Assembly: GCA_910574835.1 (NCBI GenBank)
Contig: CAJTDE010000001.1
Coordinates: forward strand, 124,001 to 188,000
Length of the DNA: 64,000 nucleotides
From: Clostridia bacterium
GTDB lineage: Bacteria > Bacillota > Clostridia > Lachnospirales > Lachnospiraceae
Reading direction: 5' to 3'
A program made the position numbers and the translations under genes. The notes beneath the pieces were generated by a model. That model did no database searches. It worked only from the letters and a program-made list of their open reading frames with translations, and was not told the origin of the DNA. Shown one piece after another: positions 1-64,000 of this stretch. Within the stretch, counting starts at the first letter, position 1; each line of letters opens with the position of its first letter.

Positions 1-85
1 ATTAGGCAGGGAGGCTGTTTCGTTTTCCCTGGATAACCTTTTGGGATTCGGCGGGTTATCAGCCAATAAAGCCCCAAAGTCAGTA

Positions 86-132
86 AAAAGGTCTTACCAA
101 ATTGAAAAATATCAATTTGGCAGGACCTTTTC
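86..132. terminator. Bidirectional intrinsic terminator hairpin
   Basis: Two arms, about 86-105 and 112-131, pair as a roughly 20-bp stem with a six-base loop. The outer part is AAAAGGTC against GACCTTTT and the inner part is CCAAATTGA against TCAATTTGG. It is A-rich on the left and ends in TTTTCT on the right, so it could stop transcription from either side. It probably ends a gene lying left of the window. No credible gene was seen in 1-238. Confidence 0.6.
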
Positions 133-177
133 TAAACCGACAAGGACGTCTAACAGCAAAAATATAATTTTTCTCGC

Positions 178-206
178 TTTACGTCGTGTTTTTACGGAAA
201 TAATAC
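178..206 (+). promoter_or_regulatory. Possible sigma-A promoter of the XRE regulator gene
   Basis: TTTACG (178-183) and TAATAC (201-206) are separated by 17 bases, about 30 bases before the start codon at 239. The -35 box is only a moderate match, so the call is tentative. Confidence 0.35.
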
Positions 207-238
207 TGCTATTCTCAAGTTGAAAGGAGGCAACCAAA

Positions 239-925
239 ATGGATACAAAAAAGATAGGAAGATTTCTGAAAATGCTCCGCAAGGAAAAAAGATTGACCCA
301 GGAGCAGCTTGCGGAAATTCTTTCCGTATCGGGAAGAACCGTTTCCCGTTGGGAGACAGGAACGAATATGCCGGATTTAAGTATCCTGATTCAAATGGCA
401 GAGTTCTATGAGGTAGAAGTAAAGGAAATTTTAGACGGAGAAAGGAAAAGTGAGATTATGGAAAAAGAATTAAAAGAAACATTATCAAAAGTAGCAGACT
501 ACCATAAGCTGGAAAAGGAAAAAGCAGAAAAGGCCGGAAATTTAGCATTTAGTCTGACATTTGCCGTATGCGCGCTGACCATAGTAATTCAGCTGATTGT
601 TACAGGAGAATTAGCGGCTGTCCTTGGAGAAACAATAATTTTGCTTGCTGGCGGAGCCGTTTATATTGGTATCATGGTCTACAATGGGATTTGGGAGACA
701 GGTTCAAAAGTGAAAAGCACTCCCTTTACGGATATTATTATAAGCGGAGTGTGCGGCAGCATATTTTCCGCAGTATTGGCGTTTTACTATGCCAGACTGG
801 GGGCGGCAATGGAGCAGATCCTTCCTGCTGCGGCGAAATTCTTTATCGGCATTACCGTTATGAGCTTTGCCGTGCTGAGAATATTGGCAGGTTTCAGCCA
901 TAAGAAAAAAGAAAAAGAAGCATAA
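239..925 (+). CDS. XRE-family regulator with C-terminal membrane segments
   Basis: This 228-residue protein starts with a Cro/C1-type helix-turn-helix (residues about 5-60; LTQEQLAEILSVSGRTVSRW is the recognition region). A charged linker of about 30 residues follows (about 75-100). The rest is hydrophobic, with four likely membrane helices near residues 102-122, 127-147, 163-185 and 195-213. An HTH joined to a multi-helix tail suggests a membrane-tethered transcription factor that senses envelope or small-molecule signals; the ligand and targets cannot be read from sequence. An AAGGAGG site lies 8 bases before the ATG. A hairpin near 940-970 follows the gene. No partner gene sits on the same strand nearby. 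Confidence 0.85.
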   Translation: MDTKKIGRFLKMLRKEKRLTQEQLAEILSVSGRTVSRWETGTNMPDLSILIQMAEFYEVEVKEILDGERKSEIMEKELKETLSKVADYHKLEKEKAEKAGNLAFSLTFAVCALTIVIQLIVTGELAAVLGETIILLAGGAVYIGIMVYNGIWETGSKVKSTPFTDIIISGVCGSIFSAVLAFYYARLGAAMEQILPAAAKFFIGITVMSFAVLRILAGFSHKKKEKEA

Positions 926-931
926 TCCGCA

Positions 932-975
932 CATTTAAACGGAGGCAGCCATACTTTGCGGCAGCCTCCGAAGCT
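932..975. terminator. Hairpin between convergent genes
   Basis: CGGAGGC (940-946) pairs with GCCTCCG (964-970). It lies between the XRE gene and the convergent acetyltransferase gene and is followed on the right by a T-rich stretch. It probably terminates one or both genes. Confidence 0.45.
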
Positions 976-984
976 GCATTTTCT

Positions 985-1458
985 TTACAAATACTTCATC
1001 ATAATATATTCTTCATCATTCTCCCTTATAACCTTAAAACCAACCTTTAAATATAACTTTGCCGCATAATTAGCCTTTTGAACGGAGAGAGAAACGCGTT
1101 TATATTCATGTGATTTAAGCAGAGCAAGAATTTCATTCATCATAGCTGTTCCGATACCAAGGCCCCTATATTCTTCATAGAGGGAGATTGCCAAAGAAGG
1201 CGTTTCGTTATCTACATGCCCATAATCATCCATAATGCGGGTCCACACAGCTCCGACAATCCGCTTGTCAATCTCAGCCACTAACCCCAGATCCCCCTGT
1301 GATTCCCCAAAATTTTCAACATAAATCCGCAATTGGGGAGCCGCCGTAATCGTCCTGGGCGGAACCGCTGCGCCTTCAGGAACAAAAATTGCTTCATATA
1401 AAAAATCTTCCAATAACGGATATTCCTGTTTTTGTATTTCCCGTATCCTATATTCCAT
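985..1458 (-). CDS. GNAT-family N-acetyltransferase
   Basis: A 157-residue protein that would transfer an acetyl group from acetyl-CoA to an amine; the substrate is unknown. The fold is indicated by the central strand VAEIDKRIVGAVW, the acetyl-CoA-binding loop YRGLGIGTAMM (R/Q-x-x-G-x-G/A type) near residue 105, and the terminal pattern in which ANYAAKLYLKVGFK precedes the last strand. The ATG at 1458 is chosen because AGGGGGA sits just upstream; a TTG five codons earlier is also in frame but has no site. It stands alone between two terminators. Confidence 0.85.
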   Translation of the reverse strand: MEYRIREIQKQEYPLLEDFLYEAIFVPEGAAVPPRTITAAPQLRIYVENFGESQGDLGLVAEIDKRIVGAVWTRIMDDYGHVDNETPSLAISLYEEYRGLGIGTAMMNEILALLKSHEYKRVSLSVQKANYAAKLYLKVGFKVIRENDEEYIMMKYL

Positions 1459-1499
1459 AGCGTCCCCCTGCAACGGCTGTCAAAATTCCCGGCCAAATC

Positions 1500-1536
1500 T
1501 AAGAAAAGAGGCCTTGCCGTTAAGACAATGCCTCTT
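1500..1536 (-). terminator. Intrinsic terminator of the phosphorelay operon
   Basis: On the minus strand AAGAGGC (1536-1530) pairs with GCCTCTT (1512-1506) and is followed by TTCTT. The left arm overlaps the last codons of the receiver gene that ends at 1520. It marks the end of the leftward four-gene signalling operon. Confidence 0.65.
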
Positions 1537-1882
1537 CGAATACTTTAAGCAATTGCTCCTGATGAAACGGCTTATCCACAAACCCTTTTGCACCAATAGC
1601 CTTAGCCCGCTCAAACGTATCATCATAAGCCAGAGACGAGATCATAACAATCCTGGCCTCAGGATGCTCTTTCAGAATAATCTCGGAAGCGTCCAAACCA
1701 TCCATCCCCTGCATAATAATATCCATAGTCACCAGATCAGGCTTCACTTCATCATACCGGGCAATCGCATCCTCACCGCTTCGGCAGTAAGCCGCGATCT
1801 CATAGTCCGTGCCCTCCAGAACATCGCCAAGCTGAACCCGAACCAGCCGTGAATCATCAACCACCATAATTCGTTTGCTCAT
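1520..1882 (-). CDS. Stand-alone CheY-like response regulator
   Basis: A 120-residue receiver domain and nothing else. The acidic pocket is VVDD near residues 7-10, the phosphoacceptor Asp is in DLVTMDIIM (about residue 54), the Thr/Ser switch is in MISSLAYD, and the conserved Lys is in FVDKPF (about residue 104). With no output domain it probably acts by protein contact or as a phosphate sink. It starts three bases after the CheX-like gene and uses a GGGAG site inside that gene's end. It is last in an operon with a hybrid kinase, another single-domain receiver and a CheX-like protein, so phosphorelay through shared receivers is likely. Confidence 0.88.
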   Translation of the reverse strand: MSKRIMVVDDSRLVRVQLGDVLEGTDYEIAAYCRSGEDAIARYDEVKPDLVTMDIIMQGMDGLDASEIILKEHPEARIVMISSLAYDDTFERAKAIGAKGFVDKPFHQEQLLKVFEEALS

Positions 1883-1885
1883 TTT

Positions 1886-2389
1886 CTACACTCCCTTCTC
1901 TTGGCCTTCGCCTGAGACAGCCCCGTCCTCCCCGGAACAGGGTACATGGTGAATCAACTGTGCGCCTCCGCAGTACTCATCGCAATACGTAAGAACAAAC
2001 TGTATCTCACGTCCCTCCGGTTCATAGCGCCCGTGATAAAACGTCGGCGGGCCAAAATGGGCCGGAACCTGTGTGGCCCGAAACATTGCCCCTGCTATTC
2101 TTCCGCAGAGCACGTTGAAATATTCTTTGCTGAACTCTTCAAGATCCTCAGGACTAACGGATTCCTCGTGAAAGGAATTGCATGCCATGCGGTACAATAG
2201 TCCGGTATCGGCACAGAGAGTCAGGCTGGTGCGAAACCCCTTGTCAAACGTGACCTGAACCGTACAAAGGTCTTCCCCGGGCGACTGCTCCCTCTGACGC
2301 AGACGCACGCCTGCGGTGCGCTCTGTCACATCTTGAACTGCCTGATCCAGTATTTGTGCAAGCTCCTCCTTCGCCAAAGCAGTATTCAT
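1886..2389 (-). CDS. CheX/CheC-like chemotaxis phosphatase-family protein
   Basis: A 167-residue protein whose middle (about 90-125) contains EEFSKEYFNVLCGRIAGAMF, matching the E-x-x-N-x-x-x-G helix that in CheX/CheC proteins removes the phosphoryl group from CheY-type receivers. The usual Glu and Asn both appear to be present. No flagellar or receptor gene is nearby, so the likely partners are the two single-domain receivers encoded on either side. The C-terminal 20 residues are Gly/Glu-rich and look unstructured. The ATG at 2389 is 17 bases after the preceding gene. Assignment rests on one motif and context, so a divergent CheX relative with another role remains possible. Confidence 0.65.
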   Translation of the reverse strand: MNTALAKEELAQILDQAVQDVTERTAGVRLRQREQSPGEDLCTVQVTFDKGFRTSLTLCADTGLLYRMACNSFHEESVSPEDLEEFSKEYFNVLCGRIAGAMFRATQVPAHFGPPTFYHGRYEPEGREIQFVLTYCDEYCGGAQLIHHVPCSGEDGAVSGEGQEKGV

Positions 2390-2406
2390 CTTGTAATCCC
2401 CTCTCT

Positions 2407-2823
2407 TTAATATAATTCCGTATCCGTTCGGCTTTCCGGATCAAAAACCATGCGGATTCGTTTCAGCAGATCATCGGAGCTAAACGGTTTGAGTATATAA
2501 TCACAGATTCCCAATTTAAAGCTTGCAAGGACCGACTCCTTATCCTCCACACCGGTAAGCATAATCACCGGTATGTCCGCCCGGCCTTCCATATTGCGTA
2601 TATCCCGGAGTGTATCAATGCCGTTTTTGGGCGTCATCTGAATATCCAGCAGAATCAGATCCGGCTTTTCCTGTCCCAGATATTTCAAGGCCCGCGCACC
2701 GGAATTGACCGTGATTACATCAAAATCATTTCGCAGGATATCCGAAATTCTGGTTAAGATAATGGCTGTATCGTCCACTGCTAAAATGCGCTTTCTTGAA
2801 GTTCCCCTCTCTGTTTCACTCAT
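2407..2823 (-). CDS. Stand-alone response regulator (receiver domain)
   Basis: A 138-residue receiver domain: acidic pair in LAVDDTAI near residue 19, phosphoacceptor Asp in DLILLDIQM (about residue 63), Thr in IMLTGVED and Lys in YILKPFSSDDL (about residue 115). There is no DNA-binding or enzymatic output. The ATG at 2823 is chosen because AGGAGG lies 11 bases upstream; the frame stays open farther upstream and includes a GTG at 2856, but that falls inside the dispersed repeat at 2846-2880 and lacks a site. It lies between the hybrid kinase and the CheX-like gene in one leftward operon. Confidence 0.88.
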   Translation of the reverse strand: MSETERGTSRKRILAVDDTAIILTRISDILRNDFDVITVNSGARALKYLGQEKPDLILLDIQMTPKNGIDTLRDIRNMEGRADIPVIMLTGVEDKESVLASFKLGICDYILKPFSSDDLLKRIRMVFDPESRTDTELY

Positions 2824-2845
2824 TTTTGTTCTTCCTCCTATCTCT

Positions 2846-2880
2846 AGTCGCTGCACGACGGCACTAAAGGGTAAAGTTGC
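2846..2880 (-). repeat. Dispersed intra-operon repeat, copy A
   Basis: Read on the minus strand this is the 35-base element whose core is CCCTTTAGTGCCGTCG followed by TGCAGCGACT. It begins directly after the kinase stop codon (2881-2883) and ends six bases before the AGGAGG site of the receiver gene. Relatives lie at 24949, 25067 and 26087. The hairpin GTCGT-GCA-GCGAC has a C-to-T change relative to the other copies that still allows a G-U pair in RNA. Confidence 0.85.
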
Positions 2881-5724
2881 TTAGCCGCACTTTTCAAGTA
2901 TTTCCAGAAGCCGGCCTAACAGCTCTTCCGCATTGTCATCCTCATATAACCGCAGCTGCTCCCGTATCTGCCGCAGGTACTCCTCCGTGTCCTTCGGCAG
3001 TTCATGAAGCAGCAATGTCTCCACTCTGTCAGCGCACTCCTGAGAACGAAAATGCTTCAGCTCTTCTAAAGCGGCTGCCGTCTGCGCCCTCAATTCCTGT
3101 ATGTCCGGGCAGGGAAGCTTTTCCTTCTTTGAGTGTTCCTCTTTGCGCCATTCCAGAAACTGCCCGATATGAGCCAGAAGAGTTTCATATTCCGCCAGCA
3201 AAAGAGGAAACTTCTCAGTGATTAATTCCCGGTCCCCCTGTGCGGCGGCATTTTCCTGCTCACGGGCCATAGCGGAGACCTCCATAGCGCCGATATTGGC
3301 CGATGCGCTCTTTAGTCCGTGGACCTCTATCTGATAACGCAGCATATCCGAATCCACAAGCTCGCGCAGAAGCTCCGTCTTGCGTTTGCCGTCTATGCAG
3401 TAAAGCTCCAGAAGATCGGCAAAGCCTTCGTTGTCGCCGGAGTAATATTGCATTGCGGCCTTCATGTCAATCCCATCGATCTGAAATGCCGTCGGATCAA
3501 GGGGTTTGACTTCCTCCTCGATTCCGTCCGTCTGCCTGTATTTTTCAGGAACCCACCGCAGCAGGGTATTGTTCAGTTCTCTTCGGTCAAGGGGCTTGGC
3601 AATAAAATCCTGGAAGCCGCATGCCAGGAAATGTTCCCGCATACCTTCCATAGCATTAGCAGTCAGAGCGATCATAACAGGAGTGGTCCCGTTTTCCCCG
3701 CAGTCTCTTCGAATGATCTCCGCCGCCTCGATACCGTCCATACCGGGCATCATATGATCCATAAAAATAATATCAAACCGAACATCACGCACCAGATCCA
3801 CAGCCTCCGGTCCGCTTGCGGCCTCGGTGAGATCAAAGGCATAATTTTTCAGAAAGCCTCTTGCCACCTTGCGGTTAATGACATTATCATCCACAATAAG
3901 AACCTTCACACCGGGAGCCGTAAAGCTGTCCGTAATTTTCTGCTCCTCCTGGGGAAGCTCCGGCATCTGTGAAACCGGGGAGGCGTCTACGATTTTCTGA
4001 GGGATCATAATCGTAACGGTCGTCCCTTTGCCATAGGTACTTTCTACCTCAATGGTGCCCTCCATCAGTTCCACAAGATACTTCACAATGGCAAGCCCCA
4101 GTCCGGTGCCCTCCGCATTTCGGTTCCGCTTGGAGTCCACCTGCCGGAAATCCTCGAAAATCTTGCCGAGATCCTCCTCCCGGATGCCGCAGCCGGTATC
4201 CTCCACATAGAAAATAAGCATCTCTTCGTCCGCGGTCCTTCCGGGTTTTCCGGTAATATATGCGCGCACATATCCTTTGTTCGTAAACTTGACGGCGTTG
4301 CTGAGAATATTGATTAAAATCTGTTTGATTCTGCCGTCGTCGCCGTTGTAGCGGCAGGGAATCGTTTTGTCGCACTCGTATTTGAGGATCAAGCCCCGCT
4401 GGGAAGCGGCCATATCCATCATGCCCATGATCTCGTCGGTCAAAACCTTTATGTAGTAATCCACATACACCAGTTCCATTTTGCCGGCCTCAACCTTGGA
4501 GAGATCCAAAATATCATTGATGATTGCCAGCAGGTTTTTAGCCGCGGACTGCACATCCTTAGCATGAGCATAGATCTCGGTATCTCCGCATTCCTCCATT
4601 ATAATATCATTCAGTCCGATAATGGCGTTCATGGGCGTCCGTATTTCATGGGACATATTGGCAAGAAATTCACTTTTTGCAATGCTGGCCTTCTCCGCCT
4701 GACGCCGGACACGCTTGATCTCATTGATATAGGCTTTTATATCGGTCATATCCAGAATCAAAATAACGCAGCCCTGTATCTTGCCGTTTTCATCTATAAT
4801 ATGCTTGCTGTGGCTTTCGTAGTGCTGCTCATTGATGGAAAAGCTCTGGGGAATGTCCTCGTTGAGCATCTCTTCCCGAAATCCCTCTACGACACGGATA
4901 TTTTCCCCCAGCTTATGGAAGGGCAGATGGGTAAAGATATTGGCCGCAGCTCTGTTATAGCTGACAAGCCGGTCGTGGTCGTCCAGCGCAATGACGCCGT
5001 CGCCCAGACTTTCCAGCACCTTTTCCGCTGCCAGATGACGGAAGTCATAATTACGGCGGCTCCAAACCACAATGACCACCAGGGACATTGAGATAGCCAG
5101 TGTTACCGGCGTGAGATCGAATACCACCACCAATTTAAACACATAAGCTATCAGCATAATGACAGGCAGGGTAGAGATTCCCAGTATGGTCCAATATTGA
5201 TGGTTGACCTGCCGATCCGAACGCTCGCGGATAGCCTTCACCAGTGTATAGATGCAGAGGGTATAAGGAATGATAATACGGCTGAACAGAAAAAATACAT
5301 ACAGCGGGCCGTAAGTGATGCTGACATGATAAAATCCATTGGCATCCGCTAACCACTGAACATCCTGGTAGAAAAGACCGTTCCAGTTAAAAAAGACCGA
5401 GGGCAGAGTAAAAAAGCTGACGGCTCCCACCGCTCTTAAAAATGTTTTCGGCGGCGCAATATAACAATAGATGTAGATAAACCAACAATAACACAGCGGC
5501 ACAAAGGTGGAGCCTACGTTTTCCACAGTCACCGCTGTTACGGCGGCCTCCACCGTAGGAGCGGTCAGCTCCAGCAGATAGCCGATGTTCTGGACCATCG
5601 TTCCGCACATAATGAGGATCAGCAGCTTCTGCTCTTTGGCGCCTTCTCCGTTGAGCAGAAGAAGCAGTGCGATAATCGTCAGGCATATACCGAAACATTC
5701 CAATAGAATAACGAAATTTACCAT
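2881..5724 (-). CDS. Hybrid sensor histidine kinase (7TM-PAS-HisKA-HATPase-REC-HPt)
   Basis: A 947-residue membrane kinase. About seven hydrophobic helices fill residues 1-225 (7TM-type sensor), followed by a PAS region (about 235-335), a HisKA domain with phospho-His in SHEIRTPMNAI (His about 359), an HATPase with DTGCG (about 509) and GTGLG (about 539), a receiver with Asp in FMDHMMPGMDG (about 656) and a C-terminal HPt domain with HGLKSAS (His about 802). All four phosphorelay stations are therefore present. It heads a leftward operon with two lone receivers and a CheX-like protein. The start at 5724 has GGAAGG four bases upstream; the frame is open to an ATG at 5820, which has no ribosome site. 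The signal sensed is unknown. Confidence 0.9.
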   Translation of the reverse strand: MVNFVILLECFGICLTIIALLLLLNGEGAKEQKLLILIMCGTMVQNIGYLLELTAPTVEAAVTAVTVENVGSTFVPLCYCWFIYIYCYIAPPKTFLRAVGAVSFFTLPSVFFNWNGLFYQDVQWLADANGFYHVSITYGPLYVFFLFSRIIIPYTLCIYTLVKAIRERSDRQVNHQYWTILGISTLPVIMLIAYVFKLVVVFDLTPVTLAISMSLVVIVVWSRRNYDFRHLAAEKVLESLGDGVIALDDHDRLVSYNRAAANIFTHLPFHKLGENIRVVEGFREEMLNEDIPQSFSINEQHYESHSKHIIDENGKIQGCVILILDMTDIKAYINEIKRVRRQAEKASIAKSEFLANMSHEIRTPMNAIIGLNDIIMEECGDTEIYAHAKDVQSAAKNLLAIINDILDLSKVEAGKMELVYVDYYIKVLTDEIMGMMDMAASQRGLILKYECDKTIPCRYNGDDGRIKQILINILSNAVKFTNKGYVRAYITGKPGRTADEEMLIFYVEDTGCGIREEDLGKIFEDFRQVDSKRNRNAEGTGLGLAIVKYLVELMEGTIEVESTYGKGTTVTIMIPQKIVDASPVSQMPELPQEEQKITDSFTAPGVKVLIVDDNVINRKVARGFLKNYAFDLTEAASGPEAVDLVRDVRFDIIFMDHMMPGMDGIEAAEIIRRDCGENGTTPVMIALTANAMEGMREHFLACGFQDFIAKPLDRRELNNTLLRWVPEKYRQTDGIEEEVKPLDPTAFQIDGIDMKAAMQYYSGDNEGFADLLELYCIDGKRKTELLRELVDSDMLRYQIEVHGLKSASANIGAMEVSAMAREQENAAAQGDRELITEKFPLLLAEYETLLAHIGQFLEWRKEEHSKKEKLPCPDIQELRAQTAAALEELKHFRSQECADRVETLLLHELPKDTEEYLRQIREQLRLYEDDNAEELLGRLLEILEKCG

Positions 5725-5830
5725 ATTACCTTCCCGCGCGTCTGCGGCTTTATCGGCCGACATAATGGCTTTTTTATTTATTTCCATTGGCAGCGGCCGA
5801 ATGCCCGAATCCCATGACATACGGCAGATA

Positions 5831-5884
5831 CCGCAGGATATATGACGCTAAAAATACAATATTACAATTTTCCTGCGGTGTCAA
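5831..5884 (-). promoter_or_regulatory. Promoter of the phosphorelay operon with flanking inverted repeat
   Basis: On the minus strand TTGACA (5884-5879) and TATTGT (5861-5856) are separated by 17 bases, a good sigma-A promoter pointing at the kinase gene. An inverted repeat, CCGCAGGA (5831-5838) and TCCTGCGG (5871-5878), brackets the -10 box and could be an operator or a hairpin in the leader. Confidence 0.65.
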
Positions 5885-5942
5885 GAAATAGTGTAATAAC
5901 AGAAAACAGGCTTAAACCAGTTGATTTTTCCGGTAGGAAGGG

Positions 5943-6161
5943 ATGAACGCCGCAGAGAAGCTTCTGGATGTATCGCATCTGATGAAGGGAGGCGTACATG
6001 AAAAAATAATTATTAACAAAATCGGCCTAAAGCCCCTTATGCTTGGAAGTATCCTCTGCTTTTTTCTCATCGCCCTTTCCCGTTTCTTTGTTATGGGGCT
6101 TCCGATTTTATTGGCGGTGATCGGCGCTTTTGCATACGGATCTATAAAATGTAAAATATAG
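5943..6161 (+). CDS. Small hydrophobic protein of unknown function
   Basis: A 72-residue ORF with a charged N-terminal third and one or two membrane helices (about residues 33-49 and 50-67). It resembles no family I recognise. GGAAGGG lies directly before the ATG, closer than is ideal, and a second GGGAGG at 5988-5993 leads into a three-codon reading frame, so translation of this region is doubtful. It lies between the kinase promoter and glgC. It may be a real small membrane protein, a relic, or chance. Confidence 0.35.
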   Translation: MNAAEKLLDVSHLMKGGVHEKIIINKIGLKPLMLGSILCFFLIALSRFFVMGLPILLAVIGAFAYGSIKCKI

Positions 6162-6244
6162 ACAAAAAGAGGTTCCGCAAATGCCGAAAAGTTTATTTTT
6201 TGGATAGAAAAAAGCTTTTAAAGCATATTTCTTTTGATAAACTA

Positions 6245-6293
6245 TACCAAATTTTGCCGTTTTGTAGTATAATCTCAAAAGAGAGTACTCTCT
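6245..6293 (+). promoter_or_regulatory. Promoter region of glgC with 14-bp palindrome
   Basis: A perfect TATAAT lies at 6268-6273 with no good -35 box at 16-18 bases. The perfect palindrome AGAGAGTACTCTCT occupies 6280-6293, just where transcription would begin. A weak -35 with an operator over the start point suggests regulated expression. The regulator is not identifiable here. Confidence 0.5.
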
Positions 6294-6318
6294 GAAACAG
6301 AAAAAGGGGGAAATTTTT

Positions 6319-7524
6319 ATGGCAAAAGAAATGATTGCAATGCTCCTTGCCGGCGGCCAGGGCTCACGCCTGTATGCTCTGACAGAGAAGCTTGCAAAAC
6401 CTGCGGTTCCTTTTGGCGGAAAATACCGCATCATCGACTTTCCACTGTCCAACTGTGTTAATTCGGGAATAGACACGGTGGGCATCTTAACCCAGTATCA
6501 GCCTTTGGTACTGAATGAGTACATCGGCAACGGACAGCCCTGGGATCTGGACCGTCTCCACGGAGGCGTCCATGTGCTTCCGCCTTATCAGAAGTCCAGT
6601 GGTTCCGACTGGTACAAGGGAACGGCAAACGCGATCTACCAGAATATTTCATTTATTGAGCGGTATGATCCCAAGTATGTCATTATCCTTTCCGGCGACC
6701 AGATCTGCAAGCAGGACTACAGCGATTTCCTGCGGTTCCATAAGGAAAAGGATGCGGAGTTCAGCGTGGCGGTTATGGAAGTTCCCTGGGAGGAGGCTTC
6801 CCGTTTCGGCCTGATGGTGGCGGACGAGGATGATAAGATTACGGAATTTCAGGAGAAGCCGAAGAATCCCAAGTCTAATCTGGCTTCTATGGGCATCTAT
6901 ATCTTCAACTGGGATATTCTGCGCAAATATCTGGAGGAGGATGAAGCCAATCCGGAATCCGAAAATGATTTTGGAAATAATATCATTCCCAATCTGCTTC
7001 GCGACGGCCGCAGAATGTATGCGTATCATTTCAGCGGCTACTGGAAGGATGTGGGAACCATTTCTTCCCTCTGGGAAGCCAATATGGAGGTACTGGACCC
7101 GGAGCACAGCGGTATCAACCTTTTTGATTCCGATTGGAAGATCTACAGCCGCAACAGCGGTATGACCGGCCACAAGATCTGTCCGGGCGCTGAGGTGGAA
7201 AATGCCATGATTACGGACGGCTGCCGGATCAAGGGTACGGTGAAGCACTCCATCCTCTTCGCCGGTGTCAAGGTAGAGGAAGGGGCGATTGTGGAGGATG
7301 CGGTTGTGATGGGCGGAACCCTCATTAAGTCGGGCGCCGTTGTAAAGCACTGCATTGTAGCTGAAAATGTAACCATCGGTGAAAATGCCGTTGTAGGCGC
7401 TATGCCTTCCGGCGATGAGAGCGGCGTTGCTACGATTGGTGCAGGCGTTACCGTGGGGGACGGGGCCAAGGTTGGTCCAAAAGCTATGGTAAGTAAAAAT
7501 GTGGAAGGCGGTGAAGAGGTATGA
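6319..7524 (+). CDS. glgC: Glucose-1-phosphate adenylyltransferase, catalytic subunit
   Basis: This 401-residue enzyme makes ADP-glucose and pyrophosphate from ATP and glucose-1-phosphate, the committed step of bacterial glycogen synthesis. The nucleotidyltransferase signature [20 protein letters not shown] is intact at residues 10-29, the active-site region [10 protein letters not shown] lies near residue 128 and the glucose-1-phosphate loop [10 protein letters not shown] near residue 178. The last 110 residues form hexapeptide repeats of a left-handed beta-helix. Its stop overlaps the glgD start (ATGA), so the two subunits are translationally coupled. GGGGGAAA precedes the ATG. Confidence 0.96.
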
Positions 7525-8663
7525 TGAATGCAAATAAAAGTGCTCTCGGCATTATTTTCCCAAACAGTCACGACGCGCTCGTTCCGGAGCTGGTGAATGT
7601 GCGGCTGATGGCTTCCATTCCCTTTGCCAGCCGTTACCGTCTGATTGATTTTATTTTGTCCAGTATGACAAACTGCGGCATCAACAATGTTTCGCTGATG
7701 GTGCGGAATAATTATCACTCTCTGATGGACCATTTGGGGTCGGGACGTGAGTGGGATCTGGTGCGGAAAAACGGCGGTCTGACGATTTTCCCTCCCTTTG
7801 CGGACAAGACCAACAAGCCCTTTGTGGGACGTGTGGGCGCTCTGGCCGGTATTCTGGAATTTTTGCAGGATCAGAAGGAAGAGTATGTGGTTTTGGCGGA
7901 TACGAATGTTGTGGTGAATTTTGACTTCAAAGCACTGATTGACGCGCATATTTCCACCGGGGCTGACGTCACGATGGCCTACAATGAGCAGGAGATACCG
8001 GAGAGTGTTCTGGAGACCACTTCCAATGATAAGGGATTTTACTATACCTTTGCTCTTCAGGATGGCCGGATTACCAAGATGTATGTAAATTCCAAGGCAA
8101 AGGGCATACAGAATTTTGCTATGGGGATTATGCTGATTCGGCGGGAGCTGCTGATTGATTTGGTCAATACGGCTTATGTCCGGGGAGAGGTATATCTGGA
8201 GCGTGATGTGCTGCTGCATCAGCTTGATCGGCTGAATGTTCAGGGGTATAAGTATGACGGTTATGTGGCGCGTATTTTCGATATGAAGAGCTACTTTGAT
8301 GAGAATATGAAGCTTTTGGATGATTACAACCTGGATGCATTGTTCTCGGAGGCGCCTGTTTATACAAAGATTCGTGACGACAATCCTTCTCGTTACATTG
8401 CGGGAGCCAAGGTAGAGAATATCATGGTTGCGGACGGCTGTATTATCGAAGGTGAAGTGGAGAACAGCGTATTGTTCCGCGGTGTTAAGATTGCCAAGGG
8501 TGCGAAGGTGAAGAACTGTGTTCTGATGCAGGGCACTGTGGTGGAAGCCGGCGCGGATGTGGAGTATGTGATCGCGGACAAGGACGTGACGGTGAGCGCG
8601 GGGAAAGAGCTGAAGGGGACGGATACGTTTCCTGTTTATATCGGGAAGAAGCAGAAGGTGTAG
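7521..8663 (+). CDS. glgD: GlgD, non-catalytic glucose-1-phosphate adenylyltransferase subunit
   Basis: A 380-residue paralogue of GlgC. The N-terminal nucleotide-binding signature is degenerate: where GlgC has a Gly-rich G-G-x-G-x-R-L loop, this protein reads [15 protein letters not shown]. The fold is otherwise conserved ([21 protein letters not shown]-terminal hexapeptide repeats such as [19 protein letters not shown]). This is the usual state of Firmicute GlgD, which associates with GlgC and modulates it. The start overlaps the glgC stop by four bases. A hairpin near 8781-8809 follows. Confidence 0.95.
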
Positions 8664-9002
8664 CAGGGAAGCGGAAGCTATATCCGGCCGGTATTCGGGA
8701 TGCGTGCGGATGTATTTGAATGCATGGCGGGATCGGTGAGACGGGCTGCGGACTTTCGGTGTATATAATGTGTGGAAATAGAGGTGTTGGGCCTGGTGCC
8801 TGATGCCTCTTTTTGAATATATCTTACCGGACGAAGTCTTCCGCACCGCATAAAATGGCAAAAGGGGATATTAAATCTTGGTATTCATGAAGTTCTGCTA
8901 AAAAATGAAAGAATTTAATGATTCTGCTTGATTTTCCAAAGAAAAAGGTGTATTATAATTAAAAATGGAAGAATATGAAAGAAATAAAAAAGGGGTGAAG
9001 GA
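8664..9002 (+). promoter_or_regulatory. Gene-free stretch with terminator and promoter
   Basis: These 339 bases hold a GC-rich tail after glgD, a terminator hairpin (GAGG at 8781, CCTC at 8806-8809, then TTTTT), a motif TATTCATGAAG at 8882-8892 that recurs at 10612-10622, and a promoter TTGATT (8928-8933) with TATTAT (8951-8956) at 17 bases; the overlapping TATAAT at 8954 gives 20. The promoter drives the gene at 9003. Confidence 0.55.
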
Positions 9003-9485
9003 ATGGAATCCACAAGCAGAGTGCTACAGAGAAAGATTATGAATATCATGAATGACGGAGAAAAGCGGGATATCTCGGATATAAAAGAGAGTTTGGCGGT
9101 AAAAGAGGATTTTAAATATGGGGAGGATTATCGGGAAGGTCACCTGGCCGGCGTCCTGCGTGTGCTCGTAACCAATAAAGATCTGGAAAAAGAGGAGCGG
9201 GGAGTGTATCGGTTAAATGAACTGACACACGGGCCGGTTATAGAAGATATACTAAACATGGACATTGATCTTGAGCCTGATAACCGGGGCATGTCATGTC
9301 TGGAGGAAATGAAACAAGAAACTCTTACTGTTTTGGAACGGCAATATCACAGCTTGGTGGGGCGTATGGATGCGGTATCCTTATCTTCCCTGTCGCCTTC
9401 GGATTTTGAGAGTGTAAGGCAGTTGTCGGAATTGAAAGAGGATTTGAAGCAGATTTTGCTGAAATACGGCAGGACATCCGCATAA
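9003..9485 (+). CDS. Hypothetical protein, possible winged-helix N-terminus
   Basis: A 160-residue soluble protein that I do not recognise. Residues 8-70 (KIMNIMNDGEKRDISDIKES through EERGVYRLNE) read like a winged-helix fold, with a helix pair and a final beta-wing ending in VYRLN. Residues 95-158 are acidic and helical, with coiled-coil-like heptads ending in ELKEDLKQILLKYG. It may be a small DNA-associated regulator. GGGGTGAAGG precedes the ATG. The reading frame stays open after its TAA stop (9483-9485) for another 134 codons that encode a membrane protein. Confidence 0.65.
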   Translation: MESTSRVLQRKIMNIMNDGEKRDISDIKESLAVKEDFKYGEDYREGHLAGVLRVLVTNKDLEKEERGVYRLNELTHGPVIEDILNMDIDLEPDNRGMSCLEEMKQETLTVLERQYHSLVGRMDAVSLSSLSPSDFESVRQLSELKEDLKQILLKYGRTSA

Positions 9486-9569
9486 AGGCTGCTACAGGAA
9501 GGCATTGTTTATACTTATTCGGTATCGCTCTGCGCGTCGCTTCTGGCAGAGGATTTCGTAAAGCAGATT

Positions 9570-9890
9570 GTGAATAAGCGAAAGGGGAAAAATCCGGATT
9601 TTGTATTTTACCATGTGATTACTTCGGCTGTAAATATTATCTGGATTTTGATTCTGGTGTTTCTGTGGCTGGGCGGACTGCGCGGCAAGATTTGGCTGCA
9701 GATTGCCTGCGGTGTGATTTCGTCGGTTTTTGCCTTCTATATGTATTGTGTGGGGCAGATGGAGCAGCACAAGGTGATTTTGAAGGATTATGACGATACG
9801 GAATATTTGGACGCGGAGCCGCATCAGATGGATACGGCTAAGGAGGGCGCTCATGCGGAAACTGTGGAGGGGTTGGGAAAATGGGTATGA
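9570..9890 (+). CDS. Small membrane protein, true start uncertain
   Basis: The GTG at 9570 gives 106 residues with two membrane helices (about 15-35 and 39-59) and an acidic C-terminus. The GTG has no ribosome site. The same frame is open back to 9486, and the upstream codons read as good protein (QEGIVYTYSVSLCASLLAED), so the product probably begins earlier. The first stop upstream is the TAA ending the 9003 gene. The options are an unusual start near 9489-9504, where CAGGAAGG could serve, or a nonsense mutation that split one longer gene. The family was not recognised. Confidence 0.5.
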   Translation: MNKRKGKNPDFVFYHVITSAVNIIWILILVFLWLGGLRGKIWLQIACGVISSVFAFYMYCVGQMEQHKVILKDYDDTEYLDAEPHQMDTAKEGAHAETVEGLGKWV

Positions 9891-9905
9891 AAGCGGTGGA
9901 CTGTG

Positions 9906-10502
9906 ATGCTGTATGACAGGGATATTCGGGAGCCGTTGTTTGATTATCTGGAGGAGCGGTACGGTAAGGTTCGGGTGATTGAGGAGAAGCAGATGGGGAG
10001 ATCCCGGGCGGATATTGTGATGGTGCTTCCGGGGGAGCTTGCGGGGATTGAGATTAAGAGTGATGCCGATACTTATGCGAGGCTGGAGCGGCAGGTGAAG
10101 GATTATGATCGGTTTTTTGATCGGAATTATGTGGTGGTGGGGTCTACCCATGCCCTGCATGTCGGGGAGCATGTACCGGAGTATTGGGGGATTATTTCGG
10201 CGGAATGGCTGGATGGGCGCGTGGATTTTTATGTGATTCGGGAGGCGGACCGGAATCCGAAGGTGGAGATGAGGTGTAAGATACGGATTCTTTGGCGGCC
10301 GGAGCTGGCGCATATTCAGGAGATTTGCGGGATGGCAAGGTATGGGGGGAAGAGTAAGGAGTTTGTGAGAGAGCGGATCGTGGAGCGGGTGCCGGAAGAG
10401 ATCTTGAATGGGTTGATTAGTGAGGAGCTGTTTGAGAGGGACTATACGGAGATTGAGGGGAGGATTGAGGAGTTTCGGGGGAGGAGGAGAAAACGGAAGT
10501 GA
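9906..10502 (+). CDS. sce7726-like family protein
   Basis: A 198-residue protein matching what I know of the sce7726 family: RDIREPLFDYLEERYG at the start, then VIEEKQMGRSRADIVMV, GIEIKSDADTYARLERQVKDY, YVVVGSTHA and VPEYWGIISAE. The pattern of a conserved Asp (RADIV), the E-x-K in GIEIKSD and a downstream Lys and Asp resembles a PD-(D/E)xK nuclease core, so DNA cleavage is possible though not shown. The C-terminus is rich in Arg, Glu and Lys. A GTG one codon earlier (9903) is also possible; the ribosome site is weak. It lies 15 bases after the small membrane protein. Confidence 0.7.
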   Translation: MLYDRDIREPLFDYLEERYGKVRVIEEKQMGRSRADIVMVLPGELAGIEIKSDADTYARLERQVKDYDRFFDRNYVVVGSTHALHVGEHVPEYWGIISAEWLDGRVDFYVIREADRNPKVEMRCKIRILWRPELAHIQEICGMARYGGKSKEFVRERIVERVPEEILNGLISEELFERDYTEIEGRIEEFRGRRRKRK

Positions 10503-10605
10503 AAGGGATGGGATATAATGACTTTATTTACTATGAAGGATGTAAATTAGTGATATAGCTTATATAGCGAATAAAATTATAGTATGGTGTGTGAGAAGAA
10601 TAAAA

Positions 10606-10693
10606 ATTTGATATTCATGAAGGTAGGAAAAGTGGCAGTTGTGGGAGGAGGATAAAAAGGGTATAATGATTAAAAAATAAAAGGTTTGTAAAC
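10606..10693 (+). promoter_or_regulatory. Promoter and possible operator of the methyltransferase-helicase cassette
   Basis: TTGTGG (10639-10644) and TATAAT (10662-10667) are separated by 17 bases. Just downstream is an inverted repeat GGTTT-GT-AAACC (10682-10693), well placed for repression. Upstream is TATTCATGAAG (10612-10622), containing the 8-bp palindrome TTCATGAA, shared with the promoter region at 8882. Confidence 0.6.
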
Positions 10694-10726
10694 CAAAAAA
10701 TTGATCATTATATTTTATTTGGCTAA

Positions 10727-11332
10727 ATGAATATAGATAAAATTATGGATAAGACACTTGTTTATTATAATCAAAATGCAGAGATGTTCACCCAAAATAC
10801 AATAAATGTAGATTTTAAATTGATACAGGAGAACTTTTTGAGGATGTTGCCTGCTTGTTCAAATATTTTAGATTTCGGCTGCGGTTCCGGCCGGGATACA
10901 AAATATTTCTTATCTCAGGGACACAGCGTAACGGCAACAGACGGTTCAGAAGAACTATGCAAACTTGCCGGTAAATACACAGGCATTCCTGTCAAACAAA
11001 TGCTGTTTCAGGATTTGGATGAGAAAGACACTTATGACGCAATCTGGGCCTGTTCCTCCATTCTGCATCTGCCGTACAGGGAATTAAAGCCGGTCCTCAA
11101 AAAGATGGCACAGGCATTGAAGGAAAACGGAATCGTATACACTTCCTTCAAATACGGAACCTTTGAAGGGGAGCGAAACGGCAGATACTTTACAGACATG
11201 ACAGAAGAAAAATTTGAAAACCTTTTACAAGAAATCGAAGTATTCCACATAGAAGAGCAATGGGTTACTTCCGATGCCAGACCAGATCGGGGAGACGAAA
11301 AGTGGTTGAATTTAATCTTGCGGAAGAATTGA
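10727..11332 (+). CDS. Class I SAM-dependent methyltransferase
   Basis: A 201-residue methyltransferase. The SAM-binding motif I is ILDFGCGSGRDTKYF (about residues 46-60), followed by VTATDGSEEL (motif II), AIWACSSILHLP (motif IV region) and a late strand KWLNLILRKN. There is no target-recognition domain, and motif IV lacks the D/N-P-P-Y/F of DNA amino-methyltransferases, so the substrate could be a small molecule or protein rather than DNA. No clear ribosome site precedes the ATG, and the upstream region is very AT-rich. The end overlaps the following helicase gene by about 31 bases, implying coupled translation. Confidence 0.85.
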   Translation: MNIDKIMDKTLVYYNQNAEMFTQNTINVDFKLIQENFLRMLPACSNILDFGCGSGRDTKYFLSQGHSVTATDGSEELCKLAGKYTGIPVKQMLFQDLDEKDTYDAIWACSSILHLPYRELKPVLKKMAQALKENGIVYTSFKYGTFEGERNGRYFTDMTEEKFENLLQEIEVFHIEEQWVTSDARPDRGDEKWLNLILRKN

Positions 11333-13767
11333 ATATTGAACCTACCGATGTAATGACCGGCGACCGAAACAAGATGCGCTATCTGTATTACCAGTTAAAA
11401 ATGAGCATGCGCCAGGCAAAACGAATTGATATCATTGTTTCGTTTTTAATGGAATCCGGAGTCAGAATGATTTTAAATGACCTGAAATCAGCACTGGATC
11501 GCGGTGTACAGGTGCGCCTGCTGACAGGCAATTATCTTGGCATTACACAACCCTCCGCCTTGTATCTTCTTAAAAAAGAACTGGATAATCGGATTGATCT
11601 GCGCTTTTACAGTGAAAAGAGCCGTTCCTTTCATGCAAAGGCTTATATATTCCATTACGAAACAGAAAGTGAGATCTATATAGGCTCATCCAACATTTCC
11701 GGAAGCGCATTGACATCCGGAATTGAATGGAACTACCGATTCGGCAGCCATGCGGACAAGAGCAACTTTCAGAAGTTTTATGAGACCTTTGAGGATTTAT
11801 TTTATAATCACTCCATCATAATCAATGATGAAGAGCTAAAACGCTATTCAAAGACGTGGAAAAAACCTGCCGTAGCAAAAGATTTAGAAAAATATGAAGA
11901 GGCAGAGGAGCAGAATACAGAAAATATAAAACCGCTGTTTCAGCCGAGAGGAGCGCAGATTGAAGCTCTGTATGCCCTGGCAGACAGCCGTAAAGAAGGT
12001 GCGGCAAAAGGACTGGTGCAGGCGGCAACGGGTGTGGGAAAGACTTATCTGGCAGCATTTGATTCCGCAGCTTATGAGCATGTGCTTTTCGTGGCTCACC
12101 GTGAAGAAATTCTGAAGCAGGCAGCCAAATCCTTTCAAAATGTGCGAAATTCTGATGACTACGGTTTCTTTAACGGCAATCAGAAGGACACGGATAAGGC
12201 TGTGATTTTTGCATCTGTTTCCACATTGGGAAGAGCAGGTTATCTCAATGAGAAATATTTTGCCCCGGACTACTTTGACTACATTGTAATAGATGAATTT
12301 CATCACGCAGTTACAGAATATTATCAACATATTATAGATTATTTCAAACCAAAATTTCTGCTGGGCCTGACGGCAACGCCGGAGCGGATGGACGGAAGAA
12401 GTATCTATGAGATTTGTGATTATAATGTCCCCTATGAGATTACCTTGAAGGATGCTATCAACCGGGGGATGCTTGTTCCCTTTCATTATTATGGAATCTA
12501 TGATAAAACAGATTATTCCGGCCTGCGTCTGAAAAGAGGCCATTATGAAGAACAGGATTTAAACCGTATTTACATAGAAAATGAAGATCGCAGCGAATTG
12601 ATTTACCGCCATTATATGAAATACCGCTCAAAAAGAGCTTTGGGTTTTTGTTGTTCAAGGATTCATGCGGAAGCTATGGCAGAGGACTTTTCTAAAAGAG
12701 GCATCCTTTCCGCCGCTGTTTACAGCAGTGCGGACGGCCAATATTCTCTGGACCGCGGGACGGCAATTCAAAAGCTGAAAAGCGGGGAGATAAAGGTAAT
12801 TTTCTCAGTGGACATGTTCAACGAGGGTGTGGATATTACATCAGTGGATATGGTAATGTTTTTGCGCCCGACGGAGTCACCGGTTGTATTCCTTCAGCAG
12901 CTAGGGCGCGGGCTTCGGCGTTCCGGGGGAAAAGAATATCTCAATGTTCTGGACTTTATAGGAAATTATGAAAAGGCAGGAAAAGCGCCGTATCTTCTCA
13001 GCGGAAAGCCATATAACGAGGCAATGGGAAGTCAAACATTTTTACAGGAGTTTGAGTTTCCAGATGAGTGTATGGTAGATTTTGATTTGCGTTTGGTTGA
13101 TTTGTTCCGTGAAATGGAGAAACGGAATCAGACGATTCGGGAGCGGATACGGGAAGAATATCTTCGCGTGAAGGAACTGCTGGAGAAAGTACCCGGCCGT
13201 ATGGAGCTGTTTACCTATATGGACAACAATGTGTATGAGCTTTGTATGGGACATTCCGGTGAGAATCCTTTCCGCAGATATTTGGAGTATCTCGAAGAAA
13301 TGGGAGATTTGCCGCCGGAGGAATACAGGGTATTTAATGGGATAGGCAGGGAGTTCCTTAAGACCTTAGAGACAACCAATATGCAGAAATCATATAAAAT
13401 GCCGATTTTAGAGGCGTTTTATAATGATGGAGAAGTAAGGCTTGCGGTAACGGATGAGGAAGTCTTATATTCCTGGAAGAAATTTTTTTCTACAGGGACT
13501 AATTGGAGAGATTGGGACGATGTGGCTTCTTATGAAGATTATAAAAAAATAACAGATCGTGAACATTTAAATAAAGCAAAGAAAATGCCGATTCATTTTT
13601 TGAAAAAGTCCGGGAAAGAATTTTTTGTGGAGAAGGAAGGCTATGCTTTGGCCTTACGTGAAGAAATGAAGGATGTTATACAAGAAGATGCATTTCGTAA
13701 GCATATGAAGGATATCATCGAATACCGTACTATGGAATATTATCGCAGGCGATATATGGAGAAATAA
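11302..13767 (+). CDS. PLD-nuclease and DEAD/DEAH (SF2) helicase fusion
   Basis: An 821-residue protein. Residues 20-160 form a phospholipase-D-like domain with the half-site FHAKAYIF and IGSSNIS (His about 111), typical of PLD nucleases fused to helicases. Residues 220-400 carry the SF2 motor: Walker A ATGVGKT (about 243-249), DEFHHA (about 331) and LTATPERMDG. The second RecA domain ends in LQQLGRGLRRSGGKEYLNVL with the arginine fingers. About 230 further residues follow and look like the C-terminal region of DUF3427-type helicases, a tentative match. GTG at 11302 is chosen because GGGGAG sits 7 bases upstream; an in-frame ATG lies at 11260. It probably remodels or degrades DNA. Confidence 0.85.
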   Translation: MVEFNLAEELNIEPTDVMTGDRNKMRYLYYQLKMSMRQAKRIDIIVSFLMESGVRMILNDLKSALDRGVQVRLLTGNYLGITQPSALYLLKKELDNRIDLRFYSEKSRSFHAKAYIFHYETESEIYIGSSNISGSALTSGIEWNYRFGSHADKSNFQKFYETFEDLFYNHSIIINDEELKRYSKTWKKPAVAKDLEKYEEAEEQNTENIKPLFQPRGAQIEALYALADSRKEGAAKGLVQAATGVGKTYLAAFDSAAYEHVLFVAHREEILKQAAKSFQNVRNSDDYGFFNGNQKDTDKAVIFASVSTLGRAGYLNEKYFAPDYFDYIVIDEFHHAVTEYYQHIIDYFKPKFLLGLTATPERMDGRSIYEICDYNVPYEITLKDAINRGMLVPFHYYGIYDKTDYSGLRLKRGHYEEQDLNRIYIENEDRSELIYRHYMKYRSKRALGFCCSRIHAEAMAEDFSKRGILSAAVYSSADGQYSLDRGTAIQKLKSGEIKVIFSVDMFNEGVDITSVDMVMFLRPTESPVVFLQQLGRGLRRSGGKEYLNVLDFIGNYEKAGKAPYLLSGKPYNEAMGSQTFLQEFEFPDECMVDFDLRLVDLFREMEKRNQTIRERIREEYLRVKELLEKVPGRMELFTYMDNNVYELCMGHSGENPFRRYLEYLEEMGDLPPEEYRVFNGIGREFLKTLETTNMQKSYKMPILEAFYNDGEVRLAVTDEEVLYSWKKFFSTGTNWRDWDDVASYEDYKKITDREHLNKAKKMPIHFLKKSGKEFFVEKEGYALALREEMKDVIQEDAFRKHMKDIIEYRTMEYYRRRYMEK

Positions 13768-13890
13768 TAGTAAAAATACAATAAAATCTAAAACATGCTT
13801 TAACCTGTGAGAAAATCTGTTTAGAAAAACAGAAATATGGTAAAGAGGAATTTTGCAAAAATTAATAAAACGATTGAAAGGACATTACCC

Positions 13891-15870
13891 ATGCTAACTA
13901 TAAATCTCACCCTTCAACTCCCGTCCCTTTATTTTAACTCTGCCCGCCTAACCCTCCCTCCACAGATAACATTTTATGAACTCCACGCCGCCCTGGAACT
14001 CATCCTTAATACAGGCTGCGGCAACTGCTACAGCTTCATGCTCATGGCCACCCACCGTGCCATTGAAGACAATACGGCCGCTGGCTGCAAAGCAGCCCCA
14101 GTCTTCAAGCAAAATCCTAGGATTCGCTATCTAAATCCCTATCCCGGAACCTTAGCCTGCCTGTTGGAGCTTGAATCCATAGACAATAAAGAAAGTGCAA
14201 GGCATCCTTTCGTATCCGGAACGGAAAATGACAGCCAAATAAACACCCGGCTAGAGGAATACTGCTATTTTGCGGAAGGCTGGCAATACCATAATGAAGA
14301 CTTCTTCCGAAAACAGTACAAGGCAGAAAATAAAAAGCAAATCAATATGCTTAATTCATATCCCGAAACTGCAGAACCGCAATGTATTGCCGGCTTACGT
14401 TCCAAAACCATAGAACAAAAACAACGAATCTGGGATAGTACATGCCTGATACATAAATTTGACGAAACCATCCGAGTAACCATTGGAAACTCCAGGTATT
14501 CCCAATCAGAGCTTTTGGAAGCCTCAAAAAAGGAAAATTTGGTAAACTATTGCCGTTATTCCATGCTGTCAATATCAGCCAACTGGAGAAAGAAGGAGCT
14601 GGCAGAAGCCTTCACTTCCAATTTACGGGAAAATATGTGGCTTACGATGGTGCTCCTTCCCAAGGAAGCCATAGACCTTTATTTGCGTCTGTGCTGTTTA
14701 AAGGAAAACCAGAAGTGTTCTCTTAACCTGGAGAAAGATGCAGAAGCCTTGAAGCTTCTGATATATCTGGGAATGACAGATTTACTCTTTGGAGCCGGAG
14801 AAACGGATATTCGCCTGGAGCTTCCGACAGACTTTAAGAAATATTTTCAGGTATTTTTCCAAAATTCCAAAAACTTTGCGCCTAGATCAGAGTGTACCTG
14901 TTATTTGTCTCCGGAGCAGAAAACAGGAAGCTGGCAGAAAATTGTCAAGGGCTATACAAAGCTAGATGACCGGACAACCATGTTGCTTTACTGTTATGGG
15001 ATTCTTACCGTAGAGGATTTGTGGGAAAAGCTGTGTAGCTGTTATGGGTATCATTTTGAGAAGACCGAATTTAAGAGATATCTTTTGCTTCATCTGCGTC
15101 TGCTGGAAATCGTATATACAGGACAGTTTCTGGGAACTCGGCAGCGGCTTGTAAGTCCTAGGGAGCTGAACATTGCCTATGCGCTTAAAGTACAGGAAAA
15201 ACCGATTGCTCCTGAGCGGCAGAAACCTTTAAAGAAAGAAGAACTGAATACGTATGAAGTCTGGCTGATGGAACAAGTGGCAGATTTGCTCCATCTTTTA
15301 TCAAACTATGTGGAAGATGAATACATGATGGCTGATATCTCCGGGCAGCTCATCTATTGTATTCTGCAAAATGAAACTTGGGAAGACTATCTGGATTTTT
15401 TGGCAGAACTATTGGAAGATATAGACTCACCCATGCACATGTGCTTCTGGTACGAGCTGAGCAAGCTTTACCTCCATCTCCCGGTAGCCGGTTTGGGAGG
15501 TTATTCCCGCATGGAATATGCTGAAAAGGAGCAGCTTCCCAATCCCTATCTGATTTTGAATGATCAGAAAAATTCTCTTTCAAACTGGGAATGCATAGGC
15601 ATTTTCGGTAAGCCCTTTGAGGAGCAATATGAGTTGTACCTTAGTGCAGAGCGTTTTATAAAAGACGGAACGGAACTCTCAGAAAAGCGCATGCTGAAAG
15701 CTGCAAAAAAGCATTTATGCTCAGAATTGGCAACAGCATTGCAGATCCATTGCTATCTGATTTCTGGCAGTCCCAAGCTTCTCACACTTTTGGAAAAGGA
15801 AGCAAAGAGAAGTCCGGAATCTTTGGAGATGCTGAACCAATTGAAATATATGTTGAATGTAGATGATTAA
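13891..15870 (+). CDS. Large protein of unknown function in the helicase cassette
   Basis: A 659-residue protein without membrane segments. Residues 1-50 (LPPQITFYELHAALELILN, then YSFML) resemble the start of pRiA4b ORF-3-like domains, in which a strand is followed by F-x-E/D-L-H and an aromatic pair. The match is short and I hold it loosely. The remainder is mostly helical and Leu-rich (for example LLLHLRLLEIVYTG), with no catalytic motif that I can name; the helical character suggests a scaffold or repeat protein. The ATG at 13891 has AAAGGA 8 bases upstream; an ATG at 13837 has none. It lies between the SF2 and SF1 helicase genes and probably belongs to their system. Confidence 0.7.
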   Translation: MLTINLTLQLPSLYFNSARLTLPPQITFYELHAALELILNTGCGNCYSFMLMATHRAIEDNTAAGCKAAPVFKQNPRIRYLNPYPGTLACLLELESIDNKESARHPFVSGTENDSQINTRLEEYCYFAEGWQYHNEDFFRKQYKAENKKQINMLNSYPETAEPQCIAGLRSKTIEQKQRIWDSTCLIHKFDETIRVTIGNSRYSQSELLEASKKENLVNYCRYSMLSISANWRKKELAEAFTSNLRENMWLTMVLLPKEAIDLYLRLCCLKENQKCSLNLEKDAEALKLLIYLGMTDLLFGAGETDIRLELPTDFKKYFQVFFQNSKNFAPRSECTCYLSPEQKTGSWQKIVKGYTKLDDRTTMLLYCYGILTVEDLWEKLCSCYGYHFEKTEFKRYLLLHLRLLEIVYTGQFLGTRQRLVSPRELNIAYALKVQEKPIAPERQKPLKKEELNTYEVWLMEQVADLLHLLSNYVEDEYMMADISGQLIYCILQNETWEDYLDFLAELLEDIDSPMHMCFWYELSKLYLHLPVAGLGGYSRMEYAEKEQLPNPYLILNDQKNSLSNWECIGIFGKPFEEQYELYLSAERFIKDGTELSEKRMLKAAKKHLCSELATALQIHCYLISGSPKLLTLLEKEAKRSPESLEMLNQLKYMLNVDD

Positions 15871-16002
15871 AATTCAATGGAAGAAATTAAAGTCTTAAAA
15901 TTTCGGTCTGCTGTTATGGTATTTGAATTATCGGGTATGAAGCAAACAATGAGCCGCGAACGACTATTCTGCAAACCATGTTTAGAAAAAGGAACAAACC
16001 CC

Positions 16003-19000
16003 ATGACCAACACCCACCGCAACATCTTCAAAGCCATCCACGAAGGAAAATGGCTCAAAATCGAATACCAAAACGTAGAAAACCAGATCACCAACTACTG
16101 GATAGGCATCCGTGATCTCAACATTGCCGCCCGCACCCTCTCCGTAGACGGCCTGCACACTACAAAATACACCTTAGGCTCCTACGACCGCATTTACATA
16201 GACTCCATCCTCTCTTCCGAAATCATCGAAGGCTCCTACTGTGAAATCAACGAAGATCTGGTAAGAGACATCTACCTCCACCCTCACAAATACAAAAGCC
16301 TTTTCGACCACGTAGCCAATCTAAAGATCCTCAACTACCTGGAAATGTGCAACCGCATGGACTGCGTGCCCTACTATTCCGACTTTGAACTAATCCGCTA
16401 CCTTGACAGCGACAGCTTCCGGGATGAATTTTACGAGCTGAGCGACGAGCAGTTCCGCATGATTGTCACCTATTTTCAGCAGAAAACAGAAGAAAACCGC
16501 CCCGACGGACGTATTACCATCCAGCAGCTGGCCATGAACATCCTGAGTATCCACACCAACAAGGGCCTGTATGTCCTGGCATACCGCCGTCTCCGCCTGG
16601 ATGTAAAACGGCGTGTCCTGCGCCCGGACGAGGACATTACCATCTGCACGGAGTACACCGTAGACGGCGCCGCAGAGAGCATCCGCCGTTATCTGGATGC
16701 GGATGAGTACGAGCTTTTGGAGCATTTTGAAGAGAACCAGGAGCGGATCAAGGACTGCATCACCCACTACAACCGGGCTGTTCTGAGCGCAGACGATATG
16801 CCCTACATCATCGGCCTGGGAATGGACATTGCTCTCGATCTCCGCAAAGAATACCAGGCCATTTTAAACATGTATCAAAACGACAAGGTCCCCATACCCA
16901 TCCGCGCATTTTTCGGAGATCTGCTCAACCGCCCCGTCCGCAAAAAAGCATGTCCCATAACTCTGTTAAACAGACGCATCAATCTGGATCAGCTCCTTGC
17001 CATCAACAATGCCATGAAATACCCCGTAGCCTATATCCAGGGGCCTCCGGGAACAGGCAAGACCAATACCATTCTCAATACCCTGCTGACCGCATTTTTC
17101 AATGAAAAGACCGTGCTTTTCACCTCCTACAACAATCACCCCATCAACAGTGTATTTGAAAAGCTGACAGAGCTCAGATACCACGGCCGGAACATTCCCT
17201 TCCCCGTCCTCCGCCTTGGAAATATAGACAAACAGAAGGAAGCTGTCCGCTACCTGAAAGAGCTGTACCTTACCACAAAGGCAGTCACCGTATACGAATC
17301 CACACTGGACAAGCGGCGCGGCGACCGCATCCAAAGAGCAAAGGAGCTTTCCGGTCTCCTGGGACGCTATGAGGAGGTTTTGGATCTCCGGGAGCGGAGG
17401 GAAACCCTGCACCGTATGACGGAATACCAGAGCCATTTAAAGGGAGCCATCGGCCTTCTCCCCTTCCAGGCGGATTTGCAGGGAAGGCAGTTGGAGATGG
17501 TCAACCGGAAAATCAGCGGCAAAGGCCAGATTACCGACGAGGAAGCCCTGAAGCTTCTTGATGACAATGAGGAGGAGCTTTACAAATATCTCTACTACAC
17601 CTCGGCAAAATACATCCAAAGACTGGACGAGCCGAAATACGACGAGCTGCGGAAAATCTTATTTGAATCCGAAGGGGAGGAGCAGCTTAAAGCATTTTCC
17701 AAATACCTGAGCAAAACGGAGAATGTGCGGCGCCTCCAGCGGGTATTCCCGGTGATGATTACCACCTGCATCTCCGCACACCGCCTTGGTGCGCCGGAAG
17801 CCCTGTTTGACATGGTGATCATGGACGAGGCAAGCCAGTGCAATACGGCGGTTTCCCTGGTCCCCATTATACGGGGCGAACAGCTGATGCTGGTGGGTGA
17901 TCCCCAGCAGCTCAATCCCGTGATTCTTCTGGACCCGCTGGTGAATCAGCGCCTTCGCAAAAAATACAACGTATCCGACGAGTACGACTACCGGGAGAAC
18001 TCCATTTACAAGACTTTTCTCTCCTGCGATTCCGTCAGCGACGAAGTGCTGCTTCACAATCATTACCGGTGCAACGAGAAGATCATCGAGTTCAATAACC
18101 GGAAATATTACAACTCCAAGCTGAACATACGCTCCAACAGCAGAGAGCCGCATCCGCTTATCTATATAGATGTGAAAAATGCTCCCGTAGATCAAAAAAA
18201 TACGGCTCCCTGCGAGGTGCAGGAGATTGTAAGCTATGCATCCTGCCATCGTGACAAAAGCATCGGCGTGATTACGCCCTTTGTGAATCAGAGGAAAATG
18301 ATTGAGGAGGCATTGAAAAAAGAGGGCCTGGATCATGTGGCCTGCGGAACGGTCCACGCTTTTCAGGGAGATGAAAAGGATGTGGTGCTCTTTTCCACCG
18401 CTATCTCGGACAGCACCCAGGCAGGCACCTATGAATGGCTGAAAAATAACCGGGAGCTTATCAATGTGGCCGTCTCCAGACCCCGGGATCAGCTGATTGT
18501 ACTGTCCGATTCCGGGAATCTTAACCGCCTTCACCAGCGGGAGGGCAGCGACGACCTGTATGAGCTTGTGGAGTATGTGAAAGCCAACGGAACATCACAG
18601 GTAAGCCGGAAAAAGGCCAATTCCCGCGCGCTTGGGATTAAGCCCTTCAGTACGGCTATGGAGGAAGCCTTTCTTGCCAATCTCACTCATGCCCTGGAAA
18701 ATATCTGGCTTTCCCAGAGCCGCTATACCGTTCACAGGGAAGTGGCGGTGTCGCAGGTATTTCAGGACAATCTAAGCCATGACGACCTGTTTTATTCCGG
18801 CCGCTTCGATTTTGTGGTCTACGAGCGCCAGGGCAGTAAGGAGCTGCCGGTGCTTGCCATTGAGCTTGACGGGAAAGAGCATTTCGAGGACGAGATTGTA
18901 AAAGAGCGGGACAGGAAAAAGAACGCCATCTGCGAGGCTCACCGGATGCAGATTATCCGGGTGGAGAACGCTTATGCAAGGCGGTATCATCACATTAAGG

Positions 19001-19035
19001 AGATTTTGATTAATTATTTCTCGATTCGGCATTAA
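16003..19035 (+). CDS. SF1 helicase with WYL-like N-terminus and C-terminal nuclease domain
   Basis: A 1010-residue protein in at least three parts. Residues 8-78 (IFKAIHEGKWLKIEYQN to GSYDRIYI) resemble a WYL ligand-sensing domain. Residues 330-870 form a superfamily 1 (AAA_11/AAA_12-like) helicase: Walker A GPPGTGKTNT (about 347), VIMDEASQCN, GDPQQLNPV, HYRCNEKII, VHAFQGDEKDVV and INVAVSRPRDQL. The last 120 residues carry a PD-(D/E)xK or DUF2726-like nuclease core with GRFDFVV, AIELDGKEH and MQIIRVEN. A signal-gated helicase-nuclease fits phage defence or DNA repair. ATG at 16003 is chosen for the AAAAAGGA site; the frame is open to 15877. Third codon positions are markedly C-rich early in the gene and less so late. 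Confidence 0.82.
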   Translation: MTNTHRNIFKAIHEGKWLKIEYQNVENQITNYWIGIRDLNIAARTLSVDGLHTTKYTLGSYDRIYIDSILSSEIIEGSYCEINEDLVRDIYLHPHKYKSLFDHVANLKILNYLEMCNRMDCVPYYSDFELIRYLDSDSFRDEFYELSDEQFRMIVTYFQQKTEENRPDGRITIQQLAMNILSIHTNKGLYVLAYRRLRLDVKRRVLRPDEDITICTEYTVDGAAESIRRYLDADEYELLEHFEENQERIKDCITHYNRAVLSADDMPYIIGLGMDIALDLRKEYQAILNMYQNDKVPIPIRAFFGDLLNRPVRKKACPITLLNRRINLDQLLAINNAMKYPVAYIQGPPGTGKTNTILNTLLTAFFNEKTVLFTSYNNHPINSVFEKLTELRYHGRNIPFPVLRLGNIDKQKEAVRYLKELYLTTKAVTVYESTLDKRRGDRIQRAKELSGLLGRYEEVLDLRERRETLHRMTEYQSHLKGAIGLLPFQADLQGRQLEMVNRKISGKGQITDEEALKLLDDNEEELYKYLYYTSAKYIQRLDEPKYDELRKILFESEGEEQLKAFSKYLSKTENVRRLQRVFPVMITTCISAHRLGAPEALFDMVIMDEASQCNTAVSLVPIIRGEQLMLVGDPQQLNPVILLDPLVNQRLRKKYNVSDEYDYRENSIYKTFLSCDSVSDEVLLHNHYRCNEKIIEFNNRKYYNSKLNIRSNSREPHPLIYIDVKNAPVDQKNTAPCEVQEIVSYASCHRDKSIGVITPFVNQRKMIEEALKKEGLDHVACGTVHAFQGDEKDVVLFSTAISDSTQAGTYEWLKNNRELINVAVSRPRDQLIVLSDSGNLNRLHQREGSDDLYELVEYVKANGTSQVSRKKANSRALGIKPFSTAMEEAFLANLTHALENIWLSQSRYTVHREVAVSQVFQDNLSHDDLFYSGRFDFVVYERQGSKELPVLAIELDGKEHFEDEIVKERDRKKNAICEAHRMQIIRVENAYARRYHHIKEILINYFSIRH

Positions 19036-19076
19036 CCGAACATAAAACGAGTATACGGATGAATCGCCTGTTATGT

Positions 19077-19105
19077 TTGACGCAGGCCGGTAAATCATGT
19101 ACAAT
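19077..19105 (+). promoter_or_regulatory. Sigma-A promoter of the FAD oxidoreductase gene
   Basis: TTGACG (19077-19082) and TACAAT (19100-19105) are separated by exactly 17 bases, about 70 bases before the start codon at 19175. It shows that the oxidoreductase is a separate transcription unit from the helicase cassette. Confidence 0.75.
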
Positions 19106-19174
19106 AGAAAAATAACTTGGATACAAACCCCAATATCGGCAGATAATAACAGGAAAAAGAAAAAGGAGCTTCAA

Positions 19175-20731
19175 ATGAAGAAAGCAATCATCATCGGCGC
19201 AGGTCCGGCAGGAGTGACGGCAGCCTACGAATTGTTAAAGCAGTCAAAGGAATACGAAGTACTGGTCCTTGAGGAAAGCCAGGAGATAGGCGGAATCTCC
19301 AGAACCGTGCGCTACAACGGCAACCGCATGGATATCGGCGGCCACCGCTTTTTCTCCAAGGACGACCGGGTGACGCGTTGGTGGGACCAGATTATGCCCC
19401 TTCAGGGAAAGCCCTCCTACGATGATAAAGTATTGGGCCGCACCATACCGCTGAAAAAGGGAGGACCGGACCCGGAAAAAGAGGATCAGGTGATGCTGAC
19501 CCGGAACCGGGTATCGCGCATCTATTATAAAAAGAAGTTTTTTGACTACCCGATCAAGCTCAATGCAAAGCTCTTCCTTAACATGGGCTTTGCGGATACG
19601 GTTGTGGCAGGCTGCAGCTATCTGAAAACAGCGGCAGTCAAAAAGCCGGTGGATTCTTTGGAAAACTTTTATATTAACAGCTTCGGCCGAAAGCTCTACT
19701 CCATGTTTTTCGAGGGCTATACGGAAAAGCTCTGGGGCCGTCATCCCCGGGAGATAGCTCCCGACTGGGGCGCACAGCGGACCAAGGGGCTTTCCATCAT
19801 GGGAATCCTGAAGGATAACGTGGTAAAGCTCTTTCCCGGAAAGCAGGACAAGAAGCATGTGCAGACCTCCCTGATCGAAGAATTTAACTATCCCAAATAC
19901 GGTCCCGGCCAGCTCTGGGAGACAGCCGCCGCCGAGGTGGAGCGCATGGGCGGAGAGATTCGAAAAGGCTGTAAGGTGACGAAGATCAACACCGCAGGAA
20001 ACCGCGTAGAGAGCCTTGTGTATCAATGTGACGGCCAGGAAGTGACCGTGGAGGGCGACGTATTTATTTCCTCCATGCCCGTGAAGGATCTGGTGGCAGG
20101 CATGAACGATGTGCCGGAGGATAAGGCGGAGATTGCGGCAGGACTTCCCTACCGTGATTTCGTTACGGTCGGCCTTCTGGTGAAAAAGCTGAATCTGAAA
20201 AATGAGACAAAGCTCAAGACCTTGAACAATATCGTTCCCGACTGCTGGATCTATGTTCAGGACACCGGCGTCAAGCTGGGGCGTATCCAGATTTTTAATA
20301 ACTGGTCCCCCTATATGGTGGCAAAGCCGGAGAAAACCGTCTGGATTGGTCTGGAATATTTCTGTAGCGAGGGTGACAAGTACTGGAAGCTCAGCGAAGA
20401 AAAATGGGTAAAATACGCTACGGCCGAGCTTTTAAAAATGGGTGTGATTTCCAGTGAAAGCGATGTGCTTGATTCTCACAGAGAGCGGGTAAAAAAGGCT
20501 TATCCGGCGTACTTTGATACCTATGAGCATATGGATGATTTGATTGATTATCTGAACGGCTTTGGCAACCTCTATTGCGTAGGCCGCAACGGTCAGCACC
20601 GCTACAACAACATGGATCACTCGATGGCAACCTCCTTTGAGACTGTGGGGAATATCTTAAGCGGCAGGGAGGATAAGAAGAATATCTGGAGCGTGAATAC
20701 GGAGAAGGAGTATCACGAGGAGAAAAAGTAA
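19175..20731 (+). CDS. NAD(P)/FAD-dependent oxidoreductase (amine oxidase/UDP-galactopyranose mutase-like)
   Basis: A 518-residue flavoprotein. The N-terminal dinucleotide-binding fold is [17 protein letters not shown] followed by [13 protein letters not shown] and [14 protein letters not shown], the second FAD contact common to protoporphyrinogen oxidase and UDP-galactopyranose mutase relatives. Near the C-terminus [19 protein letters not shown] closes the flavin site. Homologues are often found with cell-surface polysaccharide genes; none adjoins here, so the substrate is open. The ATG at 19175 has AAGGAG 6 bases upstream; the frame runs back to 19097 without a better site. A strong terminator follows. 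Confidence 0.85.
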
Positions 20732-20790
20732 AAAAGTCGTTACTGACATTGCGGAGTGAACAGTAACAAAAAGTCTTGGAAAGAAGCAAG

Positions 20791-20825
20791 CAGGCATGTC
20801 TGATGAGAGGCATGCCTGTTTTTTT
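20791..20825 (+). terminator. Intrinsic terminator
   Basis: CAGGCATG (20791-20798) pairs with CATGCCTG (20811-20818), followed by seven T. It ends the oxidoreductase transcript. An upstream inverted repeat GTTACTG (20739-20745) and CAGTAAC (20761-20767) lies just after the stop codon. Confidence 0.85.
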
Positions 20826-20935
20826 GATCCTACAGCCTGCGTCAGAAATGCCTGCCTCCATTGTGCTGACGTCAGCTGCGGGAGGAAATGATACATCCTG
20901 AAATAATGTCACTTACTAAGTGCCAGAACCTCATA

Positions 20936-20965
20936 TCGACTTCGCTAAGTGGGCAATCTTATAAT
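20936..20965 (+). promoter_or_regulatory. Likely promoter of the PTS operon
   Basis: TATAAT lies at 20960-20965 with TCGACT (20936-20941) 18 bases upstream as a fair -35 box. The regulator gene starts 39 bases later. No obvious antiterminator stem-loop was found before the IIA gene, so regulation is more likely at this promoter by the DNA-binding regulator. Confidence 0.45.
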
Positions 20966-21003
20966 AAAAGAGAAGACGGCGGTATGTTGAGAAAGGAAAA
21001 GCG

Positions 21004-22878
21004 ATGCTGAAAAAGAAAAGGAAGCTGGTGAAAATCCTTTCCGAATCAACAGAACAATTGTGGAATTCGGAACAGTTGGCCGGGCTGCTTCATATAAGCC
21101 AGCGGACAGTACTGCGGTATATCAAGGAGCTGAAAGAAGAGGAAGAGAGGGGCGGCTTCAAGCTTCACACACAAAAAGGGAAAGGGTACCGGTTTGAAAT
21201 TGCCGACAAGAAGCGCCTGGGGCAATACATGGCGGAAAATAAAGAAGTACGGCACATTTTGTTCAAGATCCTTTTGGAAAAGATTTGCAAGCTGGATGAT
21301 TTGGCGGAGATGCTTCATTATAGCCGCTCCGGAATGGCAAGTCTTATTGAACAGGTAACAGAGGAGGCGGAATCTCACGGCTTAAAGCTTTTGGGAAAAC
21401 CCTATGTGGGGTTTGTAGTTCATGGAAGCGAGATCCATATTCGGAATTACTTATATGAGTTGATAAAGGAAATGGATTGGGAGCAAGTGGAAGCTGTATT
21501 GAAGTTTCCCAAGAAGCAAAGCGAAGGGGTGAAAAGCTTTGTGGATGACAGACTCAAGAAAAAGGGGATCGTTAAAAATACAGGGAGAGAGGCATTTTTC
21601 CTCAAGTATTTGGGAATCCAGCTTCGCAGGATTCAGCTTGGCGAGACGATTTGTATTGGATTTTTTGCAAATCTGGGAAATGAAGGACATTTTCAGGACG
21701 ATCTGGGTGTTGCCGAATCACTGCTGTATATCTGCGGCATAGACAGGCAGTCGACGGATAATTATGAGACCGAACGAATCTATCTGGCATTGATTTATCG
21801 GCAGGCATTTTGGCAGAACGGGATTGTGGACAAGGTAGATGAGCGGGATTTGGGATTTTATCAGAAGCTGGTAGAGACAGGGCTTTTGAAGATCCGCAAT
21901 GACTATCACATGAATCTCTTAGAGGATGAGACCTTGGTAAATGGCTTGATCCTTCATGTGGCATCCAGCTATCGAAAATACCTTCTTGGAATGGAAGAAG
22001 AAAATTATTTTCATAATAATATGCTGGAAACTTACCCAACTGCCTATTATTTTGCCGTGGAGCTTGCCGAAGTCATATCCAATCAGATTGGATTGCCTTT
22101 AAGTAAGTATGAGATAAGCTTTCTTGGAATGCATTTTGCATCCTTTCTGGAAAGAAACCTGCAAAATCACGCCTGGAAGGCGGCAATCATCTGCAAGAGC
22201 GGATTGGGAACCGCACAGCTGCTTCAAAGCCGACTGAAAAATTTATACGGCCATCTGGAGATCACAGGGCTGTATTCTCTTGACGAGGGAGAGGTCCGGT
22301 GTCAGGAAGCGGATCTTTTGATCACCACAGTTCCTTTGACAGAGGAGGAGGCTTCCGGAAAAGCGTGGATTCAGGTTTCTCCTCTGCTGACTTTGGAGGA
22401 ACAGATTTCTCTGGAAAATATGTTTAAGAGGCTGGGAAGAAGGAAGCGCTGGCAGGAGAATGGAGTCCCGAAGTATTTTTGCTTCTTAAGCGGAAAAATG
22501 AGAAAGAGCGATATTCTAGAACAGATTTGTGACGCTTATGTAGAACAGGGGAAAATCTCTCCGGAAGAAAAAGCTGGAATTTTGGAGCGGGAATCTTTGG
22601 TATCTACGGAGATTTTGGATGGCGTCGCTATGCCGCATGGACTGATTCAAAAGGAAAGCTTTTTGACCTTTATCTTACTGGAACATCCTGTTATGTGGGG
22701 AAGGACCAGGGTGCGTCTGGTGATTCTGGGCTGTTTTCATCGGGGAGATGAGAGGATGAAGCAGGAATTGGAGCATATATTTCAAATGCTTTTAAATGAA
22801 GAGAGAAAGGAAGAACTGCTGTTTTGTAAAACCATATCACAGTTGGAGGAGAAGATAAGTGAATACTACAAAAAATAG
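21004..22878 (+). CDS. BglG/LicR-type PTS-controlled transcriptional regulator
   Basis: A 624-residue modular regulator. An N-terminal HTH (NSEQLAGLLHISQRTVLRYI, about 20-39) is followed by a Mga-like HTH region, PRD domains (about 180-390), an EIIB-like domain with AIICKSGLGTAQLLQ (Cys about 400) and a C-terminal EIIA-like domain with GVAMPHGL (His about 545). Such proteins (MtlR, LicR, ManR) activate PTS operons and are tuned by HPr and EIIB phosphorylation at the PRD histidines. The gene overlaps the IIA gene by 20 bases, making that operon its obvious target. AAAGGAA precedes the ATG. Confidence 0.92.
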   Translation: MLKKKRKLVKILSESTEQLWNSEQLAGLLHISQRTVLRYIKELKEEEERGGFKLHTQKGKGYRFEIADKKRLGQYMAENKEVRHILFKILLEKICKLDDLAEMLHYSRSGMASLIEQVTEEAESHGLKLLGKPYVGFVVHGSEIHIRNYLYELIKEMDWEQVEAVLKFPKKQSEGVKSFVDDRLKKKGIVKNTGREAFFLKYLGIQLRRIQLGETICIGFFANLGNEGHFQDDLGVAESLLYICGIDRQSTDNYETERIYLALIYRQAFWQNGIVDKVDERDLGFYQKLVETGLLKIRNDYHMNLLEDETLVNGLILHVASSYRKYLLGMEEENYFHNNMLETYPTAYYFAVELAEVISNQIGLPLSKYEISFLGMHFASFLERNLQNHAWKAAIICKSGLGTAQLLQSRLKNLYGHLEITGLYSLDEGEVRCQEADLLITTVPLTEEEASGKAWIQVSPLLTLEEQISLENMFKRLGRRKRWQENGVPKYFCFLSGKMRKSDILEQICDAYVEQGKISPEEKAGILERESLVSTEILDGVAMPHGLIQKESFLTFILLEHPVMWGRTRVRLVILGCFHRGDERMKQELEHIFQMLLNEERKEELLFCKTISQLEEKISEYYKK

Positions 22879-23317
22879 TACATTGCGGAAAATGCTTACG
22901 AGAAAGGTAGTAAGGCTTGGGGTAGAAGGACTTAAGACGCCCCAGGAAGTGATTGCATATGGCGGCAGTCTTTTGGAACAGGCGGGAAAGGTAAACAGGC
23001 AATATATAACAGACATGATTTCGGCCTATGAATCTTTGGGTCCCTATATTGTAATGGCTCCCGGTTTGGCAATGCCCCATGCGAGGCCGGGCGGAAATGT
23101 AGCGGAAAACGGCATAAGCTTTCTTCAATTAAAAACTCCGGTTGCATTTCAGCATTCTTTCAATGACCCGGTGAAGATTGTTATTACATTGGCCGGCGCT
23201 TCCGACGACGGACACATTGACTTATTGCAGGACTTGAGTTCTTTTCTTGGTGGGGAGGGCGTGATAGAACAGCTGTCTCAGATTACCAGCTATGAAGAGC
23301 TTATGAAAATTATTTAA
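22859..23317 (+). CDS. PTS EIIA component, mannitol/ascorbate type
   Basis: A 152-residue phosphocarrier that passes phosphate from HPr to the cognate EIIB. The active His is in APGLAMPHARPGG (about residue 76). The GTG at 22859 is used: GGAGGAG sits 7 bases upstream, and the gene overlaps the end of the regulator gene. With the IIB and IIC genes that follow it makes a complete Enzyme II. Confidence 0.93.
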   Translation: MNTTKNSTLRKMLTRKVVRLGVEGLKTPQEVIAYGGSLLEQAGKVNRQYITDMISAYESLGPYIVMAPGLAMPHARPGGNVAENGISFLQLKTPVAFQHSFNDPVKIVITLAGASDDGHIDLLQDLSSFLGGEGVIEQLSQITSYEELMKII

Positions 23318-23332
23318 AGTAGGAGGGATAAA

Positions 23333-23608
23333 ATGCGGATTCTGACAGTATGCGGGATGGGATTCGGAACAAGCCTGATGCTTCTTATGACCATAAAGGA
23401 GATTGGCAAAAAGTATGGGGCAGCTATTGAGGGAGAGGCCGTAGATCTTGGCTCGTACAAGGGAAAGCCCTGTGATCTGATTGCTGCTTCCGGAGAGATA
23501 GCAAAACAGATTCAGACAGATGTTCCGGTTCTGGCAATTAAAAATCTGCTCAACAAGGCGGACATCGAAGAGCAGTTAAAGCCTTTTTTGGAAAAGAAGG
23601 GCGAATGA
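23333..23608 (+). CDS. PTS EIIB component, ascorbate/galactitol type
   Basis: A 91-residue EIIB. The phospho-Cys lies in the P-loop-like LTVCGMGFGTSLML (Cys about residue 6). Its size and motif match SgaB/UlaB-type proteins. AGGAGG lies 10 bases before the ATG. It receives phosphate from the adjacent EIIA and gives it to the incoming substrate bound by IIC. Confidence 0.93.
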   Translation: MRILTVCGMGFGTSLMLLMTIKEIGKKYGAAIEGEAVDLGSYKGKPCDLIAASGEIAKQIQTDVPVLAIKNLLNKADIEEQLKPFLEKKGE

Positions 23609-23663
23609 GGGTATTGGGGAAACATAGGACAAAAATGAGAAAGACAAATAGGAGGGAAAGGTT

Positions 23664-24941
23664 ATGGTAAATTTTCTTGTAAAGTTTTTAAGTGAGCCTA
23701 CGATTGTTATGGGATTGGTGGCGATGATTGGTTTGCTTGCAATGAGAAACAATGCATCTGCGGTAATTCAGGGAACCATGAAAACTATTTTGGGTTTTTT
23801 GATTCTCTCAGCCGGTTCCAATTTGATTTGTACCGCTCTTGTGCCCTTCAGCACCATGTTCAACTCTGCATTTGGAGTTTCAGGGGTTGTTCCCGAGGAT
23901 AATGCGCTGGTGGCTGCGGTACAGACAGTTCTCGGCTTTGAGACGCCGATGATTATGCTGTTTTCCTTTGTGATCAATATTGTACTGGCGCGGGTCACAC
24001 CTTTTAAGTACATTTTCCTGACAGGACATATGATGTTTTCTTTTGCCGGAACTATGGCAATTGTTTTGGATCAAATGGGGATCAACGGATGGACGGCAAT
24101 TGCTGTCGGTTCGGTGATTCAGGGGATCTGTATGGTATTATTTCCCGCCATTGCCCAGCCCTATACGAAAAAAATTCTCGGCACGGATCAGGTGGCTTTT
24201 GGGTTCTGGGGAAGCTCTCTGATTGTATTCAGCGGATGGGTCGGAAAATTAGTCGGAAAGAAAGACAGAAACGAAGAGGAAGATACCTGGGAGAAGGTAC
24301 ATGTATCGGAAGGGCTGAACTTTTTAAAGGATATGTCGATCCTTATGAGCATTGTTATGATTGTAGTTTATCTAATTACCGCATTTGTAGCCGGCCCGGC
24401 CGTAGTGGGAGAACTTTCCGGGGGACAGAATATGGTGGTCTATACATTGATCCAGGCAATGACTTTTGTGGCAGGTGTTTTAGTTCTGCTCCAGGGCGTT
24501 CGGATGTTCCTGGGTGAGATCATTCCGGCCTTCAAAGGGATCAGTGAAAAAATCGTACCAGGAGCCAGACCTGCGCTGGATGTACCGATTTTCTATGCCA
24601 GCGGTCCCGTAGCTACAACAGTAGGCTTCCTTTGTGCTATGGTAGGCGGAATCTTGGCAACCTTGATCTCGACAGCTATGGGAGTAGTGGTGCTTCCCGG
24701 TGTCATCGGACTCTTCTTTATGGGAGGCGCTGCCGGTGTCTTCGGAGACAAATTAGGCGGAAAACGCGGATGTGTGGCTGCCTCATTCCTTTTGGGATTT
24801 TTGTTTAGCATCATTGTTGCTTTGGCTTATCCGCTGATTGACGTAAGCAGATACGGAATTGAAGGACTGTGGTTTGCATCCACAGATGCTATCATAGTAT
24901 CTGTTTTAATGCGCTTGGGCGGAATGATTTTTGGGTTATAG
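23664..24941 (+). CDS. PTS EIIC permease, UlaA/SgaT (ascorbate) family
   Basis: A 425-residue integral membrane protein with about ten helices. Family signatures are FLILSAGSNLI near the N-terminus, the segment FKYIFLTGHMMFSFAGT and the C-terminal GGAAGVFGDKLGGKRG. UlaA proteins transport L-ascorbate and related lactone-like or acidic sugars with phosphorylation by IIB. The substrate here is not fixed: UlaG, UlaE, UlaF or UlaD-type enzymes are absent, and a phosphotriesterase-family protein and a KDPG-type aldolase follow instead. AGGAGG precedes the ATG. Confidence 0.9.
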   Translation: MVNFLVKFLSEPTIVMGLVAMIGLLAMRNNASAVIQGTMKTILGFLILSAGSNLICTALVPFSTMFNSAFGVSGVVPEDNALVAAVQTVLGFETPMIMLFSFVINIVLARVTPFKYIFLTGHMMFSFAGTMAIVLDQMGINGWTAIAVGSVIQGICMVLFPAIAQPYTKKILGTDQVAFGFWGSSLIVFSGWVGKLVGKKDRNEEEDTWEKVHVSEGLNFLKDMSILMSIVMIVVYLITAFVAGPAVVGELSGGQNMVVYTLIQAMTFVAGVLVLLQGVRMFLGEIIPAFKGISEKIVPGARPALDVPIFYASGPVATTVGFLCAMVGGILATLISTAMGVVVLPGVIGLFFMGGAAGVFGDKLGGKRGCVAASFLLGFLFSIIVALAYPLIDVSRYGIEGLWFASTDAIIVSVLMRLGGMIFGL

Positions 24942-24948
24942 GATATAT

Positions 24949-24996
24949 AGGTGCATCGAAGTGACTTTACCCTTTAGTGCCGTCGCGCAGCGACTT
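24949..24996 (+). repeat. Dispersed intra-operon repeat, copy B
   Basis: A 48-base sequence identical to copy C at 25067-25114. It starts with AGGTGCATCGAAGTGAC and contains CCCTTTAGTGCCGTCGCGCA. It begins eight bases after the IIC stop. It is followed by GTAAAGTC-GCAAA-GATGCAC (24998-25017), a partial inverted copy of its own left end that allows an outer stem of 8 + 7 bp. Confidence 0.9.
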
Positions 24997-25017
24997 AGTA
25001 AAGTCGCAAAGATGCAC

Positions 25018-25061
25018 GAGAGGAACTTTTATGAGTGTTCTTTCGAATAAAAGTTCCTCTC
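25018..25061 (+). promoter_or_regulatory. Perfect 15-bp stem-loop inside the PTS operon
   Basis: GAGAGGAACTTTTAT (25018-25032) is perfectly complementary to ATAAAAGTTCCTCTC (25047-25061), with a 14-base loop. No U-run follows, so it looks more like a processing, stabilising or attenuating hairpin than a terminator. It sits exactly between repeat copies B and C. A 29-codon reading frame (25031-25120) begins inside it and ends in copy C. Confidence 0.75.
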
Positions 25062-25066
25062 ATTAC

Positions 25067-25114
25067 AGGTGCATCGAAGTGACTTTACCCTTTAGTGCCG
25101 TCGCGCAGCGACTT
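25067..25114 (+). repeat. Dispersed intra-operon repeat, copy C
   Basis: Identical over 48 bases to copy B. It ends four bases before the AGGAGG site of the phosphotriesterase-family gene. It contains the small hairpin GTCGC-GCA-GCGAC. Confidence 0.9.
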
Positions 25115-25131
25115 TTATAGGAGGAAAAATA

Positions 25132-26046
25132 ATGGATTATGTGCGTACCGTATTGGGAGATATTAAGGGGGAGGATATGGGTTTTACCTATCCTCACGAA
25201 CATTTATATGCTGTCCCGCCGGCTTGTCAGAAGGATCGTGATTTGGAGCTGAGCAGCTATGAGAACAGTGTAAAGGAACTGATGAATTTTAAAGAGGTTG
25301 GCGGCCGTACACTGGTGGAGGCGTCCACCTTGGACTATGGACGGAATCTGGGTCTGCTGAAGAAAATGGCAGAAGAAACCGGGATAAATATCATAGCCAC
25401 TACCGGATTTAACAAGCATATCTATTACCCGGAATGGGTTCAGGAAAAGAGTGCGGAGGAGATTGCGGATATCCTTGCAGGGGATATTATGGATGGAGAA
25501 AAGGAAACAAAGGTTCGTGCCGGTTTTATAAAAATCGGGACCTACTATAATATGATTCACCCATTGGAAAAAAAGACGGCCATTGCGGCAGCCATAGCGC
25601 AGAAAAAATGCAAAGCCCCCATTTGGGGACATACGGAGGCCGGCACAATGGGAATGGAGATATTGGATCTGCTGGAACAAGAACATGTAGATTTCTCAAC
25701 CGTGGCGCTTGGTCATCTGGATCGAAACGCTGATGAATACTATCTTTTGAAACTTGCGGACAGAGGAATTTACATTCAGTTTGACGGACCGGGTAAGGTG
25801 AAATACTATCCGGACAGCGTAAGAGTGCGGCTGATTAAAAGTCTGATTGCTCATGGACATGCGGATCAGCTTTTGATTTCCGGAGATATGGGAAGAGCCT
25901 CTTATCTGGAAGGCTATGGGGGAGGCCCCGGTTTTCGTTTTATTAAGACGAAATTTATCCCGCGCTTGCTGGAGGAAGGGGTTACGGAGGAACAGATTGA
26001 CAAAATTTTTATTGAGAACCCCAGACGCTGGCTGGCAGTATTTTAA
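25132..26046 (+). CDS. Phosphotriesterase-family hydrolase, probable phospho-sugar lactonase
   Basis: A 304-residue TIM-barrel metallohydrolase with all binuclear metal ligands visible: HEH in YPHEHLYA (about 22-24), the carboxylated Lys in GFIKIGTYY (about 143), His in WGHTEAG (about 176), His in LGHLDRNAD (about 204) and Asp in ISGDMGRASY (about 262). Members of this COG1735 family next to PTS genes include lactonases that open phosphorylated sugar lactones. Its position after an ascorbate-type PTS fits the same role: hydrolysing the phosphorylated lactone made during import. It is read from AGGAGG directly after repeat copy C. Confidence 0.85.
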   Translation: MDYVRTVLGDIKGEDMGFTYPHEHLYAVPPACQKDRDLELSSYENSVKELMNFKEVGGRTLVEASTLDYGRNLGLLKKMAEETGINIIATTGFNKHIYYPEWVQEKSAEEIADILAGDIMDGEKETKVRAGFIKIGTYYNMIHPLEKKTAIAAAIAQKKCKAPIWGHTEAGTMGMEILDLLEQEHVDFSTVALGHLDRNADEYYLLKLADRGIYIQFDGPGKVKYYPDSVRVRLIKSLIAHGHADQLLISGDMGRASYLEGYGGGPGFRFIKTKFIPRLLEEGVTEEQIDKIFIENPRRWLAVF

Positions 26047-26086
26047 AGAAGCAATAAAAAATAAGACGGCAATACCCTGTGCGAAT

Positions 26087-26115
26087 TTGCCCTTTAGTGC
26101 TGTCGCGCAGCGACT
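26087..26115 (+). repeat. Dispersed intra-operon repeat, copy D (shorter)
   Basis: This copy keeps the core CCCTTTAGTGCTGTCGCGCA followed by GCGACT but differs at two positions and has diverged upstream of position 26087. It lies between the phosphotriesterase-family and aldolase genes and ends seven bases before the AGGAGA site of the aldolase gene. Confidence 0.8.
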
Positions 26116-26132
26116 ATAAATTAGGAGAATTT

Positions 26133-26753
26133 ATGTTAGAAAAAGTAAAGCTGATGGCAATTATCCGTGAGGTAGATCCGGATTGTACAAAAAAAGCAAT
26201 TGAAATATTAGCAGAGGAAGGATTCCGGGACTTTGAGATTTCCTTGAGTGATTCGGAGCTTGGCATGGAATGTATTCGGCAGGCACAGGCGGATTATGCG
26301 GGGACAGAGATACACATAGGAGCGGGAACCGTGTCTGCAAAGAAAGAACTGGATGTCCTTTGGGAGCTTAAGGTCCCCTATATTTTAACACCGGGATTTG
26401 ATAGGGAAATCGTCGTTTATGCCCGGGATAAAGGCTTTGAAATTCTGCCCGGGGTGCTCACGCCCACAGAGGTAGGGATGGCTGTAAATTGCGGCATCAC
26501 AAGGTTAAAGCTATTTCCGGCAGACGCCTTTGGTCCCGGTTATGTGAAAGGACTAAAGGGTCCCTTCCCTCAGACGGAATATATTGCAGTGGGGGGAGTA
26601 AACTTAGAGACGGCCGCATCTTTTTTAGAGAATGGTTTTGCAGGCATTGCTGTGGGAAGCAATCTGGTGCCAAAGAGGGCAAAAGAAAAGGATATGACTG
26701 CAATCCGTGAGAAAGGGCGCAAATATATGGAGATTGTAAACAGATTTCTTTAG
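26133..26753 (+). CDS. KDPG/KHG-type aldolase
   Basis: A 206-residue class I aldolase of the 2-keto-3-deoxy-6-phosphogluconate and 4-hydroxy-2-oxoglutarate aldolase family. The Schiff-base Lys is in TRLKLFPADAFGPGY (about residue 125), the phosphate-binding region is AVGGVNLETA and GIAVGSNLV, and the N-terminal motif is MAIIREVDPD. It would cleave a 2-keto-3-deoxy sugar acid phosphate to pyruvate and an aldehyde, a plausible end to breakdown of the imported PTS sugar. ATG at 26133 is preferred (TAGGAGA site); an upstream in-frame ATG (26079) overlaps repeat copy D. Confidence 0.9.
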   Translation: MLEKVKLMAIIREVDPDCTKKAIEILAEEGFRDFEISLSDSELGMECIRQAQADYAGTEIHIGAGTVSAKKELDVLWELKVPYILTPGFDREIVVYARDKGFEILPGVLTPTEVGMAVNCGITRLKLFPADAFGPGYVKGLKGPFPQTEYIAVGGVNLETAASFLENGFAGIAVGSNLVPKRAKEKDMTAIREKGRKYMEIVNRFL

Positions 26754-26766
26754 AAAGCGGAGGAAT

Positions 26767-27498
26767 ATGATGGCATATTGGCTGAATCAATTGACCTGGA
26801 CTCAGGCAGAGAGGCAGATAGAGAAGGTTCCGGTTGCACTGGTTCCGGTAGGCGCAACTGAACAGCACGGGCCGCACCTCCCCATTGGAACAGATGTATT
26901 TCTGGCGGAAAAGCTGGCGGCTATGGCGTCGGAAAAGACAGGCGCCCTGGTATATCCCAGTGTAAACTTTGGCTATTCTTGGGTATGGCGCGACAGAGTA
27001 GGGACCGTATCTTTGGAGCAGCCGGTACTGCAGAAGGTGTTGGAAAATATTGTGCGGTCCGTGGAGCGTTATGGAATACATCTTCTGGTTTTTATAAATG
27101 GCCATGAGGCAAACTCAGCAACGCTCAAGTATGCGGTAAGGAATATTCAGGATAAAACTGCTGTGAAGGTTCTGGGAATGTTCTATCCCGGCTGGCAGAA
27201 GGTGCATGAGGATTATATGGAAACGCCCACCTGGAACGGGATGTTTCATGCCTGTGAATTTGAGACCTCTCTGATGCTTGCGGCACGGGAAGAGCTGGTT
27301 CATATGGAGCAGGCGGTGGAAGAATATCCGGACCGGCCGCTCCTTTATGGAATGGACAATACCTCCATAGGCGATTTGAGCAAATCGGGGATCTATGGAA
27401 ATCCCAGGGCGGCAACGAAGGAAAAGGGAGAAAAAATGCTGGAAATTTTTTCGGATCGGATTATTCGGATTATTCATAGCTGCGGATACGGAGTGTAA
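26767..27498 (+). CDS. Creatininase-family amidohydrolase
   Basis: A 243-residue protein with the family metal-binding features: VPVGATEQHGPHLPIGTD (Glu and His ligands near residue 36), the later NGHEANSATLKYA and a Glu in FHACEFETSLM. The family hydrolyses cyclic amides (creatinine) and formamides (FAPy-type deformylation); it is not specific to creatinine. Here it is last in an operon for sugar uptake and cleavage, so it may open an amide or lactam in the imported compound. GCGGAGGA precedes a tandem ATG-ATG; either could be used. Confidence 0.85.
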   Translation: MMAYWLNQLTWTQAERQIEKVPVALVPVGATEQHGPHLPIGTDVFLAEKLAAMASEKTGALVYPSVNFGYSWVWRDRVGTVSLEQPVLQKVLENIVRSVERYGIHLLVFINGHEANSATLKYAVRNIQDKTAVKVLGMFYPGWQKVHEDYMETPTWNGMFHACEFETSLMLAAREELVHMEQAVEEYPDRPLLYGMDNTSIGDLSKSGIYGNPRAATKEKGEKMLEIFSDRIIRIIHSCGYGV

Positions 27499-27514
27499 TA
27501 AAACGTGTTGAATA

Positions 27515-27568
27515 AAAGAAAAGGCCAAGAGCTGCTGCAATACAAATCATCAGCTCCTGGCTTTTTTA
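27515..27568. terminator. Bidirectional terminator between convergent genes
   Basis: GCCA-A-GAGCTG (27524-27534) pairs with CAGCTC-C-TGGC (27551-27561), followed by TTTTTT; an AAAAG stretch lies on the left for the opposite strand. It separates the PTS operon from the convergent symporter gene. Confidence 0.8.
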
Positions 27569-27611
27569 TATATTTACTCTCTTAGTATATTGTCTGCCTC
27601 ACTATCAGATA

Positions 27612-28985
27612 TTACTTCACAAACTTCTGCCAATATCCCATGACAAAGATAAACAGCACAATCACAGGAAGAATATAGGATACGTAAAATCTTGCCCACT
27701 TCGGGAACTTGATACCTTCTCCGGCATCCGCCTCCGCAATAAACTTATCCCATCCCCATCCATAACGGCTGGTACAGAACAAAAGATAAACCAGGCTGCC
27801 CAGAGGAAGAAGATTATTGGAAACAATAAAATCCTCCAGATCCTGAACCGTACTGCCGGCGCCCAGCGGAGCAAATCCGCTCCAGACATTAAAGCCAAGC
27901 ACGCAGGGCATGGAAAGGATCAAGATCAAAATCAAATTTACCAGAACCGCTTTTTTACGGTTCCATCCCCACAGATCGATAGCAAAACTGATAATATTCT
28001 CAAACACGGCAATGACTGTGGACAATGCCGCAAAGCTCATAAAGATAAAGAACAAGGTTCCCCACAGCCGTCCTCCGGCCATCTGATTGAAAATATTCGG
28101 AAGGGTTACAAATACAAGCCCCGGCCCCTCTCCCGGGTCCACCCCAAAGGCAAAGCAAGCAGGGAAAATCACAAGTCCGGCCATAAGAGCAATCAGTGTA
28201 TCCAGAACACAGATATTCAGAGATTCACCCATCAAAGTCCGTTCCTTACTGATATAGCTTCCGAAAATAGCCATAGCTCCAATACCGAGGCTCAAGGTAA
28301 AGAAGGACTGTCCCATAGCGGCAAATACCACATCACCGATGCCGTTTTCCACCACTTTGCCGAAATCAGGCACCAGGTAAAAGCTCAAACCTGCACCTGC
28401 TCCCTCCAATGTAATACTGCGGACACACAGAACAATCAGAATTACAAACAGAAAACCCATCATAATTTTTGTAATGCGCTCCACACCATTCTGAAGTCCC
28501 AGACTGCAGATACCAAAGCTCAAAAGGACCGTAACCACCATCCAGAATGTCATGGAACCGGGCTGAGCAAGCATTTCGCCAAATACGCCGCCCACAGCAT
28601 CCGGCGTCATACCGCTGAACGTTCCTGATGCCATCTTATAAACATAGGCCAGCATCCAGCCGCCCACTGTCGTATAAAACATCATCAGCAGATAATTACC
28701 GGCCATAGCCGCATACCCTTCCAGATGCCACTTGCTCCCCTTCGGTTCCAGCACATGAAAGCTTCTGGCCGCCGACTTCTGACTGGCACGCCCAACGGCA
28801 AACTCCATAGCCATAATCGGCATCCCCAGAATCACTAAAAATACAAGATAAATCAGTACAAAAGCAGCTCCGCCATACTTACCGGTTATGTAAGGAAACC
28901 GCCACACATTGCCAAGTCCCACCGCGCATCCGGCCGAGATCAGAATAAATCCGAGCCGGGACGAAAACTTTTCTCTTTTTTCCAT
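27612..28985 (-). CDS. Neurotransmitter:sodium symporter family transporter
   Basis: A 457-residue membrane protein of the NSS (LeuT-like) family with about eleven hydrophobic helices. The family signature GNVWRFPYITGKYGGAAFVL (residues 25-44) contains the unwound TM1 sodium and substrate site, and SFFTLSLGIGAMAIFGSYIS marks TM6-7. It would import an amino acid or amine with sodium; the substrate cannot be read. Eleven rather than twelve helices is common in bacterial members. It is monocistronic, read toward the shared terminator, and divergent from the M20 amidohydrolase gene. Confidence 0.92.
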   Translation of the reverse strand: MEKREKFSSRLGFILISAGCAVGLGNVWRFPYITGKYGGAAFVLIYLVFLVILGMPIMAMEFAVGRASQKSAARSFHVLEPKGSKWHLEGYAAMAGNYLLMMFYTTVGGWMLAYVYKMASGTFSGMTPDAVGGVFGEMLAQPGSMTFWMVVTVLLSFGICSLGLQNGVERITKIMMGFLFVILIVLCVRSITLEGAGAGLSFYLVPDFGKVVENGIGDVVFAAMGQSFFTLSLGIGAMAIFGSYISKERTLMGESLNICVLDTLIALMAGLVIFPACFAFGVDPGEGPGLVFVTLPNIFNQMAGGRLWGTLFFIFMSFAALSTVIAVFENIISFAIDLWGWNRKKAVLVNLILILILSMPCVLGFNVWSGFAPLGAGSTVQDLEDFIVSNNLLPLGSLVYLLFCTSRYGWGWDKFIAEADAGEGIKFPKWARFYVSYILPVIVLFIFVMGYWQKFVK

Positions 28986-29147
28986 TGTAACATACTCCCC
29001 TTTTTATACTTCCGCCCCCGGACCATTCATTATACAAAAGGCTCTTTTGGCGGCATACGAAATAATAATAGCAGAGAAAAGGAAATGCGTCAAATTTTTT
29101 GAGGTAAAAATTTAATAAATTTTGATAGAACAGAAAAGGTATTTTTC

Positions 29148-29270
29148 TTGACAATCCTTTCTATAGTTCAGTATTATTAAGTAGACAGGTAAGCATATAT
29201 CTTGGGATATGTGCGGAGCATTTTACTTAAAGTTATTACAGCAGGCTTTTGCGGCTGCTATTCGGGAGGA
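29148..29270 (+). promoter_or_regulatory. Promoter and structured leader of the nucleoside-uptake operon
   Basis: TTGACA (29148-29153) and TATTAT (29172-29177) are 18 bases apart. The leader of about 95 bases can form a hairpin around GCATATATC/GGATATGTGC and another around AGCAG/CTGCT before the GGGAGGA site. It does not match the purine riboswitch core that I would recognise. Confidence 0.55.
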
Positions 29271-29279
29271 AATATACTT

Positions 29280-30584
29280 ATGATTCATGAAGCTCTTCAA
29301 CGTATTCTGCCTCAGATGATTGAATTAAGCGAAGATATATACCGTCATCCGGAGCTTGGATTTAAAGAATTTCGCAGCAGGAAAAAGACGATAGAGGTCT
29401 TGGACGCCGCAGGCATTCCTCATACGGATGCGGCATACACCGGTCTTACCGCCTGTCTGGATTCCGGGAGGCCGGGACCGAATATCGGACTGATAGCCGA
29501 ATTTGATGCGGTTCCGACGCTGGGACATCCCTGCGCCAACGAGAATGACTATGCGGCGCACACCTGCGGACACTATGCACAGTTAGGCGTTATGCTGAGT
29601 CTGTTTTTGGCTATAAAGGAATCGGGTGTTTTAAAGGAATTGTGCGGAAAAGTAACACTCCTAGTTACACCTGGAGAAGAGTTCTGCGATATGGATTATC
29701 GTAAGTCACTCATTGCGGAAGGAAAGCTTCGTTACCCTTCCGGCAAGCAGGAAATGATTGCTGCCGGAGTTTTTGACTCTGTCGATCTGATGCTGTCCTG
29801 CCATGCTATGGGACTTGACATGACGAAATATCATGCGGAAATCGGTGCGGGGCTGAATGGTTTTATTCAAAAGAGAGCTATTTTTTACGGAAAAGCCGCC
29901 CATGCCGGCGCGAATCCCGAAGGCGGGATTAATGCGCTGAACGCAGTGAGTCTTGCTGTGACAGGTATTAATTTTTTGAGAGAAACCTTTCGAAATGAGG
30001 ATGCTGTCCGCGTACATTTTGTGGTAACGGAGGGCGGACAAACCGTAAATACCATTCCGTCCCGAACACAGCTTGAGATGTATGTCCGGGCTAAAACCGT
30101 GGAAGCCATAATGGATACCAATAAAAAGGTTGAGCGGGCGCTCAGGGCAGGCGCCTTGGCCATCGGCTGCGACCTGGAAATTATTGATACCTCCGGTTAT
30201 TTTCCGCTCCATCAGGATGAAAATCTGACCGAGTTTGTGAAGCGGCATATTAAGGACTATATGCCGGAAGAACTCATAGCCCAGGGAACGCATGGATTCG
30301 CATCCGGCGATATGGGAGATATTTCTCTTATGTGGCCCATTGTGGAGATTGGTGTGGCGGGCTTCTCAGGCACCATGCATGGAAAGGATTTTGAAACTTC
30401 GGATGAAGAACAGGCGTACAGGATTCCGGCGCATTATTTTGCCGATACGATTGTTGAATTATTGTCTGAGAATGGTGCGGCAGCTTGGGAGATAAAAGAG
30501 AAATTTGTACCGGTCATGACAAAAGAAACCTATCTGGAAACTCTGGATAGTTTCAATAAATCTACTATTTATAAAGGAGAATAA
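29280..30584 (+). CDS. M20-family amidohydrolase/peptidase
   Basis: A 434-residue zinc hydrolase of the M20D group (aminoacylase, hippurate hydrolase and aminobenzoyl-glutamate hydrolase relatives). The metal-binding segment reads AAHTCGHYAQLG instead of the usual H-x-C-G-H-D-x-H, keeping the Cys and His but replacing the Asp with Tyr. The catalytic Glu is in PGEEFCD, and the dimerisation domain starts near KAAHAGANPEGG. It is first in an operon with a BMP-type nucleoside importer and adenosine deaminase, so its substrate may be an N-acylated or amide-linked compound co-imported. ATG 29280 is chosen (GGGAGGA); the frame extends to 29202. Confidence 0.85.
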   Translation: MIHEALQRILPQMIELSEDIYRHPELGFKEFRSRKKTIEVLDAAGIPHTDAAYTGLTACLDSGRPGPNIGLIAEFDAVPTLGHPCANENDYAAHTCGHYAQLGVMLSLFLAIKESGVLKELCGKVTLLVTPGEEFCDMDYRKSLIAEGKLRYPSGKQEMIAAGVFDSVDLMLSCHAMGLDMTKYHAEIGAGLNGFIQKRAIFYGKAAHAGANPEGGINALNAVSLAVTGINFLRETFRNEDAVRVHFVVTEGGQTVNTIPSRTQLEMYVRAKTVEAIMDTNKKVERALRAGALAIGCDLEIIDTSGYFPLHQDENLTEFVKRHIKDYMPEELIAQGTHGFASGDMGDISLMWPIVEIGVAGFSGTMHGKDFETSDEEQAYRIPAHYFADTIVELLSENGAAAWEIKEKFVPVMTKETYLETLDSFNKSTIYKGE

Positions 30585-30586
30585 CT

Positions 30587-31765
30587 ATGAAAAAGACACT
30601 GATTTGTATTACTCTGGCGGTGGCTATGACCGCTTCCTTACTGTCCGGGTGCGCATCCGGCAGCAATGCTCCAGATACGGACTCTTCTGCAAACGAAGCA
30701 GCAGACGGCGCTGAGGCGGAAAGCAGAGATGACAGTGCCGCAGCAGCTTCCGGCGAGAAAATCAAAGTATCCCTTCTGGTAACAGGTTCCTTTGGCGACA
30801 AGGCTTTCAACGATTCGGCACAGGCCGGTATGGAAAAGCTGAAGTCAGAACTTGGCGATCAGGTTGAGGTAGAGATGATTGAGATGGGCAGCGATAAGAC
30901 CAAGTTTGAAGGCTCCCTTTTAGACGCTTCGGAATCCGACTCCGATATCATCATCACAGGTCTGTGGGACATGAAGGAAATTACGGAAAATGTGGCCCAG
31001 GAATACCCGGATAAGAAATACATTATTTTTGATACGGATGTGGACTACAGTCTCGGCGACTTAAGCAATGTTTATTCCATGAGCTATATGCAGAACGAGG
31101 GTGCATTTTTAGCAGGTGTTCTGGCGGCCAGCGCAACTGTATCTGATATGGAATTTGCCAATGAGGATGCGGTGATCGGCTTTGTCGGCGCGAAAGATAC
31201 CGCGGCCGTAATCAACGATTCCGCAGTTGGTTTTATTGAAGGTGCGCAGTTTGTAAATCCGGATATTAAAGTTCTGGTTTCCTATGTTGGTTCTTATGTA
31301 GATTCCGCAACAGCGAAAGAGCTTGCACTGACCCAGTATTCTTCCGGCGCTGACGTTGTGTTTGTAGCCGCAGGTCCGGCCTCCGTAGGCGTTATTGAGG
31401 CGGCTGCCGAAAGCCAGAAGTACGTTATAGGTGTTGACTCCGACCAGGCGCTTGCTTATGAGGGGAAGGATGAGGCAAAGAATATCATTTCTTCCGCTAT
31501 CAAGGGAGTTGGCGACAGTCTGGTAAGCTCCGTAAAGCGTCATTTGGCAGGCGAGCTTCCTTATGGCGAGTATGAGGTACTTGGTCTTGAGGACGGCGTA
31601 GTGGGCCTGGCTGACAATGAGATTTATCAAACCGTTGTTCCGGAGGATGTAAGAGCTGCGGTAGATGAGGCCAAAGAGAAGCTTCTTGCAGGCGAGGTGA
31701 CCGTAAGCACTGCATTCGGTATGGACGAGGCGGCTTTAAAGGGTATTATTGACGGCGCCCAGTAA
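30587..31765 (+). CDS. BMP-family nucleoside-binding lipoprotein
   Basis: A 392-residue substrate-binding protein of an ABC importer. A signal peptide ends at the lipobox LLSGC (Cys about 22), followed by an acidic, Ser/Ala-rich linker of about 35 residues. The mature domain shows the BMP/PnrA pattern: VTGSFGDKAFNDSAQAG, FDTDVDYS, GFVGAKDTAAVINDSAVGFIEGA and FVAAGPASVGVIEAA. PnrA-type proteins bind purine nucleosides, which agrees with the downstream adenosine deaminase. AAAGGAG lies before the ATG, two bases after the amidohydrolase gene. A hairpin follows the gene. Confidence 0.93.
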   Translation: MKKTLICITLAVAMTASLLSGCASGSNAPDTDSSANEAADGAEAESRDDSAAAASGEKIKVSLLVTGSFGDKAFNDSAQAGMEKLKSELGDQVEVEMIEMGSDKTKFEGSLLDASESDSDIIITGLWDMKEITENVAQEYPDKKYIIFDTDVDYSLGDLSNVYSMSYMQNEGAFLAGVLAASATVSDMEFANEDAVIGFVGAKDTAAVINDSAVGFIEGAQFVNPDIKVLVSYVGSYVDSATAKELALTQYSSGADVVFVAAGPASVGVIEAAAESQKYVIGVDSDQALAYEGKDEAKNIISSAIKGVGDSLVSSVKRHLAGELPYGEYEVLGLEDGVVGLADNEIYQTVVPEDVRAAVDEAKEKLLAGEVTVSTAFGMDEAALKGIIDGAQ

Positions 31766-31784
31766 TTGCTGTAGTTGATGAAGC

Positions 31785-31852
31785 GTCTCCTGAACCGGAA
31801 TATGGCTGGGCGGGGTATTTGTCTGCCTGGCCGTACGGCCGGGGCAGGAGAC
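31785..31852 (+). promoter_or_regulatory. Intercistronic hairpin after the binding-protein gene
   Basis: GTCTCCTG (31785-31792) pairs with CAGGAGAC (31845-31852); within the loop lies the perfect palindrome GGCCGTACGGCC (31829-31840). A T-rich run follows but is interrupted. It probably acts as a partial terminator or 3-prime stabiliser, giving more binding protein than transporter core. Confidence 0.6.
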
Positions 31853-31891
31853 TTGTGTTTTCTTTCAGTATAACAAAAGAAAGGATTGCAT

Positions 31892-33448
31892 ATGGGGCAG
31901 GGGATTATATTAGAGGCAAAAAATATCACGAAGGTTTACCCCGGAGGCGTGGTTGCCAATCACAATGTGAATCTGGAGATTCGTAAAGGCGAGGTTCATG
32001 CGCTGGTGGGTGAAAATGGTGCGGGAAAGTCCACGCTGATGAAGATGCTCTTTGGAATGCTGACACCCACAGAAGGTCAGATTTTTGTGGACGGAAAAGA
32101 GGTGCATTTTTCTGCCTCCGGTGATGCCATTGCAGCAGGGCTTGGTATGATACATCAGCACTTCATGCAGGTGCCTTCTATGACGGTGGCGGAAAATCTG
32201 ATTTTAGGAGCGGAAACCGGAACGGCCCTTAAGGTAGACCGGAAAAAAGCAGAGGAAATCACAAAAGAGCTTTCGGAAAAATATAACTTAAAGGTGAATG
32301 CACAGGAAAAGGTTGAGGATATTTCCCTTGCAATGCGCCAAAAGCTTGAGATTTTAAAAGCATTATACAGAGGCGCTCATATTTTGATTTTGGATGAGCC
32401 TACGGCGGTTTTGACGCCTCAGGAGACAGAGGAGCTTTTTGAGCAGTTGAAGCTTTTGCGGGAGAATGGCCATACCATTATTTTTATTTCTCATAAGCTG
32501 AATGAAGTGAAAGCTCTCTGCAATCGCATGACGATTCTGAGAGACGGAAAGACTATGGGAACTTATGATATTTCTGATCTGGATGAAAAAGAGATCTCGC
32601 GTCTTATGGTCGGCCGTGATGTAAGTCTTGCAATTGAAAAGGAAGAGGAAGAATTTGGTAAGACTGTTTTTTCTGTCAAAGATCTGGTCTATGCGGATCA
32701 GTTTGGAAAGACCAGACTGGATCATGTCTCCTTTTCAATCCGGGAAGGGGAGATCTTGGGGATTGCCGGAATTGACGGCAACGGCCAGTCGGAGCTGGTG
32801 GAGGCAATTGTGGGAACCTTAAAACCGCAGAGCGGAGCAGTTTTCTTAAAAGGAACGGATATTTCCGCTTATTCCGTGTTAAAGCGCCAGGAGTCCGGCA
32901 TTTCTCATGTTTCCGAAGACAGGATGAAGTATGGTACTGCGCCGAAGCTTACTCTGGAGGACAATACCATATCCAAGGTGTATTATACGGACAAATTGAA
33001 AACAAGAGGTCTCATTGACAGCAAAAAGGTAAATCAGTTTACCAATAAAATATTAGAAGAGTTTATGGTGAAATATGACAACTCCAAGCAGGCTGTTTCC
33101 GAGCTTTCCGGAGGAAATGTGCAGAAGCTGGTGGTGGGACGTGAGTTTGATTATCAACCGGATCTGCTTATTATGAATCAGCCCACCCGGGGCATTGATG
33201 TTGGCGCTATTGAGTTTATTCGAAAGAAGATTGTAGAGATGCGCCGGCAGAGAAAGGCTGTTTTGCTGGTGTCTGCAGATTTGGGCGAGGTGCTTTCCTT
33301 AAGCGATACAATTCTCGTCATGCATGAGGGGCGAATCGTGGGATACATTGATGATGTGAAGAACACGTCCGAAAACGATCTGGGCTTATATATGCTCGGC
33401 GTCAAGGAGGACTCCAGGGAACGGATCGGAGGTGCTTGTCATGAATAA
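31892..33448 (+). CDS. Nucleoside ABC importer, dual ATP-binding protein
   Basis: A 518-residue protein with two ABC modules, as in sugar and nucleoside importers of the RbsA/NupA type. The first has Walker A GENGAGKST (about 37), the signature region DISLAMRQKLEILKAL (divergent) and Walker B ILILDEPTAVLT. The second has IDGNGQSE in place of a canonical Walker A, the signature ELSGGNVQKL and MNQPTRGID. The degenerate second site is normal in this group. ATG at 31892 is used (AAAGGA upstream). It overlaps the next gene by eight bases. Confidence 0.93.
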   Translation: MGQGIILEAKNITKVYPGGVVANHNVNLEIRKGEVHALVGENGAGKSTLMKMLFGMLTPTEGQIFVDGKEVHFSASGDAIAAGLGMIHQHFMQVPSMTVAENLILGAETGTALKVDRKKAEEITKELSEKYNLKVNAQEKVEDISLAMRQKLEILKALYRGAHILILDEPTAVLTPQETEELFEQLKLLRENGHTIIFISHKLNEVKALCNRMTILRDGKTMGTYDISDLDEKEISRLMVGRDVSLAIEKEEEEFGKTVFSVKDLVYADQFGKTRLDHVSFSIREGEILGIAGIDGNGQSELVEAIVGTLKPQSGAVFLKGTDISAYSVLKRQESGISHVSEDRMKYGTAPKLTLEDNTISKVYYTDKLKTRGLIDSKKVNQFTNKILEEFMVKYDNSKQAVSELSGGNVQKLVVGREFDYQPDLLIMNQPTRGIDVGAIEFIRKKIVEMRRQRKAVLLVSADLGEVLSLSDTILVMHEGRIVGYIDDVKNTSENDLGLYMLGVKEDSRERIGGACHE

Positions 33449-34487
33449 AAAGTTTACCATTGTACGCCTTTTATGTGCGTTTGCGATTGCAGTTGCACTG
33501 TCAGTCTGCATTATTTTTGCTATCAGCGAGGACCCGCTGACTGCGATTTACAATTTGTTTTTAGGACCGTTTCAGTCCAAACGTCATTTCTTTGATGTCT
33601 TTGCAAGCAGTGTTCCTTTAATATTTACCGGCCTGGCGCTGGGATTGGTCTTTAAATCCGGCAACTTTTCTATGATTGCCGATGCCTGTCTTTATACCGG
33701 CGGCGTGGTGACGGCGGCCCTGGCGATTAAGACAGCCATGCCTGCCGGACTGCATCCGATCTTGATTATGCTGATTGCTGCGGCGGTGGGCGGACTTATC
33801 GGAAGTATTCCTGCGCTTCTTAAGGTGTACTTTCATACAAATGAGCTGGTGACCTCCCTGATGTTAAATTATGTGTTTTTTTACTTTGGCATCTATACCG
33901 TGACAAAGTATTTGGCTGACAGGGAGGCCGGTACCTTTGCATCCTTAAAGTATCAGCCGACGGCTGCTCTGGGAGCTTTGATTCCCGGAACAAAGTTCCA
34001 TGTGGGGTATCTGGTGGCAATCCTGGCAGTAGTCCTTTTGTATTTTCTTGTATTTAAGACAAAATTTGGCTATGAGATACGAATTTCGGGAAGCAATCCG
34101 CAGTTTGCAAAGTATTCCGGTATCAATACAAGCAAAGTGATTATTTTGACCCAGGTTATTGCCGGAGCAGTGGCCGGTCTCGGGGGCGCGGTAGAGCAGA
34201 TGGGGATGTATCAGCGGTTTAACTGGCAGGATTCTCCGTCTTATGCCTGGGACGGAGTTATCATAGCCATCCTTTCGGGAAATAACCCGAAGACGGTGCC
34301 GTTAGCAGCCTTTTTCTTAGCCTATGTGCGGGTGGGCGCCGATCTGATGTCCCGCCGGTCCGATGTACAGAATGAGCTGGTGTCAATTATTCAGGCTGTG
34401 CTGATACTCTTTATTACCGCAGAGCGTTTCATGGCCGGCTGGAAACAACGGCAGGAAGCGAAGAAAGCGCTGGAAGGGGAGGTATAG
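33441..34487 (+). CDS. Nucleoside ABC importer permease 1
   Basis: A 348-residue permease of the BPD_transp_2 (RbsC/NupP-like) group with about nine hydrophobic helices. Recognisable segments are the motif FGYEIRISGSNPQFAKYSGI, which contacts the ATPase, and GAVAGLGGAVEQMG. The CGGAGG site and start lie inside the end of the ATPase gene, so translation is coupled. It pairs with the permease encoded next. Confidence 0.92.
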   Translation: MNKKFTIVRLLCAFAIAVALSVCIIFAISEDPLTAIYNLFLGPFQSKRHFFDVFASSVPLIFTGLALGLVFKSGNFSMIADACLYTGGVVTAALAIKTAMPAGLHPILIMLIAAAVGGLIGSIPALLKVYFHTNELVTSLMLNYVFFYFGIYTVTKYLADREAGTFASLKYQPTAALGALIPGTKFHVGYLVAILAVVLLYFLVFKTKFGYEIRISGSNPQFAKYSGINTSKVIILTQVIAGAVAGLGGAVEQMGMYQRFNWQDSPSYAWDGVIIAILSGNNPKTVPLAAFFLAYVRVGADLMSRRSDVQNELVSIIQAVLILFITAERFMAGWKQRQEAKKALEGEV

Positions 34488-34490
34488 AAG

Positions 34491-35441
34491 ATGAATGTAT
34501 TACAGGATATTTTAAACACATTAAGTCTTCCGGAGTTTTACTTTGCAATGTTTCGGAGCGCAACGCCGGTGCTTCTTACTACATTAGGGGCAATGATTTC
34601 CTCCCGCTCCGGTACGAGTAACATTGCTCTGGAGGGGACTATGCTGATTTCTGCATTTGTAGGCGTAGTGGTGAGCGCTTTTTCCCAAAATGCGTGGATT
34701 GGATTTCTGGGAGCGGTTGCGGCCGGATTTATAGTCAGCAATATTTTGGCTTACTTTATTCTGAAATTAAATTCCAACGCCGTTATTTCAGGTATTGCGC
34801 TGAACACCTTTGCGTCTGGCGGAACGATTTTTGTTCTATATCTCATTACAGGGGAAAAAGGCGCGTCCACATCGTTGGAATCCTTAAAGCTGCCAAGTCT
34901 TACTCTGCCCGTAATCAAGGATATTCCGGTTATTGGCGCAGTGCTTTCAGGACATCATGTGCTGACATATGCGGCTCTCATTTTAGTAGCTGCGGTCTGG
35001 TATCTTTTTAAGCATACAAGGCTGGGAATGCACATCCGCGCAGTGGGAGAATCCCCGGATGCGGCGGAGACGGTGGGAATCCCTGTGCGCCGGGTGAAGT
35101 ATATTGCTCTTAGCATCAGCGGGATTCTGACGGGGATGGCAGGCGCCTTTCTTTCTATGGGTTATGTGGGCCTTTTTTCGGCAGGTATGACAGCCGGCCG
35201 CGGCTATATCGCCCTGGCGACTCAGGCCATTGCGGCCGGAAATGCCGTAGTGGGTATGCTGGCGTCTCTGCTCTTCGGTTTTTGTCAGAGCATGGCAAAT
35301 TATTTGCAGTCCTCTAATATTCCGCTGCAGTTTATTCAAATGATGCCTTATATCATTATAATTATTGCCTACACAACTTATTGCGCAATGGTAGAATATA
35401 ATAAAAAGAAGAAGCAAATGCTGGCTGCGGCCGGAAAGTAA
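34491..35441 (+). CDS. Nucleoside ABC importer permease 2
   Basis: A 316-residue permease, second half of the heterodimeric channel. It has about eight hydrophobic helices, the N-terminal SGTSNIALEGTMLISAF and the ATPase-coupling loop LGMHIRAVGESPDAAETVGI, matching the BmpE/NupQ-type partner. It starts three bases after the first permease gene, with GGGGAGG upstream. Confidence 0.92.
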   Translation: MNVLQDILNTLSLPEFYFAMFRSATPVLLTTLGAMISSRSGTSNIALEGTMLISAFVGVVVSAFSQNAWIGFLGAVAAGFIVSNILAYFILKLNSNAVISGIALNTFASGGTIFVLYLITGEKGASTSLESLKLPSLTLPVIKDIPVIGAVLSGHHVLTYAALILVAAVWYLFKHTRLGMHIRAVGESPDAAETVGIPVRRVKYIALSISGILTGMAGAFLSMGYVGLFSAGMTAGRGYIALATQAIAAGNAVVGMLASLLFGFCQSMANYLQSSNIPLQFIQMMPYIIIIIAYTTYCAMVEYNKKKKQMLAAAGK

Positions 35442-35461
35442 GGAAGGAGTAGATTATTGAC

Positions 35462-36412
35462 ATGAAACATCGATTGGAGCTTCATCTTCACTTAGACGGT
35501 TCTCTTCGTCCGGAAACCGTCTGGGATCTGGCCGTCAAACAGGGAATCCGGCTTCCGGTAAATAGTCCGGAGGAGGTGCGCTTCCGGATGAGAGTACCGG
35601 AAGACTGCAAGACACTGGATGAATACCTGGAACGGTTTGCGCTGCCGCTTTTAGTCCTTCAGGAAGAGGATGCCATTGAGCGAGTAGCTTTTGAATTGGT
35701 AGAGGACTTGGCAAAGGCCGGGCTTGACTATGCGGAGATCCGCTTTGCGCCGCAGCTCTCCGTCAAGCAGGGCTTAAGCCAGAATGCTGTCACAGAGGCA
35801 GCGATTCGGGGCGTTGCACGGGGAATGGAAGCTTACCCCGGCATCCGGGCAGGACTAATACTCTGCTGTATGCGGGGCGACACCAATGAAGAATTAAACC
35901 TGCAGACAGTAGACATGGTAAAAAAATATTTAGGAGATATCGTTTGTGCGGTAGATATAGCCGGAGCAGAGGGGCAGTTCCCGACAGAGCTGTTCAAAAA
36001 AGTTTTTGACAGGGCCAATGAATATCAGCTTCCTATGACCATTCACGCAGGCGAAGTGGGCGGCCCGGACAGCATAAGGACAGCTCTTTCCTATGGAACA
36101 AAGCGAATCGGTCACGGTGTGGCAGCGATCAAAGATGAAACACTGATAAAAGAACTCATCGAAAAAAATATAACTCTGGAAGTCTGCGTTACCAGCAACT
36201 ATCATACAAAAATTGCCAAGACACTGGCGGATCACCCTATCCGCAGACTTTTTGACGCCGGAGTAAAAGTGACCGTAAACTCCGACAATATGACCGCATC
36301 CGACACCCATCTGCAAAAAGAACTTGAAATTCTGCGCTCCGTATTCAAATTTACCGACAAAGAGATTGAACGCCTGCAGGAAAATGCCTGGGATGCCCGG
36401 TTCTTAAAATAA
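35462..36412 (+). CDS. add: Adenosine deaminase
   Basis: A 316-residue zinc hydrolase that converts adenosine or deoxyadenosine to inosine and ammonia. The metal and active-site motifs are ELHLHLDGSLRPE (residues 4-16), TIHAGEVGGPDSI (Glu about residue 199), RIGHG and NSDNMTASDT with the second Asp pair. It follows a nucleoside ABC importer in the same operon, making purine salvage the clear role. GGAAGGAG lies 11 bases before the ATG. A GC-rich hairpin follows. Confidence 0.93.
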   Translation: MKHRLELHLHLDGSLRPETVWDLAVKQGIRLPVNSPEEVRFRMRVPEDCKTLDEYLERFALPLLVLQEEDAIERVAFELVEDLAKAGLDYAEIRFAPQLSVKQGLSQNAVTEAAIRGVARGMEAYPGIRAGLILCCMRGDTNEELNLQTVDMVKKYLGDIVCAVDIAGAEGQFPTELFKKVFDRANEYQLPMTIHAGEVGGPDSIRTALSYGTKRIGHGVAAIKDETLIKELIEKNITLEVCVTSNYHTKIAKTLADHPIRRLFDAGVKVTVNSDNMTASDTHLQKELEILRSVFKFTDKEIERLQENAWDARFLK

Positions 36413-36444
36413 AGATTAAAAATAAAGTTCCTATTTTATATTCA

Positions 36445-36480
36445 CCGGGGCTGTCTTACAACAAGCAAGCAGCCCCGGCT
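36445..36480 (+). terminator. Hairpin ending the nucleoside-uptake operon
   Basis: CCGGGGCTG (36445-36453) pairs with CAGCCCCGG (36470-36478) around a 16-base loop. The following sequence is AT-rich but lacks a clean U-run. Confidence 0.6.
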
Positions 36481-36489
36481 AAATTTATC

Positions 36490-36517
36490 TTGACAATAAA
36501 ATTTTCTATGCTATACT
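36490..36517 (+). promoter_or_regulatory. Promoter of queT
   Basis: A perfect TTGACA (36490-36495) and TATACT (36512-36517), 16 bases apart, start a leader of about 145 bases that contains the preQ1 riboswitch. Confidence 0.75.
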
Positions 36518-36617
36518 TCTATCTTGACCACTTAAAAACGACAAAAATTGTCCATCAATTTTTCAAATTTCTAAGCGGCCCCAAAATAAAGCAAGCTGAA
36601 AACCATATCAGCAAACC

Positions 36618-36657
36618 CGTGTGTTCGAAACCATCCACACGTAAAACAAAACTAAGG
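36618..36657 (+). ncRNA. preQ1-I riboswitch controlling queT
   Basis: A six-base-pair stem, CGTGTG (36618-36623) with CACACG (36636-36641), closes a 12-base loop TTCGAAACCATC that carries the T-T-C and A-A-C-C elements of class I preQ1 aptamers. The A-rich tail TAAAACAAAACTAAGG matches the conserved tail that folds back as a pseudoknot. The tail runs into the AAGGAG site (36654-36659), so ligand binding would hide the ribosome site and reduce translation when preQ1 is plentiful. Placement before queT agrees with known regulation of this family. Confidence 0.8.
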
Positions 36658-36668
36658 AGAGAAAGAAA

Positions 36669-37157
36669 ATGAAAGAAAACAAAGTATTATTCCTGTCACA
36701 AGCCGCAATGATCGCGGCAATCTACGTGGTGCTCTGCATCGCCTTCGCCCCCATCAGCTACGGTGCAATTCAGGTACGGATAGCAGAAGCCCTCACCATC
36801 CTGCCCTACTTCACCCCAGCCGCCATCCCGGGCCTATTCATCGGCTGTCTCATTGCCAACCTCATCGGAGGAAGCGTCCTCATTGACGTTATTGGAGGAA
36901 GCATAGCAACCCTCCTGGGAGCCACAGCAACCTGGCTGCTGCGCAAAAAAAGCCGTTACTTAGCCCCCATCCCCCCCATCCTGGCCAACACCCTCATAGT
37001 CCCCTTCATCCTCCGCTACGGCTACGGAGAACCCCTCCCCATCCCCTTCCTCATGGCAACCGTAGGAATAGGAGAACTAGCCGCCTGCGGCGTCATGGGG
37101 CTAATCCTCCTAACCGTACTAAGCAAATACCGAAAATTCATCTTCCGAACCGCATAA
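36669..37157 (+). CDS. queT: QueT-family queuosine-precursor transporter
   Basis: A 162-residue membrane protein with five or six helices. The signature AFAPISYGAIQVRIAEALTI (residues 21-40) is typical of the QueT family, putative importers of preQ1 or related queuosine precursors, probably as the S component of an ECF transporter. No energising ECF genes are close, so a shared module elsewhere is likely. Expression is controlled by the preQ1-I riboswitch just upstream. Codon third positions are strikingly C- and A-rich compared with most neighbours. Confidence 0.9.
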   Translation: MKENKVLFLSQAAMIAAIYVVLCIAFAPISYGAIQVRIAEALTILPYFTPAAIPGLFIGCLIANLIGGSVLIDVIGGSIATLLGATATWLLRKKSRYLAPIPPILANTLIVPFILRYGYGEPLPIPFLMATVGIGELAACGVMGLILLTVLSKYRKFIFRTA

Positions 37158-37210
37158 AAAGAACATCCAAACAGTACCAAATAAAAAACAACCCAACCAA
37201 CCCAACACCC

Positions 37211-37245
37211 AAAAAGCCTGCGCACATCCAAATCGCAGGCTTTTT
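37211..37245 (+). terminator. Intrinsic terminator of queT
   Basis: AAAAAGCCTGCG (37211-37222) pairs with CGCAGGCTTTTT (37234-37245) around an 11-base loop. It is a strong, symmetric terminator. Confidence 0.9.
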
Positions 37246-37275
37246 GCGCGAAAAAATTACCGAGTCCAACCAACA

Positions 37276-37460
37276 GGGGAAGAGGGGAGGGGGAGGGATT
37301 TCCGGTATCCGGTGTCCGGCTGTTCGCGCACACGCCGTATGATATGAGCGGACATACACAAAGTCCAAAAACCAAAACCAATGTCCGCTCAGAGCATACG
37401 GCGTGTACGTGAACCGTCCGAACACAGGATATGGAAATCCCTCCCCCTCCCCTCTTCCCC
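37276..37460. repeat. Large imperfect inverted repeat, two 80-bp arms
   Basis: The left arm (37276-37355) and right arm (37381-37460) are near reverse complements around a 25-base A/C-rich loop. The outer 28 bp are perfect, as are the inner blocks ACACGCCGTATG and TGAGCGGACAT; the middle has about eight mismatches and two one-base bulges. It lies between the queT terminator and the DeoR promoter. No gene was found in it. The whole gene-free stretch 37158-37601 therefore consists of a terminator, this element and a promoter. Confidence 0.9.
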
Positions 37461-37512
37461 GTCCGTCTACTCCCCCAAAAAAATATTTCCCCCAAAACCC
37501 CAAGAACCCCTG

Positions 37513-37579
37513 TTGACTTACGTGTTACAAAATGTTATAATATGTTACAAGTTAAGAAAAGAACATAACAAAACTTAAC
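37513..37579 (+). promoter_or_regulatory. Promoter and operator of the DeoR-family gene
   Basis: TTGACT (37513-37518) and TATAAT (37536-37541) are 17 bases apart. Three direct repeats of TGTTAyAA lie at 37523, 37533 and 37543, exactly 10 bases apart, so all face one side of the helix and cover the -10 box. An inverted pair GTTAAG (37551) and CTTAAC (37574) follows. This looks like an autoregulatory operator. Confidence 0.7.
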
Positions 37580-37601
37580 AAGAAAGCCAGAAGGAACTTA
37601 C

Positions 37602-38360
37602 ATGAACCAACTTCGCAGAGAAAACATTGGAAAATATATTCGGGAAAAAGGCGCCGTCACCGTAAAAGAGGTCAGCGCTCTTTTTCCCGATGTCAGTCTA
37701 ATGACCATCCACCGGGATCTGGAGAAGCTGGAAGAAGAAGGCGCCATCATCCGCACCCGCGGCGGCGCCATATCCGCGACACCAGGAGCCAGCCCCACAG
37801 AGATCAAGCTGGAGACCCGAATGCAGAGCAACTGGAAAGAAAAGCGTGAAATGGCCCGAAAAGCCCTAAGGCTCATAGAACCGGGCAGTGCCGTATTCCT
37901 GGATGCGGGAACCTCCAATATGGCTTTAGCCCAGGCGATCCCCGATATGGATCTCAACATCTTTACCACAGGCCCCGGAATCGCCTTGGAGCTTGGAAAG
38001 CTTTCCGTTCCAACCGTCCACATGTGCGGCGGAACCCTGAATCGTTTTAACCAGGCAGTTTCAGGTCAAAGCACCCTGCAGATGCTGGAACAGATCAACA
38101 TCGCCACGGCATTCCTGGGCGTATCCGGCTATACACAGGACGGGGGCTTCACCTGCGGCAAGGAAGATGAGATGCTGGTAAAAAGCCTTATGATGAGAAA
38201 AGCCGGAAAAAAAGTCATCCTTATGGACAGCTCCAAGTGCGGCAGGATTCTTCCTTACACTTTCGGAAATGTGGAGGATGCCGACTACATCATCAGCGAC
38301 GGACAGCTTCCGGAGGAAGTAATACATCGCGCGGAACAGGCAGGAACCATCATTATTTAA
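37602..38360 (+). CDS. DeoR/GlpR-family transcriptional regulator
   Basis: A 252-residue regulator. The N-terminal DeoR HTH reads VTVKEVSALFPDVSLMTIHR with RTRGGA after it (residues 18-55). The C-terminal sensor domain has DAGTSNMALA, TTGPGIALEL, GGTLN and the late KVILMDSSKCG, as in regulators that bind phosphorylated sugars. The gene precedes the E2-E1 dehydrogenase genes by about 50 bases with no terminator, so it probably controls them and itself through the repeats at 37523-37550. Start: ATG with AAGGAA upstream. Confidence 0.9.
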   Translation: MNQLRRENIGKYIREKGAVTVKEVSALFPDVSLMTIHRDLEKLEEEGAIIRTRGGAISATPGASPTEIKLETRMQSNWKEKREMARKALRLIEPGSAVFLDAGTSNMALAQAIPDMDLNIFTTGPGIALELGKLSVPTVHMCGGTLNRFNQAVSGQSTLQMLEQINIATAFLGVSGYTQDGGFTCGKEDEMLVKSLMMRKAGKKVILMDSSKCGRILPYTFGNVEDADYIISDGQLPEEVIHRAEQAGTIII

Positions 38361-38412
38361 GCCCGTAATAGCAACACAAATATATATCAAAGAAATTATG
38401 GAGGGAAAAGAA

Positions 38413-39390
38413 ATGGCAGTAGGCGTATTAATGCCAAAAGCAGGAATCACGGTAGAAGAATGTATCATTACCGAGTGGCTGAAGAAAAAAGGTGACCATG
38501 TAAACGTGGGCGATATCCTCTTCACCTATGAGACGGACAAAGCATCCTTCGAATGTGAATCCACAGCAGAAGGAGAGATCCTTGAAATTTTTTATGAAGA
38601 CGGAGACGAAGTACCTGTTCTGGTAAATGTCTGCGCAGTAGGACAGCCCGGAGACGACATTTCCGGAATCAAAGAGGGAACCGCATCCACAGCAGAGGCA
38701 GCTCCGTCAGAGGCAGCCCCGGCGCCTGCTGCGGCAGCTCCGGCACCGGCAGCAGCAACAGGACCCATAGCACAGGGCGTACTGATGCCCAAGGCGGGAA
38801 TCACGGTAGAAGAGTGTGTAATTACGGAGTGGCATAAGAAAAAAGGCGATCAGGTCAATGTGGGTGACATCCTTTTTACCTATGAGACGGACAAGGCATC
38901 CTTTGAGTGCGAGTCTACCGCAGCAGGCGAGCTTCTTGAGATCTTCTATGAAGATGGAGACGAAGTGCCTGTTCTTGTGAATGTCTGCGCCATCGGAAAA
39001 CCGGGCGACAGTATTGAGGGCTTAAAAGAAGGCACGGCACCTGCACAAGCTCCGGCAGCAGCGCCCGCACCTGCACAGGCTCCGGCGCCTGCAGCAGCAA
39101 CAGGACCCGTAGCACAGGGAGTACTGATGCCTAAGGCGGGAATTACGGTAGAAGAGTGTGTGATTACGGAGTGGCATAAGAAAAAAGGCGATCAGGTGAA
39201 GGTTGGAGATATCCTTTTCACTTATGAGACAGATAAAGCGGCATTTGAGTGTGAGTCCACCGCAGAGGGAGAGCTTCTTGAGATTTTCTATGAGGACGGA
39301 GACGAAGTACCCGTTCTTGTGAATGTCTGCGCCATTGGAAAACAGGGTGACAGCATTGAAGGATTGAAGGAAGGGACAGCCCCGGCAGCA
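38413..39390 (+). repeat. Three near-identical lipoyl-domain repeats within the E2 gene
   Basis: The lipoyl domain plus Ala/Pro linker is repeated with a period of 342 bases (114 codons): GGACCC-x-TAGCACAGGG occurs at 38761 and again at 39103. Lipoyl lysine codons fall at 38539, 38893 and 39235. Copies two and three are closest to each other, suggesting a recent duplication or continuing gene conversion. Confidence 0.85.
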
Positions 39391-40383
39391 GCGCCTGCAC
39401 CTGCGGCAGAAGCAGCTCCGACAGCAGCTCCTGTTGTGACAGCGTCCCCGGCAGCGGCAAACGGCCCGGCCAATCCGGATGCAAAGGTATCCCCGAGAGC
39501 CAGAATGGCAGCAAAGAATCTGGGTGTGGATGCCACGGCAGCGACACCGACCGGTCCTCACGGACGCATCATTGAGGCTGATGTAAAGGCGTATGCGGCA
39601 AGCGCACCGGCTCCGGCAGCAGCGCCCGTACCTGTAGCGGCTCCGGCAGCCGCAGAGACAGCCCCGGTAGCAGCCGCAGCAGAAGTGGAATACGTAGATG
39701 TGAAGTTCTCCGGCGTGAGAAAGGCAACTGCAAAGGCAATGGTGAAGTCCTTAAGCACGATGGCCCAGCTTACCCATTATCATACCTTTGATGCGACTGC
39801 TCTTATGAACTTAAGAAAGCAGATTAAGGCTAACGGTGAGTCGATGGGGATGCCGAATATCACTCTGAACGACATGGTTATGTTCGCCGTATCCCGTATC
39901 CTTCTCAACCATTCTGATTTGAATGCGATTATGCCGGAAGACAACATACTGCGCAAATACACTAACGTACATCTTGGAATGGCGGTAGACACGCCCAAAG
40001 GACTGATGGTTCCCACCATCTTCAATGCAAACAAGATGACCCTCTCCGAGCTATGCATGGAGGCAAAGCGTCTTGCAAAGATTTGCCAGGAAGGCAAGGC
40101 GACACCGGATATGCTGTCCGGCGCAAGCTTTACCGTATCCAATGTAGGCTCCCTCGGCGTAGAGATGTTCACGCCTGTTGTGAATCCGCCTCAGGTGGGA
40201 ATCCTTGGCGTCTGCGGTATTACAACAAGAGTGAGGGAAGTAAACGGCGAGATCAAGACTTACCCGGCTATGGGACTCTGCCTGTCCTATGACCACAGAG
40301 CGCTGGATGGAACGCCGGCTTCCAAGTTTGTAAAAGAGCTGTGCACCGCACTTGAGAACATTTCTCTGTTAATGATGAAATAA
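38413..40383 (+). CDS. 2-oxo acid dehydrogenase E2 (dihydrolipoamide acyltransferase) with three lipoyl domains
   Basis: A 656-residue E2 core enzyme. Three lipoyl domains carry the modified Lys in ETDKASF or ETDKAAF at residues 43, 161 and 275, joined by Ala/Pro-rich flexible linkers. A peripheral-subunit-binding domain follows (KVSPRARMAAKNLGVD, about 355-395), then a second linker and the catalytic domain ending in SYDHRALDGTPASKF with the active His. It passes acyl groups from E1 to CoA. The ATG at 38413 is chosen because GGAGGG lies 6 bases upstream; the ATG at 38398 includes that site in its own codons. Three lipoyl domains are more than most Gram-positive E2 proteins have. No E3 gene is nearby. 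Confidence 0.94.
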   Translation: MAVGVLMPKAGITVEECIITEWLKKKGDHVNVGDILFTYETDKASFECESTAEGEILEIFYEDGDEVPVLVNVCAVGQPGDDISGIKEGTASTAEAAPSEAAPAPAAAAPAPAAATGPIAQGVLMPKAGITVEECVITEWHKKKGDQVNVGDILFTYETDKASFECESTAAGELLEIFYEDGDEVPVLVNVCAIGKPGDSIEGLKEGTAPAQAPAAAPAPAQAPAPAAATGPVAQGVLMPKAGITVEECVITEWHKKKGDQVKVGDILFTYETDKAAFECESTAEGELLEIFYEDGDEVPVLVNVCAIGKQGDSIEGLKEGTAPAAAPAPAAEAAPTAAPVVTASPAAANGPANPDAKVSPRARMAAKNLGVDATAATPTGPHGRIIEADVKAYAASAPAPAAAPVPVAAPAAAETAPVAAAAEVEYVDVKFSGVRKATAKAMVKSLSTMAQLTHYHTFDATALMNLRKQIKANGESMGMPNITLNDMVMFAVSRILLNHSDLNAIMPEDNILRKYTNVHLGMAVDTPKGLMVPTIFNANKMTLSELCMEAKRLAKICQEGKATPDMLSGASFTVSNVGSLGVEMFTPVVNPPQVGILGVCGITTRVREVNGEIKTYPAMGLCLSYDHRALDGTPASKFVKELCTALENISLLMMK

Positions 40384-40405
40384 ATAAAGAAAAGGAGATA
40401 AAAAA

Positions 40406-42886
40406 ATGCCAAAGTCATTGTACATCGATCCCGACAAAATGCGTGCTGAGGGAAAAATCACTTTTAAAGATATTCCCATCAATACCTACAAGAAAACCAT
40501 AAAAGAGGAGATGGAGGAAGGCAACTTCACAAAAGAAGACCTGCTCCGCATCTTCCGCGACATGACCATCTGCCGTGAGTTTGAGGACATGCTGAACCAG
40601 ATTAAGACCCAGGCAAAGTATGCGGATGTTGATACCACCTATCCGGGTCCCGCACACCTTTCCTTAGGCCAGGAAGCGGCGGCAGTCGGTGAGGCTTATC
40701 TTCTGAATAAGGAAGACTTTACATTCGGAAGCCACAGAAGCCACAGCGAAATTCTTGCAAAATGCCTTTCCTGTATTCAGAAGCTGGATGACAAGGAACT
40801 TCTGGATGACATGGAGAATTTCTTTGACGGCAAGACTTTAAAGGCCATTAAGACTGTCAGCAAGGCAGACGGAGATGTGAAAGAGCTTGCGATTGAGTTC
40901 ATCGTATATGGTGCGCTTGCCGAGCTGTTTGCCCGTGAGAACGGCTTTCACAAAGGACTTGGCGGCTCCATGCATGCATTCTTCCTTCCCTTCGGCGTAT
41001 ATCCCAACAATGCGCTGGTAGGAGGCTCCGCAACCATTTCCACCGGCGCTGCGCTGTATAAGAAGTGTAACGACAAGGGCGGTGTGGTTGTAGCTAACCT
41101 TGGCGACGGTTCTATGGGCCGCGGACCCGTATGGGAAGCTCTTTCCTTTGCAACGATGGATCAGTACCGCACACTTTGGGAGGAAGGCAGAAAAGGCGGA
41201 CTTCCGCTGATCTTCAATATCAACAACAACTCCTACGGCATGGGCGGTCAGACCTACGGCGAGACGATGGGTTACGGCGAGCTGGCACGTATGGGTGCAG
41301 GTGTAACTGAGAGCCAGCTTCACGCAGAGAGAGTGGATGGCTACAATCCTCTTGCGGTGATTGATGCATACCGGAGAAAGCTTCCGTTGGTAAAGAGCGG
41401 AGAAGGCCCCGTATTCCTGGACGTTGTTACTTACCGTCTTCTCGGACATTCTACCTCCGACCAGAATGCTTACCGTACCAAAGAGGAGATTGAGGCATGG
41501 AGAGCACAGGATCCGCTTGTTACTTACCGTAAAGCACTGGTAGATGCAGGAGTAGCGGAGGATAGCGAGTTTGAAGAGATCTGGGCAAAGACAAAAGAGA
41601 GAATGGCACGCATCTGCCGTCTGGCAGCAGACAAGGACGCTTCTCCTTATCTTGACTTTGACAATGATCCCGGAATCATCGAACGCCTGATGTTCAATAA
41701 CGAGAAGAAGCGCAATATGGACACTACCAGAGAGCCGTCCGTTACAGGACCAAAGGAGAGCTGCAAGCGCTATACCGATATTCAGAAGAAGGTTCGCACT
41801 CATTATCTGGACGGCAAGGAAGTAAGCGCCATGAAGCGCTACAATATTCGTGATGCTATCTTTGAGCCCATGTTTAATAAATATTATGAAGATCCCACGC
41901 TGATTGCTTACGGTGAGGATGTACGTGACTGGGGCGGCGCATTTGCCGTATACCGTGGATTTACCGATGTGATTCCTTACTCCAGACTGTTCAACTCACC
42001 CATTTCCGAGACTGCTATCGTGGGTACCGGCGTAGGTTATACCATGTGCGGAGGCCGTGCGGTGGTAGAGCTGATGTATGCGGACTTTATCGGCTGCTGC
42101 GGAGATGAGATCTTTAACCAGATGGCAAAATGGCAGGCTATGAGCGCCGGCATTTTGAAGATGCCCCTTATACTTCGTGTGTCTGTTGGTTCTAAGTACG
42201 GCGCACAGCATTCTCAGGACTGGACTTCCATGTGTGCGCATGTACCGGGACTGAAGGTGTGCTTCCCGGCAACGCCTTACGAGGCAAAGGGCCTGATGCA
42301 GACAGCGCTCAACGGAACCGACCCGGTTGTATTCTTTGAGAGCCAGAGAATCTATGATATCGGTGAGAAGTTCCATGAGGGCGGCGTTCCCCAGGGCGAG
42401 TATGAGATTGAGTTCGGCGATGTGGATGTCATCAAGAACGGTTCCGACATTACCATGCTGACCGTTGGAGCAACCCTTTACCGCGCATACGATGCGGTGA
42501 AAGAGCTGGAAGAGAAGTATGGCCTGTCCGTAGAGCTTATCAACCTCCACAGTCTGGTTCCGTTGGATTACACAAAGATCCTGGAGTCCGTAAAGAAGAC
42601 AGGAAAGGTAGTTCTGACCTCCGATGCTTGTGCAAGAGGAACCTTCTTAGACGAGGTGGCCAAGAATATTACCGAGCTTGCCTTTGATTACCTGGATGCA
42701 CCGCCTGCAATCGTGGGAGCACAGAACTGGATCACACCGCCGTATGAGTATGATCATTACTTCTTCCCGCAGAAGGAGTGGATTATGGATGCAATCAATG
42801 AGAAGCTGATTCCGCTTAAGGACTACAAGCCGACTACCAATGTAACGGCAGAAGAGCAGCTTAGAAAGCTGAAACTGGGTATCTAA
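40406..42886 (+). CDS. Fused alpha/beta E1 of a 2-oxo acid (pyruvate/acetoin-type) dehydrogenase
   Basis: An 826-residue thiamine-diphosphate enzyme. Residues 1-440 are E1-alpha: AHLSLGQEAAAVGEAYLL, GSHRSHSE, the cofactor motif GDGSMGRGPVWEAL to NINNNSYGMGG and RLLGHSTSDQ. Residues 480-826 are E1-beta: AYGEDVRDWGGAFAVYRG, NSPISETAIVGTGVGYTM and LRVSVGSKYGAQHSQDWTS. The fusion is seen in some Clostridia. The substrate may be pyruvate, acetoin or a branched oxo acid. It lies 22 bases after the E2 gene with AAGGAG upstream. E3 (dihydrolipoyl dehydrogenase) is missing from this operon. Confidence 0.93.
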   Translation: MPKSLYIDPDKMRAEGKITFKDIPINTYKKTIKEEMEEGNFTKEDLLRIFRDMTICREFEDMLNQIKTQAKYADVDTTYPGPAHLSLGQEAAAVGEAYLLNKEDFTFGSHRSHSEILAKCLSCIQKLDDKELLDDMENFFDGKTLKAIKTVSKADGDVKELAIEFIVYGALAELFARENGFHKGLGGSMHAFFLPFGVYPNNALVGGSATISTGAALYKKCNDKGGVVVANLGDGSMGRGPVWEALSFATMDQYRTLWEEGRKGGLPLIFNINNNSYGMGGQTYGETMGYGELARMGAGVTESQLHAERVDGYNPLAVIDAYRRKLPLVKSGEGPVFLDVVTYRLLGHSTSDQNAYRTKEEIEAWRAQDPLVTYRKALVDAGVAEDSEFEEIWAKTKERMARICRLAADKDASPYLDFDNDPGIIERLMFNNEKKRNMDTTREPSVTGPKESCKRYTDIQKKVRTHYLDGKEVSAMKRYNIRDAIFEPMFNKYYEDPTLIAYGEDVRDWGGAFAVYRGFTDVIPYSRLFNSPISETAIVGTGVGYTMCGGRAVVELMYADFIGCCGDEIFNQMAKWQAMSAGILKMPLILRVSVGSKYGAQHSQDWTSMCAHVPGLKVCFPATPYEAKGLMQTALNGTDPVVFFESQRIYDIGEKFHEGGVPQGEYEIEFGDVDVIKNGSDITMLTVGATLYRAYDAVKELEEKYGLSVELINLHSLVPLDYTKILESVKKTGKVVLTSDACARGTFLDEVAKNITELAFDYLDAPPAIVGAQNWITPPYEYDHYFFPQKEWIMDAINEKLIPLKDYKPTTNVTAEEQLRKLKLGI

Positions 42887-42910
42887 GAAAACATAAATTA
42901 TTGAAGAAAT

Positions 42911-42951
42911 AAAAAAAGAAGCGTATTCTCCGAAGAGGATGCGCTTCTTTT
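42911..42951. terminator. Bidirectional terminator between E1 and AraC genes
   Basis: AGAAGCG (42917-42923) pairs with CGCTTCT (42942-42948), with further weaker pairs inside, flanked by seven A on the left and a T-run on the right. It serves the convergent E1 and AraC-family genes. Confidence 0.8.
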
Positions 42952-43879
42952 ATGGCTGTTTTCCCTTTCCGTACAGTTCGTGATAGTGATTCACATTTCT
43001 TCGGTAGGTCAAGGGACTGACACTGGTAATCTTCTTAAACACGGAGGAAAAATAATTGCTGGAGGAGAAGCCTAACTCATAGGCCAGATCCGTTATATTT
43101 TTTTCCGTTGTTTCCAAAAGTTTTTTTGCCAAATTCATTTTCTGTACGGTAATATAGTCCGCAGGGGTAAAGCCTACTTCCTCCCGAAATTTGCTTTTAA
43201 ATCGGGAAATGGAGTAACCGGAGATTTCGGCCAGATCCTGTACGGAGAGGGCGCTGGTTAGATTGGCGGCCACATAGTTCATGGCCTTTTGGATGTGAAG
43301 GTCAATCTGGCGCAGCGTTTCCTTCCGGATGGGCGACATGTAGTACAGGTTGAAGAGAAATGCCGTGAGAAAGGGACAGCCGTTAATGATATCATCCCTC
43401 TGCTCGCTGGAAAAGAGATTAAAGCCGGTGCGGATGAGCTGAATCTCCGTGGAGGAGAGCTGTAAATGGCGATGCTCCATAGAAAGAAGACGCTCTCGAA
43501 GGATGTGACTGTACTGCTGATTCAGGCCCAGAATACTCTCCGCCTCCCTGCTTACATCAATCTGTAAGGCATAAAATTCGCTTGGCTGCTGAGGTTGCTC
43601 ACCGTTTCCGTGCAGCTCATAGGGAAAGATGCAAAAAGCTTCATTCCCGGTGATGGTATAAGAATTGAACTGGCTGTCCTGCTTTAACAAGGTGCGTCGT
43701 TCCCCCTTAACCATACAGTGGATCTCAAGAATGTCCGAGTGATAATGTGTGGGGGAAGGATCGAAGGCAAAAGGATGGCTCCAGTGCGTCAGATTTTTTA
43801 AACCAGGAATCTGATGGACATCCTGGGTGATGATTTTCTTGTGTTTGGACCAGCAATACTCATCAATAATTTCAAGCAT
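42950..43879 (-). CDS. AraC-family transcriptional regulator
   Basis: A 309-residue regulator. The N-terminal half is a cupin-like sensor (for example PSPTHYHSDILEIHCMVKGE). The C-terminal AraC HTH pair spans about residues 205-300: LTSALSVQDLAEISGYSISR with FKSKFREEVGFTPADY, then NITDLAYELGFSSSNYFSSV. It is divergent from the TRAP and aldolase operon at 44138 and is its likely activator, responding to the transported acid. A minus-strand promoter lies at 43989-44016. Confidence 0.9.
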   Translation of the reverse strand: MLEIIDEYCWSKHKKIITQDVHQIPGLKNLTHWSHPFAFDPSPTHYHSDILEIHCMVKGERRTLLKQDSQFNSYTITGNEAFCIFPYELHGNGEQPQQPSEFYALQIDVSREAESILGLNQQYSHILRERLLSMEHRHLQLSSTEIQLIRTGFNLFSSEQRDDIINGCPFLTAFLFNLYYMSPIRKETLRQIDLHIQKAMNYVAANLTSALSVQDLAEISGYSISRFKSKFREEVGFTPADYITVQKMNLAKKLLETTEKNITDLAYELGFSSSNYFSSVFKKITSVSPLTYRRNVNHYHELYGKGKQP

Positions 43880-43988
43880 GGTTCATGGATATCCTTCCTA
43901 GGCAAATGGCTGCCGCCGGTTGACTTTTTTTAGTAAAAGTATAAAAAAATACTAAATATTATATTGAATGAGAATTTTCTCTAAACAT

Positions 43989-44017
43989 ATTATACTACTT
44001 TTGACTAAAAAGTCAAA
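43989..44017 (-). promoter_or_regulatory. Promoter of the AraC gene with overlapping inverted repeat
   Basis: On the minus strand TTGACT (44016-44011) and TATAAT (43994-43989) are 16 bases apart. The -35 box is one arm of the inverted repeat TTTGACT (44000-44006) and AGTCAAA (44011-44017). A second inverted pair, TTAGTA (43930-43935) and TACTAA (43950-43955), lies in the same divergent region. Otherwise nothing was found in 43880-44137. Confidence 0.55.
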
Positions 44018-44137
44018 GAAAACCAGGGAAAATACCCCAAAGTCCTTATGGTACGGACGACCGTTCACAGATAGAACGGCAACAGCACTGTTGTCATGCA
44101 AAGCGTATCAGAGACTTGAAAAATGGAGGAATGAGAG

Positions 44138-45073
44138 ATGGAATATCCAAAGAACAATTTCCCAGGCGGTGTCTGGCCGGTGATGCTGACTCCGTTTACA
44201 GAGGAAGGGCGGATTGACGAGAAGGGACTTCGTGCGCTTGTTGACTGGTATATTGCAAGCGGGGTAAAGGGACTGTTTGCCTCATGCCAGTCAAGTGAGA
44301 TACACGAGATGAGCTTTGAAGAGCGGATTGAGATTGCCAGGATTACAGTAGATGCCGCAGCAGGCCGCGTGCCGGTAGTTGCAAGCGGGCATACTTCTGA
44401 CAGTCTTGAGGATCAGGCAAGAGATATTAACGCTATGTGGAAAACAGGTGTTGATGCAGTCATTCTTTTGACAAACCGGCTCGCAAAAGAGGATGAGAGC
44501 GACGAGGTTTGGATTGCCAACTATCATAAGCTGGAAAAGATGATTGATCCGGAGATTAAGCTTGGGGTATATGAGTGTCCAAGACCCTATAAGCGTCTGC
44601 TGTCCATACCGGTGATCACGGAGATTGCGAAGACAAACCGTTTTTATTTTCTCAAGGATACCTGTTGTGTTGCCGCTGATATCCGTGAGAAGCTCAAGGC
44701 AATTGAAGGTACGAATCTCAAGCTTTATAATGCCAATGCAACCACAGCGCTTCAATCCCTGCGTGATGGGGCGGCAGGCTACAGCGGAATAATGGCGAAT
44801 TTTCATCCGGAGCTTTGGGTGTGGCTCTGTGAGCATTATAATGATAAGCCGGAGGCTGCGGACTGTGTGCAGGAAGTATTGATGGCTGCTTCTCTGATTG
44901 AAAGACAGCTGTATCCGGTCAATGCCAAATGGCATCTGAAAGAGATTGAAGGGCTGCCTATCACAACGAAATGCCGCGTGCAGGATGATTCCCTTTTGTT
45001 TGAAACCTGGAAGGAAGAGGTGCGCATGATGGATCGCCTCTGCACAAGAACCTTCAAGACTTACTGCGAATAA
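44138..45073 (+). CDS. Dihydrodipicolinate synthase/N-acetylneuraminate lyase family aldolase
   Basis: A 311-residue TIM-barrel class I aldolase or hydro-lyase. Family landmarks are WPVMLTPFTEEGRIDEKGL at the N-terminus, ASGHTSDSLEDQARD, the Tyr in GVYECPRPY (about residue 150) and the Schiff-base Lys in YFLKDTCC (about residue 177). The usual substrate loop G-T-T-G-E is replaced by CQSSE, so it is not lysine-biosynthetic DapA; a catabolic keto-acid aldolase or dehydratase is likelier. It begins the operon with an HpcH-type aldolase, a TRAP transporter and a YhcH-family protein. GGAGG lies 10 bases before the ATG. Confidence 0.85.
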   Translation: MEYPKNNFPGGVWPVMLTPFTEEGRIDEKGLRALVDWYIASGVKGLFASCQSSEIHEMSFEERIEIARITVDAAAGRVPVVASGHTSDSLEDQARDINAMWKTGVDAVILLTNRLAKEDESDEVWIANYHKLEKMIDPEIKLGVYECPRPYKRLLSIPVITEIAKTNRFYFLKDTCCVAADIREKLKAIEGTNLKLYNANATTALQSLRDGAAGYSGIMANFHPELWVWLCEHYNDKPEAADCVQEVLMAASLIERQLYPVNAKWHLKEIEGLPITTKCRVQDDSLLFETWKEEVRMMDRLCTRTFKTYCE

Positions 45074-45101
45074 CCCAAAAAGGAAGAAAGAGGGCGGAAG
45101 A

Positions 45102-45911
45102 ATGGTCGGATTATCAAAAGCCAGACAGATAAGAGAAAAAATGCGGCGGGGAGAGACCGTTATCGGCGCTCATACATTTTATTTAGATCCTTCCATAACG
45201 GAGGCTTTGGGGCTTCATGGATTTGAATTTGTCTGGATAGACGGAGAACATTCCGCATTTGACAAAGCAGGAACAAATTTACATATTATGGCGGCTGCGG
45301 CTGCGGACACAGCCTCTATTGTGCGAGTGCCGTGGAATGATCCGATTCTGGTAAAACCTATCCTGGAGATGGGACCGGATGGTATCATATTTCCCATGAT
45401 ACGGACGGCGGAGGAGGCAAAAAAAGCCGTGACGGGCTGTGTATATCCGCCAAAAGGGATACGGGGCTTCGGACCCCGACGGGCGAATCGATACGGAGCC
45501 GTGGCGACAGAGGAATTTTTAGCCAATGCGGAAGAGAGCTTCCTTCGCATCGCCCAGATTGAGCATGTGGATGCCGTACATAACTTAGGAGAGATTCTTG
45601 AGGTGGAAGGCATTGATTTTCCGCTTGTGGGACCTAACGATCTGTCCGCCTCTATTGGCCATCTTGGCGACACAAAGCATCCAAAGGTACGGGCGCTCTG
45701 TGAGGAAATCATTTCAATCTGTCAGAAAAGAGGCCGTTCTTTCGGCGTTTCTTTGGGAGCCGGAGATCAGGAGGCTATTCACTGGTGGATTCAAAAAGGC
45801 GCGTCATTTATCGGCTGCGGCGATGACATTAGCTATATCAGCATGGGCTGCCGGGCTACTATGGAATATGTAAATAAATGTATCAAGGAAAATGAGAAGC
45901 ATTACATGTAA
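45102..45911 (+). CDS. HpcH/HpaI-family aldolase
   Basis: A 269-residue class II aldolase of the 2-keto-3-deoxy-acid type (HpaI, GarL, YfaU). The pattern VWIDGEHSAFDKAG supplies the conserved Glu and His, VRVPWNDPILVKPILEMGPDGIIFPMI the core barrel and PLVGPNDLSASIG a metal or phosphate-binding loop. These enzymes split 2-keto-3-deoxy acids into pyruvate and an aldehyde with a divalent metal. It presumably acts after the DapA-like protein on the same imported acid. The gap to the upstream gene is 28 bases. Confidence 0.88.
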   Translation: MVGLSKARQIREKMRRGETVIGAHTFYLDPSITEALGLHGFEFVWIDGEHSAFDKAGTNLHIMAAAAADTASIVRVPWNDPILVKPILEMGPDGIIFPMIRTAEEAKKAVTGCVYPPKGIRGFGPRRANRYGAVATEEFLANAEESFLRIAQIEHVDAVHNLGEILEVEGIDFPLVGPNDLSASIGHLGDTKHPKVRALCEEIISICQKRGRSFGVSLGAGDQEAIHWWIQKGASFIGCGDDISYISMGCRATMEYVNKCIKENEKHYM

Positions 45912-46031
45912 ACAGATCACGGCGTCAAAACGACGTTGAGATAGAAGAGGAAGATGGACATCTTCCGGCAATTTGCCGCCAAACTCAGGTGAGGAGGCAT
46001 AACTTTCATGTTAATATTAGGAGGAAAGAGT

Positions 46032-47144
46032 ATGAAGAAGAAAGTTTTAGCAATGTTATTGGCAGCAAGTATGGCAGGAGCCTTGCTTGCGGGATGCTCG
46101 TCAAAATCCGGACAGTCCGGCGAAACCCCGGACACCTCTGCGGAGGCAAAAGACAGTGATAACGCTGATGCTGATGCTGAAGCGCCTGCGGAAATCTCCG
46201 GTGATTTAGGCGATCCGGTGACACTGACCGTTACGCTGACTGCGGTGTCTACGGATACTCATGCTCAGGCTATGCAGAAGTTCAAGGAGACGGTAGAAGA
46301 GAAATCCGGCGGGAACATTACCGTAGAGGTATACACAGACGCGCAGCTGTTTTCACAGGAAGAGGAAGTTGCAGCCGTAGTAATGGGCGATGCGGATATG
46401 ACGCTGACCAGTGCGTCCTGGCTGACTACAGGCTCTCCCTGGGTATCCATGTTCACGGCAGGCTACCTGTTCAACAGTTATGATCATATGACATCTACAC
46501 TGAACGGTGAAGTAGGACAGGAAGTGTTCCGGAAGATTTCCGAGGAGCAGGGGCTATTCCCTCTGGGTGCATGGTATCTTGGTTCCAGAGAGATTTCACT
46601 GTCTCAGGATAAGGCAATCTCTACACCGGCAGACCTGAACGGCGTTAACCTGAGAATGCCCAATACCGAAGCATGGCTGTTCCTGGGCGAAGCCCTTGGC
46701 GCAAATCCCACACCGATGTCCTTCTCCGAGCTGTATCTGGCTTTGCAGACGGGTTCTGTTGACGGACAGGACAATCCGCTGGGCAGCGTGGAGAGCGCTA
46801 AGTTCTACGAAGTGCAGAGTTCTATTACACTGACACATCACCTGGTTGACTCCGTATGGCCTGCTATCAACAATGCCAAGTGGGAGTCTTTGTCAGAGGG
46901 GCAGAAAAAGATTGTCCTGGAAGGCATTGAGGTAGGAAGAGATTTCTGCGATACTACGAATCTTCAGAAGGAATCTGAACTGGTAGATTTCTTTAAGGAG
47001 CAGGGCCTGTCGATTTACGAAGCAGACATTCCGGCGTTCCAGGAGCATGTGCTGAATTACTACCTGGAGAATGACATTTCCAATGACTGGGATATGGATA
47101 TGTATGAAAAAGTTGCGGCAATAGGTGAAGAGTTTGTCAAGTAA
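46032..47144 (+). CDS. TRAP transporter substrate-binding protein, DctP family
   Basis: A 370-residue periplasmic-type binding protein anchored as a lipoprotein: the signal peptide ends in LLAGC (Cys about residue 20), followed by an acidic linker. DctP-family features are TDTHAQAMQKFKETVEEKSG, VEVYTDAQLFSQEEEV, LRMPNTEAWLFLGEALGANPTPMSFSELYLALQTGSVDGQDNPL and the carboxylate-clamping Arg in that first block. The ligand is probably a sugar acid. ATG at 46032 is used (AGGAGG upstream); the frame opens at 46008. A hairpin follows the gene. Confidence 0.92.
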   Translation: MKKKVLAMLLAASMAGALLAGCSSKSGQSGETPDTSAEAKDSDNADADAEAPAEISGDLGDPVTLTVTLTAVSTDTHAQAMQKFKETVEEKSGGNITVEVYTDAQLFSQEEEVAAVVMGDADMTLTSASWLTTGSPWVSMFTAGYLFNSYDHMTSTLNGEVGQEVFRKISEEQGLFPLGAWYLGSREISLSQDKAISTPADLNGVNLRMPNTEAWLFLGEALGANPTPMSFSELYLALQTGSVDGQDNPLGSVESAKFYEVQSSITLTHHLVDSVWPAINNAKWESLSEGQKKIVLEGIEVGRDFCDTTNLQKESELVDFFKEQGLSIYEADIPAFQEHVLNYYLENDISNDWDMDMYEKVAAIGEEFVK

Positions 47145-47168
47145 TCATTCATATTGAATAATACGGTG

Positions 47169-47211
47169 TTCGGGCGGGGAACTGCTTTAGGCATAGTTTT
47201 TCCCGCCTGAA
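47169..47211 (+). promoter_or_regulatory. Intercistronic hairpin after the TRAP binding-protein gene
   Basis: TTCGGGCGGG (47169-47178) pairs with CCCGCCTGAA (47202-47211), with further partial pairing inside. It lies between dctP and dctQ and lacks a downstream U-run. As with the hairpin after the nucleoside-binding gene, it could raise binding-protein levels over the membrane subunits. Confidence 0.6.
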
Positions 47212-47245
47212 CTGTCAGGAAAATGTAAGGGAAGGAGTTTTTGCA

Positions 47246-47830
47246 ATGGATGGAATAAAAAAGTTCGGAAAGTTTCTGCGGGATTGTGTGGAGCTGTATA
47301 TTCCGATTGCAGCATTCCTCATCATGTTCTTTGTATTTGTGATTCAGATTGTGGCGAGATATGTTTTTAAAAATCCGGTCCAGTGGGCTTACGAGATGAC
47401 AGTCATGGGTTACTTGTGGATGGTAGTGTTGGGAGCATGCTATGCGTACCGGGACAGATCCCATGTGACCTTTACGCTTGTATATGATGCACTTCCGGTA
47501 AAAGGAAAGGCAATCTGCGGTTTTTTGGGAAATCTTTTGATGGCAATTGCGTTTGTGGCCATGTTTATACCCTCCTGCCAGATGATTAGCCAAATGAAAA
47601 TTCAGGTAACCAGTGTATTTAAAATCGGACTGAATATCGTGTATCTTCCGTTTATACCCTTTATGATCATTATTCTCCTCTATATTTTGTATGATATGTG
47701 GCTGGAGATTATGGTGTTTACAGGTATTGGCGGAGAAGCGGCAGTGAAAAAAATGCTGGACGGGACAAAGAACGAGACGCAGGAGGCTATTGAGGCCGCA
47801 AATGCGCAGGATGAAGGGAAGGGGGCATAA
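47246..47830 (+). CDS. TRAP transporter small permease, DctQ family
   Basis: A 194-residue membrane protein with four helices (about 18-38, 52-70, 91-112 and 134-154) and the family motif RYVFKNPVQWAYEMTVMGYLWMV. It holds the large permease in the complex with the binding protein. The C-terminal 30 residues are charged. GGAAGGAG precedes the ATG and six bases separate it from dctM. Confidence 0.92.
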   Translation: MDGIKKFGKFLRDCVELYIPIAAFLIMFFVFVIQIVARYVFKNPVQWAYEMTVMGYLWMVVLGACYAYRDRSHVTFTLVYDALPVKGKAICGFLGNLLMAIAFVAMFIPSCQMISQMKIQVTSVFKIGLNIVYLPFIPFMIIILLYILYDMWLEIMVFTGIGGEAAVKKMLDGTKNETQEAIEAANAQDEGKGA

Positions 47831-47836
47831 GAAGGG

Positions 47837-49138
47837 ATGGATTTTAGCGTAGCTTTATTGGTATTTTTACTGATTTTTGTATTGATTTTTATTCTGCGTA
47901 TGCCGATTCCTATGGGAATGATGACTGCCTGTGTATTCTATTTCCTCATTAGCGGCGAGAGTGCAAAGATGGTGGCCCAGCAGACGCTGAAAACCTTCTA
48001 TACAAACTATACGATCATTGCGGTGCCTCTTTTCATTTTTGCGGCCAACGTGATGAACAGCGGTAAGGTAACGGAGAAGGTATTTGGCTTTGCTATGGGC
48101 TTTGTGGGACGGTTTAAGGGCGGCTTGGGACATGTAAATGTTTTGGCGTCTTTGGTATTTTCCGGCATGACCGGTTCTGCGATTGCGGACGCCAGCGGAC
48201 TTGGCAAGATGGAGATTGATGCCATGCGGTCCGAGGGCTATGATGACGGCTTTAGCTGTGCCATCACAGCAGCTTCCGCAACCATTGGCCCTATCTTTCC
48301 GCCGAGTATTCCTATGGTTATCTATTCGATGCTCTCCGGCGCTTCCGTAGGAGCGCTCTTTATGGGAGGCATGGTTCCGGGGGTGCTTCTGGCTGTTGCG
48401 CTGATGGTTTATATTATGATGGTGGCCCATAAGAGAAATTATCCGGTCAGCGAGCAGGTAAAGCTGAAAGCGTTTCTTAAGTATACCTTTAACGCAATTC
48501 CCGCTATTCTGACTCCGGTAATCCTTCTGGTAGGTATTTACACCGGTGTAATGACGCCTACGGAAGCCGGAGCCGTGGCCGGACTGTATGCGCTTATTGT
48601 GGCAATCTTCGGCTACCGTGTATTGAAGTGGGAGGGCTTTAAGCAGGTACTTGTTGATACGGTGAAGGCTACCGGAACCACGTCTATTATGATTGGTGCG
48701 GCAACAACGATTTCTTACATTGTGGCGAAAGAGCATGTGGCGGAGATTGTAGCCAACGGCATCACAGGATTTACAGATAATAAGTATGTATTTTTGCTGA
48801 TCGTAAATATCTCCATTTTGATTCTTGGAATGTTCATTGACACGTCGGTGATTCAGGTAGTGTTTATTCCAATCCTTCTGCCTATTGCTACGGCTTTTGG
48901 AATCGATCTGGTACATTTTGGACTGGTGGTGATCTTCAATATGATGATTGGCCTTTCCACACCGCCTTTTGGAATGCTTCTGTTTATTACCAGCGGTATA
49001 TCCGGGACGCCGCTGAAGGATGTTATAAAGGAGATTATAGGACCCCTTGTAACGATGCTGGCAGTATTAGTGGTTATAACTTACTTTCCGGATGTGGTAC
49101 TCTTCCTTCCGAAGCTTTTGATGAATTACACGGGCTGA
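47837..49138 (+). CDS. TRAP transporter large permease, DctM family
   Basis: A 433-residue, roughly 12-helix permease that couples sodium entry to acid uptake. Recognisable are MPIPMGMMTACVFYFLISGE near the N-terminus, MTGSAIADASGLGKMEIDAM and ITAASATIGPIFPPSIPMVI, and late GLVVIFNMMIGLSTPPFGML. It follows dctQ within six bases and precedes the YhcH-family gene. Confidence 0.94.
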   Translation: MDFSVALLVFLLIFVLIFILRMPIPMGMMTACVFYFLISGESAKMVAQQTLKTFYTNYTIIAVPLFIFAANVMNSGKVTEKVFGFAMGFVGRFKGGLGHVNVLASLVFSGMTGSAIADASGLGKMEIDAMRSEGYDDGFSCAITAASATIGPIFPPSIPMVIYSMLSGASVGALFMGGMVPGVLLAVALMVYIMMVAHKRNYPVSEQVKLKAFLKYTFNAIPAILTPVILLVGIYTGVMTPTEAGAVAGLYALIVAIFGYRVLKWEGFKQVLVDTVKATGTTSIMIGAATTISYIVAKEHVAEIVANGITGFTDNKYVFLLIVNISILILGMFIDTSVIQVVFIPILLPIATAFGIDLVHFGLVVIFNMMIGLSTPPFGMLLFITSGISGTPLKDVIKEIIGPLVTMLAVLVVITYFPDVVLFLPKLLMNYTG

Positions 49139-49211
49139 GATGCAGGTCAAAGATTCCTTTGAGGAATTTGGACGTCTAGTAGTCCGTACCGGAAGGAGAA
49201 GGGATGCAGGG

Positions 49212-49652
49212 ATGATTATTGATCGGATTGAAAATTATGAAAACTATAAGAAGCTTCATCCCCTTATGGAAGAGGGCGTCAGATACGCCCTCTCTCTGCG
49301 GGAGAGCTTACCGGGACGCTATGATCAGGGGGAATATTTTGTTCTGCTCCAGGAGGGTGAAACACAGCCTATAGAGGAAGGCGTTTATGAGGCTCACAAA
49401 AGATATTGGGATATTCAAATTCTGATTGAGGGAAAAGAACTGGTGAAGTGGCAGGAGATCTCAAAGCTTACGGAGTGTGTTCCTTATGAGGAGAAGAAGG
49501 ATGCGGTATTTTATACCGGTGACGGAATTTCCTTTCAGCTTACGGAAGGCATGTTCTATCTGGTTATGCCGAAGGATGCCCATATGCCCTGCCGTCATGG
49601 GAAACAGGAGGCTCATTATAGGAAATTGGTTTTAAAGCTGCCGGTTCTTTGA
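49212..49652 (+). CDS. YhcH/YjgK/YiaL-family (DUF386) protein
   Basis: A 146-residue cupin-like protein. Family features are MIIDRIENYENYKKLHP at the start, EGVYEAHKRYWDIQILIEGKE with His and Glu metal ligands, and FYLVMPKDAHMPCRHG with the second His group. Such proteins occur with sialic-acid or sugar-acid uptake genes and may act as anomerases or sugar-binding enzymes. ATG 49212 is preferred because the family begins M-I-I-D; the frame extends to 49140 right after dctM. Its presence supports an acidic-sugar substrate for this operon. Confidence 0.85.
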   Translation: MIIDRIENYENYKKLHPLMEEGVRYALSLRESLPGRYDQGEYFVLLQEGETQPIEEGVYEAHKRYWDIQILIEGKELVKWQEISKLTECVPYEEKKDAVFYTGDGISFQLTEGMFYLVMPKDAHMPCRHGKQEAHYRKLVLKLPVL

Positions 49653-49744
49653 ACTTTTTGGAAAAACAGCAGGGACTGTCCGTTTTGGCGGGCGGCTCTG
49701 CTGCTTTGCTGTGTGCGCTTCTTGGATAGTGAAAAATAAAACAG

Positions 49745-49773
49745 TTGCCCGGTTTCGGTGTTTGCAGTACAAT
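49745..49773 (+). promoter_or_regulatory. Promoter of lplA
   Basis: TTGCCC (49745-49750) and TACAAT (49768-49773) are 17 bases apart, about 25 bases before the start of the ribosome site. It separates lplA from the preceding TRAP operon. Confidence 0.6.
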
Positions 49774-49804
49774 TAAAAAAATGCATAGAAGGAGAACTGA
49801 CATC

Positions 49805-50800
49805 ATGAGCAACTATTTTATTCAAACTTATACCTGGAACCCCTGGCATAATCTTGCCGTAGAAAAATATCTCTCCACACAAATAAAAAAAGGCGATGTG
49901 ATGCTCTACCTGTGGCAGAACGAGCGCACGGTAGTAATAGGAAGAAATCAAAACGCCATCCGGGAATGCAGGGCACAGCTTTTGGAGGAAGAAGGAGGCT
50001 GTCTTGCCAGGAGAACCACCGGAGGCGGAGCGGTGTACCACGATCTGGGCAATCTCTGTTTTACCTTCCTGGCCTCACCGGAGGTCTACAATCTGGAAAA
50101 GCAGTTAAAAGTTATACAGAAAGCCTGCCTGAAATTTGGTGTGGAAACCCATTTTTCCGGAAGAAATGATATTATAACAAAGGATGGTTTCAAGTTCTCC
50201 GGCAATGCCTTTTCCAATACCTCGCAGTGCAGTATTCAGCATGGAACCTTGATGATTGATGTGGATGTATCCCAGCTGGGCAGATATCTGACTCCTTCCA
50301 AAGATAAGATGAAGGCAAAAGGGGTAAAGTCCGTGCAGTCCCGGGTCTGCAACTTAAGGGATCTGAATCCGGAGGTTACCACAGATGCTATGCGCCGGGC
50401 ATTGATGGAAAGCTTTGAGGAATTGTACGGAAGCTTCGAGGAACTGGAGCCGAAGATGCTGGACAATCCCCAAGTAAAAGAAACCTACGATCTGTATTCC
50501 TCCTGGGAATGGAAGTTCGGCAAATCCCCTGAATGTGAGACCAGCTACAGCAGACGCTTTGACTGGGGAGAATTGGAGGTTTACCTAAAGCTGAATGCAA
50601 TGCATATCAGCGAGATTATGGTGTTCTCCGATATGCTGGATGTGGAGCTTCCCGGACTCATTGAGCAGCTTCTGGTGGGGAAACGTTATGATATGGAAGA
50701 TGTGAATTTGGACGAAGAACTGCCTTTGTGCGGCGATGAACAGAAGGAAAAGCTCCGGGCGGTTGTTAAATGGCTGGCAGATCCCTTAAGAAATGATTAA
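49805..50800 (+). CDS. lplA: Lipoate--protein ligase
   Basis: A 331-residue ligase that activates lipoate with ATP and attaches it to lipoyl-domain lysines. The core motifs are ERTVVIGRNQNAIREC (residues about 39-54), ARRTTGGGAVYHDLGNLCFT (about 70-89), and DGFKFSGNAF with the catalytic Lys (about residue 123). A C-terminal accessory domain of about 80 residues completes the adenylation function. Likely target in this window: the E2 protein with three lipoyl domains. ATG at 49805 is chosen for AAGGAG upstream. Confidence 0.93.
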   Translation: MSNYFIQTYTWNPWHNLAVEKYLSTQIKKGDVMLYLWQNERTVVIGRNQNAIRECRAQLLEEEGGCLARRTTGGGAVYHDLGNLCFTFLASPEVYNLEKQLKVIQKACLKFGVETHFSGRNDIITKDGFKFSGNAFSNTSQCSIQHGTLMIDVDVSQLGRYLTPSKDKMKAKGVKSVQSRVCNLRDLNPEVTTDAMRRALMESFEELYGSFEELEPKMLDNPQVKETYDLYSSWEWKFGKSPECETSYSRRFDWGELEVYLKLNAMHISEIMVFSDMLDVELPGLIEQLLVGKRYDMEDVNLDEELPLCGDEQKEKLRAVVKWLADPLRND

Positions 50801-50859
50801 AATTAATTAAAATTTTATATCCCCGAAAAAAAACGCTTTTCTTTTTAGAAATTATTGTA

Positions 50860-50936
50860 TATAATATAGGTTACGCAAGAAGGGCCTTTTTCATAAAAAT
50901 ATGGGACAGGCTGGAAAAAGTGTATAACAGTTGACA
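50860..50936 (+). promoter_or_regulatory. Promoter elements upstream of the mreB-like gene
   Basis: TATAAT lies at 50860-50865 without a clear -35 box, and a perfect TTGACA lies at 50931-50936 with only a weak -10 box after it. Either or both may drive the mreB-like gene at 50990. Confidence 0.4.
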
Positions 50937-50989
50937 ATTCGGAAAAGAATGAAACATAGAGAGAACAGAGTGAAAGGGGATATGGAATC

Positions 50990-51982
50990 ATGGCTGGAAC
51001 AGATATTGGAATCGACCTGGGTACTGCAAGCATGCTTGTTTTTATAAATGGAAAGGGCGTTGTGCTAAAAGAGCCGTCCGTAGTAGCATTTGACAGAGAT
51101 ACGAATAAAATCCGCGCCATCGGCGAAGAAGCGCGGCTGATGCTGGGGAGAACTCCCGGGAATATTGTAGCGGTGCGCCCTCTGCGCCAGGGTGTTATTT
51201 CTGACTACACCGTAACGGAGAAGATGCTTAAGTACTTTATCCAGAAGGCTATGGGTAAGAAAACCTTCCGGAAACCGCGGATTGCAGTGTGTGTGCCCAG
51301 CGGAGTAACCGAGGTGGAGAAGAAGGCCGTTGAGGATGCTACCTACCAGGCGGGGGCCAGAGAGGTATTGATTATAGAGGAGCCGATTGCAGCAGCCATT
51401 GGAGCCGGAATTGATATTTCAAGACCCTGCGGCAATATGATTGTAGATATCGGAGGCGGTACAAGCGACATTGCCGTGATTTCTTTGGGAGGTACGGTAG
51501 TAAGCACCTCCGTAAAGGTGGCCGGCGACGACTTTGACGAGGCCATTGTACGTTATATGCGTAAGAAGCACAACCTGCTCATCGGTGAGCGGACTGCGGA
51601 GGACATTAAGATAAAAGTGGGAACCTGCTTCCCGCGGGCAGAGGTAGAACGGATGAATGTCCGCGGACGTAATTTGGTTACAGGACTTCCTAAGACCGTA
51701 GAGGTGACTTCTGAGGACACCGAGGAAGCTTTGCGGGAGACTACCATGCAGATTGTAGAGGCAGTACACAGTGTACTGGAGAAGACACCTCCTGAGCTTG
51801 CGGCGGATATCGCGGACAGAGGAATTGTTCTTACGGGCGGCGGAGCGCTGCTTAGGGGCTTGGAGGAACTTTTGGAGGAGAAAACCGGCATCAACACAAT
51901 GACAGCCGAGGATTCCATGAAATGTGTGGCAATCGGAACCGGTAAGTTTGTGGAGTTTATGTCAGGAAAAAGGGACGAATAG
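50990..51982 (+). CDS. MreB/Mbl-family cell-shape actin homologue
   Basis: A 330-residue bacterial actin that forms membrane-bound filaments directing side-wall peptidoglycan synthesis. The nucleotide-binding motifs are DIGIDLGTASMLVFINGKGV (phosphate 1), VDIGGGTSDIAVISLGG (phosphate 2), EPIAAAIGAG (connect 1) and VLTGGGALLRGLEELL (adenosine). No mreC or mreD gene follows, as is common for Mbl-type paralogues, so the exact paralogue is open. GGGG-rich site before the ATG. The gene ends about 53 bases before recD2. Confidence 0.92.
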   Translation: MAGTDIGIDLGTASMLVFINGKGVVLKEPSVVAFDRDTNKIRAIGEEARLMLGRTPGNIVAVRPLRQGVISDYTVTEKMLKYFIQKAMGKKTFRKPRIAVCVPSGVTEVEKKAVEDATYQAGAREVLIIEEPIAAAIGAGIDISRPCGNMIVDIGGGTSDIAVISLGGTVVSTSVKVAGDDFDEAIVRYMRKKHNLLIGERTAEDIKIKVGTCFPRAEVERMNVRGRNLVTGLPKTVEVTSEDTEEALRETTMQIVEAVHSVLEKTPPELAADIADRGIVLTGGGALLRGLEELLEEKTGINTMTAEDSMKCVAIGTGKFVEFMSGKRDE

Positions 51983-52035
51983 AAAAACAGAGGGGCATGG
52001 CGGGGCAGTCCGTCCTGCCCCTTTTTAGGAGCAGT

Positions 52036-54270
52036 ATGAAACTGGAAGGCTATGTAGAGCACATTGTTTATCGAAATGAGGAAAATGGATATTCCGTCTT
52101 AAACCTGGTGTCGGAGGGAAATGAAATTACAGTGGTGGGCAGCTTTCACTATCTCAGTGAAGGAGAGCTTTTAGAGCTGACAGGGGACTATACCGAGCAC
52201 CCGCTGTATGGGGAGCAGTTTCAGGCGGAGAGCTTCGAGGTGAAGGCTCCCAAAGATGTGATGGCCATTGAGCGTTATCTGGGAAGCGGCGCCATAAAGG
52301 GCGTTGGGGCGGCTTTGGCGGCCCGTATCGTTCGCCGGTTTGGGAAGGATACTTTTGCAGTTATGGAGCGGGAGCCGGAGCGTTTGGCAGAGATTAAGGG
52401 AATCAGCGAGCGGAAGGCCAGGGAGATTGGGGAACAGCTGGAGGAGAAGCGGGAGCTTCGTCAGGCCATGATGTTTCTTCAGGGTTACGGTATTTCGGTA
52501 AATCTTTCCGTGAAGATTTATCAGAAGTATGATCAGGAAATATATCGTATGATAAAAGAAAATCCATACCGCCTTGCAGACGAGATGGAGGGAATCGGTT
52601 TTCGAACTGCGGATGAAATTGCGAAGCGCGTGGGGATTCGGGAGGACTCCGATTTTCGGATTCGAAGCGGAATCCTTTATGCACTTCTGCAGGGAGCGGC
52701 TGAGGGACATACATGCCTGCCGATATCCGTGCTGCTTTCTAAGACAGTGGAGCTTTTAGGAGGCGTTCCGTTGGAGGCGGTGGAAAAGCATCTGATGGAT
52801 TTAAGCATCGATCGGCGTATTGTGCAAAAAAGCCTGACAGGATCGGACGGAGAGAAGCATACCTTTGTCTATGCCTCTGCGTATTATCAAGGAGAACTTT
52901 CTGTGGCAGCTATGCTTCACCAGCTAAAGCTTTCCCTGGAGGTGGCGGAAAGCGAGATTCGTACAAGACTTGGCAAGATAGAACATCAGGCCGATATTGC
53001 TTTGGATGAACATCAAAAGGAAGCTGTGGCTGCGGCCGTACGCAATGGCCTTCTGATTCTCACGGGAGGCCCTGGCACAGGAAAAACAACTACCATCAAT
53101 GCTATGATCAAGTATTTTGAGATGGAAGGGCTGGATATTTTTTTGGCAGCGCCTACCGGCCGTGCGGCTAAGCGTATGACCGAGGCCACTGGCTGCGAAG
53201 CGCAGACCATTCACCGGATGCTGGAACTGTCCGGGGGGCCGGAAAATTCTTCCGGCCGGGCCATGTTTGCAAGAAATGAGGAGAATCCTCTGGAGGCAGA
53301 TGTGATTATCATTGATGAGATGTCGATGGTAGATATTCATTTGATGCAGGCACTGTTAAAAGCAGTGATTCCGGGAACCCGGCTGATTTTGGTAGGGGAT
53401 GTGAATCAGCTCCCCAGTGTAGGGCCGGGCAGCGTTCTTCAGGATTTGATTCGTTCAAAAGCATTTCCGGTGGTACGGCTCACGCGGATTTTCCGTCAGG
53501 CAGCCCAGAGTGATATTATTGTTAACGCGCATAAAATCAATCGGGGCGAGCAGGTGGCGCTGGACAATAAAAGCCGGGATTTCTTTTTTCTGCGTCGTCA
53601 GGATCCCAATGTGATTCTGCGGGTGGTTTTGGCTTTGGTTCAGGAGAAGATGCCGAAGTATGTTCAGGCTCAGATTTCTGATATACAAGTGCTTACGCCT
53701 ATGCGAAAGGGCGCCTTGGGGGTGGAGAATTTGAATCAGGTTCTTCAGCGGTATCTCAATCCACCGTCTGCGGATAAGGAAGAGAAAGAGCACGGCAAGG
53801 GCCTGTTCCGGACAGGGGACAAGGTAATGCAGATTCGCAACAATTACCAATTGGAGTGGGAGGTACGCAATCGCTTCGGCATTGCGGTAGATCGGGGGCT
53901 GGGCGTTTTCAACGGCGATATGGGAATGATTCGTTCCATCAATTCCTTTGCGGAAGAGCTGACGGTAGAGTTTGACGAGGGGCGTATGGTATCCTATCCC
54001 TTTAAGCAGCTGGACGAGCTGGAGCTTGCCTATGCAATTACAGTACATAAATCACAGGGGAGTGAGTATCCGGCCGTGGTGATTCCCCTGCTTGCGGGAC
54101 CGAGACCCCTGATGAACCGCAATCTTTTATACACAGCAGTAACAAGAGCACGCTCCTGCGTAACCCTGGTGGGAAGCGCGGAGGTTTTTCAGATGATGGT
54201 GGAGAATGAAACAGAGCAGAAACGGTATACAGGTCTCTCAGAGATTATTGAATCTTATCTATCCCCGTAG
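52036..54270 (+). CDS. recD2: RecD2-type ATP-dependent DNA helicase
   Basis: A 744-residue SF1B helicase (5-prime to 3-prime) of the RecD2 group, which lacks RecBC partners and works in repair and fork protection. An N-terminal OB-like region and helix-hairpin-helix segments (GSGAIKGVGAALAARIVRRF; PYRLADEMEGIGFRTADEIA) precede the motor: Walker A LTGGPGTGKTTTIN (about 343-356), IIIDEMSMVD, GDVNQLPSVGPGSVL, RIFRQA and VHKSQGSEYPAV. ATG at 52036 is used (TAGGAG 6 bases upstream). The comF gene overlaps its end by 65 bases. Confidence 0.94.
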   Translation: MKLEGYVEHIVYRNEENGYSVLNLVSEGNEITVVGSFHYLSEGELLELTGDYTEHPLYGEQFQAESFEVKAPKDVMAIERYLGSGAIKGVGAALAARIVRRFGKDTFAVMEREPERLAEIKGISERKAREIGEQLEEKRELRQAMMFLQGYGISVNLSVKIYQKYDQEIYRMIKENPYRLADEMEGIGFRTADEIAKRVGIREDSDFRIRSGILYALLQGAAEGHTCLPISVLLSKTVELLGGVPLEAVEKHLMDLSIDRRIVQKSLTGSDGEKHTFVYASAYYQGELSVAAMLHQLKLSLEVAESEIRTRLGKIEHQADIALDEHQKEAVAAAVRNGLLILTGGPGTGKTTTINAMIKYFEMEGLDIFLAAPTGRAAKRMTEATGCEAQTIHRMLELSGGPENSSGRAMFARNEENPLEADVIIIDEMSMVDIHLMQALLKAVIPGTRLILVGDVNQLPSVGPGSVLQDLIRSKAFPVVRLTRIFRQAAQSDIIVNAHKINRGEQVALDNKSRDFFFLRRQDPNVILRVVLALVQEKMPKYVQAQISDIQVLTPMRKGALGVENLNQVLQRYLNPPSADKEEKEHGKGLFRTGDKVMQIRNNYQLEWEVRNRFGIAVDRGLGVFNGDMGMIRSINSFAEELTVEFDEGRMVSYPFKQLDELELAYAITVHKSQGSEYPAVVIPLLAGPRPLMNRNLLYTAVTRARSCVTLVGSAEVFQMMVENETEQKRYTGLSEIIESYLSP

Positions 54271-54937
54271 ATGTCCCGTTTGCGATGAGATTGTGGGAGG
54301 AAAGGAATTGATTTGCGAGCCTTGTCGGCTGCGTCTGCATCCGGTTACGGAGCCTTTATGTAAAAAGTGCGGAAAGCCTTTAAGCACATCGGAGGCGGAG
54401 TATTGTCTGGACTGCGGACGGAAAAAACATCTCTACACCAGAGGAAGGGCGGCATTCGAATACGATTCTTCTATGAGAGAGTCCATCAGCCGCTTTAAGT
54501 ACAAAAACCGCAGGGAATACGGGGATTTTTATGTACAGGAGCTTTTGAAAATTTGCGGTTGTGCAATAAGCTCCTGGAATGTGGACGTACTGATTCCTAT
54601 CCCCCTGCATAAAAGCAGAAGAAGGGCGCGCGGTTTTAATCAGGCGGAATTGATTGCGCGGGGACTGGGGCGAAGGCTTCATATTCCGGTAGCCGCCGAC
54701 TATCTTTTGCGTACAAAAAAGACAAAGCCTCAGAAGGAATTGAATGATCAAGAGCGGAAAAGCAATTTGAAAAACGCATTTCACATTGAAAAAGATAACT
54801 TGGAATTTAAGAAAATTCTCCTAATAGACGATATTTATACGACAGGCAGCACCATAGATGCAGCCGCTGCCGTACTTCTTGAGCACGGGGCGGAAAAAGT
54901 GTATTTTTTAAGTATATCTATTGGAAGAGGGTACTAA
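54206..54937 (+). CDS. comF: ComF-family competence/phosphoribosyltransferase-like protein
   Basis: A 243-residue protein. The N-terminal zinc-ribbon has Cys pairs CPVC, CEPC, CKKC and CLDC (residues about 23-70). The C-terminal phosphoribosyltransferase fold ends in the PRPP loop ILLIDDIYTTGSTIDAA (about 208-224), with RARGFNQAELIARGL before it. ComF helps natural DNA uptake, probably at the motor. The 65-base overlap with recD2 in another frame implies coupled translation; a later start would cut the first Cys pair only slightly downstream, so the ATG at 54206 is kept with modest certainty. Confidence 0.88.
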   Translation: MKQSRNGIQVSQRLLNLIYPRRCPVCDEIVGGKELICEPCRLRLHPVTEPLCKKCGKPLSTSEAEYCLDCGRKKHLYTRGRAAFEYDSSMRESISRFKYKNRREYGDFYVQELLKICGCAISSWNVDVLIPIPLHKSRRRARGFNQAELIARGLGRRLHIPVAADYLLRTKKTKPQKELNDQERKSNLKNAFHIEKDNLEFKKILLIDDIYTTGSTIDAAAAVLLEHGAEKVYFLSISIGRGY

Positions 54938-54949
54938 ATGTGGTATAAT
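54921..54949 (+). promoter_or_regulatory. Promoter of the cdaA-region operon
   Basis: TTGGAA (54921-54926) and TATAAT (54944-54949) are 17 bases apart, with TGG directly before the -10 box (extended -10). It overlaps the last codons of comF and drives the genes from 55038. Confidence 0.75.
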
Positions 54950-55037
54950 GTTCAGATAAGCAATGAACGGTGCAAAAAAAGGGCGGATAAAAAGCTGCGT
55001 TATGCCTGCACTGCAAGGTAAACAAACGAGGTGACCA

Positions 55038-55472
55038 ATGCTAAACGAAGAAAAAATCAGGCTAATGACCAAGGCCGCATCCTACGAGGCAGGCGAAGGA
55101 AAGAAAGCCTTAGCTATGAATAAGTACTTCAGGGGAGACTATATCAGCATCAATCTGATAGGCTCTTGGATTTCATTTACTATTGCATTTGCCATTTGTG
55201 CAGGTGCATGGGCCTTTTATCATATGGAAGATTTGATGGAGAATATCAATACGGTGGATCTGCCTGATATGGGAAAACAGTTCGTATTCCTGTATCTGGG
55301 GCTTTTGGCTGTCTATCAGCTGATTCATTATGTGATATATCATATACGCTATCAGAAAAACCGCAAAAGCCTTGCCGGTTATCATCAGATTTTAAAGCAG
55401 ATTTCACATATCTATCAGATGGAATCGAAAAGCGCAGGCAGCGATTTAGTAGGAGGAGCAAAAGAAAAATGA
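55038..55472 (+). CDS. Hypothetical two-helix membrane protein
   Basis: A 144-residue protein. Residues 1-35 are soluble and charged, helices lie near 41-62 and 83-104, and the C-terminus is basic and soluble, so both ends probably face the cytoplasm. I do not recognise the family. It overlaps the next membrane-protein gene by four bases and is first in the operon leading to cdaA, suggesting a partner of that membrane protein. The ribosome site is weak (ACGAGGTG). Confidence 0.7.
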   Translation: MLNEEKIRLMTKAASYEAGEGKKALAMNKYFRGDYISINLIGSWISFTIAFAICAGAWAFYHMEDLMENINTVDLPDMGKQFVFLYLGLLAVYQLIHYVIYHIRYQKNRKSLAGYHQILKQISHIYQMESKSAGSDLVGGAKEK

Positions 55473-56500
55473 CAACCTTACTGGAACTGAGAGAAAAAAT
55501 CAAGATTTTTCTGGGGAAATATGATATATATATGATTCCTCTTATGAAATTTTTGCTGGCTATCATTACATTTGCAATGATTAATGGAAACGTAGGCTTT
55601 ATGGAGCGGGCGGCAAGTCCGGCTATTTCCATGATTTTGGCTTTGATGTGTTCGTTTTTACCGGTGAATCTGATTGCCGTTTTCGGCGGAATCTTAATTT
55701 TGGCTCATGCATATGCTTTATCACTGGAGTTTTTTGCTCTTGCATTTGTTGTGATACTTCTTATGGTGCTTTTGTTTTTTCGGACAGCGCCTCAGTATGG
55801 CTATCTTTTGATTCTGACCCCGATTGCATTTGTACTGAAGGTACCTTATCTTGTGCCGCTTGCTATGGGCCTGGTGGGGTCGCCGGCCGCTGCAGTTCCG
55901 GTGGCCTGCGGTACCATTGCGTACTATCTGCTTCACTATATGAAGCTGAATACAACGATGTTAAGCGGAACGGATACGGAGTCCATGAAGCAAAAGATCA
56001 CATATCTGATTGACAATGTGGTTCGGAACAAAGAGATGCTTTTGATGGCGGTGGCATTTGCATTGACCCTTTTGATTGTATATGTTGTCCGGCGCATGTC
56101 CATTGACTATGCATGGAGCATTGCGATTGGTGTCGGTGCAGTGGCGGAGCTTGTTGTTTTACTGACCGGAAGTATGATTTTTGGTGTGACGCTGAAACTG
56201 CTCGGGGTATTGGCAGGGTGTATTGTGTCGGCAGGGCTGGCATTTTTGCTGCAGCTTACGGTGTTCAGTATGGATTATTCAAGGACAGAATATGTTCAGT
56301 TTGAGGATGATGAATATTATTATTATGTAAAAGCTGTCCCGAAGCTGACGATTGCAGTTCCGGAGAAGCGGGTGAAGAAAATCAGTCCGCAGAAAAAGCA
56401 GACGACAGGAAGAAAGAAGCTGCCGTCTACAACAGCCAGGCGGCCGGCAGAACATCGGGCGCCGGAGCATAGAGAGCAGCGGGAGCATGCCCACAGATAA
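55469..56500 (+). CDS. Hypothetical multi-pass membrane protein
   Basis: A 343-residue protein with about nine hydrophobic helices in residues 20-270, then a soluble tail of 70 residues that is highly basic at the end (KKISPQKKQTTGRKKLPS and Arg/His-rich residues). The tail could bind nucleic acid, teichoic acids or phospholipid headgroups. The family was not recognised. The gene starts inside the end of the two-helix protein gene with AGGAGG upstream and precedes cdaA by 36 bases, so the pair may belong to envelope homeostasis linked to c-di-AMP. Confidence 0.75.
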   Translation: MTTLLELREKIKIFLGKYDIYMIPLMKFLLAIITFAMINGNVGFMERAASPAISMILALMCSFLPVNLIAVFGGILILAHAYALSLEFFALAFVVILLMVLLFFRTAPQYGYLLILTPIAFVLKVPYLVPLAMGLVGSPAAAVPVACGTIAYYLLHYMKLNTTMLSGTDTESMKQKITYLIDNVVRNKEMLLMAVAFALTLLIVYVVRRMSIDYAWSIAIGVGAVAELVVLLTGSMIFGVTLKLLGVLAGCIVSAGLAFLLQLTVFSMDYSRTEYVQFEDDEYYYYVKAVPKLTIAVPEKRVKKISPQKKQTTGRKKLPSTTARRPAEHRAPEHREQREHAHR

Positions 56501-56536
56501 ATAATACTCGAAAGACGGGAGTAAGGAGGCGGCAGG

Positions 56537-57424
56537 ATGCAAAATTCCATAACGGATCTGATTGGTAAATATATGGCGAGACTAGACTCCTTGCAGATCC
56601 GAAAGACTGATATTGTGGAAGTGATTATTTTAGCATTTCTTTTATATCAAGTCTTGGTGTGGATAAAGAGGACGAGAGCATGGTCGCTGCTGAAAGGATT
56701 TTCAGTACTCCTGATTTTCATTTTTCTGGCATGGGCATTTCAGTTAAATACCATTCTTTGGCTAGCTCAAAATGTATTTAGCCTTGGAATCACAGCTCTT
56801 ATCATCGTGTTCCAGCCGGAGCTTCGGAGAGCTTTGGAGCAGCTTGGGCAACAAAATATATTAAGCTCACTGTTCAGTCTGGATAACTCTAAGGAGGAGA
56901 AGGCCAGATTCAGCGATAAGACAGTAAATGAGCTGGTTAAGGCGGTTTATGAGATGGCCAAGGTAAAGACAGGTGCCTTGATTGTAATTGAAAAGACCAC
57001 GCCGCTTCATGAATATGAGAGACCAGGCATCACTTTAGATTCTATACTCAGCAGCCAGCTTTTGATTAACATATTTGAGCACAATACGCCTCTGCATGAC
57101 GGAGCGGTGATTGTACGAGGGGACAGAGTGGTTTCAGCCACTTGTTATCTGCCTCTTTCAGACAATATGTTTTTAAGCAAAGAGCTGGGAACCCGCCACA
57201 GGGCAGCTGTGGGTGTAAGCGAATTAACCGATTCGCTGACCATCGTGGTATCTGAGGAGACAGGCAGGGTATCGGCAGCTGTCGACGGTAAGCTAATGCG
57301 GAATTTGAAGGAAGAGGAGCTAAGAGAGCAGCTTGTAAGCGCTCAAAATAAAACGCAGGATACAGGAAGATTTAAGCTATGGAAAGGGCGGGTGAAAAAG
57401 CGTGAGAAAAATGCTGACGAATAA
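56537..57424 (+). CDS. cdaA: Diadenylate cyclase CdaA
   Basis: A 295-residue enzyme that makes cyclic di-AMP from two ATP. Three membrane helices (about 26-42, 55-71 and 76-92) anchor it. The DAC domain carries the catalytic NTPLHDGAVIV (about residues 179-189) and LGTRHRAAVGVSE (about 214-226). It is the membrane DAC of Firmicutes that controls potassium, osmolyte and cell-wall balance. GGAGGCGG precedes the ATG. The end overlaps cdaR by 23 bases. Confidence 0.96.
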   Translation: MQNSITDLIGKYMARLDSLQIRKTDIVEVIILAFLLYQVLVWIKRTRAWSLLKGFSVLLIFIFLAWAFQLNTILWLAQNVFSLGITALIIVFQPELRRALEQLGQQNILSSLFSLDNSKEEKARFSDKTVNELVKAVYEMAKVKTGALIVIEKTTPLHEYERPGITLDSILSSQLLINIFEHNTPLHDGAVIVRGDRVVSATCYLPLSDNMFLSKELGTRHRAAVGVSELTDSLTIVVSEETGRVSAAVDGKLMRNLKEEELREQLVSAQNKTQDTGRFKLWKGRVKKREKNADE

Positions 57425-58676
57425 CCTGGGTCTGAAGCTTCTTTCCATAATTGCAGCCGTGATGCTGTGGCTCATCATTGTGAGCGTCGATGACCCGGTA
57501 ATATATCAGGAATTTTCAGGAATCCGTGTAACGATGCTCAATGAGGATGCGGTCACGGATAAGGACAAGGTATATCGTATAGAGGATAATAGCGACATTA
57601 TCAGTATCCGTGTGCAGGCAAGGCGTTCTGTTTTGGAGAAGCTTTCCTCAGAGGATTTTACAGCTACAGCGGATATGGAGAAGAATATTAAGCTTGATAA
57701 TCTGGTTGGCATTGAGGTGTCCTGCAATAATCGGAATATAAGAACTTCCGATATTAGAGATATCACCAAGAGCAGAGAGAATGTAGTGATCCGGATTGAG
57801 GATGCCTCCAGTGAGCAGTTTAATGTGGTGGTAAATCAGATTGGACAGGAAGGAGACGGCTATTTAGTAGGAAAAGCCCTGCCGGAGCAGAGCTTAATTG
57901 AGATCAGCGGTCCGGCATCCGTGATTGCGGAGATCCGCAGGGTAGTGGTAGACTTGAATAAGACAGGCTTTACCGCGGATCAGATAAAGAACTGCGAGAT
58001 TAAAATTTATGATAATGCAGATAATTTAATTGATACGACCTATCTGGAGTATAACGGCAAGAATACAGGTATGAATGTGCATGTGACAATGTACAGGAAA
58101 AAGACAGTGCGCCTTCATGTTGATTATACAGGAACGCCGGAGGAGGGATACAGCTTTAAAGAGCTTACTTTTAAGCCGGATACGCTGGAGATTGCCGGTG
58201 CCGAAGAGGATATTGCGAAATTAAGGGAGATTACCATACCGGGCGAAGCGGTGAATATAGACGGAATCATGGAAGACACGCAGGTAAATGTGGATGTGAC
58301 AAAGTATTTGCCTGAGAATATCCGTCTGGCGAATGATAAGGATGCTTCGGTAGCAGTTCAGGTGACTCTGGAGAAGAAGCAGGGAAAGACTCTTCAAATA
58401 CCGGTATCGGAGATAGAGCTTCTGAATGAGCCTCGAGGATTGACCGTAAGCTTTGGGGATTTGGAAGCAGTTGAGATTATTGTCAGAGGAACCAGTGCAC
58501 AGTTAGCAGAGCTGAAAGAGAAAGATATCAAGGTAAGCCTGAACCTGGAGCAGTATACCAAGACAGGAAACTATAAAAAGGGATTGGATGTGGAACTTCC
58601 AAAGGATTACAGTCTTATGGAAAATGCGGAAATAGAATTTAAATTAGTGAAGCGTTCCGCATCCGGGAATAAATAA
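57402..58676 (+). CDS. cdaR: CdaR, YbbR-domain regulator of CdaA
   Basis: A 424-residue protein with one N-terminal membrane anchor (about residues 8-28, LKLLSIIAAVMLWLIIVSVD) and extracytoplasmic YbbR repeats (four are suggested by recurring V-x-V-x-x and I-x-G-x-x-x-x-I/L patterns). CdaR binds and modulates CdaA at the membrane. The gene begins with GTG 23 bases inside cdaA (an ATG at 57411 is a possible alternative). The usual third gene, glmM, does not follow; HPr does. Confidence 0.93.
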   Translation: MRKMLTNNLGLKLLSIIAAVMLWLIIVSVDDPVIYQEFSGIRVTMLNEDAVTDKDKVYRIEDNSDIISIRVQARRSVLEKLSSEDFTATADMEKNIKLDNLVGIEVSCNNRNIRTSDIRDITKSRENVVIRIEDASSEQFNVVVNQIGQEGDGYLVGKALPEQSLIEISGPASVIAEIRRVVVDLNKTGFTADQIKNCEIKIYDNADNLIDTTYLEYNGKNTGMNVHVTMYRKKTVRLHVDYTGTPEEGYSFKELTFKPDTLEIAGAEEDIAKLREITIPGEAVNIDGIMEDTQVNVDVTKYLPENIRLANDKDASVAVQVTLEKKQGKTLQIPVSEIELLNEPRGLTVSFGDLEAVEIIVRGTSAQLAELKEKDIKVSLNLEQYTKTGNYKKGLDVELPKDYSLMENAEIEFKLVKRSASGNK

Positions 58677-58679
58677 TTG

Positions 58680-58745
58680 TTGATAACAGTGAAGTTATAG
58701 GAGCTGTTATAAGTAGTGGAAAACGAATGAAGGAATGGGAGGTTT
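58680..58745 (+). promoter_or_regulatory. Inverted repeat upstream of the HPr gene
   Basis: ATAACAG (58683-58689) pairs with CTGTTAT (58704-58710) around 14 bases; a TTGATA at 58680 overlaps the left arm. It may be a promoter-operator or short hairpin between cdaR and the HPr gene. No convincing -10 box was found. Confidence 0.35.
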
Positions 58746-58749
58746 TCAG

Positions 58750-59013
58750 ATGGTAAGTCAGAAAGTAGTCATTCAAAATCCTACAGGATTGCATTTAAGA
58801 CCTGCAGGCATTCTCTGCAAAACGGCTATGCAGTTTAAATCACTCATCACCTTTACATTTGAGAATACAACAGCAAATGCAAAGAGTGTATTGAGTGTAT
58901 TGGGAGCATGTGTCCGCTCAGGAGAAGAGATTGAAATCATCTGCGAGGGCGTTGATGAGCAGGCGGCGCTTAAGGCTATGATAGAAGTTGTGGAGAGCGG
59001 TCTTGGTGAATAA
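58750..59013 (+). CDS. ptsH: HPr phosphocarrier protein
   Basis: An 87-residue PTS phosphocarrier. The phospho-His is in IQNPTGLHLRPAG (His about 15), so it is not the His-less Crh, and the regulatory Ser is in AKSVLSVLGA (Ser about 46), the target of HPr kinase and of CcpA control. It would feed the ascorbate-type Enzyme II in this window. ATG at 58750 is used (GGGAGG upstream). Its last codons overlap the next gene. It is far from a ptsI gene. Confidence 0.93.
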   Translation: MVSQKVVIQNPTGLHLRPAGILCKTAMQFKSLITFTFENTTANAKSVLSVLGACVRSGEEIEIICEGVDEQAALKAMIEVVESGLGE

Positions 59014-61669
59014 GAAAAAATGGGCGATAGGGTATGCGGTTATCTGCATGCTCTATTTCGCTGTGTCTGTTTTGCTGCCTCATGACAGGTTAGAGCCAAA
59101 GGGATTGGAGGGGATTGGAAAGCCAACCCTAAGGCTCAAGACAGAGGCGCTTACGGACCATACGGAATGGAGATTTGACTATCCCGGAGAGGAACAGAAG
59201 CTTAGCCAAATTTCTTTTTATTTTACGGATAATGATCAGATATTTGATCAGGGAAGCGTTCATATAGCGGCTTATGATAAGGCAAGCGGCAATCTGCTTG
59301 CGGAGGATACCCATGATTTGACAAAGCTGGAGGTAGAAGCCTTTTTGGGCGTATCCTTTGCGGAGGAGCCAAGGGGCCGGGAGCTGGAAATTGTCATTAC
59401 GGGAGAAAATATTACCAAGGGTCCCTCCATCTGGCTTAATACGGAGACGCAGACAAGCGGAAGCTCCTATGAAAACGGACAGGTTTTGGAGCAAAATCTT
59501 ATTTACAATGCCGTATATCTGACACAGGTACATTATATTAAGAATCCTCTGCTTACGACGATTATGCTGTTGATACTGGGCGGCATGTTCTTTTTAGTAT
59601 ATGGGAAAAAATCAGAGTCTGAACAAAAGAAAAGCGTTCGTAAAGAAGGAAGCTTTCAAAAGCTTTGGAAAAAGCTTGCCGAATCGTATCAAAGATACCG
59701 CCTGTGGATTGGAATGGGTTTTCTTCTGTTCCTTGTAGGGCTTATTTTTCTCTATGTGTATGACGGACAGATACGCAAGGCCATGAACAGTACCCACCGG
59801 GTAGTTGTTATGAAGGACAACAATAAGTTGCTGCCTGTGACAGAAGACAGTAAGGAGCTGGTGCAGTATTATACCACGGAGGAGGACACGCTGGTAGGTC
59901 TGGGCGTTCGCATGGATCTGGGAGAAGACTTTGTGCCGGAGGGAACTATCTATGCACAGGTGCAGGATACCACTCTGGGCGAGCTGCTCTGCAAGGCGGA
60001 GATTCCGGCGGCTTCCCTGCTGGACGGGCAGTATATGGGGCTGATTTTTGATCACTCCCAGGAGAACATCAAGGGGCATACCTATGAGGTTCGGCTTGCA
60101 TTTTCCGCGGAGCTGATAGACAGCGGCCTTTCCATGATTGTGACGCCCGAGGGCTATTATGAGGAAAATCCCTTCTATATCAATGGCGAGGAGAGCGAAA
60201 ACCGTATGAGTATGAACGCTCATACCTATTTCAACCTCTTTCTGAAAAAGTATTTCTTCCTGATGTTTCTGTTTTTTGAGGCTATGAGCGCCGGTTTTTA
60301 TTACCTGGCGTTTATCCGCAGATGCGGAATAGAAAAAGTATTTTTCTTTACCATTTTGTGCCTCGGCGTGATTTATAATTTTATTCTGACGCCTTATATG
60401 ACGCCGGATGAAAAATATCACATAGATATGTCTTACCGCCATTCCAACACCCTCCTCGGTCTGGAGCAGATTGGAGAAAATAAATGTCTGAAGCGGGCGG
60501 ACGACGTGGAGCTGGAATTTACCTCGGAGCCAAGCCTTACAAATTATAAGAATATTTACGACGGACTATTTACTGCGGTGAAGGATGAACGGCTGGTGGA
60601 GGCGGAGGCTACGGCCAATACGGAGGCACCCATGATTCTCTATCTGCCCGCGATTCTGGGTATGACAGCGGGACGCCTTCTGCATCTGGGAACCGTTCCC
60701 ATGCTGCTGCTGGCCCGGTGGTGCAGCCTGCTCTTTTTTGCATGTATGGCGTATCTGGGGATGAAGAAGCTTCCCTTTGGAAAAATGACCCTTTTCCTGC
60801 TGGCGATTCTGCCTATGAATCTGCAGCAATGCACGTCATTTTCCTATGATGCGGTTATAACGGGCACAATTCTCTTGTACAGCTGCTATTGTATCGCGCT
60901 GGCCTACAACGATGAACCGCTGAGGACTGCGGATATTCTGATCATGGGAATTTTGGGAATTGTTTTTATCTACGGAAAGAGCGGCATTTATCTTCCCGTA
61001 TGTCTGCTGGCTCTTCTGATTCCGGCTAAAAAGTTTGGAGGAGAGAGGGTACGCGGGCTTTGCATGGCGGGACTGTGCATCCTTCCGGTATTGAGCTTTC
61101 TCAATAAAAATACGGTGGCGGTGAATTATATTGCCACCACAACGGAGGCCACGGCTACGGTGGGTTCCTCCACAACGGCAGGCTATACGATTGGCTACTT
61201 CCTTGGGCAGCCGCTGGAACTGGTACGGATTTTGGCAAATACCTTAAGCGACAAAACGGCCTTTTACCTGGAGTCTTTGGCAGGACAGAAAATGGGATGG
61301 GTGGAGATTGAGATCTCGGAGATCATTCCCATGCTCTTTTTACTGCTGCTGATTTTATCGGCTTTGAAAACAAGAGAGGAGCCTCTCTATGTAAAAACCT
61401 GGCATAAATGGTGGATCGGCCTGATCTGCCTTGCCTGCACGGGAATTATTCTGGCGGGCATGCTGCTGACCTGGACGCCAAAGGACTATATTTCTATTGA
61501 GGGCGTGCAGGGGCGCTATTTTATACCGTTTACACTGGCGCTCTCCCTGATTGGCCGCAACGGCCGCCTGATGTATGAGAGAGCCATTGACAGAGGACTG
61601 ATGTACGCAGGTTTTATCGGCCAGCTATTGACGGTTATGTATCTTATCAAGGCAGTACTGATATTGTAG
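59006..61669 (+). CDS. DUF2142-family polytopic membrane protein
   Basis: An 887-residue protein. One anchor helix (about residues 5-22) precedes an outside domain of about 150 residues, then a helix (about 182-200), another outside domain and a polytopic region from about 410 with some ten helices. The family motif LTPYMTPDEKYHIDMSYRHS (P-x-x-P-D-E-x-x-H) is intact near residue 470. Proteins of this type are thought to handle lipid-linked sugars in surface-polysaccharide assembly. GTG at 59006 is chosen (GGAGAG upstream), eight bases inside the HPr gene. Confidence 0.82.
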   Translation: MNKKKWAIGYAVICMLYFAVSVLLPHDRLEPKGLEGIGKPTLRLKTEALTDHTEWRFDYPGEEQKLSQISFYFTDNDQIFDQGSVHIAAYDKASGNLLAEDTHDLTKLEVEAFLGVSFAEEPRGRELEIVITGENITKGPSIWLNTETQTSGSSYENGQVLEQNLIYNAVYLTQVHYIKNPLLTTIMLLILGGMFFLVYGKKSESEQKKSVRKEGSFQKLWKKLAESYQRYRLWIGMGFLLFLVGLIFLYVYDGQIRKAMNSTHRVVVMKDNNKLLPVTEDSKELVQYYTTEEDTLVGLGVRMDLGEDFVPEGTIYAQVQDTTLGELLCKAEIPAASLLDGQYMGLIFDHSQENIKGHTYEVRLAFSAELIDSGLSMIVTPEGYYEENPFYINGEESENRMSMNAHTYFNLFLKKYFFLMFLFFEAMSAGFYYLAFIRRCGIEKVFFFTILCLGVIYNFILTPYMTPDEKYHIDMSYRHSNTLLGLEQIGENKCLKRADDVELEFTSEPSLTNYKNIYDGLFTAVKDERLVEAEATANTEAPMILYLPAILGMTAGRLLHLGTVPMLLLARWCSLLFFACMAYLGMKKLPFGKMTLFLLAILPMNLQQCTSFSYDAVITGTILLYSCYCIALAYNDEPLRTADILIMGILGIVFIYGKSGIYLPVCLLALLIPAKKFGGERVRGLCMAGLCILPVLSFLNKNTVAVNYIATTTEATATVGSSTTAGYTIGYFLGQPLELVRILANTLSDKTAFYLESLAGQKMGWVEIEISEIIPMLFLLLLILSALKTREEPLYVKTWHKWWIGLICLACTGIILAGMLLTWTPKDYISIEGVQGRYFIPFTLALSLIGRNGRLMYERAIDRGLMYAGFIGQLLTVMYLIKAVLIL

Positions 61670-61677
61670 GAGCAAAT

Positions 61678-63201
61678 ATGAATAAGAAGCGTGTAGCAAT
61701 CAATATGACAGCCCAGCTTTTGGCCTTTGCGGTAAATATGCTGCTGGGCTTTATTCTGGTTCCTGTTATAGACAGCATGATTCCCAATGCTTATGGCTTT
61801 ACGGATATTGCCAATAAGTTTGTGCAGGCGGCCCAGATCATAGTGTCGGCTCTCAATACGATGGCCAGCCGTTTTATTACCATTCACATTCACAGGAATG
61901 ACAGAGAAGAAGCCAACCGGTACTTTTCCTCTGTCTTCTTTGCAAATGTACTGATGGCAGTTGTATTTATGGCTCCGGCTATGTTTGTGGTGGTTTATTT
62001 GGGGCATATTTTCCAGGTGCCTCCGGAGGCAAGTCTTCCGGATATTCAGATGCTGTTTTTCTTCATTTTTGTTAATTTTCTGATCAGCATTACGACTTCT
62101 GTGTTCGGCGTTGCTCCTTACAGCAAAGATCGGCTGGAGCTTAGCTCCGTTGCGACAATTTTAGGAGAGGTTGTCCGTCTGGCAGTTTTGTTTGTCTCTT
62201 ACTTTTTCTTCCGTCCTTATTTGTGGTATGTGGGCTGTGCGTCCGTGGCCTCCACGCTGGTTCAGGCGGCGGCGAATCTGTTTTTCACCAGGCGTCTGCT
62301 GCCGGATATGGAGGTGAAGAAGAGGCATTTCCGGTGGGGGAAGGTGAGAGAGCTGGTGTCCTTGGGGGCGTGGAATTCCGTTACACGTCTGGGGCAGCTG
62401 CTGCTGGATGGCTTAAGCACTTCGATTGCTAATATTATGATCAGTGCGGCGGCTATGACCACAATCTCGATCTCTACTCAGGTGCCGACTGTTATTTCGA
62501 ACCTGATGGGGACCATAGCAGGTGTTTTTAATCCGCAGATGACAATTGCGTATGCCAAGGAGGAAAAAAAACAGCTTTTGGAGATTATCGCAAGTGCGGA
62601 TCGAATTATGATATTTATTATCAGTATTCCCATTGCTTTTATGACTGTTTTTGGGAAGACGTTTTTTCAGCTCTGGATAGGTAGGACGCAGGATCCGGGA
62701 GAGCTTTATATTCTGGCGCTTTTAAATGTGGGAACTTTGTTTGTCAGCGCCAGTATTCAGGTGCTTTATCATGTATTTTTAATTACAAAGCGGGTTAAGC
62801 TGAATTCTGTGGTGATCCTTTTGAGCGGGATTCTGACTACGGCTACGGTGTTTGTCCTTTTGGAGACGACGGATCTTGGCGTTTACGCCATTGCGGGTGT
62901 GAGTACTTTTTATGGGATTCTGCGTAATCTGGTGTTTACGCCTATTTATGCGGCCCGTTGTCTGAAGGTGAAGTGGTATACGTTTTATGGGGATATTCTG
63001 CTGGGGCTGGCGTCCATTGGGGCTATTTGTCTGACAGCGTTGCCGTTTCAGCTGCTGATTGAGATTGACGGGTGGATCAAATTGTTTGCGGTGGGAATTG
63101 TGGCCGGGGCTGCAGCTTTGGCGGTGAATTTTCTTATTGTATTACGGAAGAATGAGCGTAAGATGGTGCTGGATATGGTTAAGAAGAAGCTGCAAAGATG
63201 A
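61678..63201 (+). CDS. Polysaccharide flippase (Wzx/MOP superfamily)
   Basis: A 507-residue membrane protein with about fourteen hydrophobic helices and little soluble sequence. The opening RVAINMTAQLLAFAVNMLLG and the internal LGAWNSVTRLGQLLLDGLST are typical of lipid-linked oligosaccharide flippases. It probably moves a lipid-linked glycan across the membrane for surface polymer assembly. It starts eight bases after the DUF2142 gene with AGGAGCAA upstream, and a glycosyltransferase gene follows. Confidence 0.9.
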   Translation: MNKKRVAINMTAQLLAFAVNMLLGFILVPVIDSMIPNAYGFTDIANKFVQAAQIIVSALNTMASRFITIHIHRNDREEANRYFSSVFFANVLMAVVFMAPAMFVVVYLGHIFQVPPEASLPDIQMLFFFIFVNFLISITTSVFGVAPYSKDRLELSSVATILGEVVRLAVLFVSYFFFRPYLWYVGCASVASTLVQAAANLFFTRRLLPDMEVKKRHFRWGKVRELVSLGAWNSVTRLGQLLLDGLSTSIANIMISAAAMTTISISTQVPTVISNLMGTIAGVFNPQMTIAYAKEEKKQLLEIIASADRIMIFIISIPIAFMTVFGKTFFQLWIGRTQDPGELYILALLNVGTLFVSASIQVLYHVFLITKRVKLNSVVILLSGILTTATVFVLLETTDLGVYAIAGVSTFYGILRNLVFTPIYAARCLKVKWYTFYGDILLGLASIGAICLTALPFQLLIEIDGWIKLFAVGIVAGAAALAVNFLIVLRKNERKMVLDMVKKKLQR

Positions 63202-63262
63202 CGGATTGTCAGGGCGGATGCTTTGCTTGCGCAGGCTGCGGGCGATATAGAGGATTGCGGAT

Positions 63263-64000
63263 ATGGTGAGTATTATTGTTCCTGTATACAAAAGTGAAAA
63301 AACGTTGAGCTTATGTGTGGAATCTTTGCAAAGACAGACAAAGAGGGATATAGAGATTATTCTGGTGGATGACGGTTCTCCGGATAACTGCCCTCAGATA
63401 TGTGATGCTCTGGCTCGGGAAGATGCCAGGATTCAAGTGATCCACAAGGAGAACGGAGGAGTTTCTTCGGCCAGAAACAGGGGATTGGACAGGGCGAAGG
63501 GAGAGTTTGTTCTGTTTGTGGACAGCGATGATTCCGCGGAGCCGGATATGATTGAAGAGCTTTTGCGCCGTATGGGGGAAAATGCTCTTGTGCTTTGTGG
63601 ATATCACCATCATTATCTGGGCAGAGATGTGGAAAAGGTTCCGGATTTGACAGCATGGGCGGGAGCGGAGAGTTTTTTAAGGCTGTATGGACAGGGGTAT
63701 ATGAATATGCCCTGGAATAAGCTGTTTCGCCGGGAACTGACAGGGCGCTTTGATGAGAGCTTGAGTCTGGGGGAGGATTTGCTTTTTAATCTGGATTATC
63801 TGAGACGGGCCTCCGGGAGTGTGGCTGTTGTGCAGAAGCCTTTGTACCATTATATGCAGAATGATTCGGGGGATACGCTTTCCGGAAAGAAGAGGGATGA
63901 TAAGCCGGAGCTTGGAAAACGCATCTGGCGGGAGGCGTCCCGGTTTTATGAGGAGCTGGCAGGGCATGGGGATACAAGCGGTGTGATCAATGCCAGGCTA
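63263..64000 (+). CDS. Family 2 glycosyltransferase, partial at the window edge
   Basis: The first 246 codons are inside the window and no stop was met, so the C-terminus is missing. The GT-A fold is shown by VSIIVPVYKSEKTLSLCVES at the start, IILVDDGSPDN (about 34-44), ENGGVSSARNRGLD (about 66-79) and the metal-binding LFVDSDDSAEPDM (about 88-100). The acceptor-side motif LGEDLLFNL lies near residue 170. It would add a sugar to a lipid-linked or surface glycan. The ATG at 63263 follows GAGG at 63250-63253. Confidence 0.9.
   Translation, partial: MVSIIVPVYKSEKTLSLCVESLQRQTKRDIEIILVDDGSPDNCPQICDALAREDARIQVIHKENGGVSSARNRGLDRAKGEFVLFVDSDDSAEPDMIEELLRRMGENALVLCGYHHHYLGRDVEKVPDLTAWAGAESFLRLYGQGYMNMPWNKLFRRELTGRFDESLSLGEDLLFNLDYLRRASGSVAVVQKPLYHYMQNDSGDTLSGKKRDDKPELGKRIWREASRFYEELAGHGDTSGVINARL

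Follow-up and report, generated by a model that had tools for sequence, protein, structure and literature searches.

The window, a 64,000-nucleotide stretch of the source genome (G000), that of a gut Lachnospiraceae bacterium, carries four copies of a repeat family that we have named R1, all found at the places originally predicted and with no matches in 100 shuffled sequences (none expected by chance). The copies belong to two gene settings, as had been proposed, copy A lying between a hybrid histidine kinase gene and a response-regulator gene, and copies B, C and D among sugar genes, in a PTS permease/PTE-family/KDPG-aldolase gene cluster. Copy A is a 52-bp insertion (2840..2891, minus strand, core 2846-2871) of a short form from which the big hairpin is absent. 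It is followed by the Shine-Dalgarno (SD) site AGGAGG (2834..2839, minus strand) of the response regulator gene (2407..2823, minus strand; PF00072, E=2.5e-25) and preceded by the hybrid histidine kinase gene (2881..5820, minus strand; PF02518, PF00512, PF00072, PF16927), whose final codons and stop, a TAA supplied by the copy, lie inside the insertion. The 52 bp are base-exactly missing from the orthologous sites of two relatives (G002 and G005), where the hexamer after the junction is identical to the SD site of the window; in a third, G007, the copy is still there in decayed form. Two formerly overlapping genes have been pulled apart by copy A, which brought the new stop codon.

In the sugar cluster, copy B (24950..24997, plus strand, core 24970-24995) had been counted as a separate placement, and turns out to be the upstream unit of a tandem pair with copy C, at a spacing of 118 bp. 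Copy C (24998..25119, plus strand) comprises the big hairpin (GTAAAGTCGC..GCGACTTTAC), the core at 25088-25113 and a terminal ATA; behind it stands the SD site AGGAGG (25119..25124, plus strand), the A at 25119 belonging to both, with the start codon at 25132. Copy D (26081..26122, plus strand, core 26090-26115) is 5'-short, its left edge being approximate, at consensus position 131 of 166, as there is no empty ortholog for comparison; the SD site AGGAG (26123..26127, plus strand) and the start codon of the KDPG aldolase ORF (26133-26753, plus strand) follow. Several details of the original prediction proved accurate: the distance from the copy end to AGGAG(G) is 6 nt for copy A, 5 nt for C and 7 nt for D, the start codon follows the core at 22, 18 and 17 nt, respectively, and both the hairpin GTCGC-GCA-GCGAC and copy A's G-U pair are correct. 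An intrinsic terminator was rejected, given that an SD follows within 5-7 nt and that A, C and D have no T-run. A known Rfam structured RNA was likewise discarded, since nothing reached the gathering score at the copies and only sub-threshold matches were obtained, such as mir-3202 at 25011-25075.

Family size and position beside Shine-Dalgarno sites

The family is much larger than the four copies at first assumed. A 26-nt pattern with two degenerate positions matches the 5.0-Mb genome 200 times at up to 3 mismatches, the reversed-pattern control giving 0 matches, and 90 of the 200 copies fit without any mismatch, which suggests a recent spread. R1 occurs in only 8 of the 16 genomes of the genus; Acetatifactor muris DSM 23669 also has a copy. 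Within a Lachnospiraceae-family set, in which the window's genus was represented by just two genomes, 2 of 397 were positive at up to 2 mismatches (G000 and G028), so that a wide family trait was set aside; a phage-carried repeat was also dismissed, with 0 exact matches in viral_contigs.

We have analyzed 848 kb of G000, in which 48 copies either stand alone or close an array. Forty-five of these are followed, 4-8 nt past the copy end, by an SD, a start codon and an ORF, an arrangement found at 0.9% of 197,147 random control positions; the remaining three, lacking an SD, lie at C5:10965, C5:85531 and C6:183272. In agreement, 93 loci taken from named genomes contain 100 last copies, of which 73 sit at an SD, 16 more precede the left end of a second repeat family, R2, and 11 have other surroundings. 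Viewed from the target, R1 stands directly upstream of 32 of 175 SD-like AGGAGR motifs outside ORF calls and of 11 of 234 inside them, compared to 0 of 110 other intergenic and 1 of 1176 other coding AGGAGR motifs. On contig C1, covered nearly whole in the analysis and copy-richer than the genome average, R1 is carried by 18 of 264 SD-led ORFs and R2 by 6. The fixed orientation and place beside SD sites seen in the window therefore hold in larger samples, and a passive repeat scattered at random places is rejected, given the SD found after 45 of the 48 last copies. The claim that all copies lie inside operons applies to the window and not beyond it, as the upstream neighbour of the 48 last-in-array copies is codirectional in 33 cases and divergent in 10, the other 5 copies being inside an ORF call.

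Empty sites and structure of the element

Relatives of the source genome show empty sites. From 18 occupied/empty pairs, nine of which gave no base-exact junction, we have obtained nine base-exact ones, representing 8 loci, and in all of them the SD marks the end of the insertion (..A^GGAGG). At these 8 loci the insertion is clean, its 3' end abuts A^GGAG(G), and the gene keeps its SD and start codon. The place and orientation of R1 thus follow from target choice, since the empty sites show insertions ending exactly at the SD. No repeat longer than AG is shared by all the base-exact pairs; a duplication of AATAG is possible at four loci, because the host itself reads AATAG there. No terminal inverted repeats were seen by eye, the left end GTCCRGCTAAG not being complementary to the right end ..GCGACTnnnATA.

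The full element measures about 170 bp and reads GTCCRGC..big hairpin..CCCTTTAGTGCYGTCGCGCAGCGACTnnnATA, the bases between the core and ATA (nnn), on the SD side of the end hairpin, being variable. Its 3' end is constant across copies and the 5' ends differ: in the sample of 48, the left end is full in 22, short by 5-20 nt in 3 and at 21-44 in 1, and otherwise falls at the hairpin base (9), inside the hairpin (2) or in the 3' arm (11). The expected pairing-preserving changes are indeed present, as stems covary between copies, with one pair being UA in 32 and CG in 27 of 67 full-length copies and another UA in 40 and CG in 14, and with the outer pair of the core being GC in 204 and AT in 19 of 233 copies.

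R1 copies are placed behind older R1 and R2 copies, adjoining the SD. By our count, host sequence at the left junction is ATA in 14 of the 22 copies with a full left end, compared to 15 of 481 element-free SD-led ORFs in which ATA precedes GGAG. An ATA+GGAGG end would rebuild a favoured target, and nesting would be explained; arrays whose units are nearly identical may have arisen by local tandem duplication, and this would weaken the argument.

The second family, R2 (..CGGAACTGGAATA^GGAGG), has the same target as R1 and an outer stem that is rewritten from copy to copy with pairing kept, and the two families are present in the identical 9 of 61 genomes. Chimaeras of R1, R2 and a further end type, L1, also exist. 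The automatic R2 label is permissive, allowing 3 mismatches in 12, and some of its calls are false; R2 was therefore judged by eye. At the R1 genes of G000 a relative often has R2: of the 16 sites for which a genome other than G007 provides an ortholog, 10 have it. This is more than copy numbers would predict, a difference that could arise if R2 attracts R1 or if the sites are favoured in some other way. An autonomous element bearing the L1 end was sought and rejected, as the 30 examined of 59 L1-ended copies are all short elements, with R1 within 170 nt and, in one case, at 256 nt.

Mobility, regulation and routes of copying

Taken from sequence comparison, R1 is probably a short non-autonomous mobile element with the Shine-Dalgarno site as its insertion target. 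Nearly all copies would share place and orientation because R1 inserts directly before the SD and leaves it intact, and we read this place as an outcome of target choice; as far as our tests go, it does not reflect a conserved control of translation. The RNA-level element initially proposed finds support in orientation, SD position and pairing changes, and tests of a function for the host gene were negative or weak; individual genes may yet be affected. A selected module, in which hairpins before the SD act on the next gene by tuning its translation, stability or coupling, or by insulating it, and which the host keeps, appears unlikely. Besides sense-orientation placement and covarying stems, it would account for the same orthologous genes repeatedly carrying R1 and R2, and for copies shared by G000 and G007 diverging somewhat less (33 of 1568 sites, 2.1%) than third codon positions (52 of 1547, 3.4%). 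However, these values point to weak constraint at most, 69 nt of hairpin are missing in G007 at one common site, empty orthologs retain the gene with a plain SD, and half of the genus genomes lack R1. SD accessibility also does not differ (0.517 vs 0.463, p=0.19), which disfavours masking of the SD by the hairpin. Covariation may serve mobility, as it is seen across mobile copies, and the stems would then be kept by selection for mobility and not for regulating each host gene. An old inherited element, lost from relatives instead of gained, is very improbable: G000, G007 and either G002 or G005 share R1 at some sites, but G000 and G007 differ cleanly at C1:329507 despite a 97.6% identical ortholog, and insertion is a simpler account of the 8 loci than losses that each restore a plain SD.

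As to how the mobile element would move, copying may begin at the SD end and sometimes break off before completion, in the manner of target-primed copying of an RNA, a single-strand DNA mechanism being the alternative route. The latter, with a HUH/Y1 or other recombinase recognising A^GGAGG/CCTCC^T and 5' variants arising from later palindrome deletion, is a reasonable possibility, consistent with the end hairpins, the one-sided sequence-specific target, the lack of a duplication beyond AG common to all loci and the absence of most of the big hairpin at C1:18213 in G007. Yet the SD side of the end hairpin has no conserved foot motif, core-only copies require a second explanation, and Y1_Tnp (PF01797) does not track copy number, with 0 matches in the incomplete carrier genomes G004, G006 and G007 and matches in the copy-free G001, G008 and G015. 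More tentatively, an mRNA bearing the element and the SD might be reverse transcribed at nicked CCTCC ends, which would fit the constant 3' end, the 5' ends clustered around the big hairpin, the chimaeras and the preference for SDs over other noncoding AGGAGR; against this, the left end is full in 22 of 48 copies, and RVT_1, found in 10 of 16 genus genomes, has no match in carriers G012 (116 copies, 92% complete) or G006. The transposase of IS110 bridge-RNA elements passes the cut-off in 10 of the 16 genomes of the genus and, similarly, not in G012 and G006, both incomplete. None of the three candidates tracks the copies and all were rejected as mobiliser, this absence being weak evidence since the genomes are incomplete. 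More speculatively still, one machinery might move several hairpin families (R1, R2 and L1-R2 hybrids) by reading the SD, possibly in mRNA, with the translation start signal as integration site.

Relation to known elements and significance

REP/BIME elements, associated with RAYT (Y1) transposases, are extragenic palindromes in arrays, with a hairpin near one end and a conserved tetranucleotide at the hairpin foot. R1 is likewise palindromic, arrayed and hairpin-ended, but differs in its sense orientation at the SD and its SD side without a conserved foot motif, and Y1_Tnp was not found in three incomplete R1 carrier genomes. ERIC, BOX and RUP are dispersed hairpin elements of transcribed intergenic regions, a setting that R1 shares, and they are not known to dock at SDs in one orientation. 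Non-LTR retroelements, which use target-primed reverse transcription, have a 3' end fixed at the target, 5' truncation and chimaeras, all of which R1 shows, although it spans only about 170 bp with no ORF recognised and RVT_1 does not track its copies. Bacterial MITEs, such as Chunjie and the Correia elements, are described in one study (PMC10969869) as short, high-copy and mobile, located between genes and inside operons. R1 is similarly short, high-copy (200) and mobile (empty sites at 8 loci), and unlike them it has no terminal inverted repeats, at most AG as a duplication common to all loci, the SD as target, and 5' ends that vary while the 3' end is constant. Our literature search, limited and confined to open-licence papers, returned no SD-targeted repeat, and a search of PMC10969869 gave no passage with 'ribosome', 'Shine' or 'start codon'.

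For the host, an insertion would add a structured leader of roughly 50-170 nt and separate overlapping genes, as at copy A, so that the copies offer a natural experiment in adding structured leaders and uncoupling overlapping genes. They also carry a warning, in that a constant place beside the SD alone does not prove regulation. Should the R1 enzyme be found, it would provide a means of writing sequence immediately before start signals. If our reading is true, an element targeting the ribosome-binding site could spread beside genes without breaking them.

Setting, anatomy and spread of the R1 repeat

The window carries four copies of the hairpin repeat R1, A on the minus strand and B, C and D on the plus strand; the positions claimed for their cores in the original prediction are correct, and their number is far above chance expectation. 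As also claimed, AGGAG(G) begins 5-7 nt past the ends of copies A, C and D, with a core-to-start-codon distance of 17-22 nt. Copy A is flanked by a hybrid histidine kinase gene and a response regulator gene; copies B, C and D, the first two forming a tandem pair of 118 bp, neighbour genes for a PTS EIIC-GAT permease, a PTE-family protein, a KDPG-type aldolase and a creatininase-family protein. A GA-cis RNA (RF02987) was matched at window positions 45942-46008 (+) with 35.8 bits, just over the gathering score of 34.7.

The full element begins with a stem, P1 (GTCCRGC-..-GCYGGAC), and a big hairpin (GTAAAGTCGC..GCGACTTTAC), and its 3' part comprises CCCTTTAGTGC, then the core hairpin GTCGC-GCA-GCGAC, and lastly nnnATA, which abuts the host GGAGG. 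This left end (L1, starting GTCCRGC) is found in 101 of the 233 distinct pooled copies. Among 48 last copies (single or final in their array) sampled from the window's own genome (G000), 22 start at L1, 3 are short by 5-20 nt and 1 lies at 21-44, the shorter forms starting at the base of the big hairpin (9), within it (2) or in the 3' arm (11). Copy A was tallied with the 3'-arm starts, yet its GTGCGGCTAAG also looks like L1, and for this reason the short forms may include deletions. The stems covary between copies: in counts that ignore kinship, one pair is UA in 32 and CG in 27 of the 67 full-length copies, another UA in 40 and CG in 14 (CA in 7), and the outer core pair is GC in 204 of the 233 copies and AT in 19 (AC 7, GT 3). 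RNAalifold's own consensus omitted P1; by a lenient test P1 pairs at 6/7 or better in 57/67 full-length copies, one of its pairs holding in only 71%. Core-only tandem repeats of 29 bp (CCCTTTAGYGC..GACTTTA), smaller than the usual 117-173 bp unit, occur in G000 (contig C1:421266/421295) and at L088, a locus of a named genome.

At up to 3 mismatches, 98 + 102 copies were counted in the 133 contigs (5.01 Mb) of G000, the reversed pattern giving 0 matches, and 90 among 100 places listed match the R1 pattern exactly. Carriers amount to 9/61 genomes (G000 and 60 relatives), being 8/16 genus members, with 200 (G000), 126 (G007), 125 (G002), 116 (G012), 97 (G005), 20 (G004), 13 (G013) and 2 (G006) copies, and G028, from another genus, with 18. 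In 397 family genomes, a draw including just two genus members, R1 was found at up to 2 mismatches only in G000 and G028. Among the matches listed, named carriers include Acetatifactor muris DSM 23669, Bacterium 1XD21-13, Lachnospiraceae bacterium IMSAGC_003 and many MAGs, and many of the named carriers are mouse-gut isolates; viral contigs gave no exact match.

Insertion beside Shine-Dalgarno sites

We have analyzed about 848 kb of G000 including the window, with C1 nearly whole; R1 densities in this sample are inflated, because most C2 and C5-C8 stretches were picked for having copies. It yielded 64 matches at up to 7 mismatches and 61 at up to 5, 48 of the latter being last copies. Of these last copies, 45/48 are followed 4-8 nt on by a Shine-Dalgarno (SD)-like motif, together with a start codon that opens an ORF of 50 codons or more, versus 0.9% of random positions. 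Most of these 45 have the core 7 nt (27) or 6 nt (13) from GGAG, and 34 have ATA directly before it. At 93 loci selected by the core alone from named genomes, several of which are also among the 61, the 100 last copies precede SD, start and ORF in 73 cases, the left end of the second family R2 in 16 and something else in 11; 35 further copies are not last in their array and 6 lie at an edge. The SD pattern fits 5/5 copies in G028 and 6/7 last copies in relatives' loci.

The starts of genes downstream of 18 G000 copies, sought in six relatives, gave 75 matches, of which 70 places were read. Automatic comparison returned 18 pairs with a large gap. Nine, covering eight loci, are base-exact, namely 67433 and 220326 (C2), 10355 (C8), 214814, 329507, 305635 and 252330 (C1) and copy A (two pairs), and in 9/9 the insertion ends at (A)^GGAG; the remaining nine have diverged flanks or ambiguous junctions. 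No repeat longer than AG is shared by the two sides at every base-exact locus, AATAG being possible at four. The cleanest case is C1:329507, whose G007 ortholog is 97.6% identical but empty, G000 being 173 bp longer. Copy A is missing in G002 and G005, the occupied site (CTTGAAA, then AGTGCGG..AGAGAT, then AGGAGG) exceeding the empty one (CTTGAAA^AGGAGG) by 52 bp, and G007 holds a decayed copy there. As read from the alignment, the upstream frame of the empty G002 allele enters the next start and terminates at ATGA, in place of which the insertion provides a TAA stop. The differences at 10355 and 39041 may not reflect sister-lineage events, since the G007 gene is just 81-82% identical. Window positions 5942-6131, compared with G007:C12, form a stretch of about 190 bp between 98-99% identical blocks that aligned only partly (6097-6131).

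Counting SD-led ORFs with 150 or more codons, R1 lies upstream of 40 and R2 of 18 of the sample's 539 (18 and 6 of 264 in C1 alone). ATA precedes GGAG in 44/58 ORFs with an element versus 15/481 without, an enrichment that mirrors the element's own end and is, for R2, partly inherent in the search motif. In 14/22 copies with a full left end, the host-side sequence abutting that end reads ATA, and many of them sit behind an earlier copy; this would mean either that insertion favours ATAGGAGG as a target and remakes it each time, or that the nesting is partly tandem duplication. Outside ORF calls, R1 lies upstream of 32/175 SD-like AGGAGR sites versus 0/110 others, for which (175/285)^32 is about 2e-7. 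Counter-selection of insertions elsewhere could contribute to this preference.

A second family with the same target

R2, which ends ..TTACGGAACTGGAATA followed by GGAGG, is found in the identical set of nine genomes as R1. At up to 2 mismatches it numbers 131 (G002), 102 (G012), 93 (G000), 87 (G007), 73 (G005), 45 (G006), 39 (G013), 38 (G028) and 1 (G004), with 0 in the other 52 genomes and no match in the window at up to 3. It lies at several orthologous genes in relatives and, by eye, is present in at least one relative at 10/16 sites having an ortholog outside G007; R1 adjoins and follows R2 tails at 305635 and 220326 in G000. The outer stem pairs at 12/15 or better in 44/75 distinct tails with 35 different stems, versus means of 8.4/75 (largest 12) for letter-shuffled stems and 19.6/75 (largest 27) for a stem from another copy; at 14/15 or better, 26/75 tails pair with 20 different stems (e.g. 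loci L222, L152 and L252). Hybrid elements, in which the L1 left end is joined to another GC-rich hairpin and to an end of the R2 type, occur in isolate ABMPRH_256_1 at L176 (~5650-5850), where AGGAGG follows, and L174 (~2150).

Mobility and host function

The original prediction was right on the copies themselves, but their placement is more probably explained by SD-directed insertion, as seen at empty sites, than by the RNA-level role, such as translation control, that it suggested. In 13 copies common to G000 and G007, including copy A, differing sites are 7/337 in the core, 26/1231 in the preceding 100 nt (which in short copies takes in host flank) and 61/2750 upstream, and 10, 5 and 52 of 1547 each at codon positions 1, 2 and 3. 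A chi-square comparison of elements with third positions gives p ~0.03, which points to weak constraint at best. In G007 the copy at C1:18213 has a hairpin that is missing 69 nt. The unpaired probability of the SD is alike for 40 R1 sites (0.517) and 150 sampled others (0.463; p = 0.19). Divergence and accessibility both argue against regulation of the host being under strong selection, effects on single genes being possible.

As to a mobiliser, the presence of Y1_Tnp, RVT_1 or IS110 does not follow the copies across genomes, and no long element was found at L1 ends in 30 fetched of 59. IS110-profile matches below the cut-off (E ~1e-5 to 1e-4) occur in 13/16 genus genomes (e.g. G000:C18:14743-14976); lying in ORFs of 797-1504 codons, they perhaps represent the RNase-H-fold domain of another large protein.

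R1 is best accounted for as a non-autonomous mobile element with SD-site targeting, translation control being possibly a side effect and not the cause of its placement. Inserting at SD sites, with a constant 3' end and varying 5' ends, and accompanied by R2 with its rewritten stems, it makes a variant kind among bacterial interspersed mobile repeats.
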